From: Verrucomicrobiota bacterium
GTDB lineage: Bacteria; Verrucomicrobiota; Verrucomicrobiia; Limisphaerales; UBA9464
NCBI GenBank assembly: GCA_017309115.1
Contig: JAFLEF010000001.1
Span: forward strand, 1 to 64,000
Direction of reading: 5' to 3'
DNA length: 64,000 nt
Shown in pieces: positions 1-64,000 of this stretch. The notes below the pieces were generated by a model that worked only from the letters and a program-made list of their open reading frames with translations, searched no databases and was not told the origin of the DNA. Made by a program: the position numbers and the translations under genes. Numbering within the stretch: the first letter of the stretch is position 1; each line of letters begins with the position of its first letter.

Positions 1-100
1 AGCCCCTCAAAAGGGCTCTGCCCGGGGGGCTTCTCCAGCGGGTCACCCAGGGGCGAATTACGCACCAACGCTCTCCACAACCGAAGGCTTTCCCAACCTT

Positions 101-757
101 CCTACCCACTCAAAATCATCTGGAGCCGGAAAACTCCAATGCGACGGCTATTCCGCCTACGACAAGCTGGGTGAGGGAGTTACTTTCGTCGCCTGCATGG
201 CCCATATCCGGAGGAAGTTCGTCGACACCGCCAAACTGACTCCCTTGGACCCCTTGCCGGTGGAGATCGTCAACCGGATCGCTCTGCTCTATGGCGTGGA
301 AGCCCAAGCCCGTTCTCAGAACCTGACCCCGGCCCAGCGAGGGGAACTGCGGCAAACCCAAAGCCAACCGGTCATGACGGCTCTCCGGGAGCGGATCGTT
401 CAGATCCGTCAGGAAATCCCTCCCGGCACTGCCCTGGCTGGCGCCTGCGGCTACGCGCTGAGCCAATGGAGTCGCATGGAAGAGTACCTCCGGGACGGAC
501 AACTCGAGATCGACAACAATTGGTGCGAAGGGGCGATGCGCCCCATCGCCCTCGGACGTCGCAACTGGCTGCATCTGGGCAGCGAAGCCGCTGGGCCGAA
601 AATCGCAGCCATCATCTCCCTCGTCGAAACCTGTCGCCGCCTGGACATCCGACTGCGGGAATATCTGGGCGATATCCTCCCCAAGCTCGGCACCTGGCCC
701 ATCACCCGGGTTGCCGAGTTGACTCCCTCCGCCTGGAAAGCCGGCCGCGTTAGCTAA
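101..757 (+). pseudogene. IS66-family transposase, 5'-truncated remnant
   Basis: This is the C-terminal ~210 residues of an IS66 (TnpC) DDE transposase, whose full form is roughly 500 residues. The reading frame is open from about 100, without a start codon, and passes through LQCDGYSAYDKLG, CMAHIRRKF and IDNNWCEGAMRPIALGRRNW before a normal stop. These are the hallmark blocks around the last catalytic Asp and Glu in this family. The N-terminal region, the first catalytic Asp and the accessory tnpA/tnpB genes are missing, so the copy cannot transpose. The first ~100 bases of the window show nothing recognisable, so the break lies inside the window and is not simply caused by its edge. Confidence 0.85.
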
Positions 758-917
758 CACACCGCTACCTTACCCCGGCTGACCTGCCGCCATAGCCGTA
801 CTTCCCCAGACGGATACCGTGCATGTTCTGGGAAGTTCATCGTTCAAGATGTCCTACACTGTTCCAATGATGCCGTAGTTCATCACTCCTCTGGAGGAAC
901 TCGTTGTTGAGGGGTCA

Positions 918-1478
918 TCACGGCCACGTCTGAAGCGGCTCCCGGGTTGGGCCAAGGATTCGAACGAAGTCCGGGCGATACACGCAGCTCTGGTAGATGA
1001 CCACGTTCGAGCCATTCCCGCCTTTCGCCCGCGATGCATCGGACGGAAAGCGAATGGCCGAAATGCGCTTCTGTCGGGTCATAGTGTCGCCAAGTATCTG
1101 GGTCACTGTCGGCGCGCGAACTCCGATCCACGGCGCCCGTAGATCAGCTGGTGTCAGGCCAAGCGCCTCCCTCGTATCTGCGTCGCACAGATCCAAAACC
1201 GCACGGAGTTGAACTTCGGCAAAATAGGTAACGAACGGCTCCCGACTGAAGGCGAAGTGCCGGCCGAATTCTGCTGCGGCAGTCGCCTCGTCTTCCGCAA
1301 AGTAAACACAGGGGGTTCCAGCCGGGTTAAAACGGTTGGGTTTGCCCGATGTGTAAAGAAAGTTCACCGGAGCCGACTGGATCAGGGGCAGCAGTTGTAC
1401 GCGGCGCACGAACGTCGTGCGCAACTCGCGTACGGGTGCGCCCGCCAGCAGCGGGACAAATGCTTCGGCCTTGGGCAT
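918..1478 (-). CDS. RES-domain toxin (NAD+ phosphorylase family)
   Basis: A 186-residue RES-domain protein, the toxin half of an Xre/MbcA-RES toxin-antitoxin pair. Characterised members deplete NAD+ in the cytoplasm and stop growth. The family is named for conserved Arg, Glu and Ser, and all three seem present: R49 in GKPNRFNPAG, E70 in ATAAAEF and S164 in VVIYQS. The start codon overlaps the antitoxin stop codon as TGATG, so translation is probably coupled, with the antitoxin made first. The gene appears intact. The downstream 150 bases up to the IS66 remnant show no gene. Confidence 0.88.
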   Translation of the reverse strand: MPKAEAFVPLLAGAPVRELRTTFVRRVQLLPLIQSAPVNFLYTSGKPNRFNPAGTPCVYFAEDEATAAAEFGRHFAFSREPFVTYFAEVQLRAVLDLCDADTREALGLTPADLRAPWIGVRAPTVTQILGDTMTRQKRISAIRFPSDASRAKGGNGSNVVIYQSCVYRPDFVRILGPTREPLQTWP

Positions 1479-2108
1479 CAGCCAGGGGTTCCACTGAGGA
1501 TGTCATCCACAAAGTCCGCCAGCGCCTGCCACTCACCACGGGCCAACAACTCCATGGGATCCTTGCCCGCCACCGACGGATGGGGCGTCCGCAGCCACTG
1601 GCGGAACTCTGCGTCGCCTTGGGTCACCCATCGGAGCCGAGCAATCCTCTCGAAATACCCCAGCGAATCCTGCAAGGAGTCTGCATCCGGCGTTTTGCTG
1701 ACGGCTTGTTTGGTACGCCCCAGCCATTGAGCAAGCCGGCTAAGCGGAATCCCGAACAACTTCGCCACCCGGTCGGCCGCCAGATTTCCGTTGGCCACTC
1801 GCAGGTCCCGAGTGACTTCCATCACGCCCTGGAAAGGATCCAGTGGACTGATGCGCGGCGGCGATGTCAGTGAAATGCTGCGCCGAGTGTTTGTCCGTTT
1901 CTCTCGCTTCCCCTCATTCCCTCGCAACGCGGCGTCGATCTGATTCAGGAGTCGGTCCATCTGTTGTCGCTGCTCCACCAGCGCCTCCCGAAGCTCACCT
2001 AAACTCGGAACGGCCATGTCGCCCTTCGGCGTCTTGGTCATGGTTGCCATGCACGCAATGTAAACCAGAGGTCAACCGTTCGTCAACTTACCTGCGTCAT
2101 GGGCCGGC
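1437..2108. repeat. Tandem direct repeat, copy 1 (functional antitoxin copy)
   Basis: About 670 bases covering the first ~14 codons of the RES gene, the whole antitoxin gene and ~55 bases of its 5' leader. The same block recurs head-to-tail directly afterwards with scattered substitutions. Ends are approximate, judged by eye from the shared 'gggcatcagccagg' block at the toxin start and 'tcaaccgttcgtca' in the leader. Confidence 0.8.
1478..2050 (-). CDS. Xre/MbcA/ParS-type antitoxin
   Basis: A 190-residue protein directly upstream of the RES toxin and overlapping it by one base. Residues ~1-60 are polar and probably form a coiled coil (LVEQRQQMDRLLNQIDAAL). Residues ~80-130 resemble a helix-turn-helix (AKLFGIPLSRLAQWLGRTKQ). 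The tail (LARGEWQALADFVDDILSGT) resembles the DUF2384 toxin-binding domain. It should neutralise the RES toxin and repress its own promoter. M12 is an alternative start. A near-identical but broken copy lies immediately upstream. Confidence 0.82.
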   Translation of the reverse strand: MATMTKTPKGDMAVPSLGELREALVEQRQQMDRLLNQIDAALRGNEGKREKRTNTRRSISLTSPPRISPLDPFQGVMEVTRDLRVANGNLAADRVAKLFGIPLSRLAQWLGRTKQAVSKTPDADSLQDSLGYFERIARLRWVTQGDAEFRQWLRTPHPSVAGKDPMELLARGEWQALADFVDDILSGTPG

Positions 2109-2118
2109 ACCCGCCCCG

Positions 2119-2797
2119 ATGCGCCCCCAGCTGAGCAACAAACTTTTCGGACTCGGGCATCAGCCAGGAGTCCCACTGAGGATGTCATCCACTAAGTCCG
2201 CCAGTGCCTGCCACTCGCCACGGGTCAGCAAGTCCATGAGATCTTGCCCGCCACCGACGGATGAAGCGTCCGCAGCCACTGACGGAACTCCGCGTCGCCT
2301 TGGGTCACCCATCGGAGCCGGGCAATCCTCTCGAAATACCCCAGTGAATCCTGCAAGGAGTCTGCATCCGGCGTTTTGCTGACGGCTTGTTTGGTACGCC
2401 CCAGCCATTGAGCCAGCCGACTGAGCGGAATTCCGAACAACTTCGCCATCCGGTCGGCCGACAGATTACCGTTGGCCACTCGAAGTTCCCGGGTGACTTC
2501 CATCACGCCCTGAAAAGGATCCAGCGGACTGATGCGCGGCGGCGACGTCGGAGAAATGCGGTGGCGAGTGTTTGTCCGTTTCTCTCGGGCCCCCTCATTC
2601 CCTCGCAACGCGGCGGCGATCTGATTCAGGAGTCGGTCCATCTGTTGTCGCTGCTCCACCGCTCCACCAGCGCATTCCGAAGCTCACCTAAACTCGGAAC
2701 GGCCATGTCACCCTTCGGCGTCTTGATCACGGTTGCCATGCACGAAATGTAAACCCGAGGTCAACCGTTCGTCACCCCCCTGCCTCATGGGTCGGCG
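2119..2797. repeat. Tandem direct repeat, copy 2 (decayed antitoxin copy)
   Basis: Second copy of the ~670-base block. It differs from copy 1 by point changes, an 8-base tandem insertion and a one-base deletion. Only the first codons of the RES gene are duplicated, so copy 2 has an antitoxin relic without a toxin. Being upstream, it may have supplied the promoter that now drives copy 1. Confidence 0.8.
2160..2739 (-). pseudogene. Frameshifted duplicate of the Xre-type antitoxin
   Basis: This aligns with the intact antitoxin over its whole length but is broken twice. The 8-mer gctccacc is repeated at 2653-2668, which shifts the frame about 27 codons after the start. Near 2243 one C is missing relative to the intact copy, which shifts the last ~25 codons. 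Translating piecewise recovers the helix-turn-helix core and the C-terminal ADLVDDILSGT block. No full-length product can be made. An internal start could give the middle part alone, but its function is doubtful. Confidence 0.82.
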
Positions 2798-2844
2798 CGA
2801 ATCACTCGGAGAAAGACGAAAGTCAAAAGCAAACTTCCCGATAC

Positions 2845-3291
2845 GTGATAGTTAAACCCATTTCGGATCCCCGGCTGACTGACATCCGCCCCGAGGACCT
2901 CGAATCCCCGCACCGTCTGCACACCCTCCGCCAACAGGCCATTGCCCGTGGATGGCTCCGCGATTGCGAGGCTGACACCCTGAACTTCTTCGCCGCCGCC
3001 GTTCGCGCCCGGTCAACGCCAGCCCGTGATCCGATCCGTGTGTTCATTACCTTGGTAGGGGCGCGTCGTTGGAGCCACGTAACGCAAGCCCAGGAGGATG
3101 AGGCCCGACCGCTCCTCCGGCCAAAATCGGCCCCCATAAGGGCTGCCGCCGAAACCACCCGGCTGGGCGGACTGATCCGAACATTGCTACCGGAAATCTT
3201 GAGCGGAAACGGCCATATCACCAGATACCCCGGAATTCCCTACCGCCATCCGACGACGCCCGACTTACCGAAGACCATAAAACCCGGATAG
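2845..3291 (+). CDS. Hypothetical protein, mobile-element type
   Basis: A 148-residue basic soluble protein with a GTG start (MIVKPISDPRLTDIR). It contains a conserved-looking block, LTDIRPEDLESPHRLHTLRQ, then ADTLNFFAAAVRAR, then a FITLVGARRWSHVTQAQEDEAR stretch with a tryptophan-centred core. From memory, similar pieces occur in plasmid- or island-borne proteins of unknown role. I cannot assign a function. There is no signal peptide or membrane segment. It is isolated between the antitoxin duplicate and the end of the defence operon, which points the other way. The ~210 bases after it show no supportable gene. Confidence 0.45.
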   Translation: MIVKPISDPRLTDIRPEDLESPHRLHTLRQQAIARGWLRDCEADTLNFFAAAVRARSTPARDPIRVFITLVGARRWSHVTQAQEDEARPLLRPKSAPIRAAAETTRLGGLIRTLLPEILSGNGHITRYPGIPYRHPTTPDLPKTIKPG

Positions 3292-3504
3292 AGTCATACC
3301 TGGCAAAGGATTCAAACACTATGTCCAGAAGCTCATCGCTCGTTGGCCACCGATTCCTCACCGGATGGCTGCCGGCCGAGGGCGAGCTACACGATTGTCG
3401 ATTGTCGAGAGCTGTCGTCGGCGTCATCAAGCGCTCCTATACGGTTACACTACACTACAGGTAATCCTTTTCTCAAATTTGGGCGAATCGGTGGACGAGG
3501 TCTA

Positions 3505-4095
3505 TTACGTTTGTGTTTCAACTTTTCCAGGGCCATCGGCACTGTTTGATGATGGTCGCGGGATATTCGTGATTTCCATCTTGAGCGGACTCTGGCCCGA
3601 AAGCACCTTTAACCACAACTTACGCGTAGCAGCCTGCTCAAACTCCAAGTCACCGTGAGCTATTGGTGAGTAAACACCCTTTTTTAATTGGACTCGATCA
3701 AACTGAAAATGGACGTCCTGTGAAATTGAATACAGAAGATTCACAAAAAGTTCGTCGCTCTTTGAGGACCAGACCGACAAATCCCTTTCGTCCACCTTTG
3801 TATTTAAGTGATCGAGATACTCCTTCCAGCTATCCAGGACAACCTGTTCCGCTTTAGATCGGCGTTTAAATCCAAAAAATGGGGATCCATAAAAAACTAG
3901 GTCAATCATGTTCAAAGCTTGAACATGCTCGGCTGATACCCGTGCGGCACGAGTGGCCATCAGCGTATGAAACAGCCAAGACTTTCGCCCCCGGCGCTCA
4001 CGGGCACGCTCGATTGCCTTCTGTGCCTGCACCGCAAGTACAGGCCCCATGAAGGTGGCTGAAATCATCAATACGTCGTTTAGTTGCATGATCAA
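3505..4095 (-). CDS. DUF6680-like membrane-anchored protein, last gene of the defence operon
   Basis: A 196-residue protein with a hydrophobic N-terminus (VLMISATFMGPVLAVQAQ) followed by a basic stretch (ERARERRGRKSW), then LMATRAARVSAEHVQALNMI and FYGS. This arrangement resembles the DUF6680 family as I remember it. The probable topology is one N-terminal membrane helix with a cytoplasmic body. It lies 30 bases after brxL on the same strand, so it is likely the terminal cistron. M3 (MQLNDVL) is an alternative start. The biochemical role is unknown. A link to phage defence is inferred only from position. Confidence 0.6.
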   Translation of the reverse strand: MIMQLNDVLMISATFMGPVLAVQAQKAIERARERRGRKSWLFHTLMATRAARVSAEHVQALNMIDLVFYGSPFFGFKRRSKAEQVVLDSWKEYLDHLNTKVDERDLSVWSSKSDELFVNLLYSISQDVHFQFDRVQLKKGVYSPIAHGDLEFEQAATRKLWLKVLSGQSPLKMEITNIPRPSSNSADGPGKVETQT

Positions 4096-4125
4096 CTCTT
4101 CCTTATCGCAGTTTTGAGATAGACG

Positions 4126-6198
4126 TCATTCTGCCAACGCCTTGAAAAAGGCGTCGCTAGGCTCGCTGTAGAACTCGATATTGATTTTGGTCCACAATTC
4201 GTCCGGTAGTTCGTTCAGCTGCCGGCGCGCGGCCACTGGCATCAGGAGCACCGCCGCCTGCTTCTCGATGGCGATTTCTACCAATGCTACGGCGTTCGGC
4301 AGCATTTCCAAGGAGCCGCCCAAGTTTAGTGAGCCGACCACGATGAGCCCACCGCGCGTGCTTCGTTCTAGCAGTGCTCCCGCCAGCGCGATGAGAACCG
4401 GTAGGCCCATACCACCGCCACTTTTGTCGTTATCCATCGCCCGCATCTGCACCGAAAACTCATGCGTGCGCGGGTCGCGGTCGCCCACAAGTTTCTTAGC
4501 CAGCGAATAGAGATTCTGCTCGCCCACCTTCACGCTTTCCTTGAATCCTGGCGGGGCGGGCGTGTTTAGAACACGCACTCCCGCACCTGGCCCGGTCGCG
4601 ACCTCGATGCGATACAGACCCGGCCCCGCTTCGGTCGTCCCCGGCGAAATTGCCCACACCTGGCCGGGCGGCAGGGGATCGCTCTCAATCGCTTCGTCAC
4701 TGTGCAACTCCGGCGTCGCGACGAATTGCTCCACCCCCTCCGTTCCGAGCGTGTAGCTGAAGTGCGTGTTGCGAAACTCGCTTTTGAGGCAGCGTTTTTG
4801 CTGCTCCTTCACCCGTCGCCGCGATTCCAGCGCCATGCGGACGATGACTTCCAAGTCTTGGTCGGAAATCTCCATTTCCGGGTCTGGGAACAGGAGCTTT
4901 GCCATTCCGCTAACCGTTTTGTTCACGGCCTCGATGTCGCGTCCGCTCAATGCGCCCCCAAGGTGCACGCGACCTTGCATCACCGACACCCGGCTGCTCG
5001 TGCGCATCTTTGTCCAGCACTCGCTGAGGAAATCGCTTACCAATCCAAAATGATTCGTCAGGTGGATGTTCGGATTCAGTTTCGGAAAATCCCAGCCCGG
5101 GACGTAGGCGTGGATGCGGTCATGGAACGCAGTGTCGTCGCGCATTTCCGGCGGCAGCGGGCTCAACAGGTGCCCGATCTTTTTCTGCTGCAAAACGTCC
5201 ACGTCGAAGTTTCCGACCATCACCACGCCACCCTCGGCACGGATGCTCTCCTTGCCGCGCGAGAATTCGCCCGACGCCATGTAGCCCTTGAGGATGTTCA
5301 CGCCATCTTTCTGGTCGAACGACACTCCGGACACTTCATCGAAGCACACCACGTCGTAATGGCAGACCAGGCCGCGTTGACCACTTGCATTGTTTACGAA
5401 CATCTTCGCCACGGTCGCCTTGCCGCCAGAAATGAGATGCGAGTACGGCGAGATCTGCTGAAACAGGTGACTCTTACCGGTGCCTCGCGGCCCGAGTTCC
5501 ACCATGTTGTAATTGCGCTCCACAAAAGGCAGCATGCGCAACAATACTACCAGCTTGGCGCGGTCGGTGAGTTCGGTCGGTTCAAGTCCGATGGAACGGA
5601 TGAGGAAGTTGCGCCATTGTACCGTAGTGAATCGGCGACGCCCTCTCGCCAACACTTCCAACGCCTCTGATTTGGAGAGCTGGATCGGCCGCAATGCCTC
5701 GATGGAAAACGGACGTCCACCGTTTTCCTCAGCGATGACCGCGTCGTAACCCAGCGTCACCTCCGCGTAGAAGCCATCCGTCAACATCCGCTCGTGTTCC
5801 TTCACCAGCGTGTCGCCGATGCGCACGTCCTTCAGTGCGAGGCTTGGCAATTCTGCCACGTAGCAATCGTTCTTTGCGTCCAGTCGCGCCCGCACAATGT
5901 CGATCAACTTTACGGAGCCGGTTTCGCGCGCCTTTGACTTGAACAGCTCTTCCTGGCCAGTGCGGACGGTTCGGTTGTTCAATTGCTGCTCGACGATTTG
6001 CAGCCCTTCCCGGATCTCGCCTTCGTCAACCGTCGCGCAATACCGGCCCAGGAGGAACTCCACGACATACGTTGGCACTGGATATTGCCGGCTGTATTTC
6101 CGCACCAAGTCTTTGCGCACCAGATAGCCATCGAAGGCTGACGCCGCCAACTTGTCCAATTCGTCCAATTGCATGCTCATATTCTCAGCTTTCTCCAA
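4126..6198 (-). CDS. brxL: BrxL, BREX AAA+ Lon-like ATPase
   Basis: A 690-residue protein, the usual BrxL length. BrxL is a ring-forming AAA+ DNA-binding ATPase needed for phage exclusion in type 1 BREX. The N-terminal ~200 residues form the BrxL-specific DNA-binding part. Walker A (GPRGTGKSH) lies near 236-244 and Walker B (VVCFDEVSG) near 283-291. The last ~100 residues are Lon-protease-like (SGGGMGLPVLIALAGALL). The positions where Lon has its catalytic Ser and Lys read Gly (GMG) and GGSLEM, so proteolysis looks unlikely. It overlaps the end of pglZ by 14 bases. M7 or M9 are possible alternative starts. Confidence 0.92.
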   Translation of the reverse strand: MEKAENMSMQLDELDKLAASAFDGYLVRKDLVRKYSRQYPVPTYVVEFLLGRYCATVDEGEIREGLQIVEQQLNNRTVRTGQEELFKSKARETGSVKLIDIVRARLDAKNDCYVAELPSLALKDVRIGDTLVKEHERMLTDGFYAEVTLGYDAVIAEENGGRPFSIEALRPIQLSKSEALEVLARGRRRFTTVQWRNFLIRSIGLEPTELTDRAKLVVLLRMLPFVERNYNMVELGPRGTGKSHLFQQISPYSHLISGGKATVAKMFVNNASGQRGLVCHYDVVCFDEVSGVSFDQKDGVNILKGYMASGEFSRGKESIRAEGGVVMVGNFDVDVLQQKKIGHLLSPLPPEMRDDTAFHDRIHAYVPGWDFPKLNPNIHLTNHFGLVSDFLSECWTKMRTSSRVSVMQGRVHLGGALSGRDIEAVNKTVSGMAKLLFPDPEMEISDQDLEVIVRMALESRRRVKEQQKRCLKSEFRNTHFSYTLGTEGVEQFVATPELHSDEAIESDPLPPGQVWAISPGTTEAGPGLYRIEVATGPGAGVRVLNTPAPPGFKESVKVGEQNLYSLAKKLVGDRDPRTHEFSVQMRAMDNDKSGGGMGLPVLIALAGALLERSTRGGLIVVGSLNLGGSLEMLPNAVALVEIAIEKQAAVLLMPVAARRQLNELPDELWTKINIEFYSEPSDAFFKALAE

Positions 6199-8533
6199 TA
6201 GTGGTGGCCTGCTTCGTCAATACGGTTCCGGACGCATCCAACAACACGACCACCGCCGCCGCACCGGCCTGTTCATCGTCGGGGATGATCAAAGAGGCTT
6301 GTCCCATCGCATCAGGCGCCTTCGGCGCGGACGCCAGCGACGTGTCGGGGGCATTCGCCTTGGTGCGTATGTCCACCGTCACCCCAGCCATCGGCGTCTC
6401 CAGCGTTACGCGGCAACGCAGCCGTTGCCATTCGACGTTCTTGATCCGAGCCGTCACCGGCGCAGCCTCTTTCGAGGGTTGGATGGTGAGCATCGGGATC
6501 AGGCACTCTTGCACGCTTAAACCACCGTGCGCGTAACACACCCCGGACACGAACGCCGTGATGTCCGGCGCAATCGCCGCCTCGGCCGAGGAATTCCAAA
6601 ACCATCCGACCTTCGGCACCGAGACTTTGGATTGCCCTCGAATCGCCGCGCATCGCGCCCACCGGCTCTCGACGAGGTAGCCCGGCAAATCCGTCTTTGG
6701 TAGCCCCCCTGGAACCAAGAGCCAGCCATGGTCTGTGATCACGCGCACCGTGCGCCATCCGGCATCCAACAATTCCGTGACCCGCTCCAAGATGCCGTCG
6801 AGTTCCTCGGCGACCAAGTTGGCCAGGCTTAGCTGCAAATCATGGCCACGCCGGTCAATCTGCGCGCATTCCGTCCACGCCTTGCCGCTCGCATCGCCCG
6901 TTTCCCCCGCGCCGAGGAATTGATAGCCTGCGTCCTCCAGCAATTTGCGGAACCGCGCCGTGTTCAGCTCCTGTCCGCTCGCCTTGATGGATGGCGTGAA
7001 ATTGTCCGGTAGCATCATCCCGCCCTGCAACAAACCGGCCACCGGCGATACGGCGGGCTTCGCCGTGGCTGTCACCGTCGGAGTGCCTGCCCAGCGTCGG
7101 TCCAATGCCACTCTGAAACCGCGCGCTTCGCACAACGCCCGCAACTCCTGGCCGAGGTCAAACCGTAGTCCGTCCGCGAACACGAGACATTCACCCAAGT
7201 TCGCCTCGATCATTGGTTGCTGGCCCGCACCGCCGAACGGTGTCTTGGCCGCGAGTTGCTGGAACAATTCCGCCGCTGATCGCAGCCACGGCAGGTAAAG
7301 CGCCCGTGCTGCCGCTTGGATCGCCGCCCGGTCTTGATTCGATTTTCCTTCAGCCAACGCCCGCACCAGCATCAGGTCCACTTCGTAGCCGCCGCCCTCG
7401 TAATTCTTCGCCACGTCCTCAAGGCTGGCCCCGTTCAGGGCTCGTCCTGCCTTGCTGGCGAGGACGGCGAGAATCTCCAACGCCTGTGCTTGTGGACTGC
7501 GTCCCATCTTGGCCCAGACCCAATTCCGTCGTCGGCTGTGTTCGGCTTCCAGCTTCAGCACGGCCTCGCGAGCAGTCGGTCCGTCCGCTACTGCCAACTC
7601 CAGAAGAGCCGCCCGTAGTCGCGCCTCGGCCTTGTCGTTTTCATCTGGCCACGATTCCGGGTTGAAGACCAATTCCGAAGGTTTGGCACGCGTCAGCAAG
7701 TCCGGAAGCGCCTTGTAGAGCACGGGCGCTTCGGAGAAGCGGTCCCAGAGCTGTTGCCACGGCGCGTCCTTGCGAAGTCCCAGTCGTTCAGCCGCACCGA
7801 CCGCGCCCTCAGCGTCCGGGTCGAAGCCGTATTCCTTTTTGCAGCGGGACCGAAAGGCGTGCCACTTACCTTCACCCCAATTCTCCCGAGCGCCTTTCGG
7901 ATCATTCATCCACTCCAGCAGGTCGCGCGGCTGGTCACCGACCATGAGCTTGTCGAAATCTTCCGCCTCCAGCCGCTTGCCCTCCAGGTGCGGGATGGGG
8001 GTTTCCGCAAGCACCGGTAAAGCACTGTGCAGGGAATTGCGCGTGCCGTCGTCACGGGACACGTCCAGCCCCAGTCCATCGTCCGAGATCAGAAATGCTT
8101 CCACCGTCCAGTCCTTGCCGTTGCGTTGTGTCCAAACGGCACCGCGATACTGAAGCTCCACCAAAGGTTGAAGCAGGACGGGACAGTCCCCCGCCGCTCT
8201 CAGCGTCTGCCGACTCACGTTCGGCAAATACACGATGGGCACAACATCCTTGCCCAAGCCCACGTCAATCGTCCGTCCCACGATGCACTTCAGCCAGACC
8301 GCAGGCCCGGTGCGCCTTTCTGGGTCGTAGGTGCCGTGCACCACGAGTTGAGGCAGCCGCTCTTGCAATTTCTTGACCATCGGCTGCCATTGGCCGTCGG
8401 CATCCGTCCAGAGCACCGCCGCCGGCCTTTCCTCGACGCCGGCATGATGCCGAGCGGCCACCAGCAGGGAAGCCTCGACGGCTTGCAGCAAGGTCGCGGG
8501 CCTTCTGGGCTTGCTCCAATAGCTGCTGCTCAT
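6185..8533 (-). CDS. pglZ: PglZ, BREX alkaline-phosphatase-superfamily protein (type B-like)
   Basis: A 782-residue PglZ. The family shares the alkaline-phosphatase metal-binding fold and is essential to all BREX systems, although its substrate is not settled. Metal-site motifs are VFADGLRFD (451-459) and ITDHGW (599-604). The N-terminal half is helical and Trp-rich, and the last ~100 residues form a beta-rich domain. Length and layout fit the group databases call BREX-1 PglZ type B. The start ATG overlaps the preceding AlbA_2 gene stop as ATGA, implying coupled translation. Confidence 0.9.
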   Translation of the reverse strand: MSSSYWSKPRRPATLLQAVEASLLVAARHHAGVEERPAAVLWTDADGQWQPMVKKLQERLPQLVVHGTYDPERRTGPAVWLKCIVGRTIDVGLGKDVVPIVYLPNVSRQTLRAAGDCPVLLQPLVELQYRGAVWTQRNGKDWTVEAFLISDDGLGLDVSRDDGTRNSLHSALPVLAETPIPHLEGKRLEAEDFDKLMVGDQPRDLLEWMNDPKGARENWGEGKWHAFRSRCKKEYGFDPDAEGAVGAAERLGLRKDAPWQQLWDRFSEAPVLYKALPDLLTRAKPSELVFNPESWPDENDKAEARLRAALLELAVADGPTAREAVLKLEAEHSRRRNWVWAKMGRSPQAQALEILAVLASKAGRALNGASLEDVAKNYEGGGYEVDLMLVRALAEGKSNQDRAAIQAAARALYLPWLRSAAELFQQLAAKTPFGGAGQQPMIEANLGECLVFADGLRFDLGQELRALCEARGFRVALDRRWAGTPTVTATAKPAVSPVAGLLQGGMMLPDNFTPSIKASGQELNTARFRKLLEDAGYQFLGAGETGDASGKAWTECAQIDRRGHDLQLSLANLVAEELDGILERVTELLDAGWRTVRVITDHGWLLVPGGLPKTDLPGYLVESRWARCAAIRGQSKVSVPKVGWFWNSSAEAAIAPDITAFVSGVCYAHGGLSVQECLIPMLTIQPSKEAAPVTARIKNVEWQRLRCRVTLETPMAGVTVDIRTKANAPDTSLASAPKAPDAMGQASLIIPDDEQAGAAAVVVLLDASGTVLTKQATTIGES

Positions 8534-9768
8534 GAAGCGGCGGCAAAAATGGTGAGCAAAAGTTCGGAATCATCAATCAGACGATACTCAGGCCTCCTAC
8601 CGGAAAGCCCCTCGCTCTCACGAATGATGATCGGCACGCCGTCTCCTCGCTTCTCCATATAGTAAGTACGTTGGACGTTCCCGGCTACTCCGGGGACAGG
8701 ACATTCCGCCAGCAGACTGGTGATCAGTTCATTTCGCGTCGCCTGTCGGAGCGGTAGGCTTTCTACAGTGACGGTGTTGGGAAGCGCCCCGGGTGAATAC
8801 AGCTCCAATCGGTCGTCAAAGATGAAAAAGCGAATCTTCGAGCCATAAATGGAATAGTCTCGATGAGCGACCGCATTGACAACCGCTTCAAATACCGCTC
8901 GCTCGCTGAACTGCGGCTTTTCAATTCTGTGAGGCTCCTTGTTCGCCGCGATTGTCTGATTGCGCTTGAGAAAGAGCATTGCTTGCCGAATTTGCTCATC
9001 AAGCGGGCCGCGAATCTGCTGAGCGTCGTGTTGGTAGTTCGAGTCCTGAAGCTTGCCCCGGTAACGGACGGCTTCGATGAAAGCTCCGGTCAGATGTTTA
9101 TCCGGAAACTCTGAGCACATCAACACACCGGCCACCGAAGCTCGAATGTTGCCCGATTCGTCGCGGCGAAGGAGATTGCGCTTGAGGAGGACGGTTTCGC
9201 CAGGCTCGTTTGAGCGTGAAGTGAATCTCTCGTAGAGTGGCACGGAGAGATCGGCGACGGTCGTGTTAGGCACGGGCTGTTCCTCGAACCGAATGATCCG
9301 CGTCTGACTGCGTTGCTGGCCGAGCCGTATCAGAAGGTCCGTTGGCATCTCTCGTTTGGAGCTTCCGAGCCGCCGAAAGTAGCCATGGGACGTCTTATGC
9401 ACAAAAAGGCTTTGGGGTACATCCACCTTGATGATCGCTCGGTTTGTGCCGCCTGAATCCGGCAGTTCCATACGAATTATCTCGGCAGTCAGAGACGGCT
9501 GGATCGAATCGTTGCACACCTCTCGAACTAGAGCTTCAATTGTGTCAAGCCGGTCCAATGGAATTCCCAATATTTCTCTCGTGACGTCGTCAACTCCCAG
9601 AACCAAAACACCCCCGTTGCTGTTCGCGAGAGCCGCCAGTTCATCGGCCAGTTCACTCCGGCCCGGACCATCCACCTTCTGTCCCTTGAACGTCACGGTC
9701 TTCAGTTCGAGGACCGAATCTTCTCCGAGTCGGATTTTGTCCAATAACTCCTGCTTTGAATCAAACAT
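8530..9768 (-). CDS. AlbA_2 (Schlafen-like) domain protein, putative transcriptional regulator or defence factor
   Basis: A 412-residue protein of the COG2865 type. Residues ~15-130 form the AlbA_2 fold (LELKTVTFKG, LAALANSNGGVLVLGV). The middle and C-terminal part resembles the GHKL ATP-binding-like segment common in these proteins (VFEAVVNAVAHRDYS). Members are described as regulators, and several sit in defence islands, some linked to tRNA or RNA targeting through the Schlafen relationship. It overlaps the PHP-ATPase gene by 8 bases and pglZ by 4, so it is co-translated with both. That makes it part of the operon and not a passenger, but whether it regulates or acts as effector is unknown. 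Confidence 0.8.
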   Translation of the reverse strand: MFDSKQELLDKIRLGEDSVLELKTVTFKGQKVDGPGRSELADELAALANSNGGVLVLGVDDVTREILGIPLDRLDTIEALVREVCNDSIQPSLTAEIIRMELPDSGGTNRAIIKVDVPQSLFVHKTSHGYFRRLGSSKREMPTDLLIRLGQQRSQTRIIRFEEQPVPNTTVADLSVPLYERFTSRSNEPGETVLLKRNLLRRDESGNIRASVAGVLMCSEFPDKHLTGAFIEAVRYRGKLQDSNYQHDAQQIRGPLDEQIRQAMLFLKRNQTIAANKEPHRIEKPQFSERAVFEAVVNAVAHRDYSIYGSKIRFFIFDDRLELYSPGALPNTVTVESLPLRQATRNELITSLLAECPVPGVAGNVQRTYYMEKRGDGVPIIIRESEGLSGRRPEYRLIDDSELLLTIFAAAS

Positions 9769-12562
9769 AACTGCCCCCTTCCCCGATACGGCGATAACGG
9801 AGCGCGAAAGCCTCTCGGCCGCCCTCCATCACGCGGCAAATCTCTTCGCGCAGTTTTGGATCCTGCAAACTGCCTCGCTCGATCACCTGGCATTGCCCTC
9901 CGCGGTTATCCATGGCAAACACCAACTCAGCATCGCCGTTCACCACGATGTTTGGATTGTGTGTCACCACAATGATCTGTCTTCGCAGCTTATTACTCCT
10001 TAGCTGGCGGACGATAAGGTCGTAGATCAGGTGGTTGTCCAAATCATCCTCCGGCTGATCCAAGACAATGGGTTCGTCCCCATACGCCATTAGGAAGGCA
10101 AGAATAGCTGCGGTCTTTTGTCCAGGCGACGCCTGCTGGATGGGTCGGAACGATTGTCCGTCCGCCTTCTGACTGTAGGCAACCGCCAGGGTGTCCTCCG
10201 GGAACCAGCAGCGCAGGCGATCGAGAACTTCAGCGCCGACTTTTGTGAGGAACGTTTGAAACCTTTGTCCAAATTCGCGAATCGGGTTTCCCTGCGCAGC
10301 ATCGAGAAGGGATTGCTTTGCTTTAGCCAGACGCTCCTCCACGATTCTTCCGGCGGCATTGGCGTCTTCGGGGAGGTCCCTGTAAATCTCCGCAACGAAG
10401 CCAGTGCACTCATCTTCGGCTAGAATGTCGCCAGCGAACGCATCGTCCTCCCGATTCACTAGCCGGCGGAACTGGGCCTCAACATTCCTTCGTTGCCGAC
10501 CGTATGGCTGAAGCGAGATCTGCACCAACGGATTGTCTTTGAGCACACGCGTTAGGAACTCGCTCCGGCGCGTACTTAATTCCCGGCGTAGCACCAACAG
10601 ACGCCCCAGACTCTCATTCGCCTCTTGGAGCACGTTCTCAAGCGTGACATGAATTTCGACAATAGACTTCTGCTTCTGCTCCAGGATCTGCCGGCGTTGG
10701 ACCAGAGAGGAATACTCGGAAGGATCGCCTGCGCCGTATCCTCTGAGGGTCTCCGTCAACGATCGGTAGGCTTCTTCAGACTGTTGTGCGGCTAGTTCCC
10801 AAATGGAGTCTTTCACTACTCCCTGCCAACGCACATATTCTCTCGCCGCTGCATCAGCCTGATTCATCAACGCTTTCTGGATCTCTTTCAAACGTTGCAG
10901 CGTGTTTTCAACCCGGTCGAACATATCAAAGCCCTCGATACTCTGTTCGAAGAGCGTCCTATCCACGTCTGCTGGAAGAATGTCCTCCGCGAACTCACGA
11001 ATGCGTCTTTCCACGGCCCCCACCTCATTGCCAAACTGCTGCACGATACGGCGCTGCCGTTGATGTTGCTGGTATTCGCGCAACACTTTCGCGTGCTCGG
11101 CTCCCTCAAAGATTTTCAGCTTCGACAAAACATCGTCGAGTTCGCCGCGGATCTTGGACTCCTCGCCGAGCCTCGCGGTGAGTTCGCGCGATTTGGCCAT
11201 CAGCGAGAGGTAACGAGCCTGTTCCTGTTTCCAATTCTCGTCCCAGTCCCCGCGACGGACGTCCTTGGATTCGTCGACCACGCGAAGGAGCGCCTCGCTT
11301 TCCTGAGCCATTGAAAACACCTGTCTCTGGCTGAAAATGCGGATACGAAACCGTTCGGGAATATCGCCCCGCGCCTGGATCCACTCTCCGTCCCGGAACT
11401 CCTCAATCGAAGGCGTGGCGGCCGTTGCTCCAGCGTACTCCCAGTTGAGTCGATACCGTGCAGGCCCTTTCCGGTAAATCACATTGATCCGGGTGGCCTG
11501 CAACAGTGCGCCTTGGTCCTCTCTTCCTCTCGGAACCCTGGAAAAATCCTGAAACTCTACCGCCAGCTTTCCGGTAAGTTCCTTCTCCCGCCGTAGTGCC
11601 AACCGCAGGAACTCTACTACCGACGATTTGCCGCTGCCACGTCCCCCGATGAGCGCATTAAATTGGGGGTTGAATTGAAGACGCAACGGCTTCGGGCGGC
11701 CGCAATAGCGAGCCTGGTCGATGGAGATTTCTTCAATAATGTTCTCAGCATATTGCCTCGGATCCTCCGGGGCCGCGTCGCTTCGCCGAATGGACATGGG
11801 AGCGCCGTCGAGCAGTGCGAGTCGGACCCCGTCCAGGGTAGGCGTATCCATCTTGACCCAGGTGAAGTGGGAGCCGGGATAACGCTGCCCAATCGTGCCG
11901 GAAGGATGGTGAGCGTCCGAACCGACCACTTCTGTCCATTTCCGCTTCCGTTGTTCATAGATCGCCGGTTTGCCAATAACAGGTTTGCACACCTCGATGG
12001 CCGCGATATCTTTGTTATCAACCAATTGCTGCAAGGTCGCCCCGGTCAACTTCGCAAACGCTCCTGCCTGCGGCTCATCTACATGGGCCAGAATAGGAAG
12101 TGCTCCGGCTTTGGCGATCTCCCTAACGACTTCGAGAAGAGTTTTTTCAGTGACCTCGGCACTCTCGCCAGCAGTTCCGTGATAGCCACAGGCCCCAAGT
12201 AGTCGCAAAACATCCGCAGTCGTCTTCTCGGCGCCAAGGATCCCAAGCACATGAACACCACCGTTGACGGATATCTCGACACCGGGGAAAAGTGTCATTG
12301 GGCGATACTCGGCATGAGTCTTGAGCTCTCCGAGCGCTCGCTTGAGCGAATCCACCCACGCCCCCGTGTTGTGGTCAGTGATGGCGACGCAGTCGATGCC
12401 AGCGCGCATGTAGGCCAGCAGCCATTCGGCCTGCGTCGTCTGCAAGCGGATCCCGGCTTGGTTTTGGCCTTTGCCGTAATCCAGTGAGGCAGGCGTATGG
12501 GCGTGGAAATCAAACTTCCACCAGCGCGCGCCCGGAAAGTCGAACGTAGTCGTGCTCATCAT
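9761..12562 (-). CDS. trlF: TrlF-like PHP-domain/SMC-type ATPase
   Basis: About 933 residues fusing an N-terminal PHP phosphoesterase to an SMC/ABC-like ATPase. The PHP motifs are FDFHAHT, AITDHN, GVEIS and GSDAHH, which supply the metal ligands. Walker A (GGRGSGKSS) follows near residue 306. A long coiled coil comes next, then the Walker B/D-loop region (IVLDQPEDDLDNH) and the switch His (VVTHNPN) near the C-terminus. This matches the TrlF family. I chose the ATG 12 bases after the pglX stop; an upstream in-frame ATG inside pglX would add 24 residues with no PHP homology. TrlF-like proteins are thought to cut nucleic acid upon infection, which is inferred here. Confidence 0.85.
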   Translation of the reverse strand: MMSTTTFDFPGARWWKFDFHAHTPASLDYGKGQNQAGIRLQTTQAEWLLAYMRAGIDCVAITDHNTGAWVDSLKRALGELKTHAEYRPMTLFPGVEISVNGGVHVLGILGAEKTTADVLRLLGACGYHGTAGESAEVTEKTLLEVVREIAKAGALPILAHVDEPQAGAFAKLTGATLQQLVDNKDIAAIEVCKPVIGKPAIYEQRKRKWTEVVGSDAHHPSGTIGQRYPGSHFTWVKMDTPTLDGVRLALLDGAPMSIRRSDAAPEDPRQYAENIIEEISIDQARYCGRPKPLRLQFNPQFNALIGGRGSGKSSVVEFLRLALRREKELTGKLAVEFQDFSRVPRGREDQGALLQATRINVIYRKGPARYRLNWEYAGATAATPSIEEFRDGEWIQARGDIPERFRIRIFSQRQVFSMAQESEALLRVVDESKDVRRGDWDENWKQEQARYLSLMAKSRELTARLGEESKIRGELDDVLSKLKIFEGAEHAKVLREYQQHQRQRRIVQQFGNEVGAVERRIREFAEDILPADVDRTLFEQSIEGFDMFDRVENTLQRLKEIQKALMNQADAAAREYVRWQGVVKDSIWELAAQQSEEAYRSLTETLRGYGAGDPSEYSSLVQRRQILEQKQKSIVEIHVTLENVLQEANESLGRLLVLRRELSTRRSEFLTRVLKDNPLVQISLQPYGRQRRNVEAQFRRLVNREDDAFAGDILAEDECTGFVAEIYRDLPEDANAAGRIVEERLAKAKQSLLDAAQGNPIREFGQRFQTFLTKVGAEVLDRLRCWFPEDTLAVAYSQKADGQSFRPIQQASPGQKTAAILAFLMAYGDEPIVLDQPEDDLDNHLIYDLIVRQLRSNKLRRQIIVVTHNPNIVVNGDAELVFAMDNRGGQCQVIERGSLQDPKLREEICRVMEGGREAFALRYRRIGEGGSYV

Positions 12563-12573
12563 TCGTCCCAGGT

Positions 12574-15500
12574 CTAGGTTGTGGCCAACTTTCGCTCCCG
12601 CGCCGCATGCTTGAACGTCGTCGTAAAGTGGCAATCGTTCCAGCGGTTGCCATCGAACTCGCTGCCTCCTTTGAAATCCACGGTCTGTTTATCCCACGAC
12701 CAGAACCACGGGTAATCCTCCTTCGGGCGGTGAGGCTCATTTCCCCTATCCTTATCCCATTTCAGACTGGTGCCGGGCTTGGATCGGAAGAGACCACAGC
12801 CCTTATTCCCCCGGCTCAGGTCCTTGACCAGGAATGGGCGGATGTTTAGGCGAACGCCGTCGTTGATGTCGGGCTGCCAGCCGATGGGTTGCTGGTGGAG
12901 CGGTTTCCACCGGATGAACAGGTCGTAGGGCGGCTCGCCGGCCACGATGTTCTTGAGTTCCCCTTGGAGTTCCAGTGCGGCGGCGAGGCGGTCGTCGGCC
13001 CCGGCGACTCCGCGAGCGACGGCGTCCTTCTGTCGGGTGATCCAGTCGCCGAGGTAGGCGTGCGTCAGGGTCTCTAGGGTGCGGTGTCCGCCTCCGTCTG
13101 AACCGGCCAACTGGTGGTAGTTGATCAGCACGTTGAATCCGTCCTTGAGCCCGTCCCAGATGTGCCAGACGAAGGGACGGCTGTGGAACGTGTCGCAATG
13201 TTGGGCGAAGAAATCGTTCAGCAGCCAGTCTTCCAGCGAGTCCGCTTTCGAGCTGGTGGCAGCGATGAGCTTGCGCTCCATCGCGTGACTCCAATCCGCT
13301 CCGTAGGCCTGCGCCAGCAATGCCCGCAGGCGCGTCGCCGCCGGTGCCTCGTCACGGACCTGGCTGAAACAGACCACCCCATCCTTGTCGGCGTGCTTTT
13401 CCAGGCCATCCGGCGTGAGCACCGGGCAATCGGGAAAACTGGAACCAGTCTGGCGCGGCCACCGGTAGCCGAGCAACCGGGCCACGGCCACCTGCAACGG
13501 CTGGGCTGCACCGGCGGGGTGGCCGTTGAACAACCACTGCGTCGGGTCGCTCGAAAACGGCGTGGGCAACCCGTGCGGATACTTCTCCGCCGCCACCTTC
13601 TGCCAGTGCGCCAGGTCGAAGGGGATTTTGGCAAGGGTCGCATTTGTAACATTGAGCTTCTGGTCAATTTTGCGAACCTCAATTCCAAACTCAGGCGAGG
13701 CGCAGTAAGCCCAGATAGCTAACAAGTCGCTTTCCCTTTTTGGAATGATCGCACCAGTGTTGTTGTTGAAGGGAACGCCATCGTAAATTGAGCACGGAAT
13801 ACTCCCCATCAAGCTAGCCAATACGCCACGTTTGCCCCAGAACTGGCTGCCAGCCTTCCAAATACCACTTGTGTAGCCAGCGGTAGCCATATCTTGAACC
13901 AATTCAAATAGCTGACCACATCCTTCTTCCCAGCGAACGGCTGTCTCTCTTCCCCCAAATAGAATGGTCTCGGATACTGTTGTTTGTCCCAGCCTCCAAA
14001 CGTTTTCAAAAGTGGTGTGCTCCCAAAAAGGGGTTAGAAACCGTGGGGAATCGAAAGTTTGCATTCCCGTTCCAGTTTTCGCTACGTCCTGAAGCAAGGT
14101 GCGTCCTTCCAAGCTTTCAAAACCGATTCGGAAATCAGGATTTCCCAACTGTCCTTTCTGATGCACCACCGCAAAACCATCACGCATTATTCCAGCAGCT
14201 TTGGCGGCAGGAGTCGAAGCGCCACCGACATCAAGACCAAAAAATGAGGACGCAGCATTTGGAATTGTGTTGGTTATAGCGAGCAACGCTACATTCACCA
14301 CCTCTCCACCGATCGTTTCAAATGCTCCAGGGCCAAGCCTGAATACAGAATTCCATTGCTTTGTTCCTAGCAAGACCTCTCGGAGTTTTGAGTAACGGCT
14401 CAGAAACAACCAATTCTGCGGAGTGACCAAAGCAGTTGACTTGCCGGAAGCAGAAAACTCAAGGCAACGCTCGATAAAGCAAGTAGCCAAGTCGGCTTTT
14501 GCTTCGGGGTGAACTCGTTCGCAATAATCTTGAAGCTCCTCATCCTGTTTCCCGCGTCCAAGGTAAGGCACGTTGGTGGCGACGAGCGTGAACTGGCGGG
14601 CGAGAATCTCCGCCGCCTTGGCCAGGCCGCACGCGGTGACGGCCATTTCATGCGCCGCGTCGTCTTTGGCTTCCTGCGCCAGCGCCTTTTCCAGAAGCGG
14701 CTGGAGTTCATGGAACGCGGCCACCAGCAAATCGCCCTCGCCAGCGCGCGGGTTGATGAGGCTGCCCAGGACTGCCGCCTTTTGGAACAGCCGGTAAAGC
14801 CGTTCCATGCCGTTCTTGAGCTTGTCGTTGTCACCGGCAATCGACACCCAGTCGGCTTCCCGAGTGTTTGGCGAGAGACCAGAGCAGGCTAGGTTCAATG
14901 GTGGCAGCGCGCAGTGGCCCACGCGCCGCCACGCGGCCAGCGCCAGGTTGAACGCGCCAATCTGTGTGCAGCGCGGGTCGATCTCCAAACCGAAAAGGTT
15001 CTCGCGGATAACGGCCGCCACTGCAGCCGCTTCGTCCACCTTTACTTCAGCCAGCCGCAAGGCCACCAGCCGCTCGAACATGGCCACCACGAAATGCCCG
15101 CTGCCCATGCACGGGTCGAGCGCCCGGAGGGCGGCCGCAGATTTGGGCCAGCCGTCGAAGGTGCCGGCCGCGGGAGTCCACTTGCCGTCCTGGCCTTTGA
15201 TGAAGCGGAGATAGCTCCACGGGCAGCCAGGCAGCACGACGGCGTGGCGGAGTTCGTCCTCACTCTGGGCGGTTTCAGCCAATCGAGGATTCGCGGCGAG
15301 AATCTTGCCTGCGTGCCACGCACCGAGCGTGTTGTCCAAGAGGAAGTCCACCATGTAATCCTCGGTGAACAACTGGGTAACCGGGGACAGTTCGTCGGCC
15401 CCGATCTTCACGCCGGATTCGTTGACCTCCTTCTTCCGCTTCGTCTGCCAAAACTGGTAGGTCCACCCCAACGAGTCGCTGGCTGTGAACACCTCCGACG

Positions 15501-16008
15501 GAAGGCTGGCAAGGAGGGAGGTGAGGCGATTGCGGAACTCGGTAGGGAGCCGCAGTTGGAGCACTGGGTCATCCAATCGGAACACACCCGTCAACATCCG
15601 CTGCGCAAAGCCGGCGGCGACCTCCCACTTGTCGCTCTTCGTTTCGCGGGCCTGCTCCTCGCAGTAGTCCAAATCCACATCCAGCCCCGACTCCGGCTCG
15701 ATCAACAGTCCGTTCTCCGCCAAAAACCGGGCGAACAGCATCCGGTGCCAATGCTCATAGGCACATTCCTGAACGAGGTGGCCAATCTCCTGCGAATCAT
15801 CCGGACGTCGCAGGTCGCCTGCCTGTCGCCCCCGGGCTCGGAGCTTCTTCCGCAAGTCCTCCCCGGCCTTGTCCAGATGGGCCGGCTTCTTGGCCTCGCC
15901 GACACCGTAGGATTCCAGCGCTGCTGCCGCCCCGCGCTCAGCCTCCTCACGGGCCTTCAGCACGACGGTTTCCAGTTGCTTCCGAAGTTCTTTGGCGAGG
16001 GTGCTCAT
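12574..16008 (-). CDS. pglX: PglX, BREX adenine-specific DNA methyltransferase
   Basis: A 1144-residue methyltransferase that marks host DNA in BREX, generally at N6-adenine of a non-palindromic site. The N-terminal ~290 residues are the PglX-specific helical part (MLFARFLAENGLLI). Motif I is DPCMGSGHF (298-306), binding S-adenosylmethionine. Motif IV reads TNVPYLGRGKQ (N479-Y482) instead of the usual (N/D)PPY. The C-terminal ~500 residues contain the target-recognition region. The gene lies 2 bases after the TIR gene. The deviation in motif IV needs a look before assuming activity, though I have the impression that it recurs in this PglX subgroup. Confidence 0.92.
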   Translation of the reverse strand: MSTLAKELRKQLETVVLKAREEAERGAAAALESYGVGEAKKPAHLDKAGEDLRKKLRARGRQAGDLRRPDDSQEIGHLVQECAYEHWHRMLFARFLAENGLLIEPESGLDVDLDYCEEQARETKSDKWEVAAGFAQRMLTGVFRLDDPVLQLRLPTEFRNRLTSLLASLPSEVFTASDSLGWTYQFWQTKRKKEVNESGVKIGADELSPVTQLFTEDYMVDFLLDNTLGAWHAGKILAANPRLAETAQSEDELRHAVVLPGCPWSYLRFIKGQDGKWTPAAGTFDGWPKSAAALRALDPCMGSGHFVVAMFERLVALRLAEVKVDEAAAVAAVIRENLFGLEIDPRCTQIGAFNLALAAWRRVGHCALPPLNLACSGLSPNTREADWVSIAGDNDKLKNGMERLYRLFQKAAVLGSLINPRAGEGDLLVAAFHELQPLLEKALAQEAKDDAAHEMAVTACGLAKAAEILARQFTLVATNVPYLGRGKQDEELQDYCERVHPEAKADLATCFIERCLEFSASGKSTALVTPQNWLFLSRYSKLREVLLGTKQWNSVFRLGPGAFETIGGEVVNVALLAITNTIPNAASSFFGLDVGGASTPAAKAAGIMRDGFAVVHQKGQLGNPDFRIGFESLEGRTLLQDVAKTGTGMQTFDSPRFLTPFWEHTTFENVWRLGQTTVSETILFGGRETAVRWEEGCGQLFELVQDMATAGYTSGIWKAGSQFWGKRGVLASLMGSIPCSIYDGVPFNNNTGAIIPKRESDLLAIWAYCASPEFGIEVRKIDQKLNVTNATLAKIPFDLAHWQKVAAEKYPHGLPTPFSSDPTQWLFNGHPAGAAQPLQVAVARLLGYRWPRQTGSSFPDCPVLTPDGLEKHADKDGVVCFSQVRDEAPAATRLRALLAQAYGADWSHAMERKLIAATSSKADSLEDWLLNDFFAQHCDTFHSRPFVWHIWDGLKDGFNVLINYHQLAGSDGGGHRTLETLTHAYLGDWITRQKDAVARGVAGADDRLAAALELQGELKNIVAGEPPYDLFIRWKPLHQQPIGWQPDINDGVRLNIRPFLVKDLSRGNKGCGLFRSKPGTSLKWDKDRGNEPHRPKEDYPWFWSWDKQTVDFKGGSEFDGNRWNDCHFTTTFKHAARERKLATT

Positions 16009-16010
16009 AA

Positions 16011-17075
16011 TCAGAAATACCGTAAGCGTTTCGACCAGAACATCTGGTGACTAACATCTGCGGGATACTCATGCTTCTCTTCGAATCGGGCGAAAAAACC
16101 ACCATCCTTCGAGTCCCGGAGAAACGTTTTGAGGTCTTCAACAGCAAGCAGTGCCTTTTGGACAAGTAGGAGGTCGGTGTTGGGGCGGCACACTTCGTCC
16201 ACGGCACGAACCTCCTGAACGGCTTCGGCATCACGAACCTCGTCCCATGCCTCTTCACCCTTTGGACAATAGACGTCGCCTCGAATCTGCCAGAACAAGG
16301 CGGGAATTGTCGCTGTCTTCAATTTGCTCAACGCCGCGCTGGCCTCTTTGCGCAGTTTCTCGAACCGCTCGTCGGTGGTTGAGAACTTCGCCTCGACCGT
16401 CCTAACCGCCTCGGCGTCCTTTTGCTTCGCCAACTCCGCCATCTGCGCATTCAGTCTTCCGATTTCAAGATCCTTGGCATTGATCGTATCCAGCGAGCGT
16501 TTGTATTGAGCGTGGGCCTTTTCCAGTTCCGCACGTTGCACCAAATCTGGTTTCTTGAGTCCACTGATCACTGCATCCAGCCCATTTAGAAAAGTGTCTT
16601 TTTGGTCGTCCCATCCGTCAGTGGGCACTTTCTTTCCAAACAACTCGATGATCTTGTCGCGCAGTTGGCTCAGGTATGACCCACTGGAGATGTCACCGGC
16701 TTGCGTGACTTCCAGAACACCGCCGATTCCACTTCGTGCGATGGGCGGCACGGCGAGCGGGAAATACTGAATACCCATTCGCCAGGTTGCGCCCAGTTCT
16801 GCCAGACAGAACGAACTAGCGAGGTAGTTCTCCGTGATGAGGAGGATGACCAGCTTCGGGTTCATCAGTTGGTCCTGCAGGTAATCAATGAAGCTGGATG
16901 TCCCCACTTTGATGTTCATGCCATTCAAGGAAGTGCACAGAATGTCGTTCCTGCTGACATCACACCCGTTCGTCAGCAGATTGACGAGCCTGTCTGCCAG
17001 CTCCTTGTCGTGGTAAGAGTGGCTCAAAAAAATCGGCTTTTGTTCGTCCGCCATAGAGTAATCCTCGGTTTTCAT
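16011..17075 (-). CDS. TIR-domain protein, putative NADase effector
   Basis: 354 residues. The N-terminal ~140 form a TIR domain: KPIFLSHSYHDKELADRL is strand A and box 1, and SSFCLAELGATW carries the putative catalytic Glu (E93) of NAD-cleaving TIRs. Residues ~185-250 are a coiled coil (ELEKAHAQYKRSL, LNAQMAELAKQK). The last ~100 residues match nothing I know. The start ATG overlaps the Cap15-like stop as ATGA, so the two are translationally coupled. No STING, SAVED or other cyclic-nucleotide sensor is fused, so how it is triggered is unclear. M8 is an alternative start. Confidence 0.85.
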   Translation of the reverse strand: MKTEDYSMADEQKPIFLSHSYHDKELADRLVNLLTNGCDVSRNDILCTSLNGMNIKVGTSSFIDYLQDQLMNPKLVILLITENYLASSFCLAELGATWRMGIQYFPLAVPPIARSGIGGVLEVTQAGDISSGSYLSQLRDKIIELFGKKVPTDGWDDQKDTFLNGLDAVISGLKKPDLVQRAELEKAHAQYKRSLDTINAKDLEIGRLNAQMAELAKQKDAEAVRTVEAKFSTTDERFEKLRKEASAALSKLKTATIPALFWQIRGDVYCPKGEEAWDEVRDAEAVQEVRAVDEVCRPNTDLLLVQKALLAVEDLKTFLRDSKDGGFFARFEEKHEYPADVSHQMFWSKRLRYF

Positions 17076-17737
17076 AACTGCACCGGCCCGTTATTCTCTT
17101 CCGGCCATCGATTGTATTTCGTCTCCGCCTGTTTGTAGGTCATCCGCTCTCGACCGATCCGCACCAGCTTCATTGTGCCGATTGTCTGTCGTCCACGCCC
17201 CGAGAAGTAATCACCCTCCAGCGTCTTACCATCCGGTGAGAGCCGAACGTGATTGAAACCCACGTGGGCGTTCATTGTGTCGGTCGCGTGGTGGCGCGGC
17301 GTATTGGTGTATTGGAACGTCAATCCCTCGGTTGGCCCCGGCGTCACGTTCACTGCGGCCATTACGGAGTAGGAACGCGACTTCTCAAAATCGAACTCGA
17401 CGCAGAGGCTCGACCACGTCTGATGGAGATGCATCATTCCGAATACCTTCGTGCCCTCTCCGTGGTTCGAGCTTAATTCCCCGAACCAAGTGCCGCTGAA
17501 GTCGGGGATTTCGGAGAGCTGGAGCGGGCCGATCCGCCACTTCCACCCATGCTGGTTGTAGAGCCAATAAACCAGCCCGTAGGCGGACATGGTGGATGGC
17601 GTTTCCACCCACCACGGCACATGAATCTTGCGCCACGCCACGAACGCCGAGTAGGCGAACGCCACCACCACGGCCAAGCCGGCAATGACCCAAGGGGCCA
17701 CCTTCCGATCGGCGCTGTCGCTGGCGTAGGAGTGCAT
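17072..17737 (-). CDS. cap15: Cap15-like CBASS membrane effector (SMODS-associating 2TM beta-barrel)
   Basis: A 221-residue protein. A strong membrane helix (residues ~13-35, VIAGLAVVVAFAYSAFVAW) and a weaker second one (~47-63) are followed by a beta-rich domain opening with IPDFSGTWFGEL and holding repeated beta hairpins to the end. This is the layout of Cap15: two N-terminal helices and a lipocalin-like barrel that binds a cyclic nucleotide and oligomerises to damage the inner membrane. It starts 3 bases after the CD-NTase stop, the expected partner gene. Identification rests on architecture, the SGTW motif and position. Confidence 0.8.
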   Translation of the reverse strand: MHSYASDSADRKVAPWVIAGLAVVVAFAYSAFVAWRKIHVPWWVETPSTMSAYGLVYWLYNQHGWKWRIGPLQLSEIPDFSGTWFGELSSNHGEGTKVFGMMHLHQTWSSLCVEFDFEKSRSYSVMAAVNVTPGPTEGLTFQYTNTPRHHATDTMNAHVGFNHVRLSPDGKTLEGDYFSGRGRQTIGTMKLVRIGRERMTYKQAETKYNRWPEENNGPVQL

Positions 17738-17740
17738 GTT

Positions 17741-18631
17741 TCAGGATTCCTTCCAGAGTTGGATGATGGCGCTCAAAAACATGTCGCACTTGTCGGACGG
17801 CCACTGGACGTTGCTTGTCCCCAGCAGCGCGTGCTGTTGGTGCGCACACTTCAGCTTGGAGCGGTCAGTCTGGCAGAGCCAGTTGATGCTATTGATGAGG
17901 GTGTCTTGATAGCTGGTCCCAAACTTGTCGTTCGGCACGTTCCACATCATCCCTTCCAGATAGTAGGACGGAGCGATTTCTTTGGTGATTTTGCCGTCGG
18001 CCACCAGCTTGCTCCGCATGTTCTTCAGGATTCGCACCATCGGCTTGAACCAACTGCTGGTCGCTTGGTGTTTCGCCGTGCAGTTGTCCGAGTGCAGTCT
18101 TGGATAGTTGATGATTCGCCCGCTGGACGTGGTGGGAAAGGTTATGCCCAGCACATATTCCTGGTCGCTCGGGTTGATGAACCGGGTGTAACGGCGGAAC
18201 TCGTAACAGGCCACCACGTCCGCACTCCGTCTCGACCCGTTCGCCTTGATCTGGATGGCCTTGTTTCCGGGCGTCACGTTGGCGGCCTCAAACGCCCTGG
18301 TCAGGCGGTTTACGACCCCGGTCCTGAACTCGGTAAAGCTGTAGGTCGCGCTGCTGAACGCTTGCTGGAACGCCGCCTGTTGCTCCGATGGCAGTGCGCT
18401 CACGTCATACCCGTAGATCGAGTCCAGCCGGATGACGGTGTCCACGTCGCTTTCAGCGTAGATGTTCGTGGCGTTCCCGTAAGACCCTTGGAGGAAAACC
18501 TCAAAGCTCTTGTCCTTGTAGGCCGCCGCTTGATCTAGCAACGCCGAGCGAACCGTCTGATAGGTGGCGCTGGATTGCTGGATAGATCCCTGATGCGACC
18601 ACGTTTCGAGTTGTGATTCAGAAATGGGCAT
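17741..18631 (-). CDS. CD-NTase (CBASS cyclic-oligonucleotide synthase)
   Basis: A 296-residue nucleotidyltransferase of the SMODS/CD-NTase type. The active-site signature is GSYGNATNIYAESDVDTVI: GS at 49-50 and Asp62/Asp64. A third acidic residue lies in RRSADVVACYEF (D138). All are present, so it should be active. Such enzymes sense infection and make cyclic di- or trinucleotides that open the adjacent effector. No Cap2/Cap3 ubiquitin-like accessory genes are present, so with Cap15 this is a minimal two-gene (type I) CBASS. It lies 15 bases after brxC on the same strand. The product nucleotide cannot be read from sequence. Confidence 0.88.
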   Translation of the reverse strand: MPISESQLETWSHQGSIQQSSATYQTVRSALLDQAAAYKDKSFEVFLQGSYGNATNIYAESDVDTVIRLDSIYGYDVSALPSEQQAAFQQAFSSATYSFTEFRTGVVNRLTRAFEAANVTPGNKAIQIKANGSRRSADVVACYEFRRYTRFINPSDQEYVLGITFPTTSSGRIINYPRLHSDNCTAKHQATSSWFKPMVRILKNMRSKLVADGKITKEIAPSYYLEGMMWNVPNDKFGTSYQDTLINSINWLCQTDRSKLKCAHQQHALLGTSNVQWPSDKCDMFLSAIIQLWKES

Positions 18632-18646
18632 ATCGCACTCCTGGAT

Positions 18647-21600
18647 TTATCCTACCACCACCGGCCCTTCCTTCAGTTTGGCGACCAGCGTCGTTTCCTG
18701 CGTCGCGAGCCACGCCTTCACTTCCGCTTCCGTGCGGAGCGTGTCGCTCTTGAGCGTCACGTATTGCGTCTCGGGTTCGAGCAGCTTCGCCGCCTTGCGC
18801 GCCGCGTTCTGGAATCGGGCCGTGAGTGCCGCTGTCTTGTCGTTCCAGCTTGCGACCGGTGTGTTCTGGAGGGCCGAAAGGAGTTGTTCGTCCGAGCCAA
18901 CTTCCAGATCGGGCACCGATGAGATGCCTTCCTCACCCATGATGCTGATTCGCTGCTGCCCGGAAATCTTCTGCCAGGCATCGCTCGACTCCAGTTCCTT
19001 GAGCAGTTCGGCGTGTCGGCTGGCGAAACCGGTATGCGCGCCCGTCACCGCCGTCCGCAAGGCGTGGGCGGCCTGTTTGATCATCGGCGGCACATGGTCG
19101 GAGTTGTCGAGTAGCAGCCGACCATCGAGGATACCCTTTGCAGCCGCCTCCACCTCAGCCAACGCCCCGACCCCAGTGCCAACGCTCAGGAACTTCTGCA
19201 ACTCCTCCCACTCGGGAACGCGTTTGGCCGCGAGATCCGCCTGCTTCTTCCACTTGGCGACCTCGGCTTTGAGGAAATCAGCCTGGCCCAACAGCCCCTT
19301 AAGTCGGTCGTTACCCATCCGGGCGCGCAAGTCGGTCAACTGGGTCGTTTTCGGTGGTTCCGGCAGAGGAGCCGCGCCCCCGGCCTCACCGGCCAGTGAC
19401 TCCGCCAGTGCCAGATACTCGCCGGACTTGATCTCCAAATCGTCGCTGGCCTTGGCGGAAATGCCGGCATCCTGGAACAGTCCCCGCAGCTTCAGCTTGT
19501 CCGGCCCGGTCAGAATGATGGATTCGGTGCGGAACTCGGTCTTGGAAATCTTGTTCTGGTCGAGCTGCCCTGCCGCAAGTGCCTGGCCGTTGTGGCGCGC
19601 CAACAAATGAGCGCCCGAGTGGAGGGCGATGATGGCGCCGTCCACCGCATCCTGCGGCCATCCGTAGGAATTCGCAGCGAAATGCTTTCGGAGTTCTCGG
19701 CCTTCGATGCCGCTACCTACCTTGATCAGGATTTCACGGCAGACGGGATGCTGCTCCGTCGCCCCGTCGAAATCAACGGCGCGCAGGGGTGAGTCATCCC
19801 CATTACGGGCGCGGTTGATGACACTTGTCCACCCCTTGTGGTCCGCCTCGCCGAAGCGCGGGAAAAGTCGAGCCAATGCGTCGGTCGCGCCATCGCGAAC
19901 CTTTTCGGCCAGGGTGAGGTTGAACAGTTCGGTGCCACCGCCTTTGTAAACCTTCGCGCCACTGGCGACTTGGGCGATGAGTTGGTCTCGCGCGCGCTCG
20001 GCGTCACCCAACCGCGTGCTCATGCTGCTGCGAGCCTCTTCGCCTTCGCGCGTGCTTGGAACACCCTTTCCGTCAATCGTCCCTCGGGCGGCCTCGGCAC
20101 GGATGATCTGTTCACGCAATTCTTGCGCCGACGCTTTGGGAACAAACACGAACAGGATCGGGCTGTCGGTCCCAGCTGCACGCGCTGCATCCACCACGTT
20201 CTTCTGTGAAGCGTTCCACTCGTTGCGCACCCACACCGGCACGTTTTGGCCGGTTGCGTCGGGAGGCTCGGGCGCGAAGTGCAGCACCAGTTCGCGGGGT
20301 TCGTTGCTCGCGCCCTGTTTCAGCCGCACCGTGTTGATTTCCTTTTGCAGCGCAGCTTGCAGTAGCGCGTCGCGCTTCTGATGCACCACCGATTCGTTGC
20401 TGCCGATCTGCGTCTGGCGGTTGCGGAACTCCTTGTCCCACTCCTGCGATTCCTTGGTCTGGAGATTATACTCCTCGCCATCTTTCAGCAGGATTCCTTC
20501 GTCCACGAGTTTCTGGAGCGCGAGGGGCACGTCCTTGCGTAGCTTCGTGCCATCGTTGGCCAGGTCGCTGACCAAAAGGTCGGCCAGCATTTCCGCAGTC
20601 GCCCGCACCCCGCAGTCCGCACCGCTGGTGCGGGGGAGTTTGCGAATCAGGAAAATCAGACCGCAGAGTCGGGCAGATAGCCGGTCCTGCTTGCGGATGG
20701 TCTCCTCCAACTCCCGCAGAAGCACTCCTTGCTGCACCATACCGGCCTGCAACTGCTCAAACATGAAATCGGCCGGCACAACCGTTCCAAATGGCAGCTC
20801 AGCCAAGCCACGGAGCGCTTCGTGGATGATTTGGAGCTGGGCTCGCAACATCGCGCTCGTGCCGGCTGGGTCCACCGCCCGAAGCACATGCTCCCAAAAA
20901 CGACGACGGACCGGCAGGATGGGATAGTCGTCCGCCAGAACGTCCTTGTCCTCCGTGCGCGTCGCAATCGCCGTGGAGGATAGTTGGCGGGCAATCTCCC
21001 CTGCGTGCGACGCGAGCAGTTGGCGCACGGCCTCAATCTTCTCGGGGCGCTTCGCCAGAAGCACCCGTCGCGTCACGTTTTCCACATCCGCATCGGACAG
21101 TTCCACCGAGATTGTGAACCGAGCCCGCATCCAACTGAACTCCGGCACATCGGAACTCAGTGCGCTTTGGCCCGCTCCCACCAGCAAGAGCCGGGAGTCG
21201 AGTTGCTTGCCCAACGCCTCCGCGACCTCCACAACCTCGCGGGTGCGCTCCAGATTGTTTCGGACGTAAATCTGCACCTCGTCCAACACCAGGATGGTGA
21301 GCGGCAGACCGTCTTTGCCGCCCAACACTTCCCGAGTCATGCGCAAGAACTCGGCCGTCGAGATGTCCGTCGGCTGCGAGAACTCTTTTGTCAGCAGGGT
21401 GCGCAGCCCATCCGCATTGCCCAGTTGAGGATCAGCCTTGAGCAGTGCTGCCCGCAGCACTGGACTCACGAACAGATTGTTCAGTTCGCGCATGAACTCT
21501 TTGCCACTGGCCTCGACGTCTTTCCTTACCGCGTCGTAGAAGCCGTTGTTCTTCAGATACAGGCAGAACTTCGCGAGACTGTATTTCTCCGGAAGTCCGC

Positions 21601-22075
21601 AGGAGCGCAGGATAATTCCGAGGATGGTAAGCCGGGTGCTTTCCGCGCTACCTGACGGCAACGCGCCAAAGGCGGCGCGAAGGCCACCAGCGCGGCGACC
21701 GCTCGTGTCCAGCTCCTTGAGCGCCGCCTCGATCTCTTCGGGCAACCTCGGCACGATGCTGCGCGCGGTCGCCCCGTCGGGAAACTCAGTGTTCACCCAC
21801 AAGTGACCGATCATTTTCAGCAGGTGCGATTTGCCGCTGCCGTAGAAGCCGCTGACCCACGCGCCGCTCTGATCCGTGCCACCCACCCGTCCCAGAAACG
21901 CTTCGAGAATGCGCAACATGCCATCAGCGTATTGTCCTTCGCAGACAAAGTTGGAGAGTTCCTCGCGCAGGGTGGTCCACTCTTGGGGCGTCATCCCTTC
22001 GTTGATGCGGGCCTGCCCATTGTTCATGAGCTTGGCGGTCGCCGGATCGCGGAGGAATATTTCTCGGTTCTTCAT
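18647..22075 (-). CDS. brxC: BrxC, BREX P-loop ATPase
   Basis: 1142 residues, typical for BrxC/PglY, a large ATPase present in most BREX types. Walker A is GFYGSGKSH (76-84), and the Walker B-like segment is LTILVLDEVQIY (around 264-268). The C-terminal half is helical, with coiled-coil stretches (LADLRARMGNDRLKGLLGQ). The start MKNREIFLRDP is characteristic. It lies 9 bases after brxB. In type 1 systems pglX normally comes next, whereas here three CBASS/TIR genes intervene. Confidence 0.92.
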   Translation of the reverse strand: MKNREIFLRDPATAKLMNNGQARINEGMTPQEWTTLREELSNFVCEGQYADGMLRILEAFLGRVGGTDQSGAWVSGFYGSGKSHLLKMIGHLWVNTEFPDGATARSIVPRLPEEIEAALKELDTSGRRAGGLRAAFGALPSGSAESTRLTILGIILRSCGLPEKYSLAKFCLYLKNNGFYDAVRKDVEASGKEFMRELNNLFVSPVLRAALLKADPQLGNADGLRTLLTKEFSQPTDISTAEFLRMTREVLGGKDGLPLTILVLDEVQIYVRNNLERTREVVEVAEALGKQLDSRLLLVGAGQSALSSDVPEFSWMRARFTISVELSDADVENVTRRVLLAKRPEKIEAVRQLLASHAGEIARQLSSTAIATRTEDKDVLADDYPILPVRRRFWEHVLRAVDPAGTSAMLRAQLQIIHEALRGLAELPFGTVVPADFMFEQLQAGMVQQGVLLRELEETIRKQDRLSARLCGLIFLIRKLPRTSGADCGVRATAEMLADLLVSDLANDGTKLRKDVPLALQKLVDEGILLKDGEEYNLQTKESQEWDKEFRNRQTQIGSNESVVHQKRDALLQAALQKEINTVRLKQGASNEPRELVLHFAPEPPDATGQNVPVWVRNEWNASQKNVVDAARAAGTDSPILFVFVPKASAQELREQIIRAEAARGTIDGKGVPSTREGEEARSSMSTRLGDAERARDQLIAQVASGAKVYKGGGTELFNLTLAEKVRDGATDALARLFPRFGEADHKGWTSVINRARNGDDSPLRAVDFDGATEQHPVCREILIKVGSGIEGRELRKHFAANSYGWPQDAVDGAIIALHSGAHLLARHNGQALAAGQLDQNKISKTEFRTESIILTGPDKLKLRGLFQDAGISAKASDDLEIKSGEYLALAESLAGEAGGAAPLPEPPKTTQLTDLRARMGNDRLKGLLGQADFLKAEVAKWKKQADLAAKRVPEWEELQKFLSVGTGVGALAEVEAAAKGILDGRLLLDNSDHVPPMIKQAAHALRTAVTGAHTGFASRHAELLKELESSDAWQKISGQQRISIMGEEGISSVPDLEVGSDEQLLSALQNTPVASWNDKTAALTARFQNAARKAAKLLEPETQYVTLKSDTLRTEAEVKAWLATQETTLVAKLKEGPVVVG

Positions 22076-22084
22076 GGTATTTCC

Positions 22085-22639
22085 TTACTTGCTCGCCAAG
22101 CCGGTGATCGGTGTGGCGAGGTAGTTCCAACCGTCACGGGCATCCAACAGCCGGTAAGCGTTTTGGTCATATGCTCCCGGAAAAAACACCACCAAGCGGC
22201 CACGAATATGGCTCTCGATTTTCTGCAAAACGAAGTGCAGACGGGTGAATCCGTAAAGCCCCGCCACGCCGTGCACGGCGAGGACGTTGTCGTCGCTGTC
22301 ATTGCCGGCCAGGAGCGCCTCGCGAAGGCGGGCGGCGCAGGCATCGGCAAACTCGCTATCGAATTTCAGGGCGAGGTCCTCCGGATGGTGGAAGTATTCC
22401 TCCCGATACTCCTCGGCGGCCATCCATTCAGGAAATGCATTGGTCAAATCGAGTTCGCGCCAGCCATGCCCAGCAGCCTTGGTCCGGTGTTCGAACTCCT
22501 TCAGTTTTACTAGAAGCCGCCGCTCCTCCTCCTTCGGATACACAACGAATATGATCCGTTGAGCTCCGGCCAGATTTCGCTGCCAGGGCGCGGAAATGTG
22601 CCGCTCGTATTGTTCGGCGAGATCGTCAATGCGCGACAC
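22085..22639 (-). CDS. brxB: BrxB-like protein (DUF1788)
   Basis: A 184-residue protein between the BrxA-like gene and brxC, the usual BrxB place. It has the DUF1788 pattern: an N-terminal basic helix (MSRIDDLAEQYERHI), a strand IIFVVYPKEEERRL, and near the C-terminus a VVFFPGAYDQNAYRLL block before a short tail. No catalytic motif is known for the family, which is required for BREX methylation or exclusion in studied systems. Its start overlaps the end of the upstream gene by 14 bases. Confidence 0.82.
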   Translation of the reverse strand: MSRIDDLAEQYERHISAPWQRNLAGAQRIIFVVYPKEEERRLLVKLKEFEHRTKAAGHGWRELDLTNAFPEWMAAEEYREEYFHHPEDLALKFDSEFADACAARLREALLAGNDSDDNVLAVHGVAGLYGFTRLHFVLQKIESHIRGRLVVFFPGAYDQNAYRLLDARDGWNYLATPITGLASK

Positions 22640-23516
22640 GGGAATCCTTTATTTCTTGCGAGGTAAGGAGCGTGGTAAAACCGACTTCGATTACGTCGCC
22701 AGCCGATCGTAAATCCAAGCCGCCAAGGCGCTTCGCTTCTGCCGCCAGGTTCCTCAGTTCACCCGGCGGAACATCCAGCACTCGTGCCCACGTTGTTTCA
22801 AACAATCGCCCCCCTCGCGATCCCTCCAGATAGCCAAGCAACAACGCATAGGCCGTTGCTAGTGGCGTAGGGCGGATCATTCGCCGGAACTTACGTGCAC
22901 GCCCCTGAAGGTGGCCACTCTGCGTCCAAGAGGACGAAGCATTTCGCACCACTTTGTCGAGCGTTGCGTCATTCATCCGGGTGCCGACGGCGGTGCGTAC
23001 AGCGTCTGTGATTTTCTGTCGGGACAGTTCCTCGCCCCCAGTCATGGCGAGAATCGGTTCAGCCGTATCGCGCAGTAGGGGATCCCGTGCAAGGGAACAC
23101 AGAAGCGCCAGGACAGGGCGCCCCGGCACATCGTCCAGCCAGAAGCGACGCAGGACTCGAAACAGCGGAACCGTTGGTTCGAGGGCGTAAAGTTCGGTCA
23201 GGTGTTGGGCCGTGATCTTGCGGTTAGCCCCTGTCTGCTTGCCGAGAGCATTTTGTTCGATAATCGCGGTCAAATAATCGGACCGACTTGCATCGACAGG
23301 AACCGAATCCAGCAATGTCGAAAACTCCTCCAACATGATGGTTCGGCTGGAATGAGTTCCAATCGCCCCACCCTTGAAGCCCAGTTTCCGCGATAAGCTT
23401 TCGGCTAACACTCCAATACGACTAGCAGGGTGTACGGAAACCGTCAAGTCCACCGGCAAACTAGCCGGCGTGTAGAATTTCAGTGTGGAAGACGGCGGTT
23501 CTAGGCAAACCAGCAC
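22626..23516 (-). CDS. brxA: BrxA-like protein, first gene of the BREX operon
   Basis: A 296-residue protein preceding brxB. BrxA (DUF1819, usually ~200 residues) is a small helical DNA-binding protein. The central part here, ENALGKQTGANRKITAQHL and LLCSLARDPLLRDTAEPIL, resembles the conserved core of that family by eye. The extra ~80 residues may be an over-long N-terminus, since internal starts are possible, or a real extension. The first ~35 residues (STLKFYTPASLPVDLTV) look beta-rich and unlike BrxA. Assignment relies heavily on gene order. Confidence 0.6.
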   Translation of the reverse strand: MLVCLEPPSSTLKFYTPASLPVDLTVSVHPASRIGVLAESLSRKLGFKGGAIGTHSSRTIMLEEFSTLLDSVPVDASRSDYLTAIIEQNALGKQTGANRKITAQHLTELYALEPTVPLFRVLRRFWLDDVPGRPVLALLCSLARDPLLRDTAEPILAMTGGEELSRQKITDAVRTAVGTRMNDATLDKVVRNASSSWTQSGHLQGRARKFRRMIRPTPLATAYALLLGYLEGSRGGRLFETTWARVLDVPPGELRNLAAEAKRLGGLDLRSAGDVIEVGFTTLLTSQEIKDSRVAH

Positions 23517-23793
23517 ACCGTTCGAAAACCAGTGGAAGTGATTCGTATCCAGGCTTCAGTGCAGTTTCTCACACCCATCTAAAGGGAGCTTCCCATCGGA
23601 AATCCATCGGAATTGCAAAGCGGCGGCGGCAACGCAGTGTCGCTGCGGAGAACCCAGTCAGACGGCGTCCCAGCGGTCCATCTCCACAGATGTGAAACAG
23701 TGCATCAGGGATCGCTTCGTCCTCGAAGTAGCGGTCCGTCCAGGCAACGAACAATTCCCAGACGACTTCCGAGTCCCGGCTGTCGCCCCCTGG
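23517..23793. other. Leader region upstream of the BREX operon with a possible gene remnant
   Basis: Any promoter for the defence operon should lie here, unless transcription enters from the TPR gene upstream on the same strand. I could not pick convincing -35/-10 boxes. On the minus strand, codons around 23760-23590 read WELFVAWTDRYFEDEA and then FHICGDGPLGRRLTGF, which looks coding, but the only starts are TTG or none. It may be a relic or a short gene. Confidence 0.3.
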
Positions 23794-24852
23794 CTAAACG
23801 GCCGAGTTTGCGAGGGCGACTTGGTACTCCCCCTCCAGTGGCAAGCCCGTCTCAGCTCCCGGTGAAGCCATCTGGACGCCGGCGTGGATAAGGGAGGCTA
23901 CCTCCAAGGCAGTCAGGGGTTCGGTGATGCCATCGAGGAAGTGAACGCGGGACGGATCGGTGAGGCGCAGTCCGTGTTGACCCAGCAGCGCAGCCTTCAA
24001 GGTGAGTTCCTTGCCGGCCTGAGGGGTTAAAGCGCGCAATCGCCGGACGGCAGATTCCATTGCCGACAAGGCCTCAGGGTTCACGCCTTCGGCGTTCCGA
24101 AGAAGTTTGTCGGTGGCGAGTTGGTTGAGAGCCCTTTCGGACAGCTCCCCTACCCCGTTCGGGTCGAGGTCTCGGGACTTTCGGTAGGCGACTCGTGCCG
24201 CAGGAATGTCGCCCGTCTGACGGGTGGCTTCTCCCAACAGATACCAAGCCTGGGCGTCTTGAGGTGCCACTGATACCGCAGCTTCCAGATGGGGGCGCGC
24301 TTCGGCGGCCCGACCTTGTCGGATAAGGATGCCTCCCAGGTTCTTTTGGGCCCACGGATCCGAACCGTCTTGTTCCACCGCACCGCGAAACGTTTGTTCC
24401 GCCACAACCAAGTCTCCCAGCCGACCGAGCGCCACTCCCAGGGCAACCTGTCCCCGGAGGTGGTCCGGATGCTTTTCCAACAAGCGGCGCAAGACCGATT
24501 CCGCTCTGGCAAGGTCCCCCAATTCGCACCACGCGACGCCGAGGTTGTACAGAACATCGGCATCATCGGGACGCCGCGAACGGATTAATTCCAGGAGTTG
24601 GATTCCGTCACGGAGCTGACCACGGCGCAGCTTGGACAGCGCGGCTTCCACCGGTTGGAAATTCGGCGTCACCCAGGTCACGGAAATCTGCTCGGAAGTC
24701 ACCGTGACTTGTCCGTTGGCTCCCAAGTCACGGAACTGACGCCGGAAGAATTCGGCCACGGCTTCACGAAACTCCGCGCTGCCCAGGTCCCGGGCCTCGG
24801 TCGGCAGGAGGCGTACGTCGAAAGACGTCAGGGGCAGAGAGAACTGTTCCAT
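23794..24852 (-). CDS. TPR-repeat protein
   Basis: About 352 residues. Residues ~75-245 contain at least five 34-residue tetratricopeptide-like helical repeats, such as VLYNLGVAWCELGDLARAE, GVALGRLGDLVVAEQTF, NLGGILIRQGRAAEARPHL and WYLLGEATRQTGDIPAAR. The N-terminal ~70 and C-terminal ~100 residues have no family I recognise. It is cytoplasmic with no signal peptide and probably scaffolds protein contacts. I chose the ATG 5 bases after the upstream gene stop (MEQFSLPL); an ATG 36 bases earlier is possible. It is likely co-transcribed with the gene before it. Confidence 0.7.
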   Translation of the reverse strand: MEQFSLPLTSFDVRLLPTEARDLGSAEFREAVAEFFRRQFRDLGANGQVTVTSEQISVTWVTPNFQPVEAALSKLRRGQLRDGIQLLELIRSRRPDDADVLYNLGVAWCELGDLARAESVLRRLLEKHPDHLRGQVALGVALGRLGDLVVAEQTFRGAVEQDGSDPWAQKNLGGILIRQGRAAEARPHLEAAVSVAPQDAQAWYLLGEATRQTGDIPAARVAYRKSRDLDPNGVGELSERALNQLATDKLLRNAEGVNPEALSAMESAVRRLRALTPQAGKELTLKAALLGQHGLRLTDPSRVHFLDGITEPLTALEVASLIHAGVQMASPGAETGLPLEGEYQVALANSAV

Positions 24853-24857
24853 GGGGT

Positions 24858-25694
24858 TCAGTGGGAATGCGGTATCCAACGCAGCCAATGGCCCAAGCCC
24901 AGTTCGTCGGCCCAGGATTGAATCAAGGCCCGGTCATGAGCGGGGCCGACTCCCAACGCCTCCAAATAGGTCAACAAGGCTTCGCCCTTTCCCAACGCCC
25001 CTGCTGCGAGGTATGGCAAGGTCCATCCGGGTTCGTGGAACTCGGCACCCCAGAACTTCGCAAAGGCGGCATTCATCCCGAGGTTCAATCGAAGCGGGAT
25101 TTCCGGAACGGTTCGCTGGATGTCTGGCTTCAGAAGGGCCGCATGGGTATCCACCTGCCGCCGCAACGCCTGCTCTTGGGCGTCCTGCAATTCTGGGAAC
25201 CGGGTGCGGAGATCGAAATCAATCCGGATTCCGACCGGAATCGAACGTAACATCGACATCAGCGAAGTCTTAAGGAAGTCGGCGAAGGCGTTCTGACGGT
25301 CCGCCGGTAAGCCTGCACTGGGTGGGAAGGACCGCACCCATGCCAGTGAATCCGCGTTGGACTCTGCCGTATCCGTCAGGTCGAAGCGTTCGGAAGGCGT
25401 GAGAGTGTACGTCCGTAGGACGAAGGAACACTGGAAGGCGATCAGGTAATCAACCATCGCCCGAGCGTTGGGATGGTACGTGACCCGATGCAACGGGACT
25501 GCTCCGCGGGCCATTTGAACCCGGGCCAGGAGTGGCGCCTGCAACTGCTCATCGGCTTGGACCTGAACGGGGCAGCCCGTCACGGCTTCGACTTCCCGCA
25601 GGAACTGTTGGCTGATGGATCCGAGCGACATTCGTTGCCCGGAGAATACGAGGCGAACCCGGGAAGTGGCGAGTCCGGAGCCATGGATGGCCAA
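24858..25694 (-). CDS. Hypothetical protein
   Basis: A 278-residue soluble protein that I do not recognise. It begins MAIHGSGLATSRVRL and has mixed alpha/beta character, a VRMARG/HRVTYHPNARAM-like central region and an Arg/Gln-rich helical stretch (FPELQDAQEQALRRQ). No signal peptide, membrane segment or catalytic motif is evident. It is followed after 5 bases by the TPR gene and faces a divergent gene 31 bases away, so a bidirectional promoter probably lies between 25695 and 25725. Mobile-element cargo is inferred only from its surroundings. Confidence 0.5.
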   Translation of the reverse strand: MAIHGSGLATSRVRLVFSGQRMSLGSISQQFLREVEAVTGCPVQVQADEQLQAPLLARVQMARGAVPLHRVTYHPNARAMVDYLIAFQCSFVLRTYTLTPSERFDLTDTAESNADSLAWVRSFPPSAGLPADRQNAFADFLKTSLMSMLRSIPVGIRIDFDLRTRFPELQDAQEQALRRQVDTHAALLKPDIQRTVPEIPLRLNLGMNAAFAKFWGAEFHEPGWTLPYLAAGALGKGEALLTYLEALGVGPAHDRALIQSWADELGLGHWLRWIPHSH

Positions 25695-25725
25695 ACTGGA
25701 CCGCGCGAGGTAAACTTCCGGCCGC

Positions 25726-26232
25726 GTGAACCAGCGTCAGTTGATCGTGTACCAGTTCAGTCGGGAGAAGGTCGAACGAGGCGACCTTGCGGCCTTTCTG
25801 TCGCAATTCGGACCTCCCCAGTTGCCATCAGGCCCCGCCTTGGCTGCGATGATGGGTGGCATGTTGCTCACGGTGGAGGGATACGACCGGGATTCTCGGG
25901 AGATTTATGCCATCCCCGAGGTTCGGAAATTCTACCTCGCCCTCCATCGCGTCTGGCCCTTCTGGCTCTACTTCTGCGACCTGAACCAAGACGGCCTCAA
26001 AACCATGGTCCTGTGCTGCCTGCCAAGCCTCTCGTCGGTAGCCCGGCCAGACCGCCCCTTGGTCGGCGTGCACGTGGATCCCCTCGAACTCCTGCGGTTT
26101 GTAGCCGGTGATTTCACCCCCATGAACTACCTCTGCGACCGGGCCGGGCTATCCGAACGCGCCATTTACAACCGCACCAAGGCCGTCATGGAATATTTCG
26201 GCTTCCCCTTCGACGCGCCGCCGCCAGTTTGA
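25726..26232 (+). CDS. Hypothetical protein with C-terminal helix-turn-helix-like segment
   Basis: 168 residues. The N-terminal part (MNQRQLIVYQFSREKVERGD) leads into an alpha/beta region with aromatic clusters (VWPFWLYFCDLNQDG), and the C-terminus carries LCDRAGLSERAIYNRTKAV, which could be a helix-turn-helix. It is transcribed away from the 278-residue gene. It might be a regulator of the neighbouring module, but this is a guess. The following ~190 bases are without a gene. Confidence 0.5.
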   Translation: MNQRQLIVYQFSREKVERGDLAAFLSQFGPPQLPSGPALAAMMGGMLLTVEGYDRDSREIYAIPEVRKFYLALHRVWPFWLYFCDLNQDGLKTMVLCCLPSLSSVARPDRPLVGVHVDPLELLRFVAGDFTPMNYLCDRAGLSERAIYNRTKAVMEYFGFPFDAPPPV

Positions 26233-26422
26233 ATTTGGATGTGCCCCCCAGGTGACGGAGCCCCCTTTCGAACTTGCCGGGTCTATTGAGGCAATGGGCA
26301 TCTGCGCCTTGGTTCCGCCATCAAGCCTTCGATCTGCTGCTCATCCAAGCACTAGCCTTCAAACGGAGCACGTTCAACTCCAACGGCCACCTCTTCGGAG
26401 TTATGCCCAGACCGCGCGGATC

Positions 26423-27244
26423 CTAGGCTGACACGCGGCTCTTGACCGCCCTCTTGAGGTCCCTAATCGAAATTGGCGTCCGCTTTCGATGGATCATGGC
26501 GTGGCAGTTAGGGCAAATGGGCCAAAGGTCGGCTGAAGGATTGGTTTGTCGTTCGCCTGTGGTAAGGGGATTCTCGTGATGGACGTGAGTGAAGCCCTCG
26601 CCAATCTCACCATAGACTTCACCGAAATTGAATCCGCACACAGTGCAAGTGACACCCTTCTCTTCAATGCAGCTCCTCCTGGCCCGTGGGTCGCGCTCCC
26701 GCCGGTTCCCGATGATTTGGCAACTTTTGCCCTCGTCATAAAACTCTCCGCCGAGCGCAAACGGTACTAAGCTCGGAACCGTTGCCGTCGGAGCGCTCAA
26801 TAGGCTCGAAAAATCGAGGTCGGCAACGACATCCTCGTTCCGGCCGTCACTGACTCGCTTGGATTCGATTCGGCCATGTTTCCACGTGTTGGACTCCACA
26901 GCCACGTATTGAGGTTGCGGCATGTTGCTTGTCCAGGTCGCCTTGAAGTATGCGGTCCCCTGATGGATCGGCGGATCGCCGGGCTTTCCGTATCGAGGTG
27001 ACCAACGAGCGCCGAGCACTGCCTTTACCATTCCTTTCTTCAGCGCGTCCTTGAGTAGGAGAAGCTCGAATCGACTGGTCTTTCTTGATACCCACCCATG
27101 GACTTCATCGGCCTCCGGAGTAGACCTTTTTGATCGCCATGGTTCTGGGTTGATTCCAAAGGTGAGCGGTCGACGAACGAGTGAGGCGTTGCCGGGGATC
27201 GACGTTCCTCGGTCCCCGATTGCAATAATCGGCTGGTTGGACAT
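26423..27244 (-). CDS. HNH endonuclease (McrA-like)
   Basis: A ~273-residue protein with a C-terminal HNH domain: CTVCGFNFGEVYGE and ICPNCHAMIH provide two CxxC zinc-binding knuckles, and HVHHENPL carries the catalytic His pair. The upstream block RERDPRARRSCIEEKG is the usual lead-in. Such proteins restrict foreign or modified DNA. The frame is open upstream into a DUF1016 fragment. I start it at MSNQPIIAIGDRG, where nuclease-specific sequence begins, because the earlier ATG would give a chimera with ~45 residues of the relic. The substrate-recognition region (residues ~20-190) is not one I recognise. Confidence 0.7.
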   Translation of the reverse strand: MSNQPIIAIGDRGTSIPGNASLVRRPLTFGINPEPWRSKRSTPEADEVHGWVSRKTSRFELLLLKDALKKGMVKAVLGARWSPRYGKPGDPPIHQGTAYFKATWTSNMPQPQYVAVESNTWKHGRIESKRVSDGRNEDVVADLDFSSLLSAPTATVPSLVPFALGGEFYDEGKSCQIIGNRRERDPRARRSCIEEKGVTCTVCGFNFGEVYGEIGEGFTHVHHENPLTTGERQTNPSADLWPICPNCHAMIHRKRTPISIRDLKRAVKSRVSA

Positions 27245-27299
27245 GCACGGATTAATGCTGATCCGTACTTTCTGGCAAACCCATTGATAGAAGAGTAGG

Positions 27300-27587
27300 C
27301 CGAGGTAGAAATCCTTGCCATCAAAGGTGATCAGCTTCTGCCGTTCCAGGAACGCGCGGAACACCAAATCAGGGGTCATCTTTTCTTCCTCGCGCAGGGC
27401 CTTCAGCCGTCGCCACGGTTTGTCGGGCCGAAAAAATCAACTCCCGCACTTCCGTTAGGAGTCCTTTCGCGCCGGGTTTAACCGGCAAGGACGCACTTTT
27501 TGCCAGGGCGGGCTTTCGTTTGGTGGCGACGAGGATCCGGGGCTTTCGGTCCTCGATCTCGTTCCATTCCTCGTTGGGCTTCAGCAA
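27300..27587 (-). pseudogene. Internally deleted DUF1016 (YhcG-like) nuclease relic
   Basis: Two pieces match the intact DUF1016 gene 2 kb away. The first (27587 to ~27405) gives KPALAKSASLPVKPGAKGLL and then SARQTVATA. It then jumps, out of frame, to ALREEEKMTPDLVF and FLERQKLITFDGKDFYLGLL. About 200 codons between these are missing, along with a second short loss just after DLVF. The C-terminal catalytic ExK part is also gone, replaced by the HNH gene. It cannot encode a working nuclease. Confidence 0.75.
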
Positions 27588-28225
27588 CCAGGGGGGATGA
27601 GCCCAGGCTGCGACACGGGAGGGGGTAGTTGGTCAAAGCGCTGGGTCCACAGTTCACTCAATGTGCGCCAGTCTCGGACATCGGCCGCTTCCAACGCCCG
27701 AAAATAGGCATTTCTCGCAGCCTCGCCCTCCACTGCCAGCGTCACCTGAGGGAGCCGAGCTCTTCGCAGGATTTCGCGAAGCCAGAGCCGAGTGACTCGC
27801 CCATTGAAGTCGAGGAAGGGATGAATGGTCAGGAGCCGGCCTTCGGCGAAGGCGAGTGTCTCGGGTGCCAAGGCCCCGGCGATAGGGATCAATGTTTCCC
27901 ATCGTGTAGCCAAGTCCTGAGCGTAGTCCCTCAATAAGCCGGGCACCAAATGGGAGGCCGGTGGTCGCAGATTGCCGACTTGGACTTCGACGGTCCGCCA
28001 GTGGCCGGCCCACTCGGGAACCAAGTCGCCGCAAATGCGCCGGTGAAACTCCATGAGGAGTTGCTCGTCGAGCGGCCAGACATCGAAAACCTCGGCAACA
28101 ATCGCCTCCTCGCACACCAGGACCCGCTCGGCGAGCAGCGGGGCTAGTTGCGAGTAGCTGAGGATGCCGCGGCTGGATTCGACATACCGGGTATTTCGGT
28201 CCGGCGATGGAGTTCCTCCAGCCAT
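27581..28225 (-). CDS. Fic-domain toxin (AMP-transferase family)
   Basis: 214 residues. The Fic core lies at ~95-180, with motif HPFLDFNGRVTR; the canonical form is HPFx(D/E)GN(G/K)R, and here the Gly before Asn is Phe, a known variant. The catalytic His is present. Fic enzymes transfer AMP or similar groups from nucleotides to target proteins. The gene overlaps the small upstream gene by 82 bases; an internal start would shorten that overlap. Its 3' end overlaps the DUF1016 relic. Confidence 0.82.
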   Translation of the reverse strand: MAGGTPSPDRNTRYVESSRGILSYSQLAPLLAERVLVCEEAIVAEVFDVWPLDEQLLMEFHRRICGDLVPEWAGHWRTVEVQVGNLRPPASHLVPGLLRDYAQDLATRWETLIPIAGALAPETLAFAEGRLLTIHPFLDFNGRVTRLWLREILRRARLPQVTLAVEGEAARNAYFRALEAADVRDWRTLSELWTQRFDQLPPPVSQPGLIPPGC

Positions 28226-28362
28226 GTTTGGTTCACGGGTTCGCCTTCAAAAGCCATGCTGGCGGCTACGCTCGCAGGCACTTGTGCCCAGGCCTGCTCG
28301 CGACGCTTCTCCGGAGGGAGCGCCTGCCATGCCTGCATGATCGCGAGCCAATTCACTTCCAA
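28144..28362 (-). CDS. Small antitoxin with anti-Fic inhibitory motif
   Basis: A 72-residue protein just before the Fic gene. It contains SMAFEG, which fits the (S/T)xxxE(G/N) inhibitory helix of class I Fic antitoxins such as VbhA; the Glu blocks productive ATP binding in the toxin. The preceding WLAIMQAWQALPPEKR is helical. Gene order (antitoxin before toxin, overlapping) supports a VbhA/VbhT-like pair. Confidence 0.75.
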   Translation of the reverse strand: MEVNWLAIMQAWQALPPEKRREQAWAQVPASVAASMAFEGEPVNQTWLEELHRRTEIPGMSNPAAASSATRN

Positions 28363-28449
28363 ATGTTGCCGTAACCATGGGGTTTCATCAAGGAACTCCT
28401 TGCATCTTCATCGTGCGCAGGAGGTCGTCGGGAATATCGAGGGTTGTTT

Positions 28450-28653
28450 TCATGGGTTTGCGGGTATCGAGCTGCGCAGAACGGTTTCCAATTCCGGGTC
28501 GATTTTCAGGTCGCGCAGCATGTCGCAAAACTCCTCATGGCTCAGGCGCAGGATTTCTTCTCCCGTCGCGCTGGAGATGATGGTTTCGCCACGATCTCCC
28601 AAACTAAAGCGCACTGGCCTGGCCCACGATTGATTTGCGGCCACATCGTTCAC
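28450..28653 (-). CDS. Small hypothetical protein
   Basis: 67 residues ending EFCDMLRDLKIDPELETVL; acidic, soluble and unrecognised. The codon pattern looks plausible (GEEILRLSHEEFCDML), and it is in the same direction as its neighbours. It may be a small regulator upstream of the Fic antitoxin, but it could be a remnant. Confidence 0.35.
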   Translation of the reverse strand: MNDVAANQSWARPVRFSLGDRGETIISSATGEEILRLSHEEFCDMLRDLKIDPELETVLRSSIPANP

Positions 28654-28707
28654 CGAGCCAGCTTTCGAGCTTTCCAGCTTGCTGTCAAAAACAGGTTTCG
28701 CGGTATC

Positions 28708-28815
28708 TCACGTCGTCAGCCCTCCGATCAGGGTCAGGATGCGGTCGGTGACGACTTTCAACTCGGCGTCGATCTCCGCCAGCGGACGCGGCGGCTGGAA
28801 AACGTAGAGGTGGCT
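28708..28815 (-). pseudogene. C-terminal remnant of a type I restriction methylase (HsdM-like)
   Basis: About 36 codons directly after the DUF1016 stop, in another frame, read LYVFQPPRPLAEIDAEL and VTDRILTLIGGL before a stop. This resembles the last residues of HsdM-type methylases (PPRPLxEIxA...). No methylase core is present upstream. A recombination event probably replaced it with the DUF1016 gene. Confidence 0.5.
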
Positions 28816-28817
28816 AG

Positions 28818-29903
28818 CTACTTTTGTTGAATGGCACTTTGCCCGGCTCCCAATCGTGCCCGGGCCAGTACCACGGCTTGGTGCAGCTTCCGTTCGAGTT
28901 CCCGCTTCGGGAGCACGTCCGTCCAATAGGAGGACACCCGAATGCCAGCCTTCTCCAAGTCGAGCAGTTCGATGGTCTCGCGGCGTTGACCCGCGCAAAG
29001 GATCAGCCCGATGGGTGCTTCCTCACCTTCCTTGCGTTCGTAACGGTCCAGCCAGCGCAGGTAGAGTTCCATCTGCCCTTTGTCGCCCGGCTTGAATTCC
29101 TCGAGCTTCAGCTCGATGACCACCAACCGACGGAGGTGCCGATAGTAGAAGAGGAGGTCGAGGTAGAAATCCTCGCCATCAACGGTGATTCGCTTCTGCC
29201 GTTCCAGGAACGCGAAGCCGACTCCCAACTCGAGGATAAAGGACTCCATATCGCGCAGAATGGCCGCCTCCAGATCCTTCTCGGCGTAACTGTCCTTCAG
29301 ACCCAGGAAGCCGAGCAGGTAGGGGTCGCGAAACACCAAGTCCGGAGTCATCTTGTCCTCCTCGCGCAGGGCCTTCAGCTCCATCGCCCCCAGCTTCTCC
29401 GGCTTCCGGGACAGCGCCGTACGCTCGAACAACATCCCGCCGATCTTCTTGTCCAAGGTTCGGGTGCTCCAGCGCTCGATGCGGCACATCTCCGCGTAGA
29501 AGTCGCGCTTGAGGGGATCGTCAAGCCGGATGAGGTGCAGGAAGTGCGTCCAGCCCAATTGTGCAATCAGCGCTTGCACAATCTTGATGTCCGGGAACAC
29601 CTCCGCGAAACGAACCATGTTGAAGAGGTTCCTGCGTCCAAATCCGCGCCCGAACTCCGCCTTCAATTGTTTCGAAAGCGTGGAAAGAATCTGTTTGCCA
29701 TACTCCGCCCGCTTCTCGCGCAGGATGTCTTTCCGAATCCGGTTGCCAATTTGCCAGTGCAGCATCGTCAACGTCGCATTCGCGGCCGTCGCCACGGTTT
29801 GTCGAGCCGACAGAATCAACTCCAGCACTTCCGTCAGGAGTCCTTTCGCGCCGGAATTAACCGGCAAGGACGCACCTTTAGCCGGGGCGGGCTTCCGTTC
29901 CAT
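28818..29903 (-). CDS. DUF1016/PDDEXK nuclease-family protein (YhcG-like)
   Basis: A 361-residue intact member. The N-terminal DUF1016_N part (~20-180) has LLTEVLELILSARQTVATA and IGNRIRKDILREKRAEYG, and the PDDEXK domain (~200-345) has FYLDLLFYYRHLRRLVVIEL, where Asp, then Glu and Lys of ELKLE, supply the catalytic triad. The end has PIGLILCAG and a basic helix. Family members are nuclease-fold proteins often found beside type I restriction genes, and the HsdM tail next to it fits. Whether it cleaves DNA or modulates restriction is not established here. Confidence 0.82.
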   Translation of the reverse strand: MERKPAPAKGASLPVNSGAKGLLTEVLELILSARQTVATAANATLTMLHWQIGNRIRKDILREKRAEYGKQILSTLSKQLKAEFGRGFGRRNLFNMVRFAEVFPDIKIVQALIAQLGWTHFLHLIRLDDPLKRDFYAEMCRIERWSTRTLDKKIGGMLFERTALSRKPEKLGAMELKALREEDKMTPDLVFRDPYLLGFLGLKDSYAEKDLEAAILRDMESFILELGVGFAFLERQKRITVDGEDFYLDLLFYYRHLRRLVVIELKLEEFKPGDKGQMELYLRWLDRYERKEGEEAPIGLILCAGQRRETIELLDLEKAGIRVSSYWTDVLPKRELERKLHQAVVLARARLGAGQSAIQQK

Positions 29904-30134
29904 ACCGCTCGTTCCTTCGCCGTGAACTGACGCCCCTCTTCGAGGAAGCGGTCAGCAGTGATCAGAGGTATTCCAGAGCGAGAATTTGGTGCCGATCTCG
30001 TTGTTGAAGAGGCTCGAACAAATTCTTGGCGGGTTGGGCCAAAATCCTTCTTCGCAGTGAACGGTCGCCAATATTCCCCGGCCGAATTAAGGTCCCTCCT
30101 CCGAAGAGCATGGCTCTCATGTCGGAATTTCGCC

Positions 30135-31613
30135 TCAAAACCAGCGCCTCCACTTGGAGAACCAAGCTGCCACGGATCCATCCGGTTCCAAAGGCGGTAG
30201 GGTCACTTGTCGGAAGCCGCGTTCGCAGTGGACGAGGACGCATTCGTGGTCTCGGAGGCTGCGGAGTTTGTGGGGCTTGAGTTTGTGCTCCTCGGTTTCG
30301 GAGTAGTTCACGTTGCGCTTGCCGGCGCTGTAGCCCCAGGACCGCTTGATGACCCGCTTCTTGCCTAGGAAATCGGCGGCTTGGACAGCGTCGGCTTCGT
30401 CCGCTGACCGAAAGATCAGACGGTTACGGAGATTGAGGGTGAGCACCCGGGACTTGTCGTTCCCCAGCGGCGGAATCAGCGAGGTAGTGGACTGGGCGGC
30501 GGCAACGATCGTGGCACCGGCCTCGCGGATGACGTCCACGCAGTTGTAGTCGCTGGTGCCATCCTCGCTGGCGGTCATGAAGCGCTGGGCCTCGTCCGCC
30601 CAAAGGATCAGGAGGTTGTCCCTTGCTCGTTCGGCCCGGATTTTGTCGAAGCGGCGCAGGGCGTGGCTATAAAAGAGGAGTTTCAGGAAGGTGTTCACAT
30701 AGCGCCGCTCCGTTTGAAACTTTTGCGGCATGGTGGTGAGAATGATCCGTCCCTGGTCGATGGCGGCGAAGTCAAACGTGCTGGAGTCGGTGCAGAACAC
30801 TTCGGCAATCTCGGGCGTCAGAAAGTACTGGAGGTAGTTGCCGATCGTTTCCCTGACGCCGCCCAACTGCTCTTCGGGCTGATTGAGGTAGCGGTTGAGA
30901 AAATGGGCGCGAACGGCGAGCCGACGCGGCGTCTCCAACAGATCGGCCAGGTCGTTGGCGGCCGCTTCGAGGTCATCCCGGCGCGACAGCAGTTCGTAGA
31001 CGCCCACCAGGGTCACCGGACGGTGAAGTTCGAAGAGGAGTTCCAATCCATAGGCGATGTGGGTCTGGGCTTGGCTCTTGAAGAAGCCCTTGTCGCCTCC
31101 CTGCCCCAGACTGGTGGCTGTATCCACGACAAACTTGGCGTAGGTCGAAAAAGGAATGCTGCGGTCGCCGGTCAGGTTGTAGCGATGATGGGGCGTCCAG
31201 TCCGGATCGGTGTCATCGGGTCGAATCTGGAGGTGGATCAGTTCGCGTTCGCGTCCGTAGTGCCGGGCCATGGCGGCGAGCGTCTCCCAATAGACGCCTT
31301 TCTCGTCCACGCAGAGGCCACCCCAGTGGGCCTCATTCTGGAACACTTGGTGGGCCAGCTGGTTGATTCCCGAACTCGTTTTGCCCGAGCCGGTGTCCCC
31401 GGTGATCAACCAACCTCGACAGAACTGGCTGCGCTTCCAGACCAAACCTCCCAGGCGAACGACGCCAACGGCCTTACGCCGGGGAACGAACAGGAGCCAT
31501 AACGCCAGGATCGCGAGGCCAACCGCTCCCCCGATCAAGATGGGCCGCGGGTTCTGGAGGAACGGAACCCAGTCGGGCGACAGTTTGGTCAGGTCGAAGG
31601 AGAAGAGTTTCAC
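30135..31613 (-). CDS. Conjugative coupling protein-like ATPase (TraG/TraD C-terminal type)
   Basis: About 492 residues, starting at a GTG that overlaps the upstream stop as GTGA. An N-terminal membrane helix (PILIGGAVGLAILALWLLFV) precedes a P-loop, ITGDTGSGKTSS. The Walker B-like segment is LLILWADEAQRFM, and the C-terminus holds the TraM-recognition type region (TIVAAAQSTTSLIPPLGND). It would pump the relaxase-DNA complex to a secretion channel at the inner membrane. No channel genes (VirB-like) are present, so it must borrow one. The annotated ATG further upstream lies inside the previous gene and is less likely. Confidence 0.85.
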   Translation of the reverse strand: MKLFSFDLTKLSPDWVPFLQNPRPILIGGAVGLAILALWLLFVPRRKAVGVVRLGGLVWKRSQFCRGWLITGDTGSGKTSSGINQLAHQVFQNEAHWGGLCVDEKGVYWETLAAMARHYGRERELIHLQIRPDDTDPDWTPHHRYNLTGDRSIPFSTYAKFVVDTATSLGQGGDKGFFKSQAQTHIAYGLELLFELHRPVTLVGVYELLSRRDDLEAAANDLADLLETPRRLAVRAHFLNRYLNQPEEQLGGVRETIGNYLQYFLTPEIAEVFCTDSSTFDFAAIDQGRIILTTMPQKFQTERRYVNTFLKLLFYSHALRRFDKIRAERARDNLLILWADEAQRFMTASEDGTSDYNCVDVIREAGATIVAAAQSTTSLIPPLGNDKSRVLTLNLRNRLIFRSADEADAVQAADFLGKKRVIKRSWGYSAGKRNVNYSETEEHKLKPHKLRSLRDHECVLVHCERGFRQVTLPPLEPDGSVAAWFSKWRRWF

Positions 31614-31981
31614 GCCCCTGCCCTCCCGAGCAAATAGCCCGCAAGTCCGCCGGCCAACGTGGCGAGCCAAGCGGCGGTTCGCGTGACGGTGTGTGACGGG
31701 ACGCGCGAGGCGCCGCTCTGGAGCCGCTCGTGCAGGCCTGCGGCCAGTTCCTGGATTGCCCGAGCCGTTTCGACCAACCGGGTGATGTCGGACCGGAATT
31801 GCTCGAAGGACGGCAGTTCACGGCGACGCAATTCGTCCCAATGCTGTTGGTGGATGCGAAACAGATCCACCAGCAACAACACCGCGTCATCCTCGCGCAG
31901 CCGATGCTTTTCTCGCCATTGGACCAGCGCGGACTCGAAGTCATCGTCGAAGCTGGTCGCCTTCTCGTCGGGCCGTTTCAT
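31610..31981 (-). CDS. Small C-terminally membrane-anchored mobilisation protein
   Basis: About 123 residues from an ATG that overlaps the ParA stop as ATGA (MKRPDEKATSFDDD). The body is helical and charged (LVQWREKHRLREDD, ITRLVETARAIQELA). The last ~25 residues form a membrane helix (WLATLAGGLAGYLLG). It is tightly coupled to both the ParA-like and coupling-protein genes, so it probably works with the transfer complex at the inner membrane. I know no family name. Confidence 0.65.
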   Translation of the reverse strand: MKRPDEKATSFDDDFESALVQWREKHRLREDDAVLLLVDLFRIHQQHWDELRRRELPSFEQFRSDITRLVETARAIQELAAGLHERLQSGASRVPSHTVTRTAAWLATLAGGLAGYLLGRAGA

Positions 31982-32670
31982 TCTTCCGGCAGGAGGAGTT
32001 TGCGAACCGAATCGAATTCGGTGTAGAGCCGTCGTTGCCACGTCAGCAACCGCTGACGATCCAGCAGGCTGAAGGCAGGGTGTTGCGTGGCTCCGGTGAC
32101 CGTGATGCCTTCGCGATTCAGGGCCTCGACGAGCCAGTCTTGAAGCCGGGGCATTTCAATCTCGCGCCCGGCCAACTCGTCCTTCAGCCGCACCCGGATT
32201 TCCGCCGCATCGAACAGGGCAAAGCTGTCGCTATGGGCCGCATTGCGAACGACCAGGTAGCTGCTCGCCTTCCCAAGATGTTCAGCCAATCGCTGAAGCT
32301 GGTCCACGCTGTCCAGCTCGTGATTGACCGGCATCACGAGGGTCAATGCGACGCCCAGAGCGGACAAAATCGTTGGCAGATCAATTTCCGTGAAATAGTC
32401 GAGGAACAGGTCGGTGGAAGCCGCTCGACAGTCCACGACGACAAGGCACGTCGCTTCGAATGCCTGAAAGACGGCGTCGAGTTCACGGCGTTGGCTCAGG
32501 TCGAGGAACTGAACCTCGGGATGAAAGCGTTTCAGGGTCGAGTTCTCGTTGTCGCTGTCGATGGCGACATGGGCCACGGCGTGGTCCTTGAGGAACTGGA
32601 CGAAGTTGACGGCGAAGAAGCTCTTCCCGACACCGCCTTTGCCGTTGAGAACAAGTACAAGGCGTTTCAT
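31978..32670 (-). CDS. ParA/MinD-like ATPase
   Basis: 230 residues with a deviant Walker A (KGGVGKS, residues 11-17), an Asp-containing switch (VVVDCRA) and a C-terminal extension. ParA-type proteins in transfer modules position DNA or the coupling protein at the cell pole (compare VirC1). The partner, a ParB-like gene, is not evident. It lies 4 bases from the basic small gene before it and is coupled to the membrane protein after it. Confidence 0.82.
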   Translation of the reverse strand: MKRLVLVLNGKGGVGKSFFAVNFVQFLKDHAVAHVAIDSDNENSTLKRFHPEVQFLDLSQRRELDAVFQAFEATCLVVVDCRAASTDLFLDYFTEIDLPTILSALGVALTLVMPVNHELDSVDQLQRLAEHLGKASSYLVVRNAAHSDSFALFDAAEIRVRLKDELAGREIEMPRLQDWLVEALNREGITVTGATQHPAFSLLDRQRLLTWQRRLYTEFDSVRKLLLPEE

Positions 32671-32674
32671 TGGA

Positions 32675-33082
32675 TCAAGGGTTGACCATCCGAACTTGAG
32701 CGATCCTCGGTCCGCGCGGGCGAGGATGAGCGTTCACGGGGGCACTCTGGGGTTGGGGATTGGGGACATCGGTTGGAGGGACGGTCTTCGTCCGGTTCCG
32801 CCCTTTCAACAGGGAGATCACGGCAGGAAGCTTGCGGTTGGGACGACGACGCGGGCGGACAATCTCGCCAAGCACCTCGTGGCAGTAGGCAGCAACGGCC
32901 GTCTTGCTGATGGGTACGCAATGCTTCGTCAGCAGCTCTGCGATTGACCGATACGACGCTCGCTTCTGACGAAGCTCAACGATGACTTCCCTTGCCGGGG
33001 AAATATCGCGGAATTTTTGCGGACGCCGAGGCGAGAACTCCGCGACCGCCTTGCGAAGGCTGCTTGGATCAAATGTGGACAT
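32675..33082 (-). CDS. Putative mobilisation accessory DNA-binding protein
   Basis: 135 residues, strongly basic. Residues ~30-70 look like a helix-turn-helix (YRSIAELLTKHCVPISKTAVA), followed by a Pro/Arg-rich tail (KTVPPTDVPNPQPQ). It is the first gene of the ParA-coupling protein transcript. The layout fits small TraK- or MobC-like proteins that bind the transfer origin, but no specific family is recognised. Confidence 0.55.
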   Translation of the reverse strand: MSTFDPSSLRKAVAEFSPRRPQKFRDISPAREVIVELRQKRASYRSIAELLTKHCVPISKTAVAAYCHEVLGEIVRPRRRPNRKLPAVISLLKGRNRTKTVPPTDVPNPQPQSAPVNAHPRPRGPRIAQVRMVNP

Positions 33083-33815
33083 AGTTTGTATCTCCGAATT
33101 GGAATTGCTAGGACAGACGGGAATTGATTGCGGACAACAATTTGTATGCGATTGGATGCGGAAGGTCTTGCCCGTGGTCGGTCAAATTGCTCTTTGATGC
33201 TTGCAGGCCGGCTATCGAGCGGACGCCGAGGCAACCGACGCTGTGGACACTTGTGAGTTCAAAGACCGCCCGGAGTGCGGACTGGTTTGGGACCTTGTTA
33301 TGCCCACGAAAATAGCCTGAATGCGGACTGCCAAGAACTTTCCGAGATCGAACGGGTGGAGATAGTCTGACTAAATCAATGGAATATCCGCGGCTGCCGT
33401 TTCGGCGATCTGCCCGTATTTCAAACGCACGTTCTGCGTCTCTTCTGCGGCGGATTCGCGGACACCAAACCCTACCTCGTGGTAGGAGTAGGGCGTGCCC
33501 TATATAATTTACTCTTTCAATTGATTTGATCTGACGATCAACGGACGAACAGTCGCCTTCGTAGTCGGATTTCGAAGGGGATATTTTGACAGGCACAATG
33601 CTGCCGTCTTGCATAGCTACCGCTGAAAAGCCGCTGACGACCTTCACGGACTCAATGAAGGGCGACCTCGTCCCCTTCATTCGATCAAACTCCCCAGAGG
33701 AATAGCGCGACCTCGTGAGGCATCGCTCACTCGGGATCACACCAATTTCATTCGCTGATGCCATGATGATTTCCCCTCAAGGACGAACACTCCGACGCCT
33801 GCTGGAGGCGAGTTC
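33083..33815. other. Regulatory or oriT-like interval without a convincing gene
   Basis: A minus-strand frame is open over most of it, but the predicted residues look random beyond the first ~75 (Arg/Ser-rich, no motif). The stretch 33495-33545 is markedly A+T-rich compared with its surroundings. With divergent transfer genes on both sides, it is a natural place for promoters or an origin of transfer. Confidence 0.4.
33489..33502. promoter_or_regulatory. Inverted repeat TAGGGC-gt-GCCCTA
   Basis: Perfect 6-base arms with a 2-base spacer, placed at the edge of the A+T-rich dip. Size and symmetry suit a dimeric repressor or a relaxase-accessory binding site. No function is proven. Confidence 0.35.
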
Positions 33816-34055
33816 CTAGCGATGTCCGGGCCTTCGACCAGGCAGCCATTGCGCTTGTTGGGCCTGATCCGGAGCAATGGGTTGCGCCCACGCTTCACCG
33901 AATCCCAACCGCGCGGCAGCTTCTTCAGCGGCCATCTTGTTCGGAGCCTCAATCACGGTCCGCAACGGATCACCCATCTCCCGCGCGTACTCCCGATCCA
34001 GGTGGTAGATGCCCCAGAGGCCATTTCCCAGTCCGCGATCTACTGCTTCGTTCAT
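33816..34055 (-). CDS. Small hypothetical protein upstream of the relaxase
   Basis: 79 residues, transcribed divergently from the relaxase. The sequence contains MGDPLRTVIEAPNKMAAEEA, which reads like a small alpha/beta domain ending in an Arg-rich tail. No known family. Its promoter would share the 34056-34137 gap with the relaxase, including the palindrome there. Confidence 0.5.
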   Translation of the reverse strand: MNEAVDRGLGNGLWGIYHLDREYAREMGDPLRTVIEAPNKMAAEEAAARLGFGEAWAQPIAPDQAQQAQWLPGRRPGHR

Positions 34056-34088
34056 GCGGACAGTTCAACCCGGCTGCGTCGAACGATG

Positions 34089-34103
34089 GTGTACCTGGTA
34101 CAC
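34089..34103. promoter_or_regulatory. Perfect palindrome GTGTACC-t-GGTACAC before the relaxase
   Basis: Seven-base arms around one base, 35 bases upstream of the GTG start of the relaxase. It could be the operator of a repressor controlling the divergent pair, or part of the nick region. Placement between divergent genes favours an operator. Confidence 0.5.
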
Positions 34104-34137
34104 AAAATGACCTTTCAGTCCGGATACAGTCCTGTCC

Positions 34138-36993
34138 GTGGTCACCGCCAAGACGCAGTATAGTCTCCGAAATGCCGAGAGCTATTTCGCGGAACACCTA
34201 TGCGTTGGGGACTACTATGAGGAGGGTCAGCGGGTGGCTGGTGAATGGTTCGGACAGGCGGCTACTCGGCTGGGCTTATCCGGGAAAGTCCTCGCCACGG
34301 ATTTTCGAGCGCTGTGTGAAAACCAAAACCCGTCCAACGAAGAGACCCTGACTGTCCGGCTGAAGACCACGCGAACGGAAGACGGGCAGACCACGGCCAA
34401 TCGACGGATCTTCTACGACTTTACCTTCTCGCCGCCTAAATCTGTTTCGCTGGTTGCCCTCCTGGCGGGCGACTCGCGAATCGAAGCCGCACATCAACGA
34501 GCGGTCCATTCGGTGTTGGGTGAGTTTGAGGCGTTCGCTGCGACTCGGATTCGTCGGGGTGGAACTCGCTCTCATCGGACCACTGGCAATTTCGCCGCCG
34601 CCCTGTTCACCCACGACACATCCCGCGCGCTGGACCCCCACCTGCACACCCACTGCATCGTGTTCAACGCGACCTTCGACCCGGTCGAGAAGCGCTGGAA
34701 AGCTCTGGAGAACCACGAATTGCTGAGGTCCCGGCGGTTTGCCGAGAATGCCTACTACCACGAGCTGGCCAAAGCGCTTCGGAAATGCGGCTACACGATT
34801 CGAAATCGTGCCCGGGGTGACTTCGAAATCGAAGGGGTTACCGACGATCTTTGCGCCCGGTTCTCCAAACGGCATGCGCAAATTGACCAATCCTTGGCCG
34901 CAATCCTCCAGAACCGGCCCGAGCTGGGAGGGATCAATTTGAAGGACCTACGGGAACGATTAGCTGAGGCGGAGCGTGCTCGAAAGCAACAGACGTTGTC
35001 CCGGCCAGAACTGCGGACCCTTTGGGATGGTCAGATAACAGCCGCCGAACGCGAACAGCTCCGCAAATTGACGGTCGGCCCAGATTCCAATCGCCCAAGG
35101 AGTGTCATGACACTGACCGAGGGTGTCCGTTGGGCAGAGGACCATTTGTTCGACCGCAATTCCGTGGTACCCGAATGTCAGGTCTGGCAAGAAGCGCTGG
35201 GGCGGATGCGGGGCGAGGAGTTCTCGATAGCAGAACTCAAGGAGACAACTCGGCGGCGCGGATACATCCGGGACGCCGCCTACCCGGGTGACGTGACGCT
35301 TCGAGACGTACTCCTCCGGGAATGGGAAATCATCCGGATCGCGAAGGAAGGCGTTGGCGAGGTTCCTGCCTTGGTCGAAGCGCCCCGGATAAGCCACTCG
35401 GAATTGGACGATGAACAACGAAATGCTCTCGACCGGCTGCTTTGTTCCACGAACACGGTGACGCTGTTCCGAGGTGGCGCCGGCACTGGGAAGAGCTTCG
35501 TTCTTCGGCGGCTGGTTGAGGAGGTCCGGCAAACGGATCGGGCCGTCGTGGTGCTGGCTCCGCAGCGGCAGCAAGTCGTGGAAATGGAGCAATCCGGGTT
35601 TCCCTCGCCCAAAACGGTCGCCAGCTTTCTGCAGCGGAAAGAACTACCCCAAGGCGCATTGGTGGTGGTGGATGAGGCCGGCCAAATCGGCGGCCGACAG
35701 ATGCTGGACCTGCTTCGTTTGGCTCGCCAAAGCAACGCCCGGGTCCTCCTTTCGGGTGACAGCCGACAACACGGCCCGGTGGAAGCTTCCGACGCCTTGG
35801 TTGCCATAGAAAAGCACTCCGGACTACGCCCGGTCGAACTGCACTCGATTCGCCGGCAAGATCCCGCTTTGGGCCGCGATGAAATCGAAAGGCAACAGAT
35901 CCGAGAGTATCGCAAGGCTGTCGAGGCGGCGGCGAACGGGAAACTGGCGGACTCGTTTGCGAGATTGGACGCTGCTGGATCGGTCATCTCCTGCGGTTTA
36001 GACAATCAGGCGGACAAGCTCTCGGAGGAATACCTCCGAATCCGGGAACAGAGCGCCTCGGCGGTCGTTGTTTCCCAAACCTGGGCAGAGGTTCACCGGC
36101 TCAACGCTTCAATCCGGGATGCCCTCAAGTCCAAGGGCCTGCTCGGGAATTCAGACACGGTCGTTGAGTCGTTGGACAAGCTCGACCTCACGAACGCCCA
36201 AAAACGCGACGAACGCTTCTACCCGCCCGAGGCCATCATCGTCTTCAACCAGAAGGTGCGGGACGCTGAACCGGGGAAGCCTGGCAAACTCGCCGGTATC
36301 GTCTCCAACGGAGTTCTCGTCGAGGTCGATGGCGTGTTTGTGACGGTCCAAAACCGCCTCCTGGACCGAATCACGGTCTGCTTGCCTCGCCAATTACCCA
36401 TCGCAGACGGTGACCGACTCCACTTGAAGGCAAATCGCGCGCTGGCCTCGGGCTCTCGAGTCACCAACGGCGAATTAGTCACCGTAAAGGCGGTAGAAGG
36501 CGACGGACGAATTGCCCTCACGGACGGACGAATCTTGGACTTGGGCTTTCGGGAATTCCAACCCGGCTACGCGGTCACGTCCTACGGCTCCCAAGGCAAG
36601 ACCGTGGACTACGTCCTGTTCTCCGACTCGACCATCAAGGCCGCCACCAACGCCCAGCAGTGGTACGTCAGCATCTCCCGAGGCCGCCGCGGCATCCGAA
36701 TCTTCACCTCGGACAAGGACCAACTCCGCGAAAACCTCGTCCGTTCAGGCCATCGACCGTTGGCCCTCGATCTTGCCGGCGGTCTCCCTCGTCCGGGTCG
36801 CCGCGACGTTTGGCACCGATTGCGCGGCTACCTACTGCGCTTCGGAAAAAGGGCTGCCGACCGCTTCATCCGAATCAAATCCATTCACCGTCGAAAGAAC
36901 CGTCAACCACCAGTAATCCATGAACACAAAGCTACCCGAGTGCTGGGCGAGCGACCCCAACGCTCGCGGAGTCAGAATCGAAGTGTCGTCTGA
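34138..36993 (+). CDS. MobF-family relaxase with C-terminal helicase (TrwC/TraI-like)
   Basis: 951 residues with a GTG start. The relaxase domain (~1-300) has candidate catalytic tyrosines Y16 and Y26/Y27 and the histidine metal triad in FTHDTSRALDPHLHTHCIVF (H159, H168, H170, H172). The helicase part (~420-900) is of the RecD/TraI type, with Walker A GGAGTGKS near 447, Walker B VVVDEAGQIGG and C-terminal TSYGSQGKT motifs. It nicks the origin and unwinds the strand during transfer. The next gene overlaps its last 25 codons. Its length matches known members. Confidence 0.93.
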   Translation: MVTAKTQYSLRNAESYFAEHLCVGDYYEEGQRVAGEWFGQAATRLGLSGKVLATDFRALCENQNPSNEETLTVRLKTTRTEDGQTTANRRIFYDFTFSPPKSVSLVALLAGDSRIEAAHQRAVHSVLGEFEAFAATRIRRGGTRSHRTTGNFAAALFTHDTSRALDPHLHTHCIVFNATFDPVEKRWKALENHELLRSRRFAENAYYHELAKALRKCGYTIRNRARGDFEIEGVTDDLCARFSKRHAQIDQSLAAILQNRPELGGINLKDLRERLAEAERARKQQTLSRPELRTLWDGQITAAEREQLRKLTVGPDSNRPRSVMTLTEGVRWAEDHLFDRNSVVPECQVWQEALGRMRGEEFSIAELKETTRRRGYIRDAAYPGDVTLRDVLLREWEIIRIAKEGVGEVPALVEAPRISHSELDDEQRNALDRLLCSTNTVTLFRGGAGTGKSFVLRRLVEEVRQTDRAVVVLAPQRQQVVEMEQSGFPSPKTVASFLQRKELPQGALVVVDEAGQIGGRQMLDLLRLARQSNARVLLSGDSRQHGPVEASDALVAIEKHSGLRPVELHSIRRQDPALGRDEIERQQIREYRKAVEAAANGKLADSFARLDAAGSVISCGLDNQADKLSEEYLRIREQSASAVVVSQTWAEVHRLNASIRDALKSKGLLGNSDTVVESLDKLDLTNAQKRDERFYPPEAIIVFNQKVRDAEPGKPGKLAGIVSNGVLVEVDGVFVTVQNRLLDRITVCLPRQLPIADGDRLHLKANRALASGSRVTNGELVTVKAVEGDGRIALTDGRILDLGFREFQPGYAVTSYGSQGKTVDYVLFSDSTIKAATNAQQWYVSISRGRRGIRIFTSDKDQLRENLVRSGHRPLALDLAGGLPRPGRRDVWHRLRGYLLRFGKRAADRFIRIKSIHRRKNRQPPVIHEHKATRVLGERPQRSRSQNRSVV

Positions 36994-37267
36994 ACTCACG
37001 CTCCTGCTGCCGTTCGATCACTTCCTGTTCTCCGAACTGCATCAAATCAGCGAGGGTCAAAGGCTACGTGCCCTTTTCGTCTCGCACGAGGTGACCCTCA
37101 CCGGCACCGGCCTCCGTCGAATCGAAGTCGCCCTCCAGCGGATGCAATTGTCCTACATCGCCTGCGTGCCAACTCGCTTCCACCCTCCGGTGGCGGACGA
37201 ACAGCCCGTGATTCGGCAGATTGTCGTCACGGAGGCGAAGGACACGGATTCGGGGACCGTAGCCTGA
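36920..37267 (+). CDS. Small hypothetical protein overlapping the relaxase end
   Basis: 115 residues. It opens MNTKLPECWASDPNARGVRI and has a beta-rich middle (LTLLLPFDHFLFSEL) and hydrophilic C-terminus. It overlaps the relaxase by 74 bases in another frame, so translation may be coupled. The role is unknown, perhaps accessory to transfer. Confidence 0.5.
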   Translation: MNTKLPECWASDPNARGVRIEVSSELTLLLPFDHFLFSELHQISEGQRLRALFVSHEVTLTGTGLRRIEVALQRMQLSYIACVPTRFHPPVADEQPVIRQIVVTEAKDTDSGTVA

Positions 37268-37665
37268 GTTTATCCGAATCGTCCGCCGGCACGTGACCAC
37301 TCCGCCGTTACCCGCGTTGCACTCACGAGGAACGCAGACGCCGTAGCTCCGAAGGCTCGCCTGCCGACCCGGCGCGTAGATTCTCATTCTGCAATCGTGA
37401 AACATGGTGACTGGGGGGTTGACACGAACCTGACGCAGCCGGTGGAGGAGAATCACGCTAGTTAGTTCGGCAGGATCACTGCCACGACTGTCTGAAGTTG
37501 CCGCAAGTAATCGTGATGAAACCACGATCACCGAGAAGCCTGATGCCTCAACCCATTTGAGCGCCCGCCTCGCTGCCGCGGCCTGACCCCCTGATCAAAC
37601 GACTCAAACGACTTTCCGGACTCAAATCCCTCAAAGCAATTGAGGCGGACCGGAACGCGTGGCAA
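37268..37665. other. Gene-free junction between the mobilisation module and the metal island
   Basis: No supportable gene. A short hairpin at 37629-37645 (CCTCAA-agcaa-TTGAGG) lies just past the end of the minus-strand gene and could help termination, though no T-tract follows. I see no tRNA or clear attachment site. Confidence 0.4.
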
Positions 37666-37986
37666 TTACTTTTTGGCGGCGTCCTGCTTCTTAACCTCTT
37701 CAGCGAGTTTGGTCAGATACTTCTTGGGTTCCTTCTTGAAATCCTTCACGCAGTTCTTGCAGCAAAACTTCATGGTTTGGCCTTCATAAACCATCTCAAA
37801 TGGCGTCATTCCACTGCCTTCGAACTTCTCGTCGGAAACGACACAGAACTTCAGTGGATAGGGTGTGGCCTTGACGGGCTCAGCGGCGGCAGGCGCGCGA
37901 GCAGGTTGCTCGTCCGCTTGAACCATGGCCTGGGTGCTTAAGCCGAGCAGGAAAGCAAAGGCGAGCAGGTATTTTCGTGTATTCAT
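37666..37986 (-). CDS. Exported YHS/TRASH-like cysteine protein
   Basis: 106 residues with a signal peptide (YLLAFAFLLGLSTQAMVQA). The mature part carries YPLKFCVVSDEKF and MKFCCKNCVKDFKKEP, so Cys before a turn plus CCxxC, as in YHS/TRASH metal-binding folds. It should bind a soft metal such as Cu in the periplasm. It belongs to a local family of such proteins; the closest relatives are the two-repeat protein in the right arm and the lipoprotein next door. It is the last gene of the left arm. Confidence 0.75.
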   Translation of the reverse strand: MNTRKYLLAFAFLLGLSTQAMVQADEQPARAPAAAEPVKATPYPLKFCVVSDEKFEGSGMTPFEMVYEGQTMKFCCKNCVKDFKKEPKKYLTKLAEEVKKQDAAKK

Positions 37987-38046
37987 GCTGGTGACTTGTT
38001 TGTGAGTTGATGTGTGCGAAACCCGGATGCAGGAGAGCCAAGATGT

Positions 38047-38337
38047 TCACTTCGAGGCGGCCAGCTTGGTGAGGTATTTCGTCGGGTCTTTGTCGAAATC
38101 CTTCCGGCAGTCCTGGCAGCAAAGTTTGATCTCCTGGCCCTGGTAAACGAAGACGACGGGCGTCCCATGGTCGAAGGCGTCGTCGGAGACGATGCATTTT
38201 GTGAGCGGATACGGCTTCACGTCGGCCATGGTTGAGCCGTGGTTCATGCCGGCATGCTGGTCGGATTGGCAGCCGACGATGCTGAATGCGACGACTCCGG
38301 CGAATGCCGTGAGGAGGAGGATTTTTGCGGATTTCAT
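38047..38337 (-). CDS. YHS/TRASH-like lipoprotein
   Basis: 96 residues with a lipoprotein signal (VVAFSIVGC, acylated Cys). The single domain reads YPLTKCIVSDDAFDHG and IKLCCQDCRKDFDKDP. It is almost identical over this core to the right-arm lipoprotein 17 kb away, indicating a duplication. It is probably a periplasmic-facing metal binder anchored in the membrane. It lies 51 bases after the sigma factor gene and may be one of its targets. Confidence 0.78.
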   Translation of the reverse strand: MKSAKILLLTAFAGVVAFSIVGCQSDQHAGMNHGSTMADVKPYPLTKCIVSDDAFDHGTPVVFVYQGQEIKLCCQDCRKDFDKDPTKYLTKLAASK

Positions 38338-38388
38338 ATGTGGTGCTCTGTTTGTTACCGAGGAGCCGCCGGTGTGGCGGCAAAGGAG

Positions 38389-38982
38389 TCAAGTCGCGGC
38401 CAGCCATCGCGTGAGACGTGGTCGGAGCTGCTGGCGGGCGCGATAAAGGCGTGATTCGACCGCCTTGACGGTCGTCTTGAGGATGGTTGCGGCTTCGGCG
38501 ACAGAACGGTCTTCCAGTTCACACAGCACGATGGCCTCCCGGAGATCATCGGGTAGTTCCGAGAGGGCTTGGCGAACGGCTGCGTGTTGTTCTCCACTTT
38601 GGGCGTGATCGGCGGGATTTCCACCCGGTGCGGGTAGCGAATCGGCCATGCTCGGACCATCATTCTGCCCGCCCGAATCCAAAGGCACCTCCGGTCGTCG
38701 CGAGCGGCTGCGCAAATGATTCCGGGCGAGATTGCCGCCAATGGTGAACAGCCATGTCGAGAACCGCTGCCCCAACTTGAAATCGGTGCGGTGCTGATAA
38801 ACACGGACGAACGTCTCTTGCGCCAGGTCATTCGCGGCATCGTGGTCGCCGATAAAGCGGCACAGAAACCCGAATAAGGAACTGGCATGCCGCTCCATCA
38901 GCGAATTGAGCGCGGCGTCGTGGCCCGCCGCGAGCCGCGCCATGTCCGCTTGGTCGAGGACATCCGTTTCATCGGCGCTCAT
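38389..38982 (-). CDS. ECF sigma factor, CnrH-like (left arm)
   Basis: 197 residues from an ATG overlapping the sensor-gene stop as ATGA. Region 2 (LFGFLCRFIGDHDAANDLAQ, FSTWLFTIGGNLARNHL) and region 4 (LPDDLREAIVLCELEDRSV, ETRLYRARQQL-like AVESRLYRARQQL) are both present. It is the third gene of a membrane protein-sensor-sigma module like cnrYXH. When metal binds the sensor, it should be released to transcribe the metal genes. A longer frame begins upstream, but its extra residues are Arg/Ala filler. Confidence 0.85.
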   Translation of the reverse strand: MSADETDVLDQADMARLAAGHDAALNSLMERHASSLFGFLCRFIGDHDAANDLAQETFVRVYQHRTDFKLGQRFSTWLFTIGGNLARNHLRSRSRRPEVPLDSGGQNDGPSMADSLPAPGGNPADHAQSGEQHAAVRQALSELPDDLREAIVLCELEDRSVAEAATILKTTVKAVESRLYRARQQLRPRLTRWLAAT

Positions 38983-39455
38983 GGGTGGGTCATCTTGTCC
39001 TCGAACGGCAGGTGCAGCCCGAGCGTCAGACGCTGCATCTCGGCGAGGTAACGCGCTCCCTGCTCGTCGGGCATCGTCCGCGAGACGTCTTGAAAGTGAC
39101 GGAGCATCTGCGCCTGACACTCGGCACGGAGAGCGGCGACTTCGCCGAGCTTGCGCTCCACCGCGGGAGTGATGTTCGTCGCTCCTTTCAACGATTCCGT
39201 CAGTTCACGGTCCTTGGCTGCGATTCGAGCGCACATTTCCTCGCACTTCGGTAGATAACCTGCGTGCAGCGGGCGAATGCGCGCGAGGTCGGCGTCGGTC
39301 AGGTGGAACTCGCGGCACAACCAACTAAGATCGTCAGTCGAACGGAGGGCGGTGGCGACCCGCGTACGTGATGCCATCCAGTAGCAGGCAACGGACATCG
39401 CGCCGCCAACCAAAAGCGCGAGTAGCAGTAAACCAAGCGGACGCAGGTTCCTCAT
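38979..39455 (-). CDS. Periplasmic metal sensor, CnrX-like (left arm)
   Basis: 158 residues. An N-terminal membrane helix (LGLLLLALLVGGAMSVACYWM) anchors a helical hairpin domain of the Metal_resist type. LHAGYLPKCEEMC gives conserved His and two Cys, and the later MLRHFQDVSRTM gives His and Met. CnrX-like sensors bind Ni/Co or other metals in the periplasm and signal to the anti-sigma. It overlaps both neighbours by 4 bases (ATGA). The metal specificity is not predictable here, but the surroundings suggest copper or silver. Confidence 0.75.
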   Translation of the reverse strand: MRNLRPLGLLLLALLVGGAMSVACYWMASRTRVATALRSTDDLSWLCREFHLTDADLARIRPLHAGYLPKCEEMCARIAAKDRELTESLKGATNITPAVERKLGEVAALRAECQAQMLRHFQDVSRTMPDEQGARYLAEMQRLTLGLHLPFEDKMTHP

Positions 39456-39784
39456 GGTGCGGCTCGATGAAACGGGCTAACAGCGGCGACATAGCGCGTT
39501 TGGTCGGCCTGATGCACTTGCCTCTCACCGTCCCGGATTCCAAGTAGAGCGCCGGCCAGCATCATCGCGGCAAGTCCGGCGGTAGCGTACGCCGGACGCA
39601 GAACCTGGCGAACGAACCCGTTCAGCCACGCGAAGGGAGAAGCCGCCTCTGGAAGCCGTTCCGCGTACTCCAGACGTCGCCAGACATTTTCTTGAAAGTG
39701 CGGTGGCAAAGTCGGAGACGGGTGCGCTGCACGCAGCAACGCACGCAGCCTCGGGTCATCAGCGTTGGGAGCGGGAGGATTCAT
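39452..39784 (-). CDS. Membrane anti-sigma factor, CnrY-like (left arm)
   Basis: 110 residues, first gene of the module. A cytoplasmic N-terminal part (HPSPTLPPHFQENVWRRLEY) would clamp the sigma factor, and one membrane helix follows (YATAGLAAMMLAGALLGI) with a short periplasmic tail. It overlaps the sensor gene by 4 bases. Homology is inferred from topology and module order; the PPHFQENVWRRLE block is shared with the right-arm copy (PPRFQEQVWRRIE). Confidence 0.7.
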   Translation of the reverse strand: MNPPAPNADDPRLRALLRAAHPSPTLPPHFQENVWRRLEYAERLPEAASPFAWLNGFVRQVLRPAYATAGLAAMMLAGALLGIRDGERQVHQADQTRYVAAVSPFHRAAP

Positions 39785-39830
39785 GTGGAAAAGAGGCGGC
39801 GGGCCGTGCCCACCGCCATTGCGCCGAGGG

Positions 39831-40109
39831 CTAGTTGCAGCAGGACATGCGGCCTTCGCCCTTCTTCGCCTTGCAGTGTGTCTTGGCGTCGGTGCTCGTG
39901 GTATTCGCGTTCTGTGGCGCGGTGGACCCGCAATGCATGTTTCCCGAGGCCGAGCTGGTGGCCGTCGGCGCCGTTTGACGGGTGTCAGTGACTACTCGCG
40001 GCGCATTGGCCGCCGCCCGGGGTGAGAGCACCGCCTGGCCGGCGATGGAGGAAAGCACAACCGCAGCGGTGGCGAAAGCGAGGGTCATGGCCACTTTAAA
40101 GGTCTTCAT
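39831..40109 (-). CDS. Small exported protein with C-terminal cysteine cluster
   Basis: 92 residues. The signal peptide (VAMTLAFATAAVVLSSIAG) is followed by a Thr/Ala/Ser-rich linker, MHCG, THCKAKKG and a MSCCN end. Four or more cysteines and nearby His suggest metal binding in the periplasm. It lies upstream of the anti-sigma gene on the same strand. No known family. Confidence 0.55.
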   Translation of the reverse strand: MKTFKVAMTLAFATAAVVLSSIAGQAVLSPRAAANAPRVVTDTRQTAPTATSSASGNMHCGSTAPQNANTTSTDAKTHCKAKKGEGRMSCCN

Positions 40110-40229
40110 AATGTTTTGCGTTTAATCCGTTTCGTTTGTAGCAGGCGCCGAACCGTTCGTCGCCCTTCTCCCTTGCTTACCCCGACGGAACGAAAACCCC
40201 GCAAGATAATTTCGGATGGGTTTACGCGA

Positions 40230-40848
40230 TCAAAAGACGACCACGAATTGCCCATCGTCACGGGTGTACGCCGCCGGAAAGCTCCAGACCGGCAGACCCG
40301 GTTGAGTTGAGATTTCGCCGCTTGGAATGCCGTTTGCATCGAGGGTCCGCCACGCCACAGAGCCACCCTTCTGCCAGCCGGTGCCCACGGCCCAAGCGCA
40401 CAATGCTTCGCCCGAGCGTTGACCGTGAGCACCGGATGCTTGCTGCGGTCGCCGGCGGACACGGGTGTTACCGAGGACGCCTCACGCGATTCCGGCAGGA
40501 CCGTGGCCGCTTGAACCTGACCCTTCGTTTCCCACGCGGCAAGGACACCGTGGGAGCCGTCCACCAGCGACGCGCTGCTCATGGGGCACGAGCCGGTGGG
40601 CCAGGGGTCGGTCAAAACTTGCGAGAACGTCGCGCCTTGGTCGGACGACCGTGGGGAAGTTTTTGATAGAACACGTCGCAGGCCTGCGGCTCTCCCTGCA
40701 GCCAGACGAGATGGACGTTCCCGCCGTCGTCGGTAAGGGCAAGCGGCTGCATCGCACCCTGCAGAAGCCGCTGCACTTCCACCGCCCCGAAGATGGCGGG
40801 CACCGTCAAAACCCAAAGGAGCGATAGCCAAAGGAGGTTTCGTTTCAT
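40230..40848 (-). pseudogene. Decayed BNR-repeat (sialidase-like) exported protein
   Basis: A remnant of the intact right-arm BNR protein. The start gives MKRNLLWLSLLW and VHLVWLQGEPQACDVFYQKL (parallel to VHLIYLTGEAKASDIIYRRR). A large internal deletion follows, and then in another frame FSQVLTDPWPTGSCPMSSA and LAAWETKGQV, and finally a GQFVVVF ending. The middle ~190 codons, including the CGCC cluster, are missing. It cannot give a full protein. Confidence 0.72.
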
Positions 40849-40850
40849 GG

Positions 40851-41108
40851 TCAGGGAGAGGGATTCAATCGTTGGCTTGGGCGCGGAGGAACAATGCGGG
40901 CGCATTGATTCAAGTGAGTTTGTTGCGCCGGACGACGCCTTCGAAGAAAGGTAGCCCGGTGAAGTAGTTCCGGCGTGAACCAGGTCACCCGCGCTTCGGC
41001 GGCTGGGAGGTTATCGATGGCCCGCAAAGCCTGAACCGCGACCGTGGAAGCCACCGCCGAGACAGGTGCCATGGCGGCAGCGACGAGCAGATGTCTCAGT
41101 GCTTTCAT
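40851..41108 (-). CDS. Doubtful small exported protein
   Basis: 85 residues with a signal-like start (LLVAAAMAPVSAVAS), then a Thr/Arg-rich stretch and RRRRPAQQ. The C-terminal half looks non-coding, so it may be a remnant. It lies between the multicopper oxidase and the BNR relic. Confidence 0.3.
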   Translation of the reverse strand: MKALRHLLVAAAMAPVSAVASTVAVQALRAIDNLPAAEARVTWFTPELLHRATFLRRRRPAQQTHLNQCARIVPPRPSQRLNPSP

Positions 41109-41124
41109 TCAATAGCTTGCGTCA

Positions 41125-42594
41125 TCAAGAACCTACCTTGGTCAGGGAGGTACCCGGCCCGCACACCGGGTCGCTAGCCTTTCCGGGCGTGAGTGACGCG
41201 GTGGGCAAGTCCTTCGGCAATTCGATGCCGTCACGCTTCAAATCTTCGACCGGAGCGAGGCTGGCGAGTGTGCCGGGAGGTGACTGGTACCAGCCGGGGT
41301 CGGAACCGTCGGCTGGCAGTTCCTCGCGCACTTTGAGAATCGTGAACATGCCGCCCATGGTGATGTAGTCGTACTGACCAGGCGCGCCAACCATGGGGGT
41401 CGAGTTCGGTGGAACCTTCATTCCCATGTCGCCCATCTCTCCCATGCCATCCTGACCCATCACCATGTATCCTGGAATCAGTTTCCGAATCTTCCTGGTC
41501 AAACCATCCGTGTTGATGCCGATCAGGTTGCCGAACTTGTGACCCATCTGGGTCATGACGTGGTGAAGCATATGACAATGGATGACCCAGTCTCCTGGCG
41601 CGTCAGCCACAAATTCCACGGTACGGGTGGCGCCGGTCGGCATGAACACAGTGGTTTCGGGCCACTGGCCTGCCTCCGGAATGTCACCTCCGTCTGTGGC
41701 CACGACCTTGAAATTGTAGCCATGCAGGTGGATTGCGTGGTGGCTCATCGTGCTCAGGTTACCCACCCGGATCCGGACGCGTTCGCCCAATTTGGCAAGC
41801 ATTGGGGCGGTGCCGGGAAAACTTCGACCGTTCATCGTGAAGACGTTGAAATCCGTCATTTCATTGGGGTCAGGACGTCGGGCGCCGACCTCAATTTTCC
41901 ATTCGCTCAGCATCATCGCGTAGTCGCGGTCGGGGAGCGGTTGCGCCGGACTCTTCGGATGGATGATGAACATCCCCATCATGCCCAGTTGCATCTGGGT
42001 CATCTCGTCGTGATGCGAGTGGTACATGTAGGTACCATGCTGCCTCAGGGTGAACTCGTATTTGAACGTCTCGCCGGGCTGAATGGCCTTTTGGCTGACA
42101 CCGCCCACGCCATCCATCCCACTAGGCAGCAGGAGGCCGTGCCAGTGAACGGTGGTCGGCGCCGGCAGACGGTTGGTGACGTAGATGCGCACGCGGTCGC
42201 CTTCCACCGCCTCGAAGGTGGGGCCATGGACCCGTCCGCTGTACCCCCAGCAATTGGAGATCAGTCCGGGGGCAAATTCATGGACGACGGGTTCGGCAAT
42301 GAGATGGAATACCTTCACGCCATCGACAATTTTCCAGGGGAGTGTGGCGTTGTTCAGCGTGACCACCGGCCGATAGGGCAGCGTCATGCCCTCGGGTGCG
42401 AAGATCTTGGTCGAACCGTCACTCGTCGGCTTCGGCTCGGCTGCGGAGGTCGCACCGTAGGCCGGCGACGGGTAGCTGTCGGCGGCGCGAAGCCGGGCCA
42501 GTGGCAGACTGCCTTCGGTGAGGAATACGGCGCCGCCGGCAACGGCGCCGGCGCGGGCAAAAAACCCGCGGCGATTCAGACTGGAAGAGTTCAT
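41125..42594 (-). CDS. Multicopper oxidase (left arm)
   Basis: 489 residues with a twin-arginine signal (NRRGFFARAG), so it is exported folded. Copper ligands: TVHWHGL, MYHSHHDE, HAIHLHGYN and the HCHMLHHVM type-1/trinuclear motif. These enzymes oxidise Cu(I) or phenols in the periplasm. A Met/Gly-rich loop late in the protein (MVMGQDGMGEMGDMGM) could be a Cu(I) entry site like that of CueO. It lies 6 bases before the TolC-type gene and in the same direction, so the two are probably co-transcribed. Confidence 0.88.
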   Translation of the reverse strand: MNSSSLNRRGFFARAGAVAGGAVFLTEGSLPLARLRAADSYPSPAYGATSAAEPKPTSDGSTKIFAPEGMTLPYRPVVTLNNATLPWKIVDGVKVFHLIAEPVVHEFAPGLISNCWGYSGRVHGPTFEAVEGDRVRIYVTNRLPAPTTVHWHGLLLPSGMDGVGGVSQKAIQPGETFKYEFTLRQHGTYMYHSHHDEMTQMQLGMMGMFIIHPKSPAQPLPDRDYAMMLSEWKIEVGARRPDPNEMTDFNVFTMNGRSFPGTAPMLAKLGERVRIRVGNLSTMSHHAIHLHGYNFKVVATDGGDIPEAGQWPETTVFMPTGATRTVEFVADAPGDWVIHCHMLHHVMTQMGHKFGNLIGINTDGLTRKIRKLIPGYMVMGQDGMGEMGDMGMKVPPNSTPMVGAPGQYDYITMGGMFTILKVREELPADGSDPGWYQSPPGTLASLAPVEDLKRDGIELPKDLPTASLTPGKASDPVCGPGTSLTKVGS

Positions 42595-42600
42595 GAGAGG

Positions 42601-44049
42601 CTAGTGCTGATGCTCGTTCGAGGTTCGGGAAGCGGTTGGGTTGAGGGCCGACGACAACGCGGCAGGGGTTACTCCCGATGCCTGCGAAGGGGTGAAGCCT
42701 CCACCCAGAGCCGTTTGGAGCCGGGTGCGGGCAATCCAGTAGTCGCGGAGCGCCTCGATGGTGGCCTGTTCGGCTTGCTGCTCCCGTTGCTTGGCCAGCA
42801 GCAGGTCGTAGTTGCCCATCTGCATGGCGTTGTACTGAAGCAGGGTCTCGCCCAGCAGTTGCTGGTTCTGCGGGAGAAGGACCTGGTTGGAGTAGATGGC
42901 AATATCCCGTGCGGCCAACAAAGCGTCCCGTGCGGCCCGCACCTCGGAGCGGATGTTTACAGCGAGCGCCTCAAATTGGCGGCGCGCCTGACGGTAACGT
43001 GCGGCCAGCTTGGCAAGTTCCGGCTGACCCTGGTCAAACAGGGGGATTTCCAAGGCGAGCGCCGGTCCCAGAACCCAGGTGCCATCCACGTCACGCTCGG
43101 AACTCACCCCCAGGTCCACGCCGGGCACATAGCGAGTGTTCTGCTTGAGGTTAAAGGCGTAGGCGCTGGCCACGACGTCGTTTCGGGCGGCCATCAAATC
43201 AAATCGTCGAGTGACGGCCGCGGCTTCGACATCCGCCAACGAAAACTCATCCTTCGGCAAGGGCGGCAGTTCATCGGTCGCCTGCCAGACAGTCTGCCGA
43301 CCCCACAGGCCCAGCAGCCGATTCACTTTCTCCCGCTCCGCCCGTGCCTCGGCCTGAACCTTGGCCAGATCGAGGCGCGATTGAGCGAAGGCGAGTTGCT
43401 GGTTCTTCAGCTCGAGACTGTTGATATTGCCCGCCGCAAACTGCCGCTGGGCGACATCGGCTGCGGCCTCGTTGACCTCCACGATGACGGCCAGGCGGTT
43501 CGCGAACTGCTGCAGGGCCTGAAAGGTATAGAATGCCGTCTGCACTTCCTGGTTGAAGTCCAAAACCTGCTGCGCGATGTGGCCACGCGCTTGATCCAGG
43601 TGGCTGGCCGCGATCCTCTTGCGTGCCGGAAGGATCAGCAGATCGAGGAGATTTTGGGTGAGGCCGTAGTCGGAATTGACGACTCCCCGACCATTCATGG
43701 GGGGGCGCCAGTTGGCCGATATCACCGGATTCTGGGCACGTGAGGCCTGTGCCAAATCCGCCTGGGAGACTCCGATCTCTTCAAATTTAGCCTGCAACGA
43801 GCGGTTGTTCAGCAACGCAATCGTGAGGGCGGAGTGGGCGGTCAGATTTGTCCGTAACAGCTCGTCAACCTCCTTCTCCATCTCGGCCGCCGCCGCCTCG
43901 TCACGCATCCAGCGCAGCTGCGTACCCGTCCGTTCGCCGACCGTCTGGTTGACGCTATCAAAGGCGGCCTGCGGATCAGTGGTGGTGCAGCCCATAAATA
44001 CCACCGGCACCGCGACGGCCAGCGCGCAGACTTTGCGGAAGGAATTCAT
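42601..44049 (-). CDS. TolC-family outer-membrane efflux protein (left arm)
   Basis: 482 residues, starting at the ATG that overlaps the preceding lipoprotein stop as ATGA; the longer frame upstream is spurious. A lipobox-like signal (VVFMGCTTT) is followed by two OEP repeats with long helices (ALTIALLNNRSLQAKFEEIG, SLELKNQQLAFAQSRLDLAK). It would form the outer-membrane channel of a metal pump. No inner-membrane partner is encoded in this arm, so it may use the right-arm pump. Confidence 0.85.
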   Translation of the reverse strand: MNSFRKVCALAVAVPVVFMGCTTTDPQAAFDSVNQTVGERTGTQLRWMRDEAAAAEMEKEVDELLRTNLTAHSALTIALLNNRSLQAKFEEIGVSQADLAQASRAQNPVISANWRPPMNGRGVVNSDYGLTQNLLDLLILPARKRIAASHLDQARGHIAQQVLDFNQEVQTAFYTFQALQQFANRLAVIVEVNEAAADVAQRQFAAGNINSLELKNQQLAFAQSRLDLAKVQAEARAEREKVNRLLGLWGRQTVWQATDELPPLPKDEFSLADVEAAAVTRRFDLMAARNDVVASAYAFNLKQNTRYVPGVDLGVSSERDVDGTWVLGPALALEIPLFDQGQPELAKLAARYRQARRQFEALAVNIRSEVRAARDALLAARDIAIYSNQVLLPQNQQLLGETLLQYNAMQMGNYDLLLAKQREQQAEQATIEALRDYWIARTRLQTALGGGFTPSQASGVTPAALSSALNPTASRTSNEHQH

Positions 44050-44285
44050 GGCCGGACGGGATGCTGTTGGTGTCCGGGTTCTGGACCGGAGGGCGCGGTT
44101 GGCGCTGCGAGATTGGTTGAGCTGAGCAGACCGGTCTCGAACGGCGGAATCGGGGACGCGGCCGCGCGCGGGTTCGCGGGATGCGTGGGACCAGCGTCCG
44201 GCACGACCGGGGCACCCACGCACCCGGCGAGCAACAAACCCACGATCAGAGTCAAGGCGATGCGGAAATGTAAAGAGGGGGACAT
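44046..44285 (-). CDS. Small lipoprotein
   Basis: 79 residues. The signal (LTLIVGLLLAGC) ends in a lipobox, and the mature part is Pro/Ala/Thr-rich and low complexity (PGHQQHPVRP tail). It is translationally coupled to the TolC-type gene (ATGA). Its role is unknown. Confidence 0.55.
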   Translation of the reverse strand: MSPSLHFRIALTLIVGLLLAGCVGAPVVPDAGPTHPANPRAAASPIPPFETGLLSSTNLAAPTAPSGPEPGHQQHPVRP

Positions 44286-44484
44286 TCGAATTCGTTAATT
44301 CGGCGGCCGAATCGCGGTCGGAGACGGGGAGACACAAGCGGCCTGTAAGCGGCTCCAATCCGCGACCCAGCCACCTTCAAGGTTTACGAGCTGGAAGCGG
44401 GAGGTGTGGAGACCGGTGGTACGCCCCACACGGAACGCGCAACACGCACGTTTTCTCCGAAGGGGAACAGCGGGAACCAACCGG

Positions 44485-44913
44485 TCAAGCCAGCACGGGC
44501 GGAGCAAGGCTCCGAAGTGCCGCACCGAGGCACACCTCGGGCCGGAACACGAAATCCGCGCGCGGAAGCACACGAACATAGTGAGCCAGTGGGGAGAATA
44601 GGTTCGTCGCGGGCAGAGCGAGGACGAAATCAGGCTGGCTTGGCCTGAGAACTTCCGGCGCGAAGTCGGCCATGACCGCTTTAGCCTCCAGCTTCACAGT
44701 CTTCAGGCCGCTACACGGGAAAAAACTACTGTCGGCACCCTTTTTCGCCGCATCCGGTGCTTTCTTCGCACAGCATCCACCGCCGTCGCTCTTGGCGAGG
44801 ACGAGCGCCGCGCAGTGATGGACACACAGAGTCTGCGCCGTGAGCCACACGGACAACCAAGCCACCGCGAAAACGCGGCCAGCAAGAGAAAGTCTGAGAG
44901 CGGCTATCTTCAT
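44485..44913 (-). CDS. Exported or membrane Cys-rich protein, paralogue of the right-arm 147-residue protein
   Basis: 142 residues from the ATG of MKIAALRLSLAG. An N-terminal helix (VFAVAWLSVWLTAQTLCVHHC) is followed by GGCCAKK. The C-terminus reads PEVCLGAALRSLAPPVL, matching PEVCLGPAFRCLAPPFL in the right arm, where the gene sits next to the sigma factor. No family is known. The conserved C..HxC and PEVCLG suggest metal contact. The much longer frame upstream is non-coding filler. Confidence 0.6.
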   Translation of the reverse strand: MKIAALRLSLAGRVFAVAWLSVWLTAQTLCVHHCAALVLAKSDGGGCCAKKAPDAAKKGADSSFFPCSGLKTVKLEAKAVMADFAPEVLRPSQPDFVLALPATNLFSPLAHYVRVLPRADFVFRPEVCLGAALRSLAPPVLA

Positions 44914-45172
44914 GCAATTGGCGGTGAAGGAATCGGCCTTCGGCTGCTCGTAGTCAAGCGACAAGCTGACCATGCATCGGTTGAATCGGTTGAAGACAAG
45001 TTCGGCTTTAATAAAACTGTGCGACGGCGAACCGGTGGCCGCTTCTGCCCACGTTGGCGCGGATTGGTCAGTCGCGAACCGCTGTTGAACTGTGATGGCT
45101 AGCGCAAGTCCGTGACAATCGCCTATTCTCATTGGCACACAGTTGTGGCATATTCTCTGCATCGAAGTTCGC

Positions 45173-46024
45173 GTGCGCTGGCTGTTCTGTGCTGCTCTTG
45201 TTTTCGCTGCCCGCCTGTCACAGGCGGAGACGGGGCTTTCCTCTGCGAGTGAGCTTCTCATGCAGTTCCGTGAAGGACTGCTTTGGGTGGAAATCAGCGT
45301 TCCGCAGAGCAAGGAATGTTTGCACTTTCTGGTGGATTCCGGCGCAAGTGTCAGCGTGCTGAACTTGAGCACCGCGAAGCGACTCGGGCTTCGCCTTGGC
45401 CCGAAGGTGGATGTAACGGCTGTGGCATCCAAACTGACGGGACACTGGCCGGTGAAGCTGACAGCCAAGGCGAATCAGGTTCAGCTACCGGACGAATTCC
45501 TCGCACTTGACCTCGGCAAGTTGTCCAGTGCGTGCAGCCGTTCGGTGGACGGATTGCTGGGAGCGGATTTCTTTCGCGAGCGCATCGTTCAAATTGATTA
45601 CTCGGCGCAGAGAATTCGGGTGCTTGCCGCGTCGCCGCCGGACGCCGGCACAAACTCCGTTCCGCTGGAAGCCCGCCCGTCCGGTTTTCGCGTGGCGGTG
45701 AACGTCAATGGAGGCAAGAGCCAGTGGGTGCGGGTGGACACCGGCTGCGCGACGGCCTTCCAGTGGGTAACCTCGAAGGAGTTGCCCGAACGCTGCACGA
45801 CCAAGCTGGCGGTGGGCCTGACGGAGCTTTCCATTCCACAGACGATGACCGGCCTTCGCATCGGACCTATCACCCTCGACACCGTGCCGACCGGGTTCCA
45901 TCGCAAGGCCATCTTCCCCGACGAATCGGGCCTGCTCGGCAACGGCCTGCTGGCGCATTTCGGCGTGGTGACGATAGACGCCAGGGCCGGTCGCTTGATC
46001 CTCGGTCGCGGGCCGGCGGAGTAG
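45173..46024 (+). CDS. Retropepsin-like aspartic protease, two half-domains
   Basis: About 283 residues. With the GTG start the protein opens with a clean signal peptide (RWLFCAALVFAARLSQA); an upstream TTG is also possible. Two aspartyl motifs are present: FLVDSGASVSVLN and RVDTGCATAF. Each is followed by a G(L/N)xGADF/LGNGLL-type flap block, so it resembles a single-chain pepsin with two lobes. It faces the periplasm. It is divergent from the 142-residue gene across a 260-base interval and may process an exported metal protein, which is inferred. Confidence 0.72.
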   Translation: MRWLFCAALVFAARLSQAETGLSSASELLMQFREGLLWVEISVPQSKECLHFLVDSGASVSVLNLSTAKRLGLRLGPKVDVTAVASKLTGHWPVKLTAKANQVQLPDEFLALDLGKLSSACSRSVDGLLGADFFRERIVQIDYSAQRIRVLAASPPDAGTNSVPLEARPSGFRVAVNVNGGKSQWVRVDTGCATAFQWVTSKELPERCTTKLAVGLTELSIPQTMTGLRIGPITLDTVPTGFHRKAIFPDESGLLGNGLLAHFGVVTIDARAGRLILGRGPAE

Positions 46025-46049
46025 TCCTTCCGTCCCTTCGGTTTCCCGT

Positions 46050-46066
46050 TCCCCATCTTTTGGGGA
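46050..46066 (+). terminator. Possible hairpin after the protease gene
   Basis: TCCCCA-tcttt-TGGGGA stem-loop 26 bases after the stop codon. No U-tract follows, so it is at best a weak terminator. Confidence 0.3.
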
Positions 46067-46191
46067 GCCGCATTTGCGCCCGTCCTTTCCTCCCTTTGAC
46101 GCAGAATCCGTGAGGGCTTCCCCGTCCTGCGGCGTATGCAAGGATGTGGACAAAGCGGCGAAGAGCCGCACAACGAAGAAAGATGAACGAT

Positions 46192-46530
46192 ATGAAAACA
46201 GGTCTCCTCCTCGCCGCCACCGTGGCAGTTTTCGCTGCCGTAACCACCGCTTCCGCCACCGAGCCGCTGCATTCCCCCAAAGGCAAGGCGCTCGCGGATT
46301 CCCTGCGGACAGTTCCCGGCAGCACCACTGACATGATTGACCGTTTGGTGTTGCCCGGATCGCCGAAAGGCCGCGACCTGGTGTATTCGCTGCGCAAAAT
46401 TCCCAACACTGGCCAAAGCGTCGATCTAGCCCACGGCCCGCGTCCCACGATGTCGCCCAAAGACCCGGGCTTTGAAACGGCCCTCCGCGAACTCCGTGCG
46501 AAGGAGTTCTATGTCGCCCCGCTCAAATGA
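46192..46530 (+). CDS. Small exported protein with two SPKG repeats
   Basis: 112 residues from the ATG of MKTGLLLAATVAVFAA (signal peptide, cleavage after ASA). The mature part contains HSPKGKALADSLRTVPG and, about 35 residues on, GSPKGRDLVYSLRKIPN, an internal repeat, then TMSPKDPGFE. The function is unknown. It lies 75 bases ahead of the anti-sigma gene of the right arm and may be controlled by it. Confidence 0.6.
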   Translation: MKTGLLLAATVAVFAAVTTASATEPLHSPKGKALADSLRTVPGSTTDMIDRLVLPGSPKGRDLVYSLRKIPNTGQSVDLAHGPRPTMSPKDPGFETALRELRAKEFYVAPLK

Positions 46531-46605
46531 GTATGCGGCCTGATGTTTAATCCGATAGTATCACGGGCGCCCGCAAAGTCCGCCGCCCTAACAAAGTAGA
46601 AGCCT

Positions 46606-46956
46606 ATGAAGACTGACAATTCCATCGAGAACGATGCTTCGCTCCGCTCTCTGTTGAAGGAGTGGAAATCGGAGGCGTCGCTGCCCCCGCGCTTTCAGGA
46701 GCAGGTCTGGCGTCGCATCGAGCGCGCCGAATCCACACCAGCCCCGACCGTCACGCTCGCCCATCTCTTCGCGAACTGGCTTGCGACCAAGCTGCCACGT
46801 CCGGCGCTCGCAACTGCTTATTTGGGCGGACTGCTCATCATTGGAGCAAGCGCGGGCTGGAGTCAGGCACGGCAGGAAACGGCGCGCGTCACCGGCGAAC
46901 TGAGCGCACGCTACGCGCACGCAGTTGATCCCTACCAAACCATGCCGCAGCCATGA
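46606..46956 (+). CDS. Membrane anti-sigma factor, CnrY-like (right arm)
   Basis: 116 residues, paralogous to the left-arm gene by the LPPRFQEQVWRRIER block and a membrane helix (ALATAYLGGLLIIGASAGW). First gene of a module identical in order to the left arm. It should hold the sigma factor inactive at the membrane. Overlaps the sensor gene by 4 bases (ATGA). Confidence 0.7.
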   Translation: MKTDNSIENDASLRSLLKEWKSEASLPPRFQEQVWRRIERAESTPAPTVTLAHLFANWLATKLPRPALATAYLGGLLIIGASAGWSQARQETARVTGELSARYAHAVDPYQTMPQP

Positions 46957-47453
46957 AGCGCGGACTCCTGATTCTGGCACTAGGCGTGGTGGGCGCGGTC
47001 GCCGCCTACTGTTGCGTTTATTTGATGGGCACGGCCAAGCCGCGAGCGATGATGCAAAGCCCCCAGCCGGAACTCGCGTGGCTCAAGCACGAGTTCAGTC
47101 TGGGCGAGGCGGATTTCCAACGGATCTCCCAGCTTCATGCCGGTTATCTGCCGCAGTGCATAGAGCGTTGCCGACGGATTGAGCAACTAAACGACACCTT
47201 TTCCAACGTGCTCGCCTCGGCCACGCAAGTCACGCCGGAGATTGAGAAGCTGTTGGGCGAACGCGCTCAGATACGGGCCACCTGCCAGTCGGAAATGCTC
47301 AAGCATTTCTTCGAAGTCAGCCGCACTATGCCGCCGGAGCAAGGGAAACGTTACCTTGCGTGGGCGAACGATAACACCTGCCTGCGCGAACAGGCGATGA
47401 ACCACGGCGACGAAAACCACACCGAGACGACGACTCCCGCCCGCCATCCATAG
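46953..47453 (+). CDS. Periplasmic metal sensor, CnrX-like (right arm)
   Basis: 166 residues. An N-terminal membrane helix (LLILALGVVGAVAAYCCVYLM) precedes the helical sensor domain, with LHAGYLPQCIERC (His, two Cys as in the left copy) and MLKHFFEVSRTM. The C-terminal tail is His/Thr-rich (NHGDENHTETTTPARHP), unlike the left copy, and may add metal ligands. It is followed by the sigma factor 7 bases later. Confidence 0.75.
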   Translation: MKRGLLILALGVVGAVAAYCCVYLMGTAKPRAMMQSPQPELAWLKHEFSLGEADFQRISQLHAGYLPQCIERCRRIEQLNDTFSNVLASATQVTPEIEKLLGERAQIRATCQSEMLKHFFEVSRTMPPEQGKRYLAWANDNTCLREQAMNHGDENHTETTTPARHP

Positions 47454-47460
47454 CTCCTGC

Positions 47461-48054
47461 ATGAACACGCCCACCACGGACGAACTGGACGTGCAGGACA
47501 TGCGACGCCTCGCGCAAGGGCACGAGGCGGCCTTGAACGACTTGATGGAGCGCCACGCCGGAAAATTGGTTCACTACCTCGTCCGCTGCCTGCAAAACGA
47601 CGACGATGCGGCGGACGCCGCCCAGGAGACGTTCGTCAAAGTTTACCAGCACCGTGCCCGGTTCGATTTCGACCAAAAATTTTCAACCTGGCTCTACGCC
47701 ATCGCGGCGAATCTGGTGAAGGACCGCTACCGCTGGCGCTCGCGTCATCCGCAGGTCTCACTCGACGCGGATAACGACGCGACCGGCAACAATTTCCGCG
47801 ACTCCTTGCCAGGCAGCGGCCCGTTGCCCAATGAACTTGTCCAAGTGGAAGAACGGGCCAAGGCGGTGCGCGTGGCTGTGGCCGCGCTGCCGGATGAACT
47901 GCGCCAGCCGCTCATTCTCTCTGAATACGAGGAACGCTCGCACGCGGAGATCGGCGCTATCCTTGGCTGCTCGGCGAAGGCTGTGGAGACGCGGATTTAC
48001 CGCGCCCGGCAGCAACTGCGTGCCGGCTTAAGCGGACTGCTGGAGACGGCGTGA
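47461..48054 (+). CDS. ECF sigma factor, CnrH-like (right arm)
   Basis: 197 residues with the two ECF regions: LVHYLVRCLQNDDDAADAAQ and FSTWLYAIAANLVKDRYRW (region 2), and LPDELRQPLILSEYEERSH, ETRIYRARQQL (region 4). Same gene order and length as the left copy, with a divergent N-terminus (MNTPTTDELDVQDM). It likely drives the right-arm efflux genes, and possibly the left arm too. Confidence 0.85.
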   Translation: MNTPTTDELDVQDMRRLAQGHEAALNDLMERHAGKLVHYLVRCLQNDDDAADAAQETFVKVYQHRARFDFDQKFSTWLYAIAANLVKDRYRWRSRHPQVSLDADNDATGNNFRDSLPGSGPLPNELVQVEERAKAVRVAVAALPDELRQPLILSEYEERSHAEIGAILGCSAKAVETRIYRARQQLRAGLSGLLETA

Positions 48055-48070
48055 AACTCCCATTTCCAAT

Positions 48071-48119
48071 GCCGCCCGAAAATTTTTTAAGAACTTTGAG
48101 GGGTTCGGCGTCGGGCGGC
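48071..48119. promoter_or_regulatory. Spaced inverted repeat GCCGCCCGA ... TCGGGCGGC
   Basis: Nine-base perfect arms separated by 31 bases that include a T-run. It lies just after the sigma-factor stop and before the 147-residue gene. It may be a transcription hairpin or a binding site; I cannot decide. Confidence 0.3.
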
Positions 48120-48186
48120 GTAGTCCCTCTTGTGCCCGAATACCTCGTGTTGCGGTTGTCGGGGGAAATTTGATTAAAGTCGTCTT

Positions 48187-48630
48187 ATGCATTGGCGTCA
48201 AAGAACCTTGAGTCCGTGGCTCCGCTTGTTGGCGGGGTTCGCGCTTTTGGTTTTTGTCGCGGCGCAGACGTTGTGCTTCATCCACTGTCACTTTGGCGGT
48301 GGGCACGGCAACAGTGACGCCCAGCCTTCCTGCCACGGTTCTGCCCAGGCCAAGGCCGGTCACGATGACCACGACACGCCCGCGCCGGCACCGACCACGA
48401 CTTGTTCGACACTGAAGACGATGCTGGCTGGGGCGGACGCTCCCACGGTCATAGTGCCGCAGTATCACCCGCTTTACTTGCCGTCTCCGGCTTTCCTAGC
48501 GCTGGACGCAACCGAAGCACAGCCGAAAGCCGCCTTCTTCCGCCAGAGCTGGACCCGCGATTGGGCCTTCACGCCCGAAGTGTGCCTTGGTCCGGCCTTC
48601 CGCTGCCTCGCCCCTCCCTTCCTCGGCTAA
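48187..48630 (+). CDS. Cys/His-rich exported or membrane protein, paralogue of the left-arm 142-residue protein
   Basis: 147 residues. A hydrophobic N-terminus (LLAGFALLVFVAAQTLCFIHC) is followed by a His/Asp-rich segment (FGGGHGNSD, AKAGHDDHD), a Cys (TTTCSTLK) and the PEVCLGPAFRCLAPPFL end. It shares the C..IHC and PEVCLG features with the left-arm protein. Probably a copper-binding periplasmic or membrane-anchored protein under the sigma factor just upstream. Confidence 0.6.
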   Translation: MHWRQRTLSPWLRLLAGFALLVFVAAQTLCFIHCHFGGGHGNSDAQPSCHGSAQAKAGHDDHDTPAPAPTTTCSTLKTMLAGADAPTVIVPQYHPLYLPSPAFLALDATEAQPKAAFFRQSWTRDWAFTPEVCLGPAFRCLAPPFLG

Positions 48631-48882
48631 GTTGATTCGAGCCTGCGCCCACGCGCGTGCCTGATCAATTCCTCCGCCCGTTCCGTGCCGTTGATCGCCA
48701 CGGAGAACCCCTGTCCGCTTTGTTGCCGTAACGAATACCAATTATGAAAACTTTGTCCGCCGTGTCGCTCGCCGTCCCACTAAATGCGGGACGCCTAAGG
48801 CGCTTGAGGAAGGAGCCGCGCACGCCGATCTCAGGAGCGACGTGACCGCGCGAGTCAAAGTTCAATAACCCCAACAACGACG

Positions 48883-49089
48883 ATGAAAACAAAATGGACA
48901 CTGACGGCCCTGATGGCGCTGACGCTTGGCGTCGCCGCATTGGGTGTGACCGGATGCAGCAATTCCGGCGATGACCGCACCGGCCACACGCACCGATATA
49001 CCTGCCCGATGAAGGAGCATTCCGACGTGGTTCAGGACAGACCCGGCAACTGCCCGAAGTGCGGGATGAAACTCGTTGAGAAAGAATAG
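48883..49089 (+). CDS. Lipoprotein with heavy-metal-binding domain
   Basis: 68 residues. A lipobox signal (LGVAALGVTGC) precedes the HMBD, which reads YTCPMKEHSDVVQDRPGNCP followed by KCGMKL. This CPM...PGxCPxCGM motif binds Cu/Ag in CusB and CopA-type proteins. It directly precedes the CusC-like gene and is probably a membrane-bound metallochaperone. Confidence 0.8.
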   Translation: MKTKWTLTALMALTLGVAALGVTGCSNSGDDRTGHTHRYTCPMKEHSDVVQDRPGNCPKCGMKLVEKE

Positions 49090-49093
49090 CGCC

Positions 49094-50374
49094 ATGACTC
49101 TCCGCCCGTTTATCCGCACTATTCCTGCAAGGGTCGTTGCCGTTCTCACGGCAGCAGGCGCTCTCGCGCTTTCCGGTCACGCGCAGACGCCTCGTCTGCT
49201 GGACGCCGCCTACCTGGATACCCTGCGCGGTGAAGTCCGTACCAACCATCCTTCGGTCGCCGCCGCCCAGGCGCGAGTGCTGGCCGCCGAGGCGGGTATC
49301 CGAGCCGTCCGACTGTGGGAGGACCCCGCAGCAATCGCGGGTGTGATGGCGGCCAATCGCGAACTGCGCAAGGACGACGGCGATCTAATATTTGGAGTCG
49401 AGCAGATGCTGCCTCGGCCCAAGCTTTACGACGCACGCAAGGCAAGGGCCTCGGCGGAGCGTGCTGTCCTTGAGGCGGAAACCCGTTCGGTCACGTTGAC
49501 CCTGGAAACACTCGTCAGCCAGTCCGCGATTGAACTCGCGCTTATCGACGAAATGCTCGCCATTCAGAAGAGCCAGCTGCTCTGGCTGGAAAGCACGGCA
49601 GCCAACGCAATTGAAAAACTTAAGGACCCTCTGGCCAATGCTTCAGAACCCCTCCGCATCGAAAGTGAATTAGCCCAAGAGCGCCAAAAGATTGATTCCG
49701 CACAACTCCGGCGCGCGCGCTTGGTTGGGCAGCTCAACATTCTGCTCGGTCGCAATACGGACGCCGCCTGGCCGGTGTTGCGCCTTCCGGATTCCGTGTC
49801 GCTCACACCGATGCTTCCGGAAGAACTGTCCCGAATCTATCAGGCTAATCCGATGCTTCAGGCGTTGCTCAATACGGCCGAAGCGGCGAAGTCCGATATC
49901 GAAGTCGCCCGGCGCGAACGCAGTCCGATCTTTTCATTTGGGGTTGAGTCCAGTGTCTATTCGGCCGGTGGATTCCGTCAGGCCACACTGGGCGCGAAAA
50001 TGACGCTCCCCTGGTTCAACGACTCCGTTTACCGTGCGAACACTGAGCGTGCCCGACAGCAGCAGGCCGCGGCGGAAAAGGAGGCCGAGGCGCTTGGAAG
50101 GCGTCTAAGAGGCGAAGTGGTCGCGGCGCACACCGAAGCGGAGACTTCCGCAAGACAGGCAAAAACCTTCTCCGAGGAAATCATTACGCGCGCCGGAAAG
50201 GCGGCCGAGTCCACACAGAACGCGTGGATTAGCTCGCGGGCCAGCATTCTCGAAGTCTTGGACGCCCGTCGTCTTCTACTCAATGCGCAACTGGAGGAGC
50301 GCCGCTTTGTCGCAGCCCATCGCGCCGCCCTCGAAGTGCTGCGCTCGATTGTTCCGCCCTCAACGTTTCCCTGA
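49094..50374 (+). CDS. CusC-like TolC-family efflux protein
   Basis: 426 residues from MTLRPFIRT, chosen because it follows the upstream stop by 4 bases. It has a signal peptide and OEP repeats with long helices (VRTNHPSVAAAQARVLAAEA, ERARQQQAAAEKEAEALGRR). It is the outer-membrane channel of the tripartite pump, with the adaptor gene 8 bases after it. Confidence 0.85.
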   Translation: MTLRPFIRTIPARVVAVLTAAGALALSGHAQTPRLLDAAYLDTLRGEVRTNHPSVAAAQARVLAAEAGIRAVRLWEDPAAIAGVMAANRELRKDDGDLIFGVEQMLPRPKLYDARKARASAERAVLEAETRSVTLTLETLVSQSAIELALIDEMLAIQKSQLLWLESTAANAIEKLKDPLANASEPLRIESELAQERQKIDSAQLRRARLVGQLNILLGRNTDAAWPVLRLPDSVSLTPMLPEELSRIYQANPMLQALLNTAEAAKSDIEVARRERSPIFSFGVESSVYSAGGFRQATLGAKMTLPWFNDSVYRANTERARQQQAAAEKEAEALGRRLRGEVVAAHTEAETSARQAKTFSEEIITRAGKAAESTQNAWISSRASILEVLDARRLLLNAQLEERRFVAAHRAALEVLRSIVPPSTFP

Positions 50375-50382
50375 AGCATTTC

Positions 50383-52104
50383 ATGAAATCTCTGCCCGCC
50401 ATTTTCTTGTCGCTCGCAGTCGCCATTCCCGTCACGTGGTGGGCAGCGCGCCGCCTTCCTGGGAGAGGAGCGAACTCTGACTCCTCGGCGCAGGCCACCC
50501 ACAGCCAGCGTGCCCCGCTATATTACCAAAGCGCTATGCACCCGTGGATCAAATCCGAGAAGCCGGGACGTTGCACCATATGCGGCATGGAATTGACGCC
50601 AGTGTATGAAGGCGACGCCGGATTCGACGCGGCGGGCGGCGGCGATGTCGTTCCGCTGACGCAGACGATGATTCAAGTGGTGAAGGTGCAGACTGCCGAA
50701 GCGCAGACACGCCCGCTAAAGAAGACGCTCACGGTCGCGGGCATGGTGGACGACAACGCCACGCGCCATCGCGTGCTCTCCGCCTACATTCCCGGTCGCG
50801 TGCAGAAGCTCTACGTGAACTTCCTCGGCGCGGAGGTGAAGGAAGGCCAGCCACTCGCCGAGTTCTACAGCCCGACGCTGCTTCAGTCCGAGCGTGAGTA
50901 TCGCACGCTCACGGGTGATCTGCGCTCGGCGACGGCGCTCCGTCTGTTACAAATGGGGCTGACGGCCGCGCAAATTGAGACGTTGCCACAGAAGTCCGGC
51001 GACGCGCTAACCTCGCAGATTCTCTCACCCATCGGCGGAACAGTCGTCGGGCAGAGCGTGTATGAAGGGCAATACGTGCAGGAGGGCGAGAAGATGTTCG
51101 AGATCGCCGACTTCTCGACCATGTGGTTTCAGTTTCGCGCCTACGAACAAGACCTGCCGTGGATCAAACTTGGGTTGAAGGTGGACATCACCACGCCGTC
51201 GCATCCGGGCAAAACCTTTACGGGCAACATCACCTTCATTGATCCGAACTTCGACGAGGCCACGCGCTCGACCAAGGTGCGCGTGGAGTTGGAGAACCCC
51301 GTCGTGGAAGGACGCCGCTTGCTGCTGCACCGGCTTTACGCGGACGGACTCGTGCATCTCGAAGCGCCCGAAGTGATCACCGTGCCGCGCACCGCCGTCA
51401 TTGAAACCGGCCCGGAAGCCGTGGCTTACGTGGACCAGGGCGGCGGGGCTTACTCGCGCCGTGTGCTCAAGCTCGGTCGGCGAGGCGATGCGCTCATCGA
51501 AGTCGCGTCCGGCCTGAGCGCGGGAGACAAAGTGGTGGTGAACGGCAACCTGCTCATTGACGGGCAGGCGGAAATGAACCGCTCCTTCGCCGAACCGGCC
51601 TCCACGCCGCTGCCCACCAACGCACCCACAACTACGCTACCCGCAATCACGGACGGACAACGCCAAGCCGTGAAAGAATTTCTCGCCCTCGCCGATTCCG
51701 TCACGGCCGCGCTGGCGGCGGACAATCTGGACGAGTTCAACACCCAGGCGGCGAAGCTTCACGCGGCGCTGCCTAAATTGATGGACGGCTTTGTCGGCGC
51801 TGATGCCGCGTGGCATTCGCTGCTCCAAGGCATCGAGAAATCCAGCCATCTGGAGAAGGCCGGCGATTTGAAGGCCGCCAGAAAGTCATTCTACCCATTC
51901 AGCAACGCCGCGGTTGCGCTGGCCCAGACCCTGCGCCGCAGCGACAAGGAGTTCACTTCCTTGAAGGTCTTCCGCTGCCCCATGACCAAGGACGCCTTTC
52001 CCGGTGCGCCCAGCCGGGCGGAATGGGTGCAGTTGCAGCCGTCCGTCCGCAACCCCTACTTCGGCGCGGAGATGCTCGACTGCGGAGCGGAAGTGAAGCC
52101 TTGA
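50383..52104 (+). CDS. cusB: CusB-like periplasmic adaptor with HMBD
   Basis: 573 residues. A signal/anchor (AIFLSLAVAIPVTWWA) precedes an HMBD (MHPWIKSEKPGRCTICGMEL, about 47-67), then the adaptor lipoyl/barrel part (VEGRRLLLHRL, VVVNGNLLIDG). The C-terminal ~150 residues form a helical domain ending with CPMTKDAFP and AEMLDCGAE, uncommon in E. coli CusB and probably a further metal site. It links the RND pump to the channel. Confidence 0.9.
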   Translation: MKSLPAIFLSLAVAIPVTWWAARRLPGRGANSDSSAQATHSQRAPLYYQSAMHPWIKSEKPGRCTICGMELTPVYEGDAGFDAAGGGDVVPLTQTMIQVVKVQTAEAQTRPLKKTLTVAGMVDDNATRHRVLSAYIPGRVQKLYVNFLGAEVKEGQPLAEFYSPTLLQSEREYRTLTGDLRSATALRLLQMGLTAAQIETLPQKSGDALTSQILSPIGGTVVGQSVYEGQYVQEGEKMFEIADFSTMWFQFRAYEQDLPWIKLGLKVDITTPSHPGKTFTGNITFIDPNFDEATRSTKVRVELENPVVEGRRLLLHRLYADGLVHLEAPEVITVPRTAVIETGPEAVAYVDQGGGAYSRRVLKLGRRGDALIEVASGLSAGDKVVVNGNLLIDGQAEMNRSFAEPASTPLPTNAPTTTLPAITDGQRQAVKEFLALADSVTAALAADNLDEFNTQAAKLHAALPKLMDGFVGADAAWHSLLQGIEKSSHLEKAGDLKAARKSFYPFSNAAVALAQTLRRSDKEFTSLKVFRCPMTKDAFPGAPSRAEWVQLQPSVRNPYFGAEMLDCGAEVKP

Positions 52105-52117
52105 ACTAAGGAACGCC

Positions 52118-55100
52118 ATGATTCGACGCATCATCGAATGGAGTTTGCGCAACCGCTTCCTCGTCTTCTGCGGGGCGCTTCTCATCATCGCGCTCGGCGT
52201 GCGCGCGGTCTTCAAGACGCCCGTGGACGCCATCCCGGATCTCACGGAGAACCAGGTGCTCGTCTATGCGGACTGGATGGGCCGCAGCCCGCAGGAGGTC
52301 GAAGACCAAGTGACCTATCCGCTCTCGACCGGATTGCAGGGACTCGCGGGCGTGAAGGACGTGCGAGCCGTCTCCATGTTCGGCTTCTCGCTACTCACCA
52401 TTATTTTCGAGGACAACATTGACACCTACTTCGCGCGGACGCGCGTGCTCGAACGGCTCAACTACCTGCAAGGCGCGATGCCCGAAGGCGTGAAACCTCA
52501 ACTCGGCCCGGACGCCACAGGACTTGGCTGGGTCTATCAATACTACCTCGACGTGGACGCGACCAAAGCGCCCGACGGCGGCTACGACCTCGGCAAGCTC
52601 CGAACGGTGCAGGACTGGCACATCCGCTACCAACTCGCCAGCGTGCAGGGCGTGGCGGAAGTCGCGAGCATCGGCGGCTTCGTGAAGCAGTATCAAATCG
52701 AACTCTCCGCCACGAAGATGCGCGCCGCCAACGTGACGGTAGGCGAAATCATGTCCGCCGTGCAGAACGCGAACCTGAACGTCGGCGGCAAGACCATCGA
52801 GGAAAACGGCGCGGAGTTCGTGCTGCGCGGTATTGGCCTCATCGAGAGCACGGAGGATTTGGAACTCATCCCCATCAAGGCGATGGAGGGCACGCCCATT
52901 TACCTGAAGGATATCGCCACGGTGCAAATCGGCGGCGACTTCCGGCGCGGGGCGCTCGACATCGGCGGACACGAGGCGGTCGGCGGCACGGTCGTCATGC
53001 GGACGGGCGAGAACGCCAAAGCCGTCATCGAGCGAGTGAAGGAGAAGATTGCCCAAATCTCCAAGAGCCTGCCGCCGGGCATTTCCATCAAGCCGTTCTA
53101 TGACCGCAGCACGCTCATCGAGCGCACCATCGACACGCTCAAGCACGCACTGCTGGAGGAAATCATTCTCGTCACACTCGCGCACATCATCTTCCTCTGG
53201 CACTTCCGCAGCATCCTCATCGTCACACTGCCGTTGCCCATTTCGATTCTAATTTCCTTCCTGCTGATGAAGGAGTTTGGCATCACGAGCAACATCATGT
53301 CGCTGACCGGCATCGCGATTGCCATCGGCGTGCTGGTGGACGCGGCCATCGTGGTGACGGAGAACGTCCTGCGACACTGCGAAAGCGCGGAGGAAGAAAA
53401 GGGCGGACGGCTGACCCCTGCGGAGACTTGGCACGAGACGTTGACTGCCTGCCAGCAAGTGGGACGCCCCATCTTCTTCGCAATGGCCATTATCATCCTC
53501 GCCTTCGTCCCGGTCTTCGCGCTCACCGGACAGGAGGGCAAACTGTTTCACCCGCTCGCGTGGACGAAGACCTTCGCGATGGTCGGCTCAACCCTGCTGG
53601 CGGTGACACTTGTTCCAGTATTGTGCAGCCTGCTGGTGCGCGGGCCGTTCCACGGTGAAGACCGTAACCTCGTGATGCGCTTCCTGCTCAAGCTCTACGA
53701 CCCGGCGCTGAATTGGGCGCTGAACCATCGCAAGACGGTGATGAGCGCAGCGGCGTTGTTGCTGGCGGTGGCTCTACTGACGGCATTCGGCCTGCCGCTG
53801 GCGTGGACGAAAAACCTGCGCGACCGAGGTTGGCATCGCACCGCTGATTTGGCGCAAGGCTTCGGCAAGGAGTTCATGCCGCCGCTCAATGAAGGCGGGC
53901 TGCTCTACATGCCGGTGCTGCATCCCAAGACTGGCCTCAAAGAAATCCAGCGCGTGATGTCGTGGCAGGACACCGTGCTGGCCAGCGTGCCAGAAATCGA
54001 AACCGTCGCGGGCAAGCTGGGCCGCTTCGAGACGCCGACCGACCCTGCGCCGACCGAGATGTTGGAGACGACCATCACGCTCAAGCCGGAGTGGATTCCG
54101 ACCAACCGCACCGTGCTGGGCTTCATCAAAATTCCGCGTGTTGTCCGCAACCCGGAGTGGCGCGACGGCATGACGGTCGAGAAGTTGAAGGCCGAGTTGA
54201 CGGAGAAGATGAAGCACGTCCCCGGCTACGTGCCTGCGTTTCTCCAACCCATCGAGAACCGGATTCTCATGCTCTACACCGGCATCCGCGCGCAGGTCGG
54301 CGTGAAAATCTACGGCGACAACTTGAACGCGATTCAGGAGAAAGCTTACGAGGTTGAAAAAGTGGTGAAGCAAATCCCCGGCGCTGCGGGCGTGTCTCCG
54401 TCGCGCGTGCAGGGCAAGCCTTACCTGAATGTGAAGGTAGATAGGAAGGCGCTGGCCCGCTACAACCTCAACGCCCGCGACGTGCTCGATGCAGTGGAGG
54501 TCGGAGTCGGCGGCAAAAACGTCAGCGTGACCATTGAGGGCCGCGAGCGGTTTCCCATCCAAGTCCGTCTCGAACGCGGCGAGCGCGACGACATCGAGAA
54601 AATTGGCCGCATCCTCATCGCCTCACGCGGCCCGATGGGCGGCGGCGCGATGGCCTCGTCTGGCGGCGGTGGTGGAGGCATGGGCGGTGGCATGGCCGGA
54701 GCGGTTCGCCCCGCTGTCAACACCGCGAGCGCCAGCGGCGACAGCCAGCCGCTCACCTACATCCCGCTCGCGATGGTCGCCAAAATCACCCGTGAAATCG
54801 GCGCGAACGAAATTGCCAGCGAGAATGGACGCCTTCGCGCCTACGTGCAGTCGAACGTGCAAGACCGCGACCTCGGCGGCTTCGTCAACGAGGTCGAGCA
54901 GGCGCTCAAGAAACTCGATTGGGGCAATATGACCTACCAGATGACCGGCGAATACGAGAACCAGCGGCGCTTCGTGAAGACCATGCAACTCGTGTTCCCT
55001 GCCGTGCTGCTCATCATCTTTGTGATGCTCTACATGGTCTATCACAGCGCGCTTGAAGCCGCGCACGTTATGCTCGCCGTGCCGTTTGCGTTAAGCGGCG

Positions 55101-55564
55101 GCGTCTTCCTGCAAAAGCTGCTCGGCTACAATTTTAACGGCGCGGTGTGGGTCGGTTACATCGCGCTCTTCGGAACGGCAGTGCAGACCGGCGTGGTCAT
55201 GGTGGTCTATCTCGAAGAGATGGTGAAGAAACGCATGGCCGAACGCGGCAGCGCCTTCAACTATACCGACCTCGTGCAAGCCGTGAAGGACGGCGCACGC
55301 CTCCGTCTGCGCCCCAAAGTGATGACCGTCGCAACCATCGTCGCGAGCCTGCTGCCCATCATGTGGAGTCACCGGCAGGGCGCGGAAGTGATGAAACCCC
55401 TCGCCACGCCCGTCATTGGCGGGATGATTTCCAGCCTCATCCACATCCTCATCGTCACTCCCGTCATTTTCCTCTGGCTGCGGGCGCGCGAACTCCCGTC
55501 GAGTCCCGCAACAGCGGCCGCCTCCACGGAAGCAACCAACAAACTCAACACCACAGAACAATGA
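52118..55564 (+). CDS. cusA: CusA-like heavy-metal RND pump
   Basis: 1148 residues, the normal length with 12 membrane helices. HME-RND signatures: GRSPQEVEDQVTYPLST, GLPLAWTKNLRDRG, and in the central helices VLVDAAIVVTENVLRH. The LGRFETPTDPAPTEMLETTI block is close to the Cu/Ag branch (CusA) rather than CzcA. A Gly/Met-rich loop at ~840-865 (RGPMGGGAMASSGGGG, then MGGGMAGAV) is an unusual insertion in the second periplasmic part. It takes metal from the periplasm or cytoplasm and expels it through the channel. Confidence 0.92.
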   Translation: MIRRIIEWSLRNRFLVFCGALLIIALGVRAVFKTPVDAIPDLTENQVLVYADWMGRSPQEVEDQVTYPLSTGLQGLAGVKDVRAVSMFGFSLLTIIFEDNIDTYFARTRVLERLNYLQGAMPEGVKPQLGPDATGLGWVYQYYLDVDATKAPDGGYDLGKLRTVQDWHIRYQLASVQGVAEVASIGGFVKQYQIELSATKMRAANVTVGEIMSAVQNANLNVGGKTIEENGAEFVLRGIGLIESTEDLELIPIKAMEGTPIYLKDIATVQIGGDFRRGALDIGGHEAVGGTVVMRTGENAKAVIERVKEKIAQISKSLPPGISIKPFYDRSTLIERTIDTLKHALLEEIILVTLAHIIFLWHFRSILIVTLPLPISILISFLLMKEFGITSNIMSLTGIAIAIGVLVDAAIVVTENVLRHCESAEEEKGGRLTPAETWHETLTACQQVGRPIFFAMAIIILAFVPVFALTGQEGKLFHPLAWTKTFAMVGSTLLAVTLVPVLCSLLVRGPFHGEDRNLVMRFLLKLYDPALNWALNHRKTVMSAAALLLAVALLTAFGLPLAWTKNLRDRGWHRTADLAQGFGKEFMPPLNEGGLLYMPVLHPKTGLKEIQRVMSWQDTVLASVPEIETVAGKLGRFETPTDPAPTEMLETTITLKPEWIPTNRTVLGFIKIPRVVRNPEWRDGMTVEKLKAELTEKMKHVPGYVPAFLQPIENRILMLYTGIRAQVGVKIYGDNLNAIQEKAYEVEKVVKQIPGAAGVSPSRVQGKPYLNVKVDRKALARYNLNARDVLDAVEVGVGGKNVSVTIEGRERFPIQVRLERGERDDIEKIGRILIASRGPMGGGAMASSGGGGGGMGGGMAGAVRPAVNTASASGDSQPLTYIPLAMVAKITREIGANEIASENGRLRAYVQSNVQDRDLGGFVNEVEQALKKLDWGNMTYQMTGEYENQRRFVKTMQLVFPAVLLIIFVMLYMVYHSALEAAHVMLAVPFALSGGVFLQKLLGYNFNGAVWVGYIALFGTAVQTGVVMVVYLEEMVKKRMAERGSAFNYTDLVQAVKDGARLRLRPKVMTVATIVASLLPIMWSHRQGAEVMKPLATPVIGGMISSLIHILIVTPVIFLWLRARELPSSPATAAASTEATNKLNTTEQ

Positions 55565-55869
55565 ATGACACCAAGTCCCCCGTCACCGTAGCCGCGCTCG
55601 CTTTTGCCGGCGCGCTCATTGTCACTGCCGCCTTCGGCATCGTCGGCTGCTCCAGCAGCGGACACGACCATTCCAGCCATTCGCACGGCAGCGCCGCCGC
55701 GAAGCCGTATCCACTGACAAAGTGCATCGTTTCAGACGACGCCTTCGATCACGGCAAGCCCGTCCTCTTCGTCTATGACGGACAAGAAATCAAACTCTGC
55801 TGCCAGGACTGCCGGAAAGATTTCGACAAAGACCCGGCCAAGTATCTCTCGAAGTTGAACTCCAAGTAA
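55561..55869 (+). CDS. YHS/TRASH-like lipoprotein
   Basis: 102 residues, starting at the ATG that overlaps the cusA stop (ATGA). A lipobox (FGIVGC) precedes a His/Ser tract (SSGHDHSSHSHGS) and then YPLTKCIVSDDAFDHG and IKLCCQDCRKDFDKDP, nearly identical to the left-arm lipoprotein. It is probably a periplasmic copper buffer feeding the pump. Confidence 0.8.
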   Translation: MNDTKSPVTVAALAFAGALIVTAAFGIVGCSSSGHDHSSHSHGSAAAKPYPLTKCIVSDDAFDHGKPVLFVYDGQEIKLCCQDCRKDFDKDPAKYLSKLNSK

Positions 55870-55876
55870 TCCCTGT

Positions 55877-57043
55877 ATGCCAACCAACCACCCAACCTTG
55901 TTTGCCTGCCTGCGCCAACTGGCCCTTTTCGTCGTGCTCACTGTTGCCGTTGCACAGGCGAGCGCAGCAGTGAGTTTCGAGCGATTGCCGGAGTCAGGGC
56001 TTCAACCCCAGGCCGTCGCCACGCCGGATGGCACGGTCCACCTCATCTATCTCACTGGCGAAGCGAAGGCGTCGGACATCATCTACCGGCGACGCGCGAC
56101 CGAAGGCGGCTGGTCTGAGCCGCTGAAGGTGAACAGCCAGGCGGGCAGCGCCGTGGCCATCGGGACGATTCGCGGGCCGCAGTTGGCGCTCGGACGCAAC
56201 GGGCGAGCGAACGTCGTTTGGAACGGTTCGCAATCGGCCGAACCCAAGGCTGTCAACGGAGGCGCTCCCTTGCTCTACGCCCGTCTTGATGATGATGGCC
56301 GAAGTTTCTCCGCGCAACGCGACCTGATTGGTCGCACGCACGAACTCGACGGAGGCGGCTCGGTCGCAACCGATGCCGAGGGCCGCGTGTTCGTGGTCTG
56401 GCACGCTTCGCCCGCCGGACAACGCGGCGAAACGAACCGCGCGGTCTTCCTCGCGGTGTCCACCGACGACGGAAAGACCTTCGCGTCAGAACGGTCTATC
56501 AACCCGGCCGGCAGTGGCGCGTGCGGATGCTGCGGTTTGACGGCTTTAGCCAGGCCAAGCGGCGATGTCTCTGTCTTGTTTCGCACCGCCCGCACCATGA
56601 TGCAGCGGGACATGGCGCTCCTCGTTTCCACTGACCACGGGAAAAGCTTCAAAGAATCATTCGCGGACCCGTGGTCGGTCGGCATGTGCCCCATGAGCAG
56701 CGCCACGGTGTCCGCGGCTGGGACGACCACTTTGGCCGCGTGGGAAACATCGGGGCGTGTCCACATGGGCAGGTTCTCTAATGCCGATGGGAGTCCCGAC
56801 GTGCGCGCGGTTGGGCCACTGAAGGGAGCGAAGCACCCGCGCCTTGCGATCAATGGACGCGGTGAAACCCTGATGGTCTGGACCGAGGGCACGGGCTGGC
56901 AAAGCGGCGGCTCGCTCGCGTGGCAGGTCTTCGACGCGCAAGGCGAGCCGACAGGCGAGAAGGGAAAGCGCGATGGTGTGGCCGCATGGAGTTACGCGAC
57001 CACCTACGCGCGACCTGACGGAGATTTCGTCATTCTCCACTGA
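55877..57043 (+). CDS. Exported BNR-repeat (sialidase-fold) protein
   Basis: 388 residues with a signal peptide (VVLTVAVAQASA). Repeats of the Asp-box type occur (SFERLPESGLQPQ, STDDGKTFASERS, STDHGKSFKES), so it is a beta-propeller. It carries a CGCC cluster (GSGACGCCGL) and GMCPMSS. The sialidase catalytic Arg triad is not evident, so enzyme activity is doubtful. It lies 7 bases after the lipoprotein and is likely co-expressed with the pump. Its left-arm copy is a relic. Confidence 0.7.
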   Translation: MPTNHPTLFACLRQLALFVVLTVAVAQASAAVSFERLPESGLQPQAVATPDGTVHLIYLTGEAKASDIIYRRRATEGGWSEPLKVNSQAGSAVAIGTIRGPQLALGRNGRANVVWNGSQSAEPKAVNGGAPLLYARLDDDGRSFSAQRDLIGRTHELDGGGSVATDAEGRVFVVWHASPAGQRGETNRAVFLAVSTDDGKTFASERSINPAGSGACGCCGLTALARPSGDVSVLFRTARTMMQRDMALLVSTDHGKSFKESFADPWSVGMCPMSSATVSAAGTTTLAAWETSGRVHMGRFSNADGSPDVRAVGPLKGAKHPRLAINGRGETLMVWTEGTGWQSGGSLAWQVFDAQGEPTGEKGKRDGVAAWSYATTYARPDGDFVILH

Positions 57044-57104
57044 GCGAAAACAATTTCTCCGCCGGTTGGCGGTGAAGCACCACTAAAGCAAAAACATAAA
57101 CAGT

Positions 57105-57581
57105 ATGAAGTTCACGAAACACATCCTCACTGCGGTTCTGCTCACCGTCCTGGCTGCCGGAGTCCTGAGCGCCCGCGCCGGCGACAAACACCAGCACGCC
57201 GACATGAAGGCAGGCGCAAAGCCCTATCCGTCATCCAAGTGCCTCATATCCGGTGAGGCTTTGGGATCGATGGGCAAGCCGCTCATCCTGGTGGCCGAGG
57301 GACAGGAGGTCAAGTTCTGCTGCAAAAACTGCCTGAAAGACTACGAGAAAGACAAAGTGGGCTACCTGAAGAAGCTTGCCGAAGCGGAAGCCAAGGCGAA
57401 GCCGTATCCACTGAAAACGTGCCTTGTGACCGGCGAGGGCTTCGATCACGGCAAGCCATACGTCTTCGCCTACGAAGACCAGCAAATTCAACTCTGCTGT
57501 AAGGACTGCCTGAAGGACTTCACAAAAGATCCAGCAATGCAGATTAAGAAGCTCTCGAACAAAGCGCCAACAACCAAGTAA
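57105..57581 (+). CDS. Exported protein with two YHS/TRASH-like domains
   Basis: 158 residues. The signal peptide (VLLTVLAAGVLSARA) is followed by two tandem copies: PYPSSKCLISGEAL with VKFCCKNCLKDYEKD, and PYPLKTCLVTGEGF with IQLCCKDCLKDFTKD. The two probably arose by internal duplication. Each can bind a metal via Cys and CCxxC. Confidence 0.78.
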   Translation: MKFTKHILTAVLLTVLAAGVLSARAGDKHQHADMKAGAKPYPSSKCLISGEALGSMGKPLILVAEGQEVKFCCKNCLKDYEKDKVGYLKKLAEAEAKAKPYPLKTCLVTGEGFDHGKPYVFAYEDQQIQLCCKDCLKDFTKDPAMQIKKLSNKAPTTK

Positions 57582-57673
57582 CCAGATAGTGCAAAGGTGC
57601 AATGCCTCTCCTTCTAGCTTTTCTTCGCGATTGCAGGAGCGGGGTAGATAAAACAATCAAATCCTGAAATACC

Positions 57674-59350
57674 ATGAAATCCTCTCGTCGCGAATTTATT
57701 CGACAATCGACATCCGCAGCGGTCCTGGCAGGCACCGGCCTTCTCTCTGAGCGAAGAATCCTGGCCAACCATCTCATTCCCGCCGCCGGTTATCCGCTGA
57801 CCTTCCCCCCCATCTTTCAGGGTGGCAGCCTTGAAGCGAAGTCGGCCTTGAAGGAGATTTGGCCCGGATTTCCAGCATCCGTGCTTGCCCTCAACGGGAC
57901 CGTTCCTGGTCCAACCATCCGGCTCAAGCGCGGCGAACGTTTCAAGGCGCGAGTTCAGAATAGTCTGAACGAGCCTCTCGTGTTGCATTGGCATGGCATC
58001 CTTGGCCCGGCGCGGATGGACGGCAATCCACGGGACGCGGTTGCCGCCGGCATGAGCTATGAGTTGGACTTCGCAATCGACCAACGGGCGGGAACCTACT
58101 GGTATCACGCACACACGGATCGTCTGACCGCCAAGCAGGTGTATTCCGGTCTCGCGGGGTTCTTCATAGTGGATGATCCAATGGAAGACTCTCTTGGGCT
58201 GCCACGAGGCGAGTTCGATGTTCCATTGCTGCTGCAGGATCGACGGAGCAATGCCGCCCATACGCTCGACTATTCTCCCGGAATGGATGACATGATTCTC
58301 GGGTTCTTGGGCGACACCACGACGGTTAACGGTGTGCCCAGCGCGAGCCTCTCCGTTCAACGCGCGCTCTACCGTTTCCGATTGTTGAACGGATCTAACG
58401 CTCGCGTCTTCCGCATCGGCCTCGGAGAGGGTGCCAAGTTCAAACTGATTGCCAACGACGCGGGGCTTCTCCCGGCACCCATCGAAGTCACCTCTCTTTT
58501 CCTGGCTCCCGGCAATCGCGCCGACATTCTCGTAAACTTCACGGATTTTGCCCACGGATCGACCGTGGAACTGAAGAGCCTGGCATTCTCGGGTGACATG
58601 ACGATGGGCAGCACACAGGGGGAGACGAGAACCATTATGAAATTCGTCGGGCAGCATGTGGGCTCAGTCGGCCCCGCACCGACGGCTCTGTTGCCCTTTA
58701 CTCCACACGATCCGTTCGAGGCCAAGCGAACACGGCAGTTTATGATCACGATGCCCGACGGCGGGCACGGCGGGCACATGGCCGGGATGACCGCTGACCT
58801 GATCAATGGGCTGCTTTACCAGATGGACCGAACTGACTTCACCGTGCCGTTCGGCGATCTGGAAATCTGGGAGTTCCATAACATGGCGGAGCACATGCAC
58901 CCCATGCATCCTCATGGAGTCTTGTTTCAAGTTCTCTCACGCAGTTCGGCACCAACACTTCCCCCGGAGGACTCGGGCTGGAAGGACACAGTTCTCGTGC
59001 GGCCTGGTGAAATTGTCCGAACGCTGGTCAAGTTCGACGCTCACGAGGGGCCGTTCGTGTTGCACTGTCACAACCTCGAACATGAGGATGCTGGGATGAT
59101 GCTGAACTTTGACGTGACCGCAGCTCCCACGGTGGAGGGACCGCGTCTTTCCGTACGTCGCCAAGTGTCGGAATTCATCGTAACAGCACCGCATGACGCG
59201 ACTGCGTATCGTTTGGAGGCTACCGAGCACTTGGGGCACGATGCTCTTTGGGTGCCTGTAACGGTGACCCCAACTCACGAAATCGAAGGTTTGGCGTTTC
59301 GATTTCCGCTTGACGGCTCGGCGCAGTTCTTCCGACTTGCGAAGATATGA
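57674..59350 (+). CDS. Multicopper oxidase (right arm)
   Basis: 558 residues with a twin-arginine signal (SRREFIRQST). Copper ligands: LHWHGIL, YWYHAHTD, HPMHPHGVL and HCHNLEHEDAGMM. It lacks the Met/Gly loop of the left-arm enzyme and is not its close copy. A His/Met patch (GHGGHMAGMT) could bind extra copper. It is the last gene before a terminator; a convergent sigma gene follows. Confidence 0.88.
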   Translation: MKSSRREFIRQSTSAAVLAGTGLLSERRILANHLIPAAGYPLTFPPIFQGGSLEAKSALKEIWPGFPASVLALNGTVPGPTIRLKRGERFKARVQNSLNEPLVLHWHGILGPARMDGNPRDAVAAGMSYELDFAIDQRAGTYWYHAHTDRLTAKQVYSGLAGFFIVDDPMEDSLGLPRGEFDVPLLLQDRRSNAAHTLDYSPGMDDMILGFLGDTTTVNGVPSASLSVQRALYRFRLLNGSNARVFRIGLGEGAKFKLIANDAGLLPAPIEVTSLFLAPGNRADILVNFTDFAHGSTVELKSLAFSGDMTMGSTQGETRTIMKFVGQHVGSVGPAPTALLPFTPHDPFEAKRTRQFMITMPDGGHGGHMAGMTADLINGLLYQMDRTDFTVPFGDLEIWEFHNMAEHMHPMHPHGVLFQVLSRSSAPTLPPEDSGWKDTVLVRPGEIVRTLVKFDAHEGPFVLHCHNLEHEDAGMMLNFDVTAAPTVEGPRLSVRRQVSEFIVTAPHDATAYRLEATEHLGHDALWVPVTVTPTHEIEGLAFRFPLDGSAQFFRLAKI

Positions 59351-59380
59351 GTCCCTTATTGCTCCGAAGGGACTTTGTTT
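59350..59380 (+). terminator. Rho-independent-type terminator after the multicopper oxidase
   Basis: Eight-base stem AGTCCCTT / AAGGGACT with a 9-base loop, then TTGTTT. The stem begins at the last base of the stop codon. It can serve the plus strand; the sigma gene ends on the opposite strand ~75 bases later. Confidence 0.6.
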
Positions 59381-59454
59381 CCAGCACGAGCACGTCGCAA
59401 TCCCTTGCACGTCCGGCGGATGCCCCCACATACAGCGGAGCTATACCCACCCCG

Positions 59455-60021
59455 CTACTCCTTGGCGGCCCGTCGGCGTGCCTCTGCGGGTTGTTCGTCG
59501 CCGCACGAACAGTCCAGGCAACCATGTTTGCTGCACACACGACACGTCGCCTTAAGCTTCTCGCGCAGCCTCTGGCGGGCACGATGCAACCGGACGTTGA
59601 GGTTGTTCAGGGTTGTGCCCAGCGCCAGCGCCGCCTCTTTCGGCGCGACGCCTTCAAGGTCCACGCGTTGCAGCACGTCGCGGTATTGCTCCGGCAGTCC
59701 GGGCAAAAGGCGTTTTACGCACTGGCAAAGCACGCGCTCGGCAGCGGCATCGGGCTGTTCGGGAAGCTCGGATTGCAGACGTTCGAGCGCGCGGTTGCCG
59801 ACATTACGCCGCCGGTAGAGGTCGATGATGGAATGACGCAGGATACGATAGAACCATGTCACCGCGCCTTCACCGTCAAGGGGCGTTTCGGCGGACTTGA
59901 GCGCCTTGAGCAGGCTGTCCTGCACCAGGTCGGCCGCGAGTTCCGGGTCGCCCACGCGCTTGCGCGTGAACGCGACGAAGGCGTTCAAGTTCTCAATGAG
60001 CGCGTCTTCGGCTTTTGCCAT
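59455..60021 (-). CDS. CorE-like ECF sigma factor with cysteine-rich tail
   Basis: 188 residues. Region 2 is VTWFYRILRHSIIDLYRR and region 4 is LPGLPEQYRDVLQRVDL, NNLNVRLHRARQRL. The tail CRVCSKHGCLDCSCGD has five or more Cys and one His, like the copper-sensing tail of Myxococcus CorE (ECF44). There, copper redox state switches DNA binding with no anti-sigma. It is divergent from copA across ~155 bases, so it probably controls copA and the oxidases. Confidence 0.82.
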   Translation of the reverse strand: MAKAEDALIENLNAFVAFTRKRVGDPELAADLVQDSLLKALKSAETPLDGEGAVTWFYRILRHSIIDLYRRRNVGNRALERLQSELPEQPDAAAERVLCQCVKRLLPGLPEQYRDVLQRVDLEGVAPKEAALALGTTLNNLNVRLHRARQRLREKLKATCRVCSKHGCLDCSCGDEQPAEARRRAAKE

Positions 60022-60176
60022 GCGCGAAAGGTAATGGTTTCGAGACAGCGGGGCAATCGTCGCCGTCCAGTGGCAAACCCTTGCTACAAATTTGAGTGTA
60101 AGAGAATTCCGGGTTCCGCGTTAGCGAGGGCGAAGAAAGTGGAAGACCGCTTCGACAGCGAACAGCGAATATCCTT

Positions 60177-62762
60177 ATGAAGACCGACCCAATCTGCGGC
60201 ATGTCAGTGAATGAAGCGACAGCCTTGAGTGCCGAACGCGACGGCGAGACGTTTTACTTTTGCAGCGAGCATTGCCGGAAGAAGTTCCTCGCCCAAGCAC
60301 AGCCTGCGGCGAGCAAATCCGGCTCTTGCTGTGGAGGCGAAGCGAAGGCGTCGCACGGCTCAGATGACTGCTGTGGCGGGAAAGACCAGCACGAGCAGCA
60401 CTCACACGAGGAACACGGGCACGGTGCGGAAGAACATTCCTGCTGCGGTGGAAAGACGGAACACGCAGCGGAGTCCCGCGCCCACCATCACGAGCACGGT
60501 CATCATCACGGCGAGGCCGTGATACCTTCCGCCGCCGCGAAGTATTTCTGCCCGATGTGTCCCGGCGTGGAGTCGGACAAGCCGGGCGCGTGTCCGAAAT
60601 GCGGCATGGCGCTGGAACTGAATCCGGCGTGGAAGCCTGCCAGCAAGACCGTTTACACCTGTCCGATGCACCCGGAGATCGAGCAGGACCATCCGGGCGC
60701 TTGCCCGAAGTGCGGGATGGCGCTGGAGGCAAAGTCCATCACGCCGGAAGTCGCGGAAGATGGTTCTGAACTGCGCGACATGACCCGACGCTTCTGGGTC
60801 GGCGCGACGCTGACGTTGCCGGTGTTCATCGTGGCAATGGCTCATCTCGTTCCCGCGTGGAGTCACGCCGAATGGGTAAGCGGCGACGTGTCGCGTTGGG
60901 GACAGTTCCTTCTCAGCACACCGGTCGTGCTGTGGGCGGGCTGGCCGTTCTTTGTGCGCGGCTGGCGGTCACTGGTGAACCGCAGTCTGAATATGTTCAC
61001 GCTCATCGCGCTGGGCGTCGGCGCGGCCTACGCCTTCAGCGCCGTGGCCATGCTGTTCCCGCAGGCGTTCCCGCCCGCGACCGGTCACACCGGCAAACCC
61101 GCGCTCTACTTTGAGGCCGCCGCCGTCATCACCGTGCTCGTGCTGCTCGGTCAGATGCTGGAACTGCGGGCGCGGAGCAAGACCGGTAGCGCCATTCGCG
61201 CGTTGCTGAACCTCGCGCCGAAGACCGCACGAGTCGTCCAAGGCCATGATGAAATCGACGCGCCGCTGGACTCGGTGCGCGTCGGGATGCGCCTGCGCGT
61301 CCGGCCCGGTGAGAAAATTCCCGTCGATGGTATCGTGCTCGAAGGAAAGACCTCCATCGACGAATCCATGATCACCGGCGAGCCGTTGCCGGTGGAAAAA
61401 GGCGCGGGCGACCGCGTGACGGGCAGCACACAGAACACGACCGGCAGCATCGTGATGCAGGCCGAGCATGTCGGCAGTGAAACGGTCCTCGCGCGCATCG
61501 TGCAGATGGTGGGCCAGGCCCAGCGCAGTCGTGCGCCGATTCAGGCGCTGGCGGACAAAGTGGCCGCGTGGTTCGTGCCGGCGGTGCTGGCCATTGCCGC
61601 GTTCACCTTCGTCGGATGGTTCTTGTTCGGACCAGAGCCTCGCCTCGCGTTCGCGATTACCAATGCCGTAGCCGTGCTCATCATCGCGTGTCCGTGCGCG
61701 CTGGGTCTCGCCACGCCCATGAGCGTGATGGTCGGCGTCGGGCGTGGCGCGCAAATGGGCGTGCTCATCCGCAATGCCGAGGCCATCGAGAAGCTGGCGA
61801 AGCTCGATACGCTCGCCGTGGACAAGACTGGCACGCTCACCGAAGGGAAGCCCAAGCTCGCGCAAACATTGCCGGTGAGCGGATTCTCCGGAACGGAACT
61901 GCTTCACTTCGCGGCCTCGCTCGAACAAGGCAGCGAACATCCGCTGGCTCACGCCGTCATCGTGGCGGCGCGCCAACGGAAGCTTTCCCTCGACGCGGCG
62001 AAGGACTTTCAGTCCACGACCGCTGGCGGCGTGGCGGGTACAATCACGGGCCGTCGCGTTCTCGTGGGCAAGCCCGCCTTCCTCCGCGAACACGGCGTAG
62101 CGGACATCCCCACGCTTGAAACCATTGCCTCGCCGCACGAGGCCGAAGGGGCGACCGCCATCTACGTGGCGATTGACGGCCGGGCGGCGGGCGTTTTGAC
62201 GGTTGCCGATCCCGTGAAGTCCACCACACCCCAGGCGCTCGCCGAGCTGCGCGAGCTTGGCATCAATGTCATCATGCTCACCGGCGACAACCCGCGCACC
62301 GCCGAGGCTGTCGCGCGCAAGCTGGGCATCGCTGATTTTCATGCGGGCGTCACACCGCATGACAAGCACGAGAAGGTGAAGACACTCAGAGCGGCGGGCC
62401 GCGTCGTCGGCATGGCCGGCGATGGGATCAACGACGCTCCCGCGCTCGCCGCCGCCGACGTGGGAGTTGCGATGGGAACAGGTACGGACATCGCGATGGA
62501 AAGCGCGGGGGTGACGCTCGTGAAAGGCGACCTGCGCGGCATCGTGCGCGCGATCCGCCTTGGCCGCGCCATGATGCGGAACATCCGGCAGAATCTTTTC
62601 TTCGCCTTTATCTACAACGCGCTCGGCATCCCGATCGCGGCGGGCGTGCTCTATCCCGTGTTCAATGTCCTGCTCAGTCCCATTCTCGCGGGCGCGGCGA
62701 TGAGCCTGAGTTCCGTCTCCGTCATCGCCAACGCGCTGCGGTTGCGCTCCACGAGATTATGA
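60177..62762 (+). CDS. copA: Copper-transporting P1B-type ATPase with YHS and two HMBD domains
   Basis: 861 residues. N-terminal YHS domain ([19 protein letters not shown]), then a His/Cys-rich linker ([18 protein letters not shown]), then two HMBDs ([20 protein letters not shown] and [20 protein letters not shown]). The core has [10 protein letters not shown] (metal site, near 506-515), DKTGTLTEG (phosphorylated Asp) and EHPLAHA. It exports Cu(I) from the cytoplasm. The stop overlaps the histidine-kinase start as ATGA. Confidence 0.93.
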
Positions 62763-64000
62763 AGACCGCTGCGCACGTCACACCAGAAAGCGAACTCGCC
62801 GAGCTGAAGGCGGCGCTGGACGAACACGCCATCGTGGCCATCACCGACGCGCAGGGCAAAATCATTTACGTGAACGACAAGTTCTGCGCGATTTCCAAAT
62901 ACCCGCGCGAGGAACTGATCAGACAAGACCATCGCATCATCAACTCCGGCCACCATCCCGAAGCGTTCATGCACGAGCTGTGGACGACAATTGCGCACGG
63001 CAAGGTCTGGCGCGGGGAAATCAAGAACCGCGCAAAGGACGGCAGTTTCTATTGGGTGGACACGACCATCGTTCCGTTCCTCGACGCCCAGGGCAAGCCG
63101 CGCCAATACATCGCCATCCGCGCCGACATCACGGAGCGCAGGCGGATGGAGGAGGCGTTGCGCGAAAGCGAGCAACGGATGCGAGCCATCGTCGAGACCG
63201 CCGTCGAAGGCATCATTACCATTGGCGAACGCGGCATCGTGGAGTCCGTGAATCCGGCGGCGTGCGGCATGTTCGGCTACGCGCCGGAGGAAGTGATCGG
63301 TCGCAACGTGAGCCTGCTCATGCCATCGCCACATCGCGAGCAGCACGGCGATTACCTTGCCAGCTTTCTTCGCACGGGACAGGCGAAGATCATTGGGATC
63401 GGGCGGGAACTGGAGGGTCAACGAAAGGACAGCTCGGTGTTCCCGATGGAGTTGTCCGTGAGTGAAGTCCAACTCGGCGGACGAAGGCTGTTCACAGGCT
63501 TGATCCGAGACATCTCCGATCGTCGCGAACTGGAACAAGCCGTGGCGACCGCGGGCGAGCAGGAACGGACACACATCGCGCGGGAGCTTCACGACGGACT
63601 CGGCCAGCAAATTGGCGGGCTGCTCTTCTTGATGAACGGACTACACCGCGACTTGCAGGCGGCGAATGTTCCCCAGGCGGAAACCGTCGGCCAGCTTTGC
63701 GCCGAACTTGGGACGGCGCTCACCCAGGCGCGGCGGCTCGCCCACGACCTTTACGCTGTTTCGCCAACACCGGAAGGCTTGGTGGAGGCGCTGGAAAATC
63801 TCGCGGAGCGCGTAAACTTGGATCGGGGGATCGAGTGCGGGTTCGGCGGAGAAAAGTCCGTCCGGGTGCAAAATCCGGCGGCGGCCAGTCACGTTTACCG
63901 AATCGCCCAGGAGGCGACCCACAACGCGCTCAAGCACAGCCAGGCCACGCGGATTAACATCGAACTGCGTCGCGTCAACGCGGGACTGGAACTCCGCGTG
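62759..64000 (+). CDS. PAS-PAS sensor histidine kinase (NarL-type), truncated by window end
   Basis: 414 codons are in the window and the frame is open at its end. Two PAS domains (~15-130, [19 protein letters not shown]; ~140-255, [19 protein letters not shown]) precede a HisKA_3 dimerisation part with the phospho-His in [12 protein letters not shown] (~278), and then an N-box in [14 protein letters not shown]. No membrane segment is seen, so it is cytoplasmic. The start overlaps the copA stop (ATGA), so the kinase is coupled to the ATPase. The partner response regulator is probably beyond the window. Confidence 0.88.

Follow-up and report, generated by a model that had tools for sequence, protein, structure and literature searches.

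The 12-gene defence operon of this Verrucomicrobiota bacterium is very probably a BREX backbone with two exchangeable cargo slots that flank pglX. In the 64-kb window (the whole stretch of DNA analysed, 64,000 nucleotides), all 12 genes lie tightly packed on the minus strand from 23516 to 3505, in the transcript order brxA, brxB, brxC, CD-NTase, Cap15, TIR, pglX, trlF, AlbA_2, pglZ, brxL and DUF6680. Because relatives carry other genes or none at the same two places, we describe the operon as a chassis with two cargo bays and not as a fixed machine; the identities of the genes, the slots, their alleles and their recurrence are established at the level of sequence. A preliminary description had reported this one-direction order, with small gaps or overlaps and with foreign genes exactly between brxC and pglX and between pglX and pglZ, and we confirmed each of these points, measuring spacings of −61 to 30 bp.

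By annotation the operon is a type 1 BREX of the PglZ type B branch. The backbone genes are brxA (22626..23516, GTG start; PADLOC BrxA 321 bits, with no Pfam match at E 0.01 and no NCBIfam match at E 0.001), brxB (22085..22639; Pfam BrxB 33 bits, PADLOC 244 bits), brxC (18647..22075; NF033441 714 bits, cut-off 400, PADLOC 1381 bits), the adenine methyltransferase and specificity gene pglX (12574..16008), pglZ type B (6185..8533; NF033450 847 bits, cut-off 400, PADLOC PglZ 932 bits) and brxL (4126..6198; Pfam BrxL_ATPase 422 bits and BrxL_N 146 bits, PADLOC 961 bits). We call PglX divergent, since it falls below the cut-off of the NCBI BREX-1 PglX model (NF033452, 294.5 bits against 500) and yet reaches 1537 bits with PADLOC PglX, and the profile of its family also matches solved BREX PglX/BrxX chains. 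Successive genes are separated by −14 bp (brxA/brxB), 9 bp (brxB/brxC), 15 bp (brxC/CD-NTase), 3 bp (CD-NTase/Cap15), −4 bp (Cap15/TIR), 2 bp (TIR/pglX), −61 bp (pglX/trlF, with the listed TTG start of trlF), −8 bp (trlF/AlbA_2), −4 bp (AlbA_2/pglZ), −14 bp (pglZ/brxL) and 30 bp (brxL/DUF6680). A scan limited to the sigma-70 type consensus returned one promoter-like site, on the opposite strand, against 5.0 expected, and terminator-like sites numbered 20 against 22.1 expected. The whole operon would form one transcript. The last gene of the run, DUF6680 (3505..4095; Pfam DUF6680 174.5 bits), was considered as a BREX component and rejected, as it occurs in the window alone among 69 loci with at least 700 bp after brxL.

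Slot 1 extends from the brxC stop to the pglX start (16009..18646) and slot 2 from the pglX stop to the pglZ start (8534..12573). We surveyed the corresponding joints in 124 related loci, the window among them (131 taken, 7 duplicates removed), which were collected by similarity to PglX or BrxC; the genome scan matched at least 550 relatives and contributed the top 80, slots in many loci are truncated at the ends of MAG contigs, and PglZ type A BREX is covered by 6 plasmid loci. Short, distant or non-BREX loci (L001, L002, L006-L014, L022, L023, L114-L119 and L131-L136, with L114 and L115 being distant IMG/VR matches) had been excluded beforehand. Inserts of at least 300 bp were found at brxC|pglX in 47 of 118 loci and at pglX|pglZ in 71 of 94, and at none of the other joints (brxA|brxB 0/100, brxB|brxC 0/108, pglZ|brxL 0/83). 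Counted per brxC lineage at 70% identity, from brxA|brxB to pglZ|brxL, the figures were 0/56, 0/60, 30/65, 48/59 and 0/53, and within lineages junction length varied by at least 300 bp in 0/19, 0/21, 14/21, 15/17 and 0/14 cases, respectively. We propose that the brxA-brxB-brxC and pglZ-brxL blocks stay closed while foreign immune genes come and go only at brxC|pglX and pglX|pglZ, with cargo boundaries that would lie at or a few bases from the flanking stop and start codons and cargo mostly on the operon strand. The four other same-genus genomes gave no BrxC match (0/4), and a search with the flanking genes found only partial TPR matches there.

Slot 1 forms an allelic series among close relatives: CdnE, Cap15 and TIR in the window; CdnE, Cap15 and an unrelated gene in L061; an NYN-domain gene in L138; and nothing in L139 and L140, where the brxC TGA overlaps the pglX ATG. 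Relatives whose brxC is 84-97% identical have different slot 1 cargo or none; this includes relatives with 84-92% identity at the BrxC protein level. The window and L061 share 91% DNA identity over the available part of brxC, cdn and cap15; TIR is replaced after cap15, and identity returns at the pglX ATG. The replacing gene has no Pfam match and no IMG/VR relatives, and its predicted structure (mean pLDDT 42) was not used.

The cargo of slot 1 is a type I-B CBASS of two genes together with a separate, independent protein with an SpbK-like TIR domain. The CD-NTase (17741..18631) is of clade E type (NF053871 424 bits, cut-off 350; PADLOC 411 bits), and its closest solved sequence is RmCdnE (PDB 6e0k). 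G49-S50, D62, D64, D138 and N175 are invariant among five aligned proteins, and the predicted catalytic acids are intact. The enzyme retains the residues equivalent to RmCdnE N166 and C252, whose roles are treated in the part of PMC10442399 on which we draw, and from N175 and C262 of the window CdnE we infer that its product is probably a uridine-containing cyclic dinucleotide, 3',3'-cUA. The adjoining gene, across the 3-bp gap, encodes the effector Cap15, of the type with two TM segments and a ligand-binding barrel (17072..17737; Cap15_CD_rec 96.2 bits, above the cut-off of 31.2; Cap15_TM 26.1 bits, slightly below the cut-off of 28.2; PADLOC 2TM effector 182 bits; E 1.9e-14 against PDB 7n34), which gives the type I-B CBASS pairing. 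If both are active, the cyclic dinucleotide that CdnE would produce upon infection would lead Cap15 to break the membrane. Panoptes-like decoy signalling via a Cap15-like protein was set aside, the synthase here being CdnE-like. Membrane-breaking two-gene CdnE-Cap15 systems are known; the one described in the relevant section of PMC10686824 has a type I restriction system on its flanks, whereas the pair in the window sits inside BREX.

The TIR-domain protein (16011..17075; Pfam TIR_2 34.2 bits) matches the SpbK-type TIR profile PDLC03825 over residues 9-166 (106 bits), and its AF2 model (mean pLDDT 76), which includes a helical C-terminal part, has SpbK as its best PDB match (9phb, E 2.9e-6, TMt 0.75). 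Glu93, presumably the catalytic residue, is invariant. We call the protein SpbK-like only, because its TIR domain is N-terminal whereas the SpbK profile has the domain at its C-terminal end (profile positions 145-305 of 308 align to residues 9-166 of 354), so that the SpbK domain order is not matched. Its family occurs at six loci, in slot 1 only. In each of the five complete ones the gene lies directly before pglX and stops 2-18 bp short of the first PglX codon in the alignment; in the sixth (L148) it is cut by a contig end. As a CBASS effector the TIR protein was rejected, given that L034, L122, L123, L126 and L148 (to its contig end) have TIR and no CD-NTase was found in them.

In slot 2, the TrlF-family protein, with an SMC-like ATPase (9761..12634; NF045780 613 bits, cut-off 350; PADLOC Ppl/TrlF 488 bits; NCBI Ppl model 574 bits, under the cut-off of 1000), is matched by TrlF models from residue 35 of the listed protein onwards, and the trlF start is likely the ATG at 12562, which would leave 11 bp after pglX. 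The next gene (8530..9768) encodes a Schlafen-type protein that combines AlbA_2 (60.4 bits, cut-off 25.3) with HATPase_c_4 (67 bits, cut-off 26); the Pfam scan listed no terminal wHTH. TrlF and AlbA_2 occur together downstream of pglX in eight loci counting the window, in Pseudomonadota, Acidobacteriota and the window's host.

These distributions bear on the claim of the preliminary description that the operon is one deliberate layered system, in which BREX, CBASS, TIR, TrlF and AlbA_2 would have been selected together with a fixed fallback order. The single strand and tight gaps are in line with this reading, as are the abutment of the TIR family on pglX in the five complete loci and the position of AlbA_2 directly after TrlF in eight of nine loci, set beside two plasmid TrlF genes outside BREX that both stand alone. 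Against it, the full set was observed once, L061 has CBASS without TIR, the other TIR loci yielded no CD-NTase, and the slot 1 alleles of relatives with 84-97% identical brxC have already weakened it; we consider it quite improbable. What survives of the claim is a real composite operon whose parts recur in unrelated hosts; the precise combination does not form a unit. Recurrence, which had been suggested as a check, was found for pglX followed by trlF in unrelated hosts, whereas brxC followed by CD-NTase and Cap15 was confined to the window and its close relative L061, 2 of the 124 loci, on which count a conserved CdnE-Cap15 unit in BREX was rejected. Beyond the survey, CD-NTase relatives in four further genomes, out of 387 from the phylum, showed no BREX gene within the roughly 1.5 kb of flanking sequence covered; in one of them, L013, the CD-NTase is followed by a weak match to Cap15. 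No BREX gene was found either at the CD-NTase in two plasmid regions examined (50 records matched) or at 10 IMG/VR CD-NTase loci; in L057 a CD-NTase lies after brxL. Insert-free relatives combined with no recurrence elsewhere had been named as grounds for abandoning the layered system: such relatives exist, and recurrence elsewhere exists too. Two exchangeable positions in a conserved BREX backbone are the better reading than a designed multi-part system.

The slots might instead be passive landing places, the joints where insertion does least harm, with cargo that has no functional tie to BREX. The cargo is very diverse: 210 cargo proteins and five window queries gave 133 clusters, of which 105 are singletons, numbers that are inflated because the slot ORF picker also caught shadow ORFs, and types seen elsewhere include GmrSD-, Gabija/Septu/HEC-01-type ATPase, DarT-, SIR2-, ThsB-, Fic- and NYN-domain proteins. 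Neither slot is filled in 20 of the 94 loci with both measured, and slot 2 holds three annotated opposite-strand genes in the Deinococcus QL22 locus and an IS3 transposase in that of Deinococcus NW-56. Hitchhiking sits less easily with the restriction of the TIR family to slot 1, with TrlF being observed only downstream of pglX in the BREX loci surveyed, and with the cluster to which the AlbA_2 protein of the window belongs (26 cargo proteins), which has been gained or lost repeatedly, as 14 changes on the backbone tree are needed for 18 carriers. We regard passive hitchhiking as a plausible though somewhat doubtful account.

A further alternative, that pglX and its flanking cargo are transferred as one block between BREX operons, was examined with trees of 74 loci with five complete genes. 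Grouping by a BrxC-identity cut had given no clean clade (four changes on the backbone tree), and we used a 41/33 backbone split derived from the concatenated BrxB, BrxC, PglZ and BrxL alignments. Low change counts for these four proteins are to that extent a product of the label itself; PglZ 1-285 taken on its own requires three changes. Whole-PglX distances correlate more weakly with those of the other genes (Spearman 0.43-0.58) than the distances of BrxB, BrxC, PglZ and BrxL do with one another (0.65-0.90), and the split is rejected by the complete methyltransferase part of PglX (AU p 0.016, 9-10 changes), both as block transfer would have it. Residues 1-285, however, agree with the split (branch support 75, 1-2 changes), and for 800-end the split is not rejected (AU p 0.226 with 4-5 changes). 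The sole clearly discordant segment is 285-570, which needs 17 changes, eight of them imposed by branches with good support (AU p 2.9e-42). The segment tests thereby narrow block movement to residues 285-570: judged from these alignments, an inner PglX segment has been exchanged between BREX lineages, transfer of a whole-pglX block appears largely refuted for the deep split, and shallow swaps of the whole gene may have occurred. Overall, we hold block transfer to be very improbable.

In functional terms, BREX would here mark host DNA, through adenine methylation at a non-palindromic site, and block unmarked phage DNA, and the cargo may, we suggest tentatively, act as an abortive back-up once BREX fails or is blocked. 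Rather unlikely is a more elaborate possibility in which the two near-base-exact joints flank a swapped catalytic and target-recognition part of PglX, with conserved arms supplying homology for swaps between distant BREX lineages; the cargo, co-expressed with BREX, would be set free or activated upon inhibition of BREX, and would be retained because BREX itself cues it. If true, each operon would pair a changeable DNA mark with a changeable suicide back-up.

Extra genes at pglX|pglZ have already been published. According to PMC11341690 (Nat Commun 2024), some 9000 genomes contain pglX together with pglZ, and in about 7000 of these, genes separate the BREX components; its pglX|pglZ joint corresponds to slot 2 here, with BrxU and PARIS among the inserts, and the portions of that article drawn on hold no statement on brxC|pglX, exclusion of other joints, CBASS there or base-exact alleles. 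In at least 1017 taxa, Schlafen RNases whose C-terminal part is a histidine-kinase-like domain are closely associated with BREX or related systems according to Rakesh and Krishnan (2026; PMC12839542), a study that also places OLD, HNH and REase effectors inside core BREX loci and offers the idea of back-up layers; the words CD-NTase, SMODS, TIR, PHP and TrlF are absent from its main text, and no slot rule was found in the portion used. The Salmonella StySA BREX differs from that of E. coli HS by an indel of two genes at the pglX|pglZ joint, proposed as a later acquisition, and diverges within pglX (PMC9009780, in part); that study concerns one slot, a single locus pair and enterobacterial hosts, whereas the window operon has two slots. 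DarTG2 embedded between hsdS and hsdR of a type I restriction operon is likewise one defence module inside another, although the host system differs from BREX (excerpts of PMC12255303, where the term "guilt-by-embedding" is used and a Payne et al. 2024 preprint is cited). The sections of PMC9122589 and PMC8565348 drawn on add nothing further on the joints, and in the open-licence literature we found neither a closed-joint rule, nor a brxC|pglX slot, nor CBASS or TIR inside BREX.

Together, these observations replace a loose idea of defence genes gathering around BREX with a testable rule about which joints accept cargo, which stay closed and what is swapped. The rule allows BREX loci to be mined for unknown immune genes, 105 of the 133 cargo clusters being singletons (shadow ORFs included), and the natural allele sets on a nearly identical backbone (empty, NYN, CdnE-Cap15-TIR) are suited to testing cooperation between BREX and its cargo. 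The confinement of discordance to an inner PglX segment suggests that these operons may change their DNA mark without rebuilding the BREX complex.

The operon, which the preliminary description read as one composite layered defence system, comprises 12 genes on the minus strand of the window (23516 to 3505), identified by profile searches as brxA, brxB, brxC, CD-NTase, Cap15, TIR, pglX, TrlF/Ppl, AlbA_2+HATPase_c_4, pglZ, brxL and DUF6680. Gaps range from -14 to +30 bp, with one exception, the overlap of the listed TrlF start with the preceding gene (-61); this listed start is probably too early. PglZ matches the NCBI BREX-1 PglZ type B model (847 bits, cut-off 400). PglX falls below the cut-off of the NCBI BREX-1 PglX model (294.5 versus 500 bits) and scores 1537 bits with the PADLOC PglX model; its family profile search retrieves solved BREX PglX/BrxX chains. 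About 11 kb from the operon lies a TrwC-type relaxase/helicase gene (34138-36993, plus strand, 273 bits), suggesting that the operon's island is part of an integrated conjugative element or plasmid. A RES-domain gene (918-2050), adjoining a weak, sub-cut-off match to an Xre/MbcA/ParS antitoxin domain, stands about 1.5 kb beyond the operon end, and the upstream side carries, on the same strand, a weak, sub-cut-off HNH match and a DUF1016/YhcG nuclease (26423-29903). The window's genome (G000) also has a second PglZ-domain gene about 20 kb from a paralogue (56% identical) of the TPR gene preceding the operon (G000:C24:212757-213284 and 233056-234111; loci L001 and L136), possibly a second defence island. 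The host is presumably a member of Verrucomicrobiota, probably of the order Limisphaerales, given that contigs from its order-level relatives coincide with named Verrucomicrobiota records (L149, for example, equals L034, a Limisphaerales MAG).

Related loci were gathered from plasmid records (247 with a BrxC match, 7 of them with query coverage of at least 80%; all 7 regions taken, 2 unannotated), from PglX alignments against genome contigs (the best 80 of at least 550 relatives) and IMG/VR (12 contigs matched, 10 used), and from BrxC-matched genomes of the phylum (9/387), order (21/321) and class (16/384), overlapping sets that count the window's own genome and gave 30 regions. With 7 duplicates dropped, the survey held 124 loci, the window included. 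Inserts of at least 300 bp occurred at the brxC-pglX joint (slot 1; 47/118) and the pglX-pglZ joint (slot 2; 71/94), and never between brxA and brxB (0/100), brxB and brxC (0/108) or pglZ and brxL (0/83). Counting once per brxC lineage (70% identity) gave 30/65 and 48/59 for the two slots, and 0/56, 0/60 and 0/53 for the other joints; within lineages with at least two measured members, junction lengths differed by at least 300 bp in 14/21 and 15/17, against 0/19, 0/21 and 0/14. Among the 94 loci with both slots measured, 33 had both filled, 38 only slot 2, 3 only slot 1 and 20 neither. As a small control, we took six plasmid BREX loci lower in the BrxC list (pglZ named in four, type A in all four): brxA-brxB-brxC was closed in 6/6 and pglZ-brxL in 4/4 where both were listed. 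Extra genes stood in slot 1 in Polaromonas (an annotated Xre/RES pair) and Azotobacter and in slot 2 in Azotobacter; Polaromonas also had them behind pglX, with pglZ beyond the stretch, and the Sphingopyxis gene table lacked pglZ. In most cases, though not in all, the cargo is suited to co-transcription, because 205 of 261 slot ORFs of at least 90 aa lie on the operon strand, with exceptions in slot 2 of two Deinococcus loci, QL22 (three annotated genes on the opposite strand) and NW-56 (an IS3 transposase). Off-strand ORFs include shadow ORFs (for example in the window and L138) as well as real annotated genes elsewhere.

Slot 1 is found in four states across five relatives, since the alleles of the window, L061, L138 and L139/L140 differ. 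L061, an 8.6-kb contig of an uncultured Verrucomicrobiaceae MAG, is 91% identical in DNA to the window across the available brxC part, cdn and cap15 (CD-NTase proteins 77% identical), carries an unrelated 320-aa gene in place of TIR, and matches again from the pglX start codon (87%), with the central pglX region unaligned. L138, from the window's order (BrxC 92% identical), agrees with the window as far as the brxC stop; a 1.1-kb insert encoding an NYN-domain protein then fills slot 1, and the match returns 5 bases ahead of the pglX start. L139 and L140 (brxC 84%) carry no insert, the stop codon of brxC there overlapping the start codon of pglX. The bases TGATT ahead of pglX in L138 (6569-6573) equal the window's TIR stop plus spacer, yet L138 has no TIR gene; they are perhaps the scar of a lost TIR cassette, or perhaps a chance match.

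In the five complete loci, genes of the window's TIR family stop 2, 8, 8, 9 and 18 bp short of the first aligned PglX codon; the contig end truncates a sixth such gene, which starts directly behind brxC. TIR proteins of other types are also present: ThsB-type TIR models match cargo representatives of both slots. At the same position, L121 has a relative of the L061 replacement gene with 54% identity; this uncharacterised 320-aa family (L061 4646-5605, L121 11785-12753) stands directly before pglX, where TIR stands elsewhere, and its L061 member has no Pfam match. TrlF lies downstream of pglX in 9 loci, the window counted, with pglZ seen behind it in 8 and AlbA_2 directly after it in 8; L112, a contig from IMG/VR, carries TrlF but lacks AlbA_2. 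Where hosts are named, besides the window's, five loci belong to Pseudomonadota and two to Acidobacteriota; TrlF stands alone in two plasmid loci outside BREX (two examined of 1149 records with matches). The largest cargo cluster, that of the window's AlbA_2 protein, holds 26 proteins (8 in slot 1, 18 in slot 2); on the backbone tree, its 18 carriers call for 14 changes. CdnE-Cap15 occupied slot 1 in only the window and L061 among the 124 loci; an Elusimicrobia BREX locus has a CD-NTase gene behind brxL (L057 20393-21277), with 45% identity to that of the window. Clustering 210 cargo proteins with 5 window queries, shadow ORFs counted, gave 133 clusters, of which 105 had a single member. Clusters lacking a window query supplied 126 representatives, scanned in two sets with totals for the 25 commonest families. 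Among their matches were AAA/SMC ATPase models of Gabija, Septu, HEC-01 and PARIS, several of these names falling on the same 3-5 proteins in each set, and models of GmrSD, DarT, SIR2, ThsB TIR, Fic, OLD-like, NYN and UvrD.

We compared PglX distances and trees with those of the backbone in 74 loci. Pairwise distances among BrxB, BrxC, PglZ and BrxL correlated well (Spearman 0.65-0.90), those of PglX with these genes less so (0.43-0.58), and those of its recognition part hardly at all (0.02-0.05). The joined backbone tree split 41 from 33 loci (local support 100). One change each was enough to fit this split on the trees of BrxC, PglZ and BrxL and two on that of BrxB, low counts that are partly built in because these genes define the split; the methyltransferase part of PglX required 9-10 (AU p 0.016). 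By segment, PglX 1-285 required 2 changes with FastTree or 1 with the quick tree (support 75); 285-570 required 17, 8 of them forced by well-supported branches, and 800-end 4 or 5; BrxC pieces required 1-2 and PglZ 1-285 required 3. For 285-570, imposing the split under LG+G4 without mixture lowered lnL by 588 and was rejected (AU p 2.9e-42); 800-end did not reject it (p 0.226). The inner catalytic part of PglX, adjoining the recognition domain, has been exchanged across lineages and both pglX ends have stayed with the backbone, because only 285-570 is clearly discordant and the window's nearest rows there (L026, L152, L033 and L032) all belong to the other backbone group. All eight aligned PglX proteins share T-N-V-P at residues 478-481 of the window's PglX, in place of the N-P-P-Y type motif usual in adenine methyltransferases.

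Extra genes at the pglX-pglZ joint are already known, and frequent, according to two papers (PMC11341690; PMC9009780). A third (PMC12839542) catalogues effectors of BREX loci, Schlafen proteins among them, and the window's Schlafen-type protein fits its auxiliary RNases. In the open-licence papers searched, we found no description of CBASS or TIR inside BREX, of slot 1 as a site or of the closed-joint rule. A preprint by Payne et al., reportedly on embedded defences, could contain part of this.

The predicted TIR model best matches SpbK and keeps Glu93; the protein is a putative NADase. TrlF keeps an N-terminal HxH, a motif of PHP domains. CdnE keeps its acids, and its N175 and C262 align with N166 and C252 of RmCdnE, the 3',3'-cUA maker (PMC10442399); in another host, a CdnE-Cap15 pair is reported to break the membrane of infected cells (PMC10686824). 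One transcript would carry BREX and its cargo, BREX would act as the first line of defence, and the cargo, at a guess from its position and recurrence, may serve as a conditional, mostly abortive, back-up.
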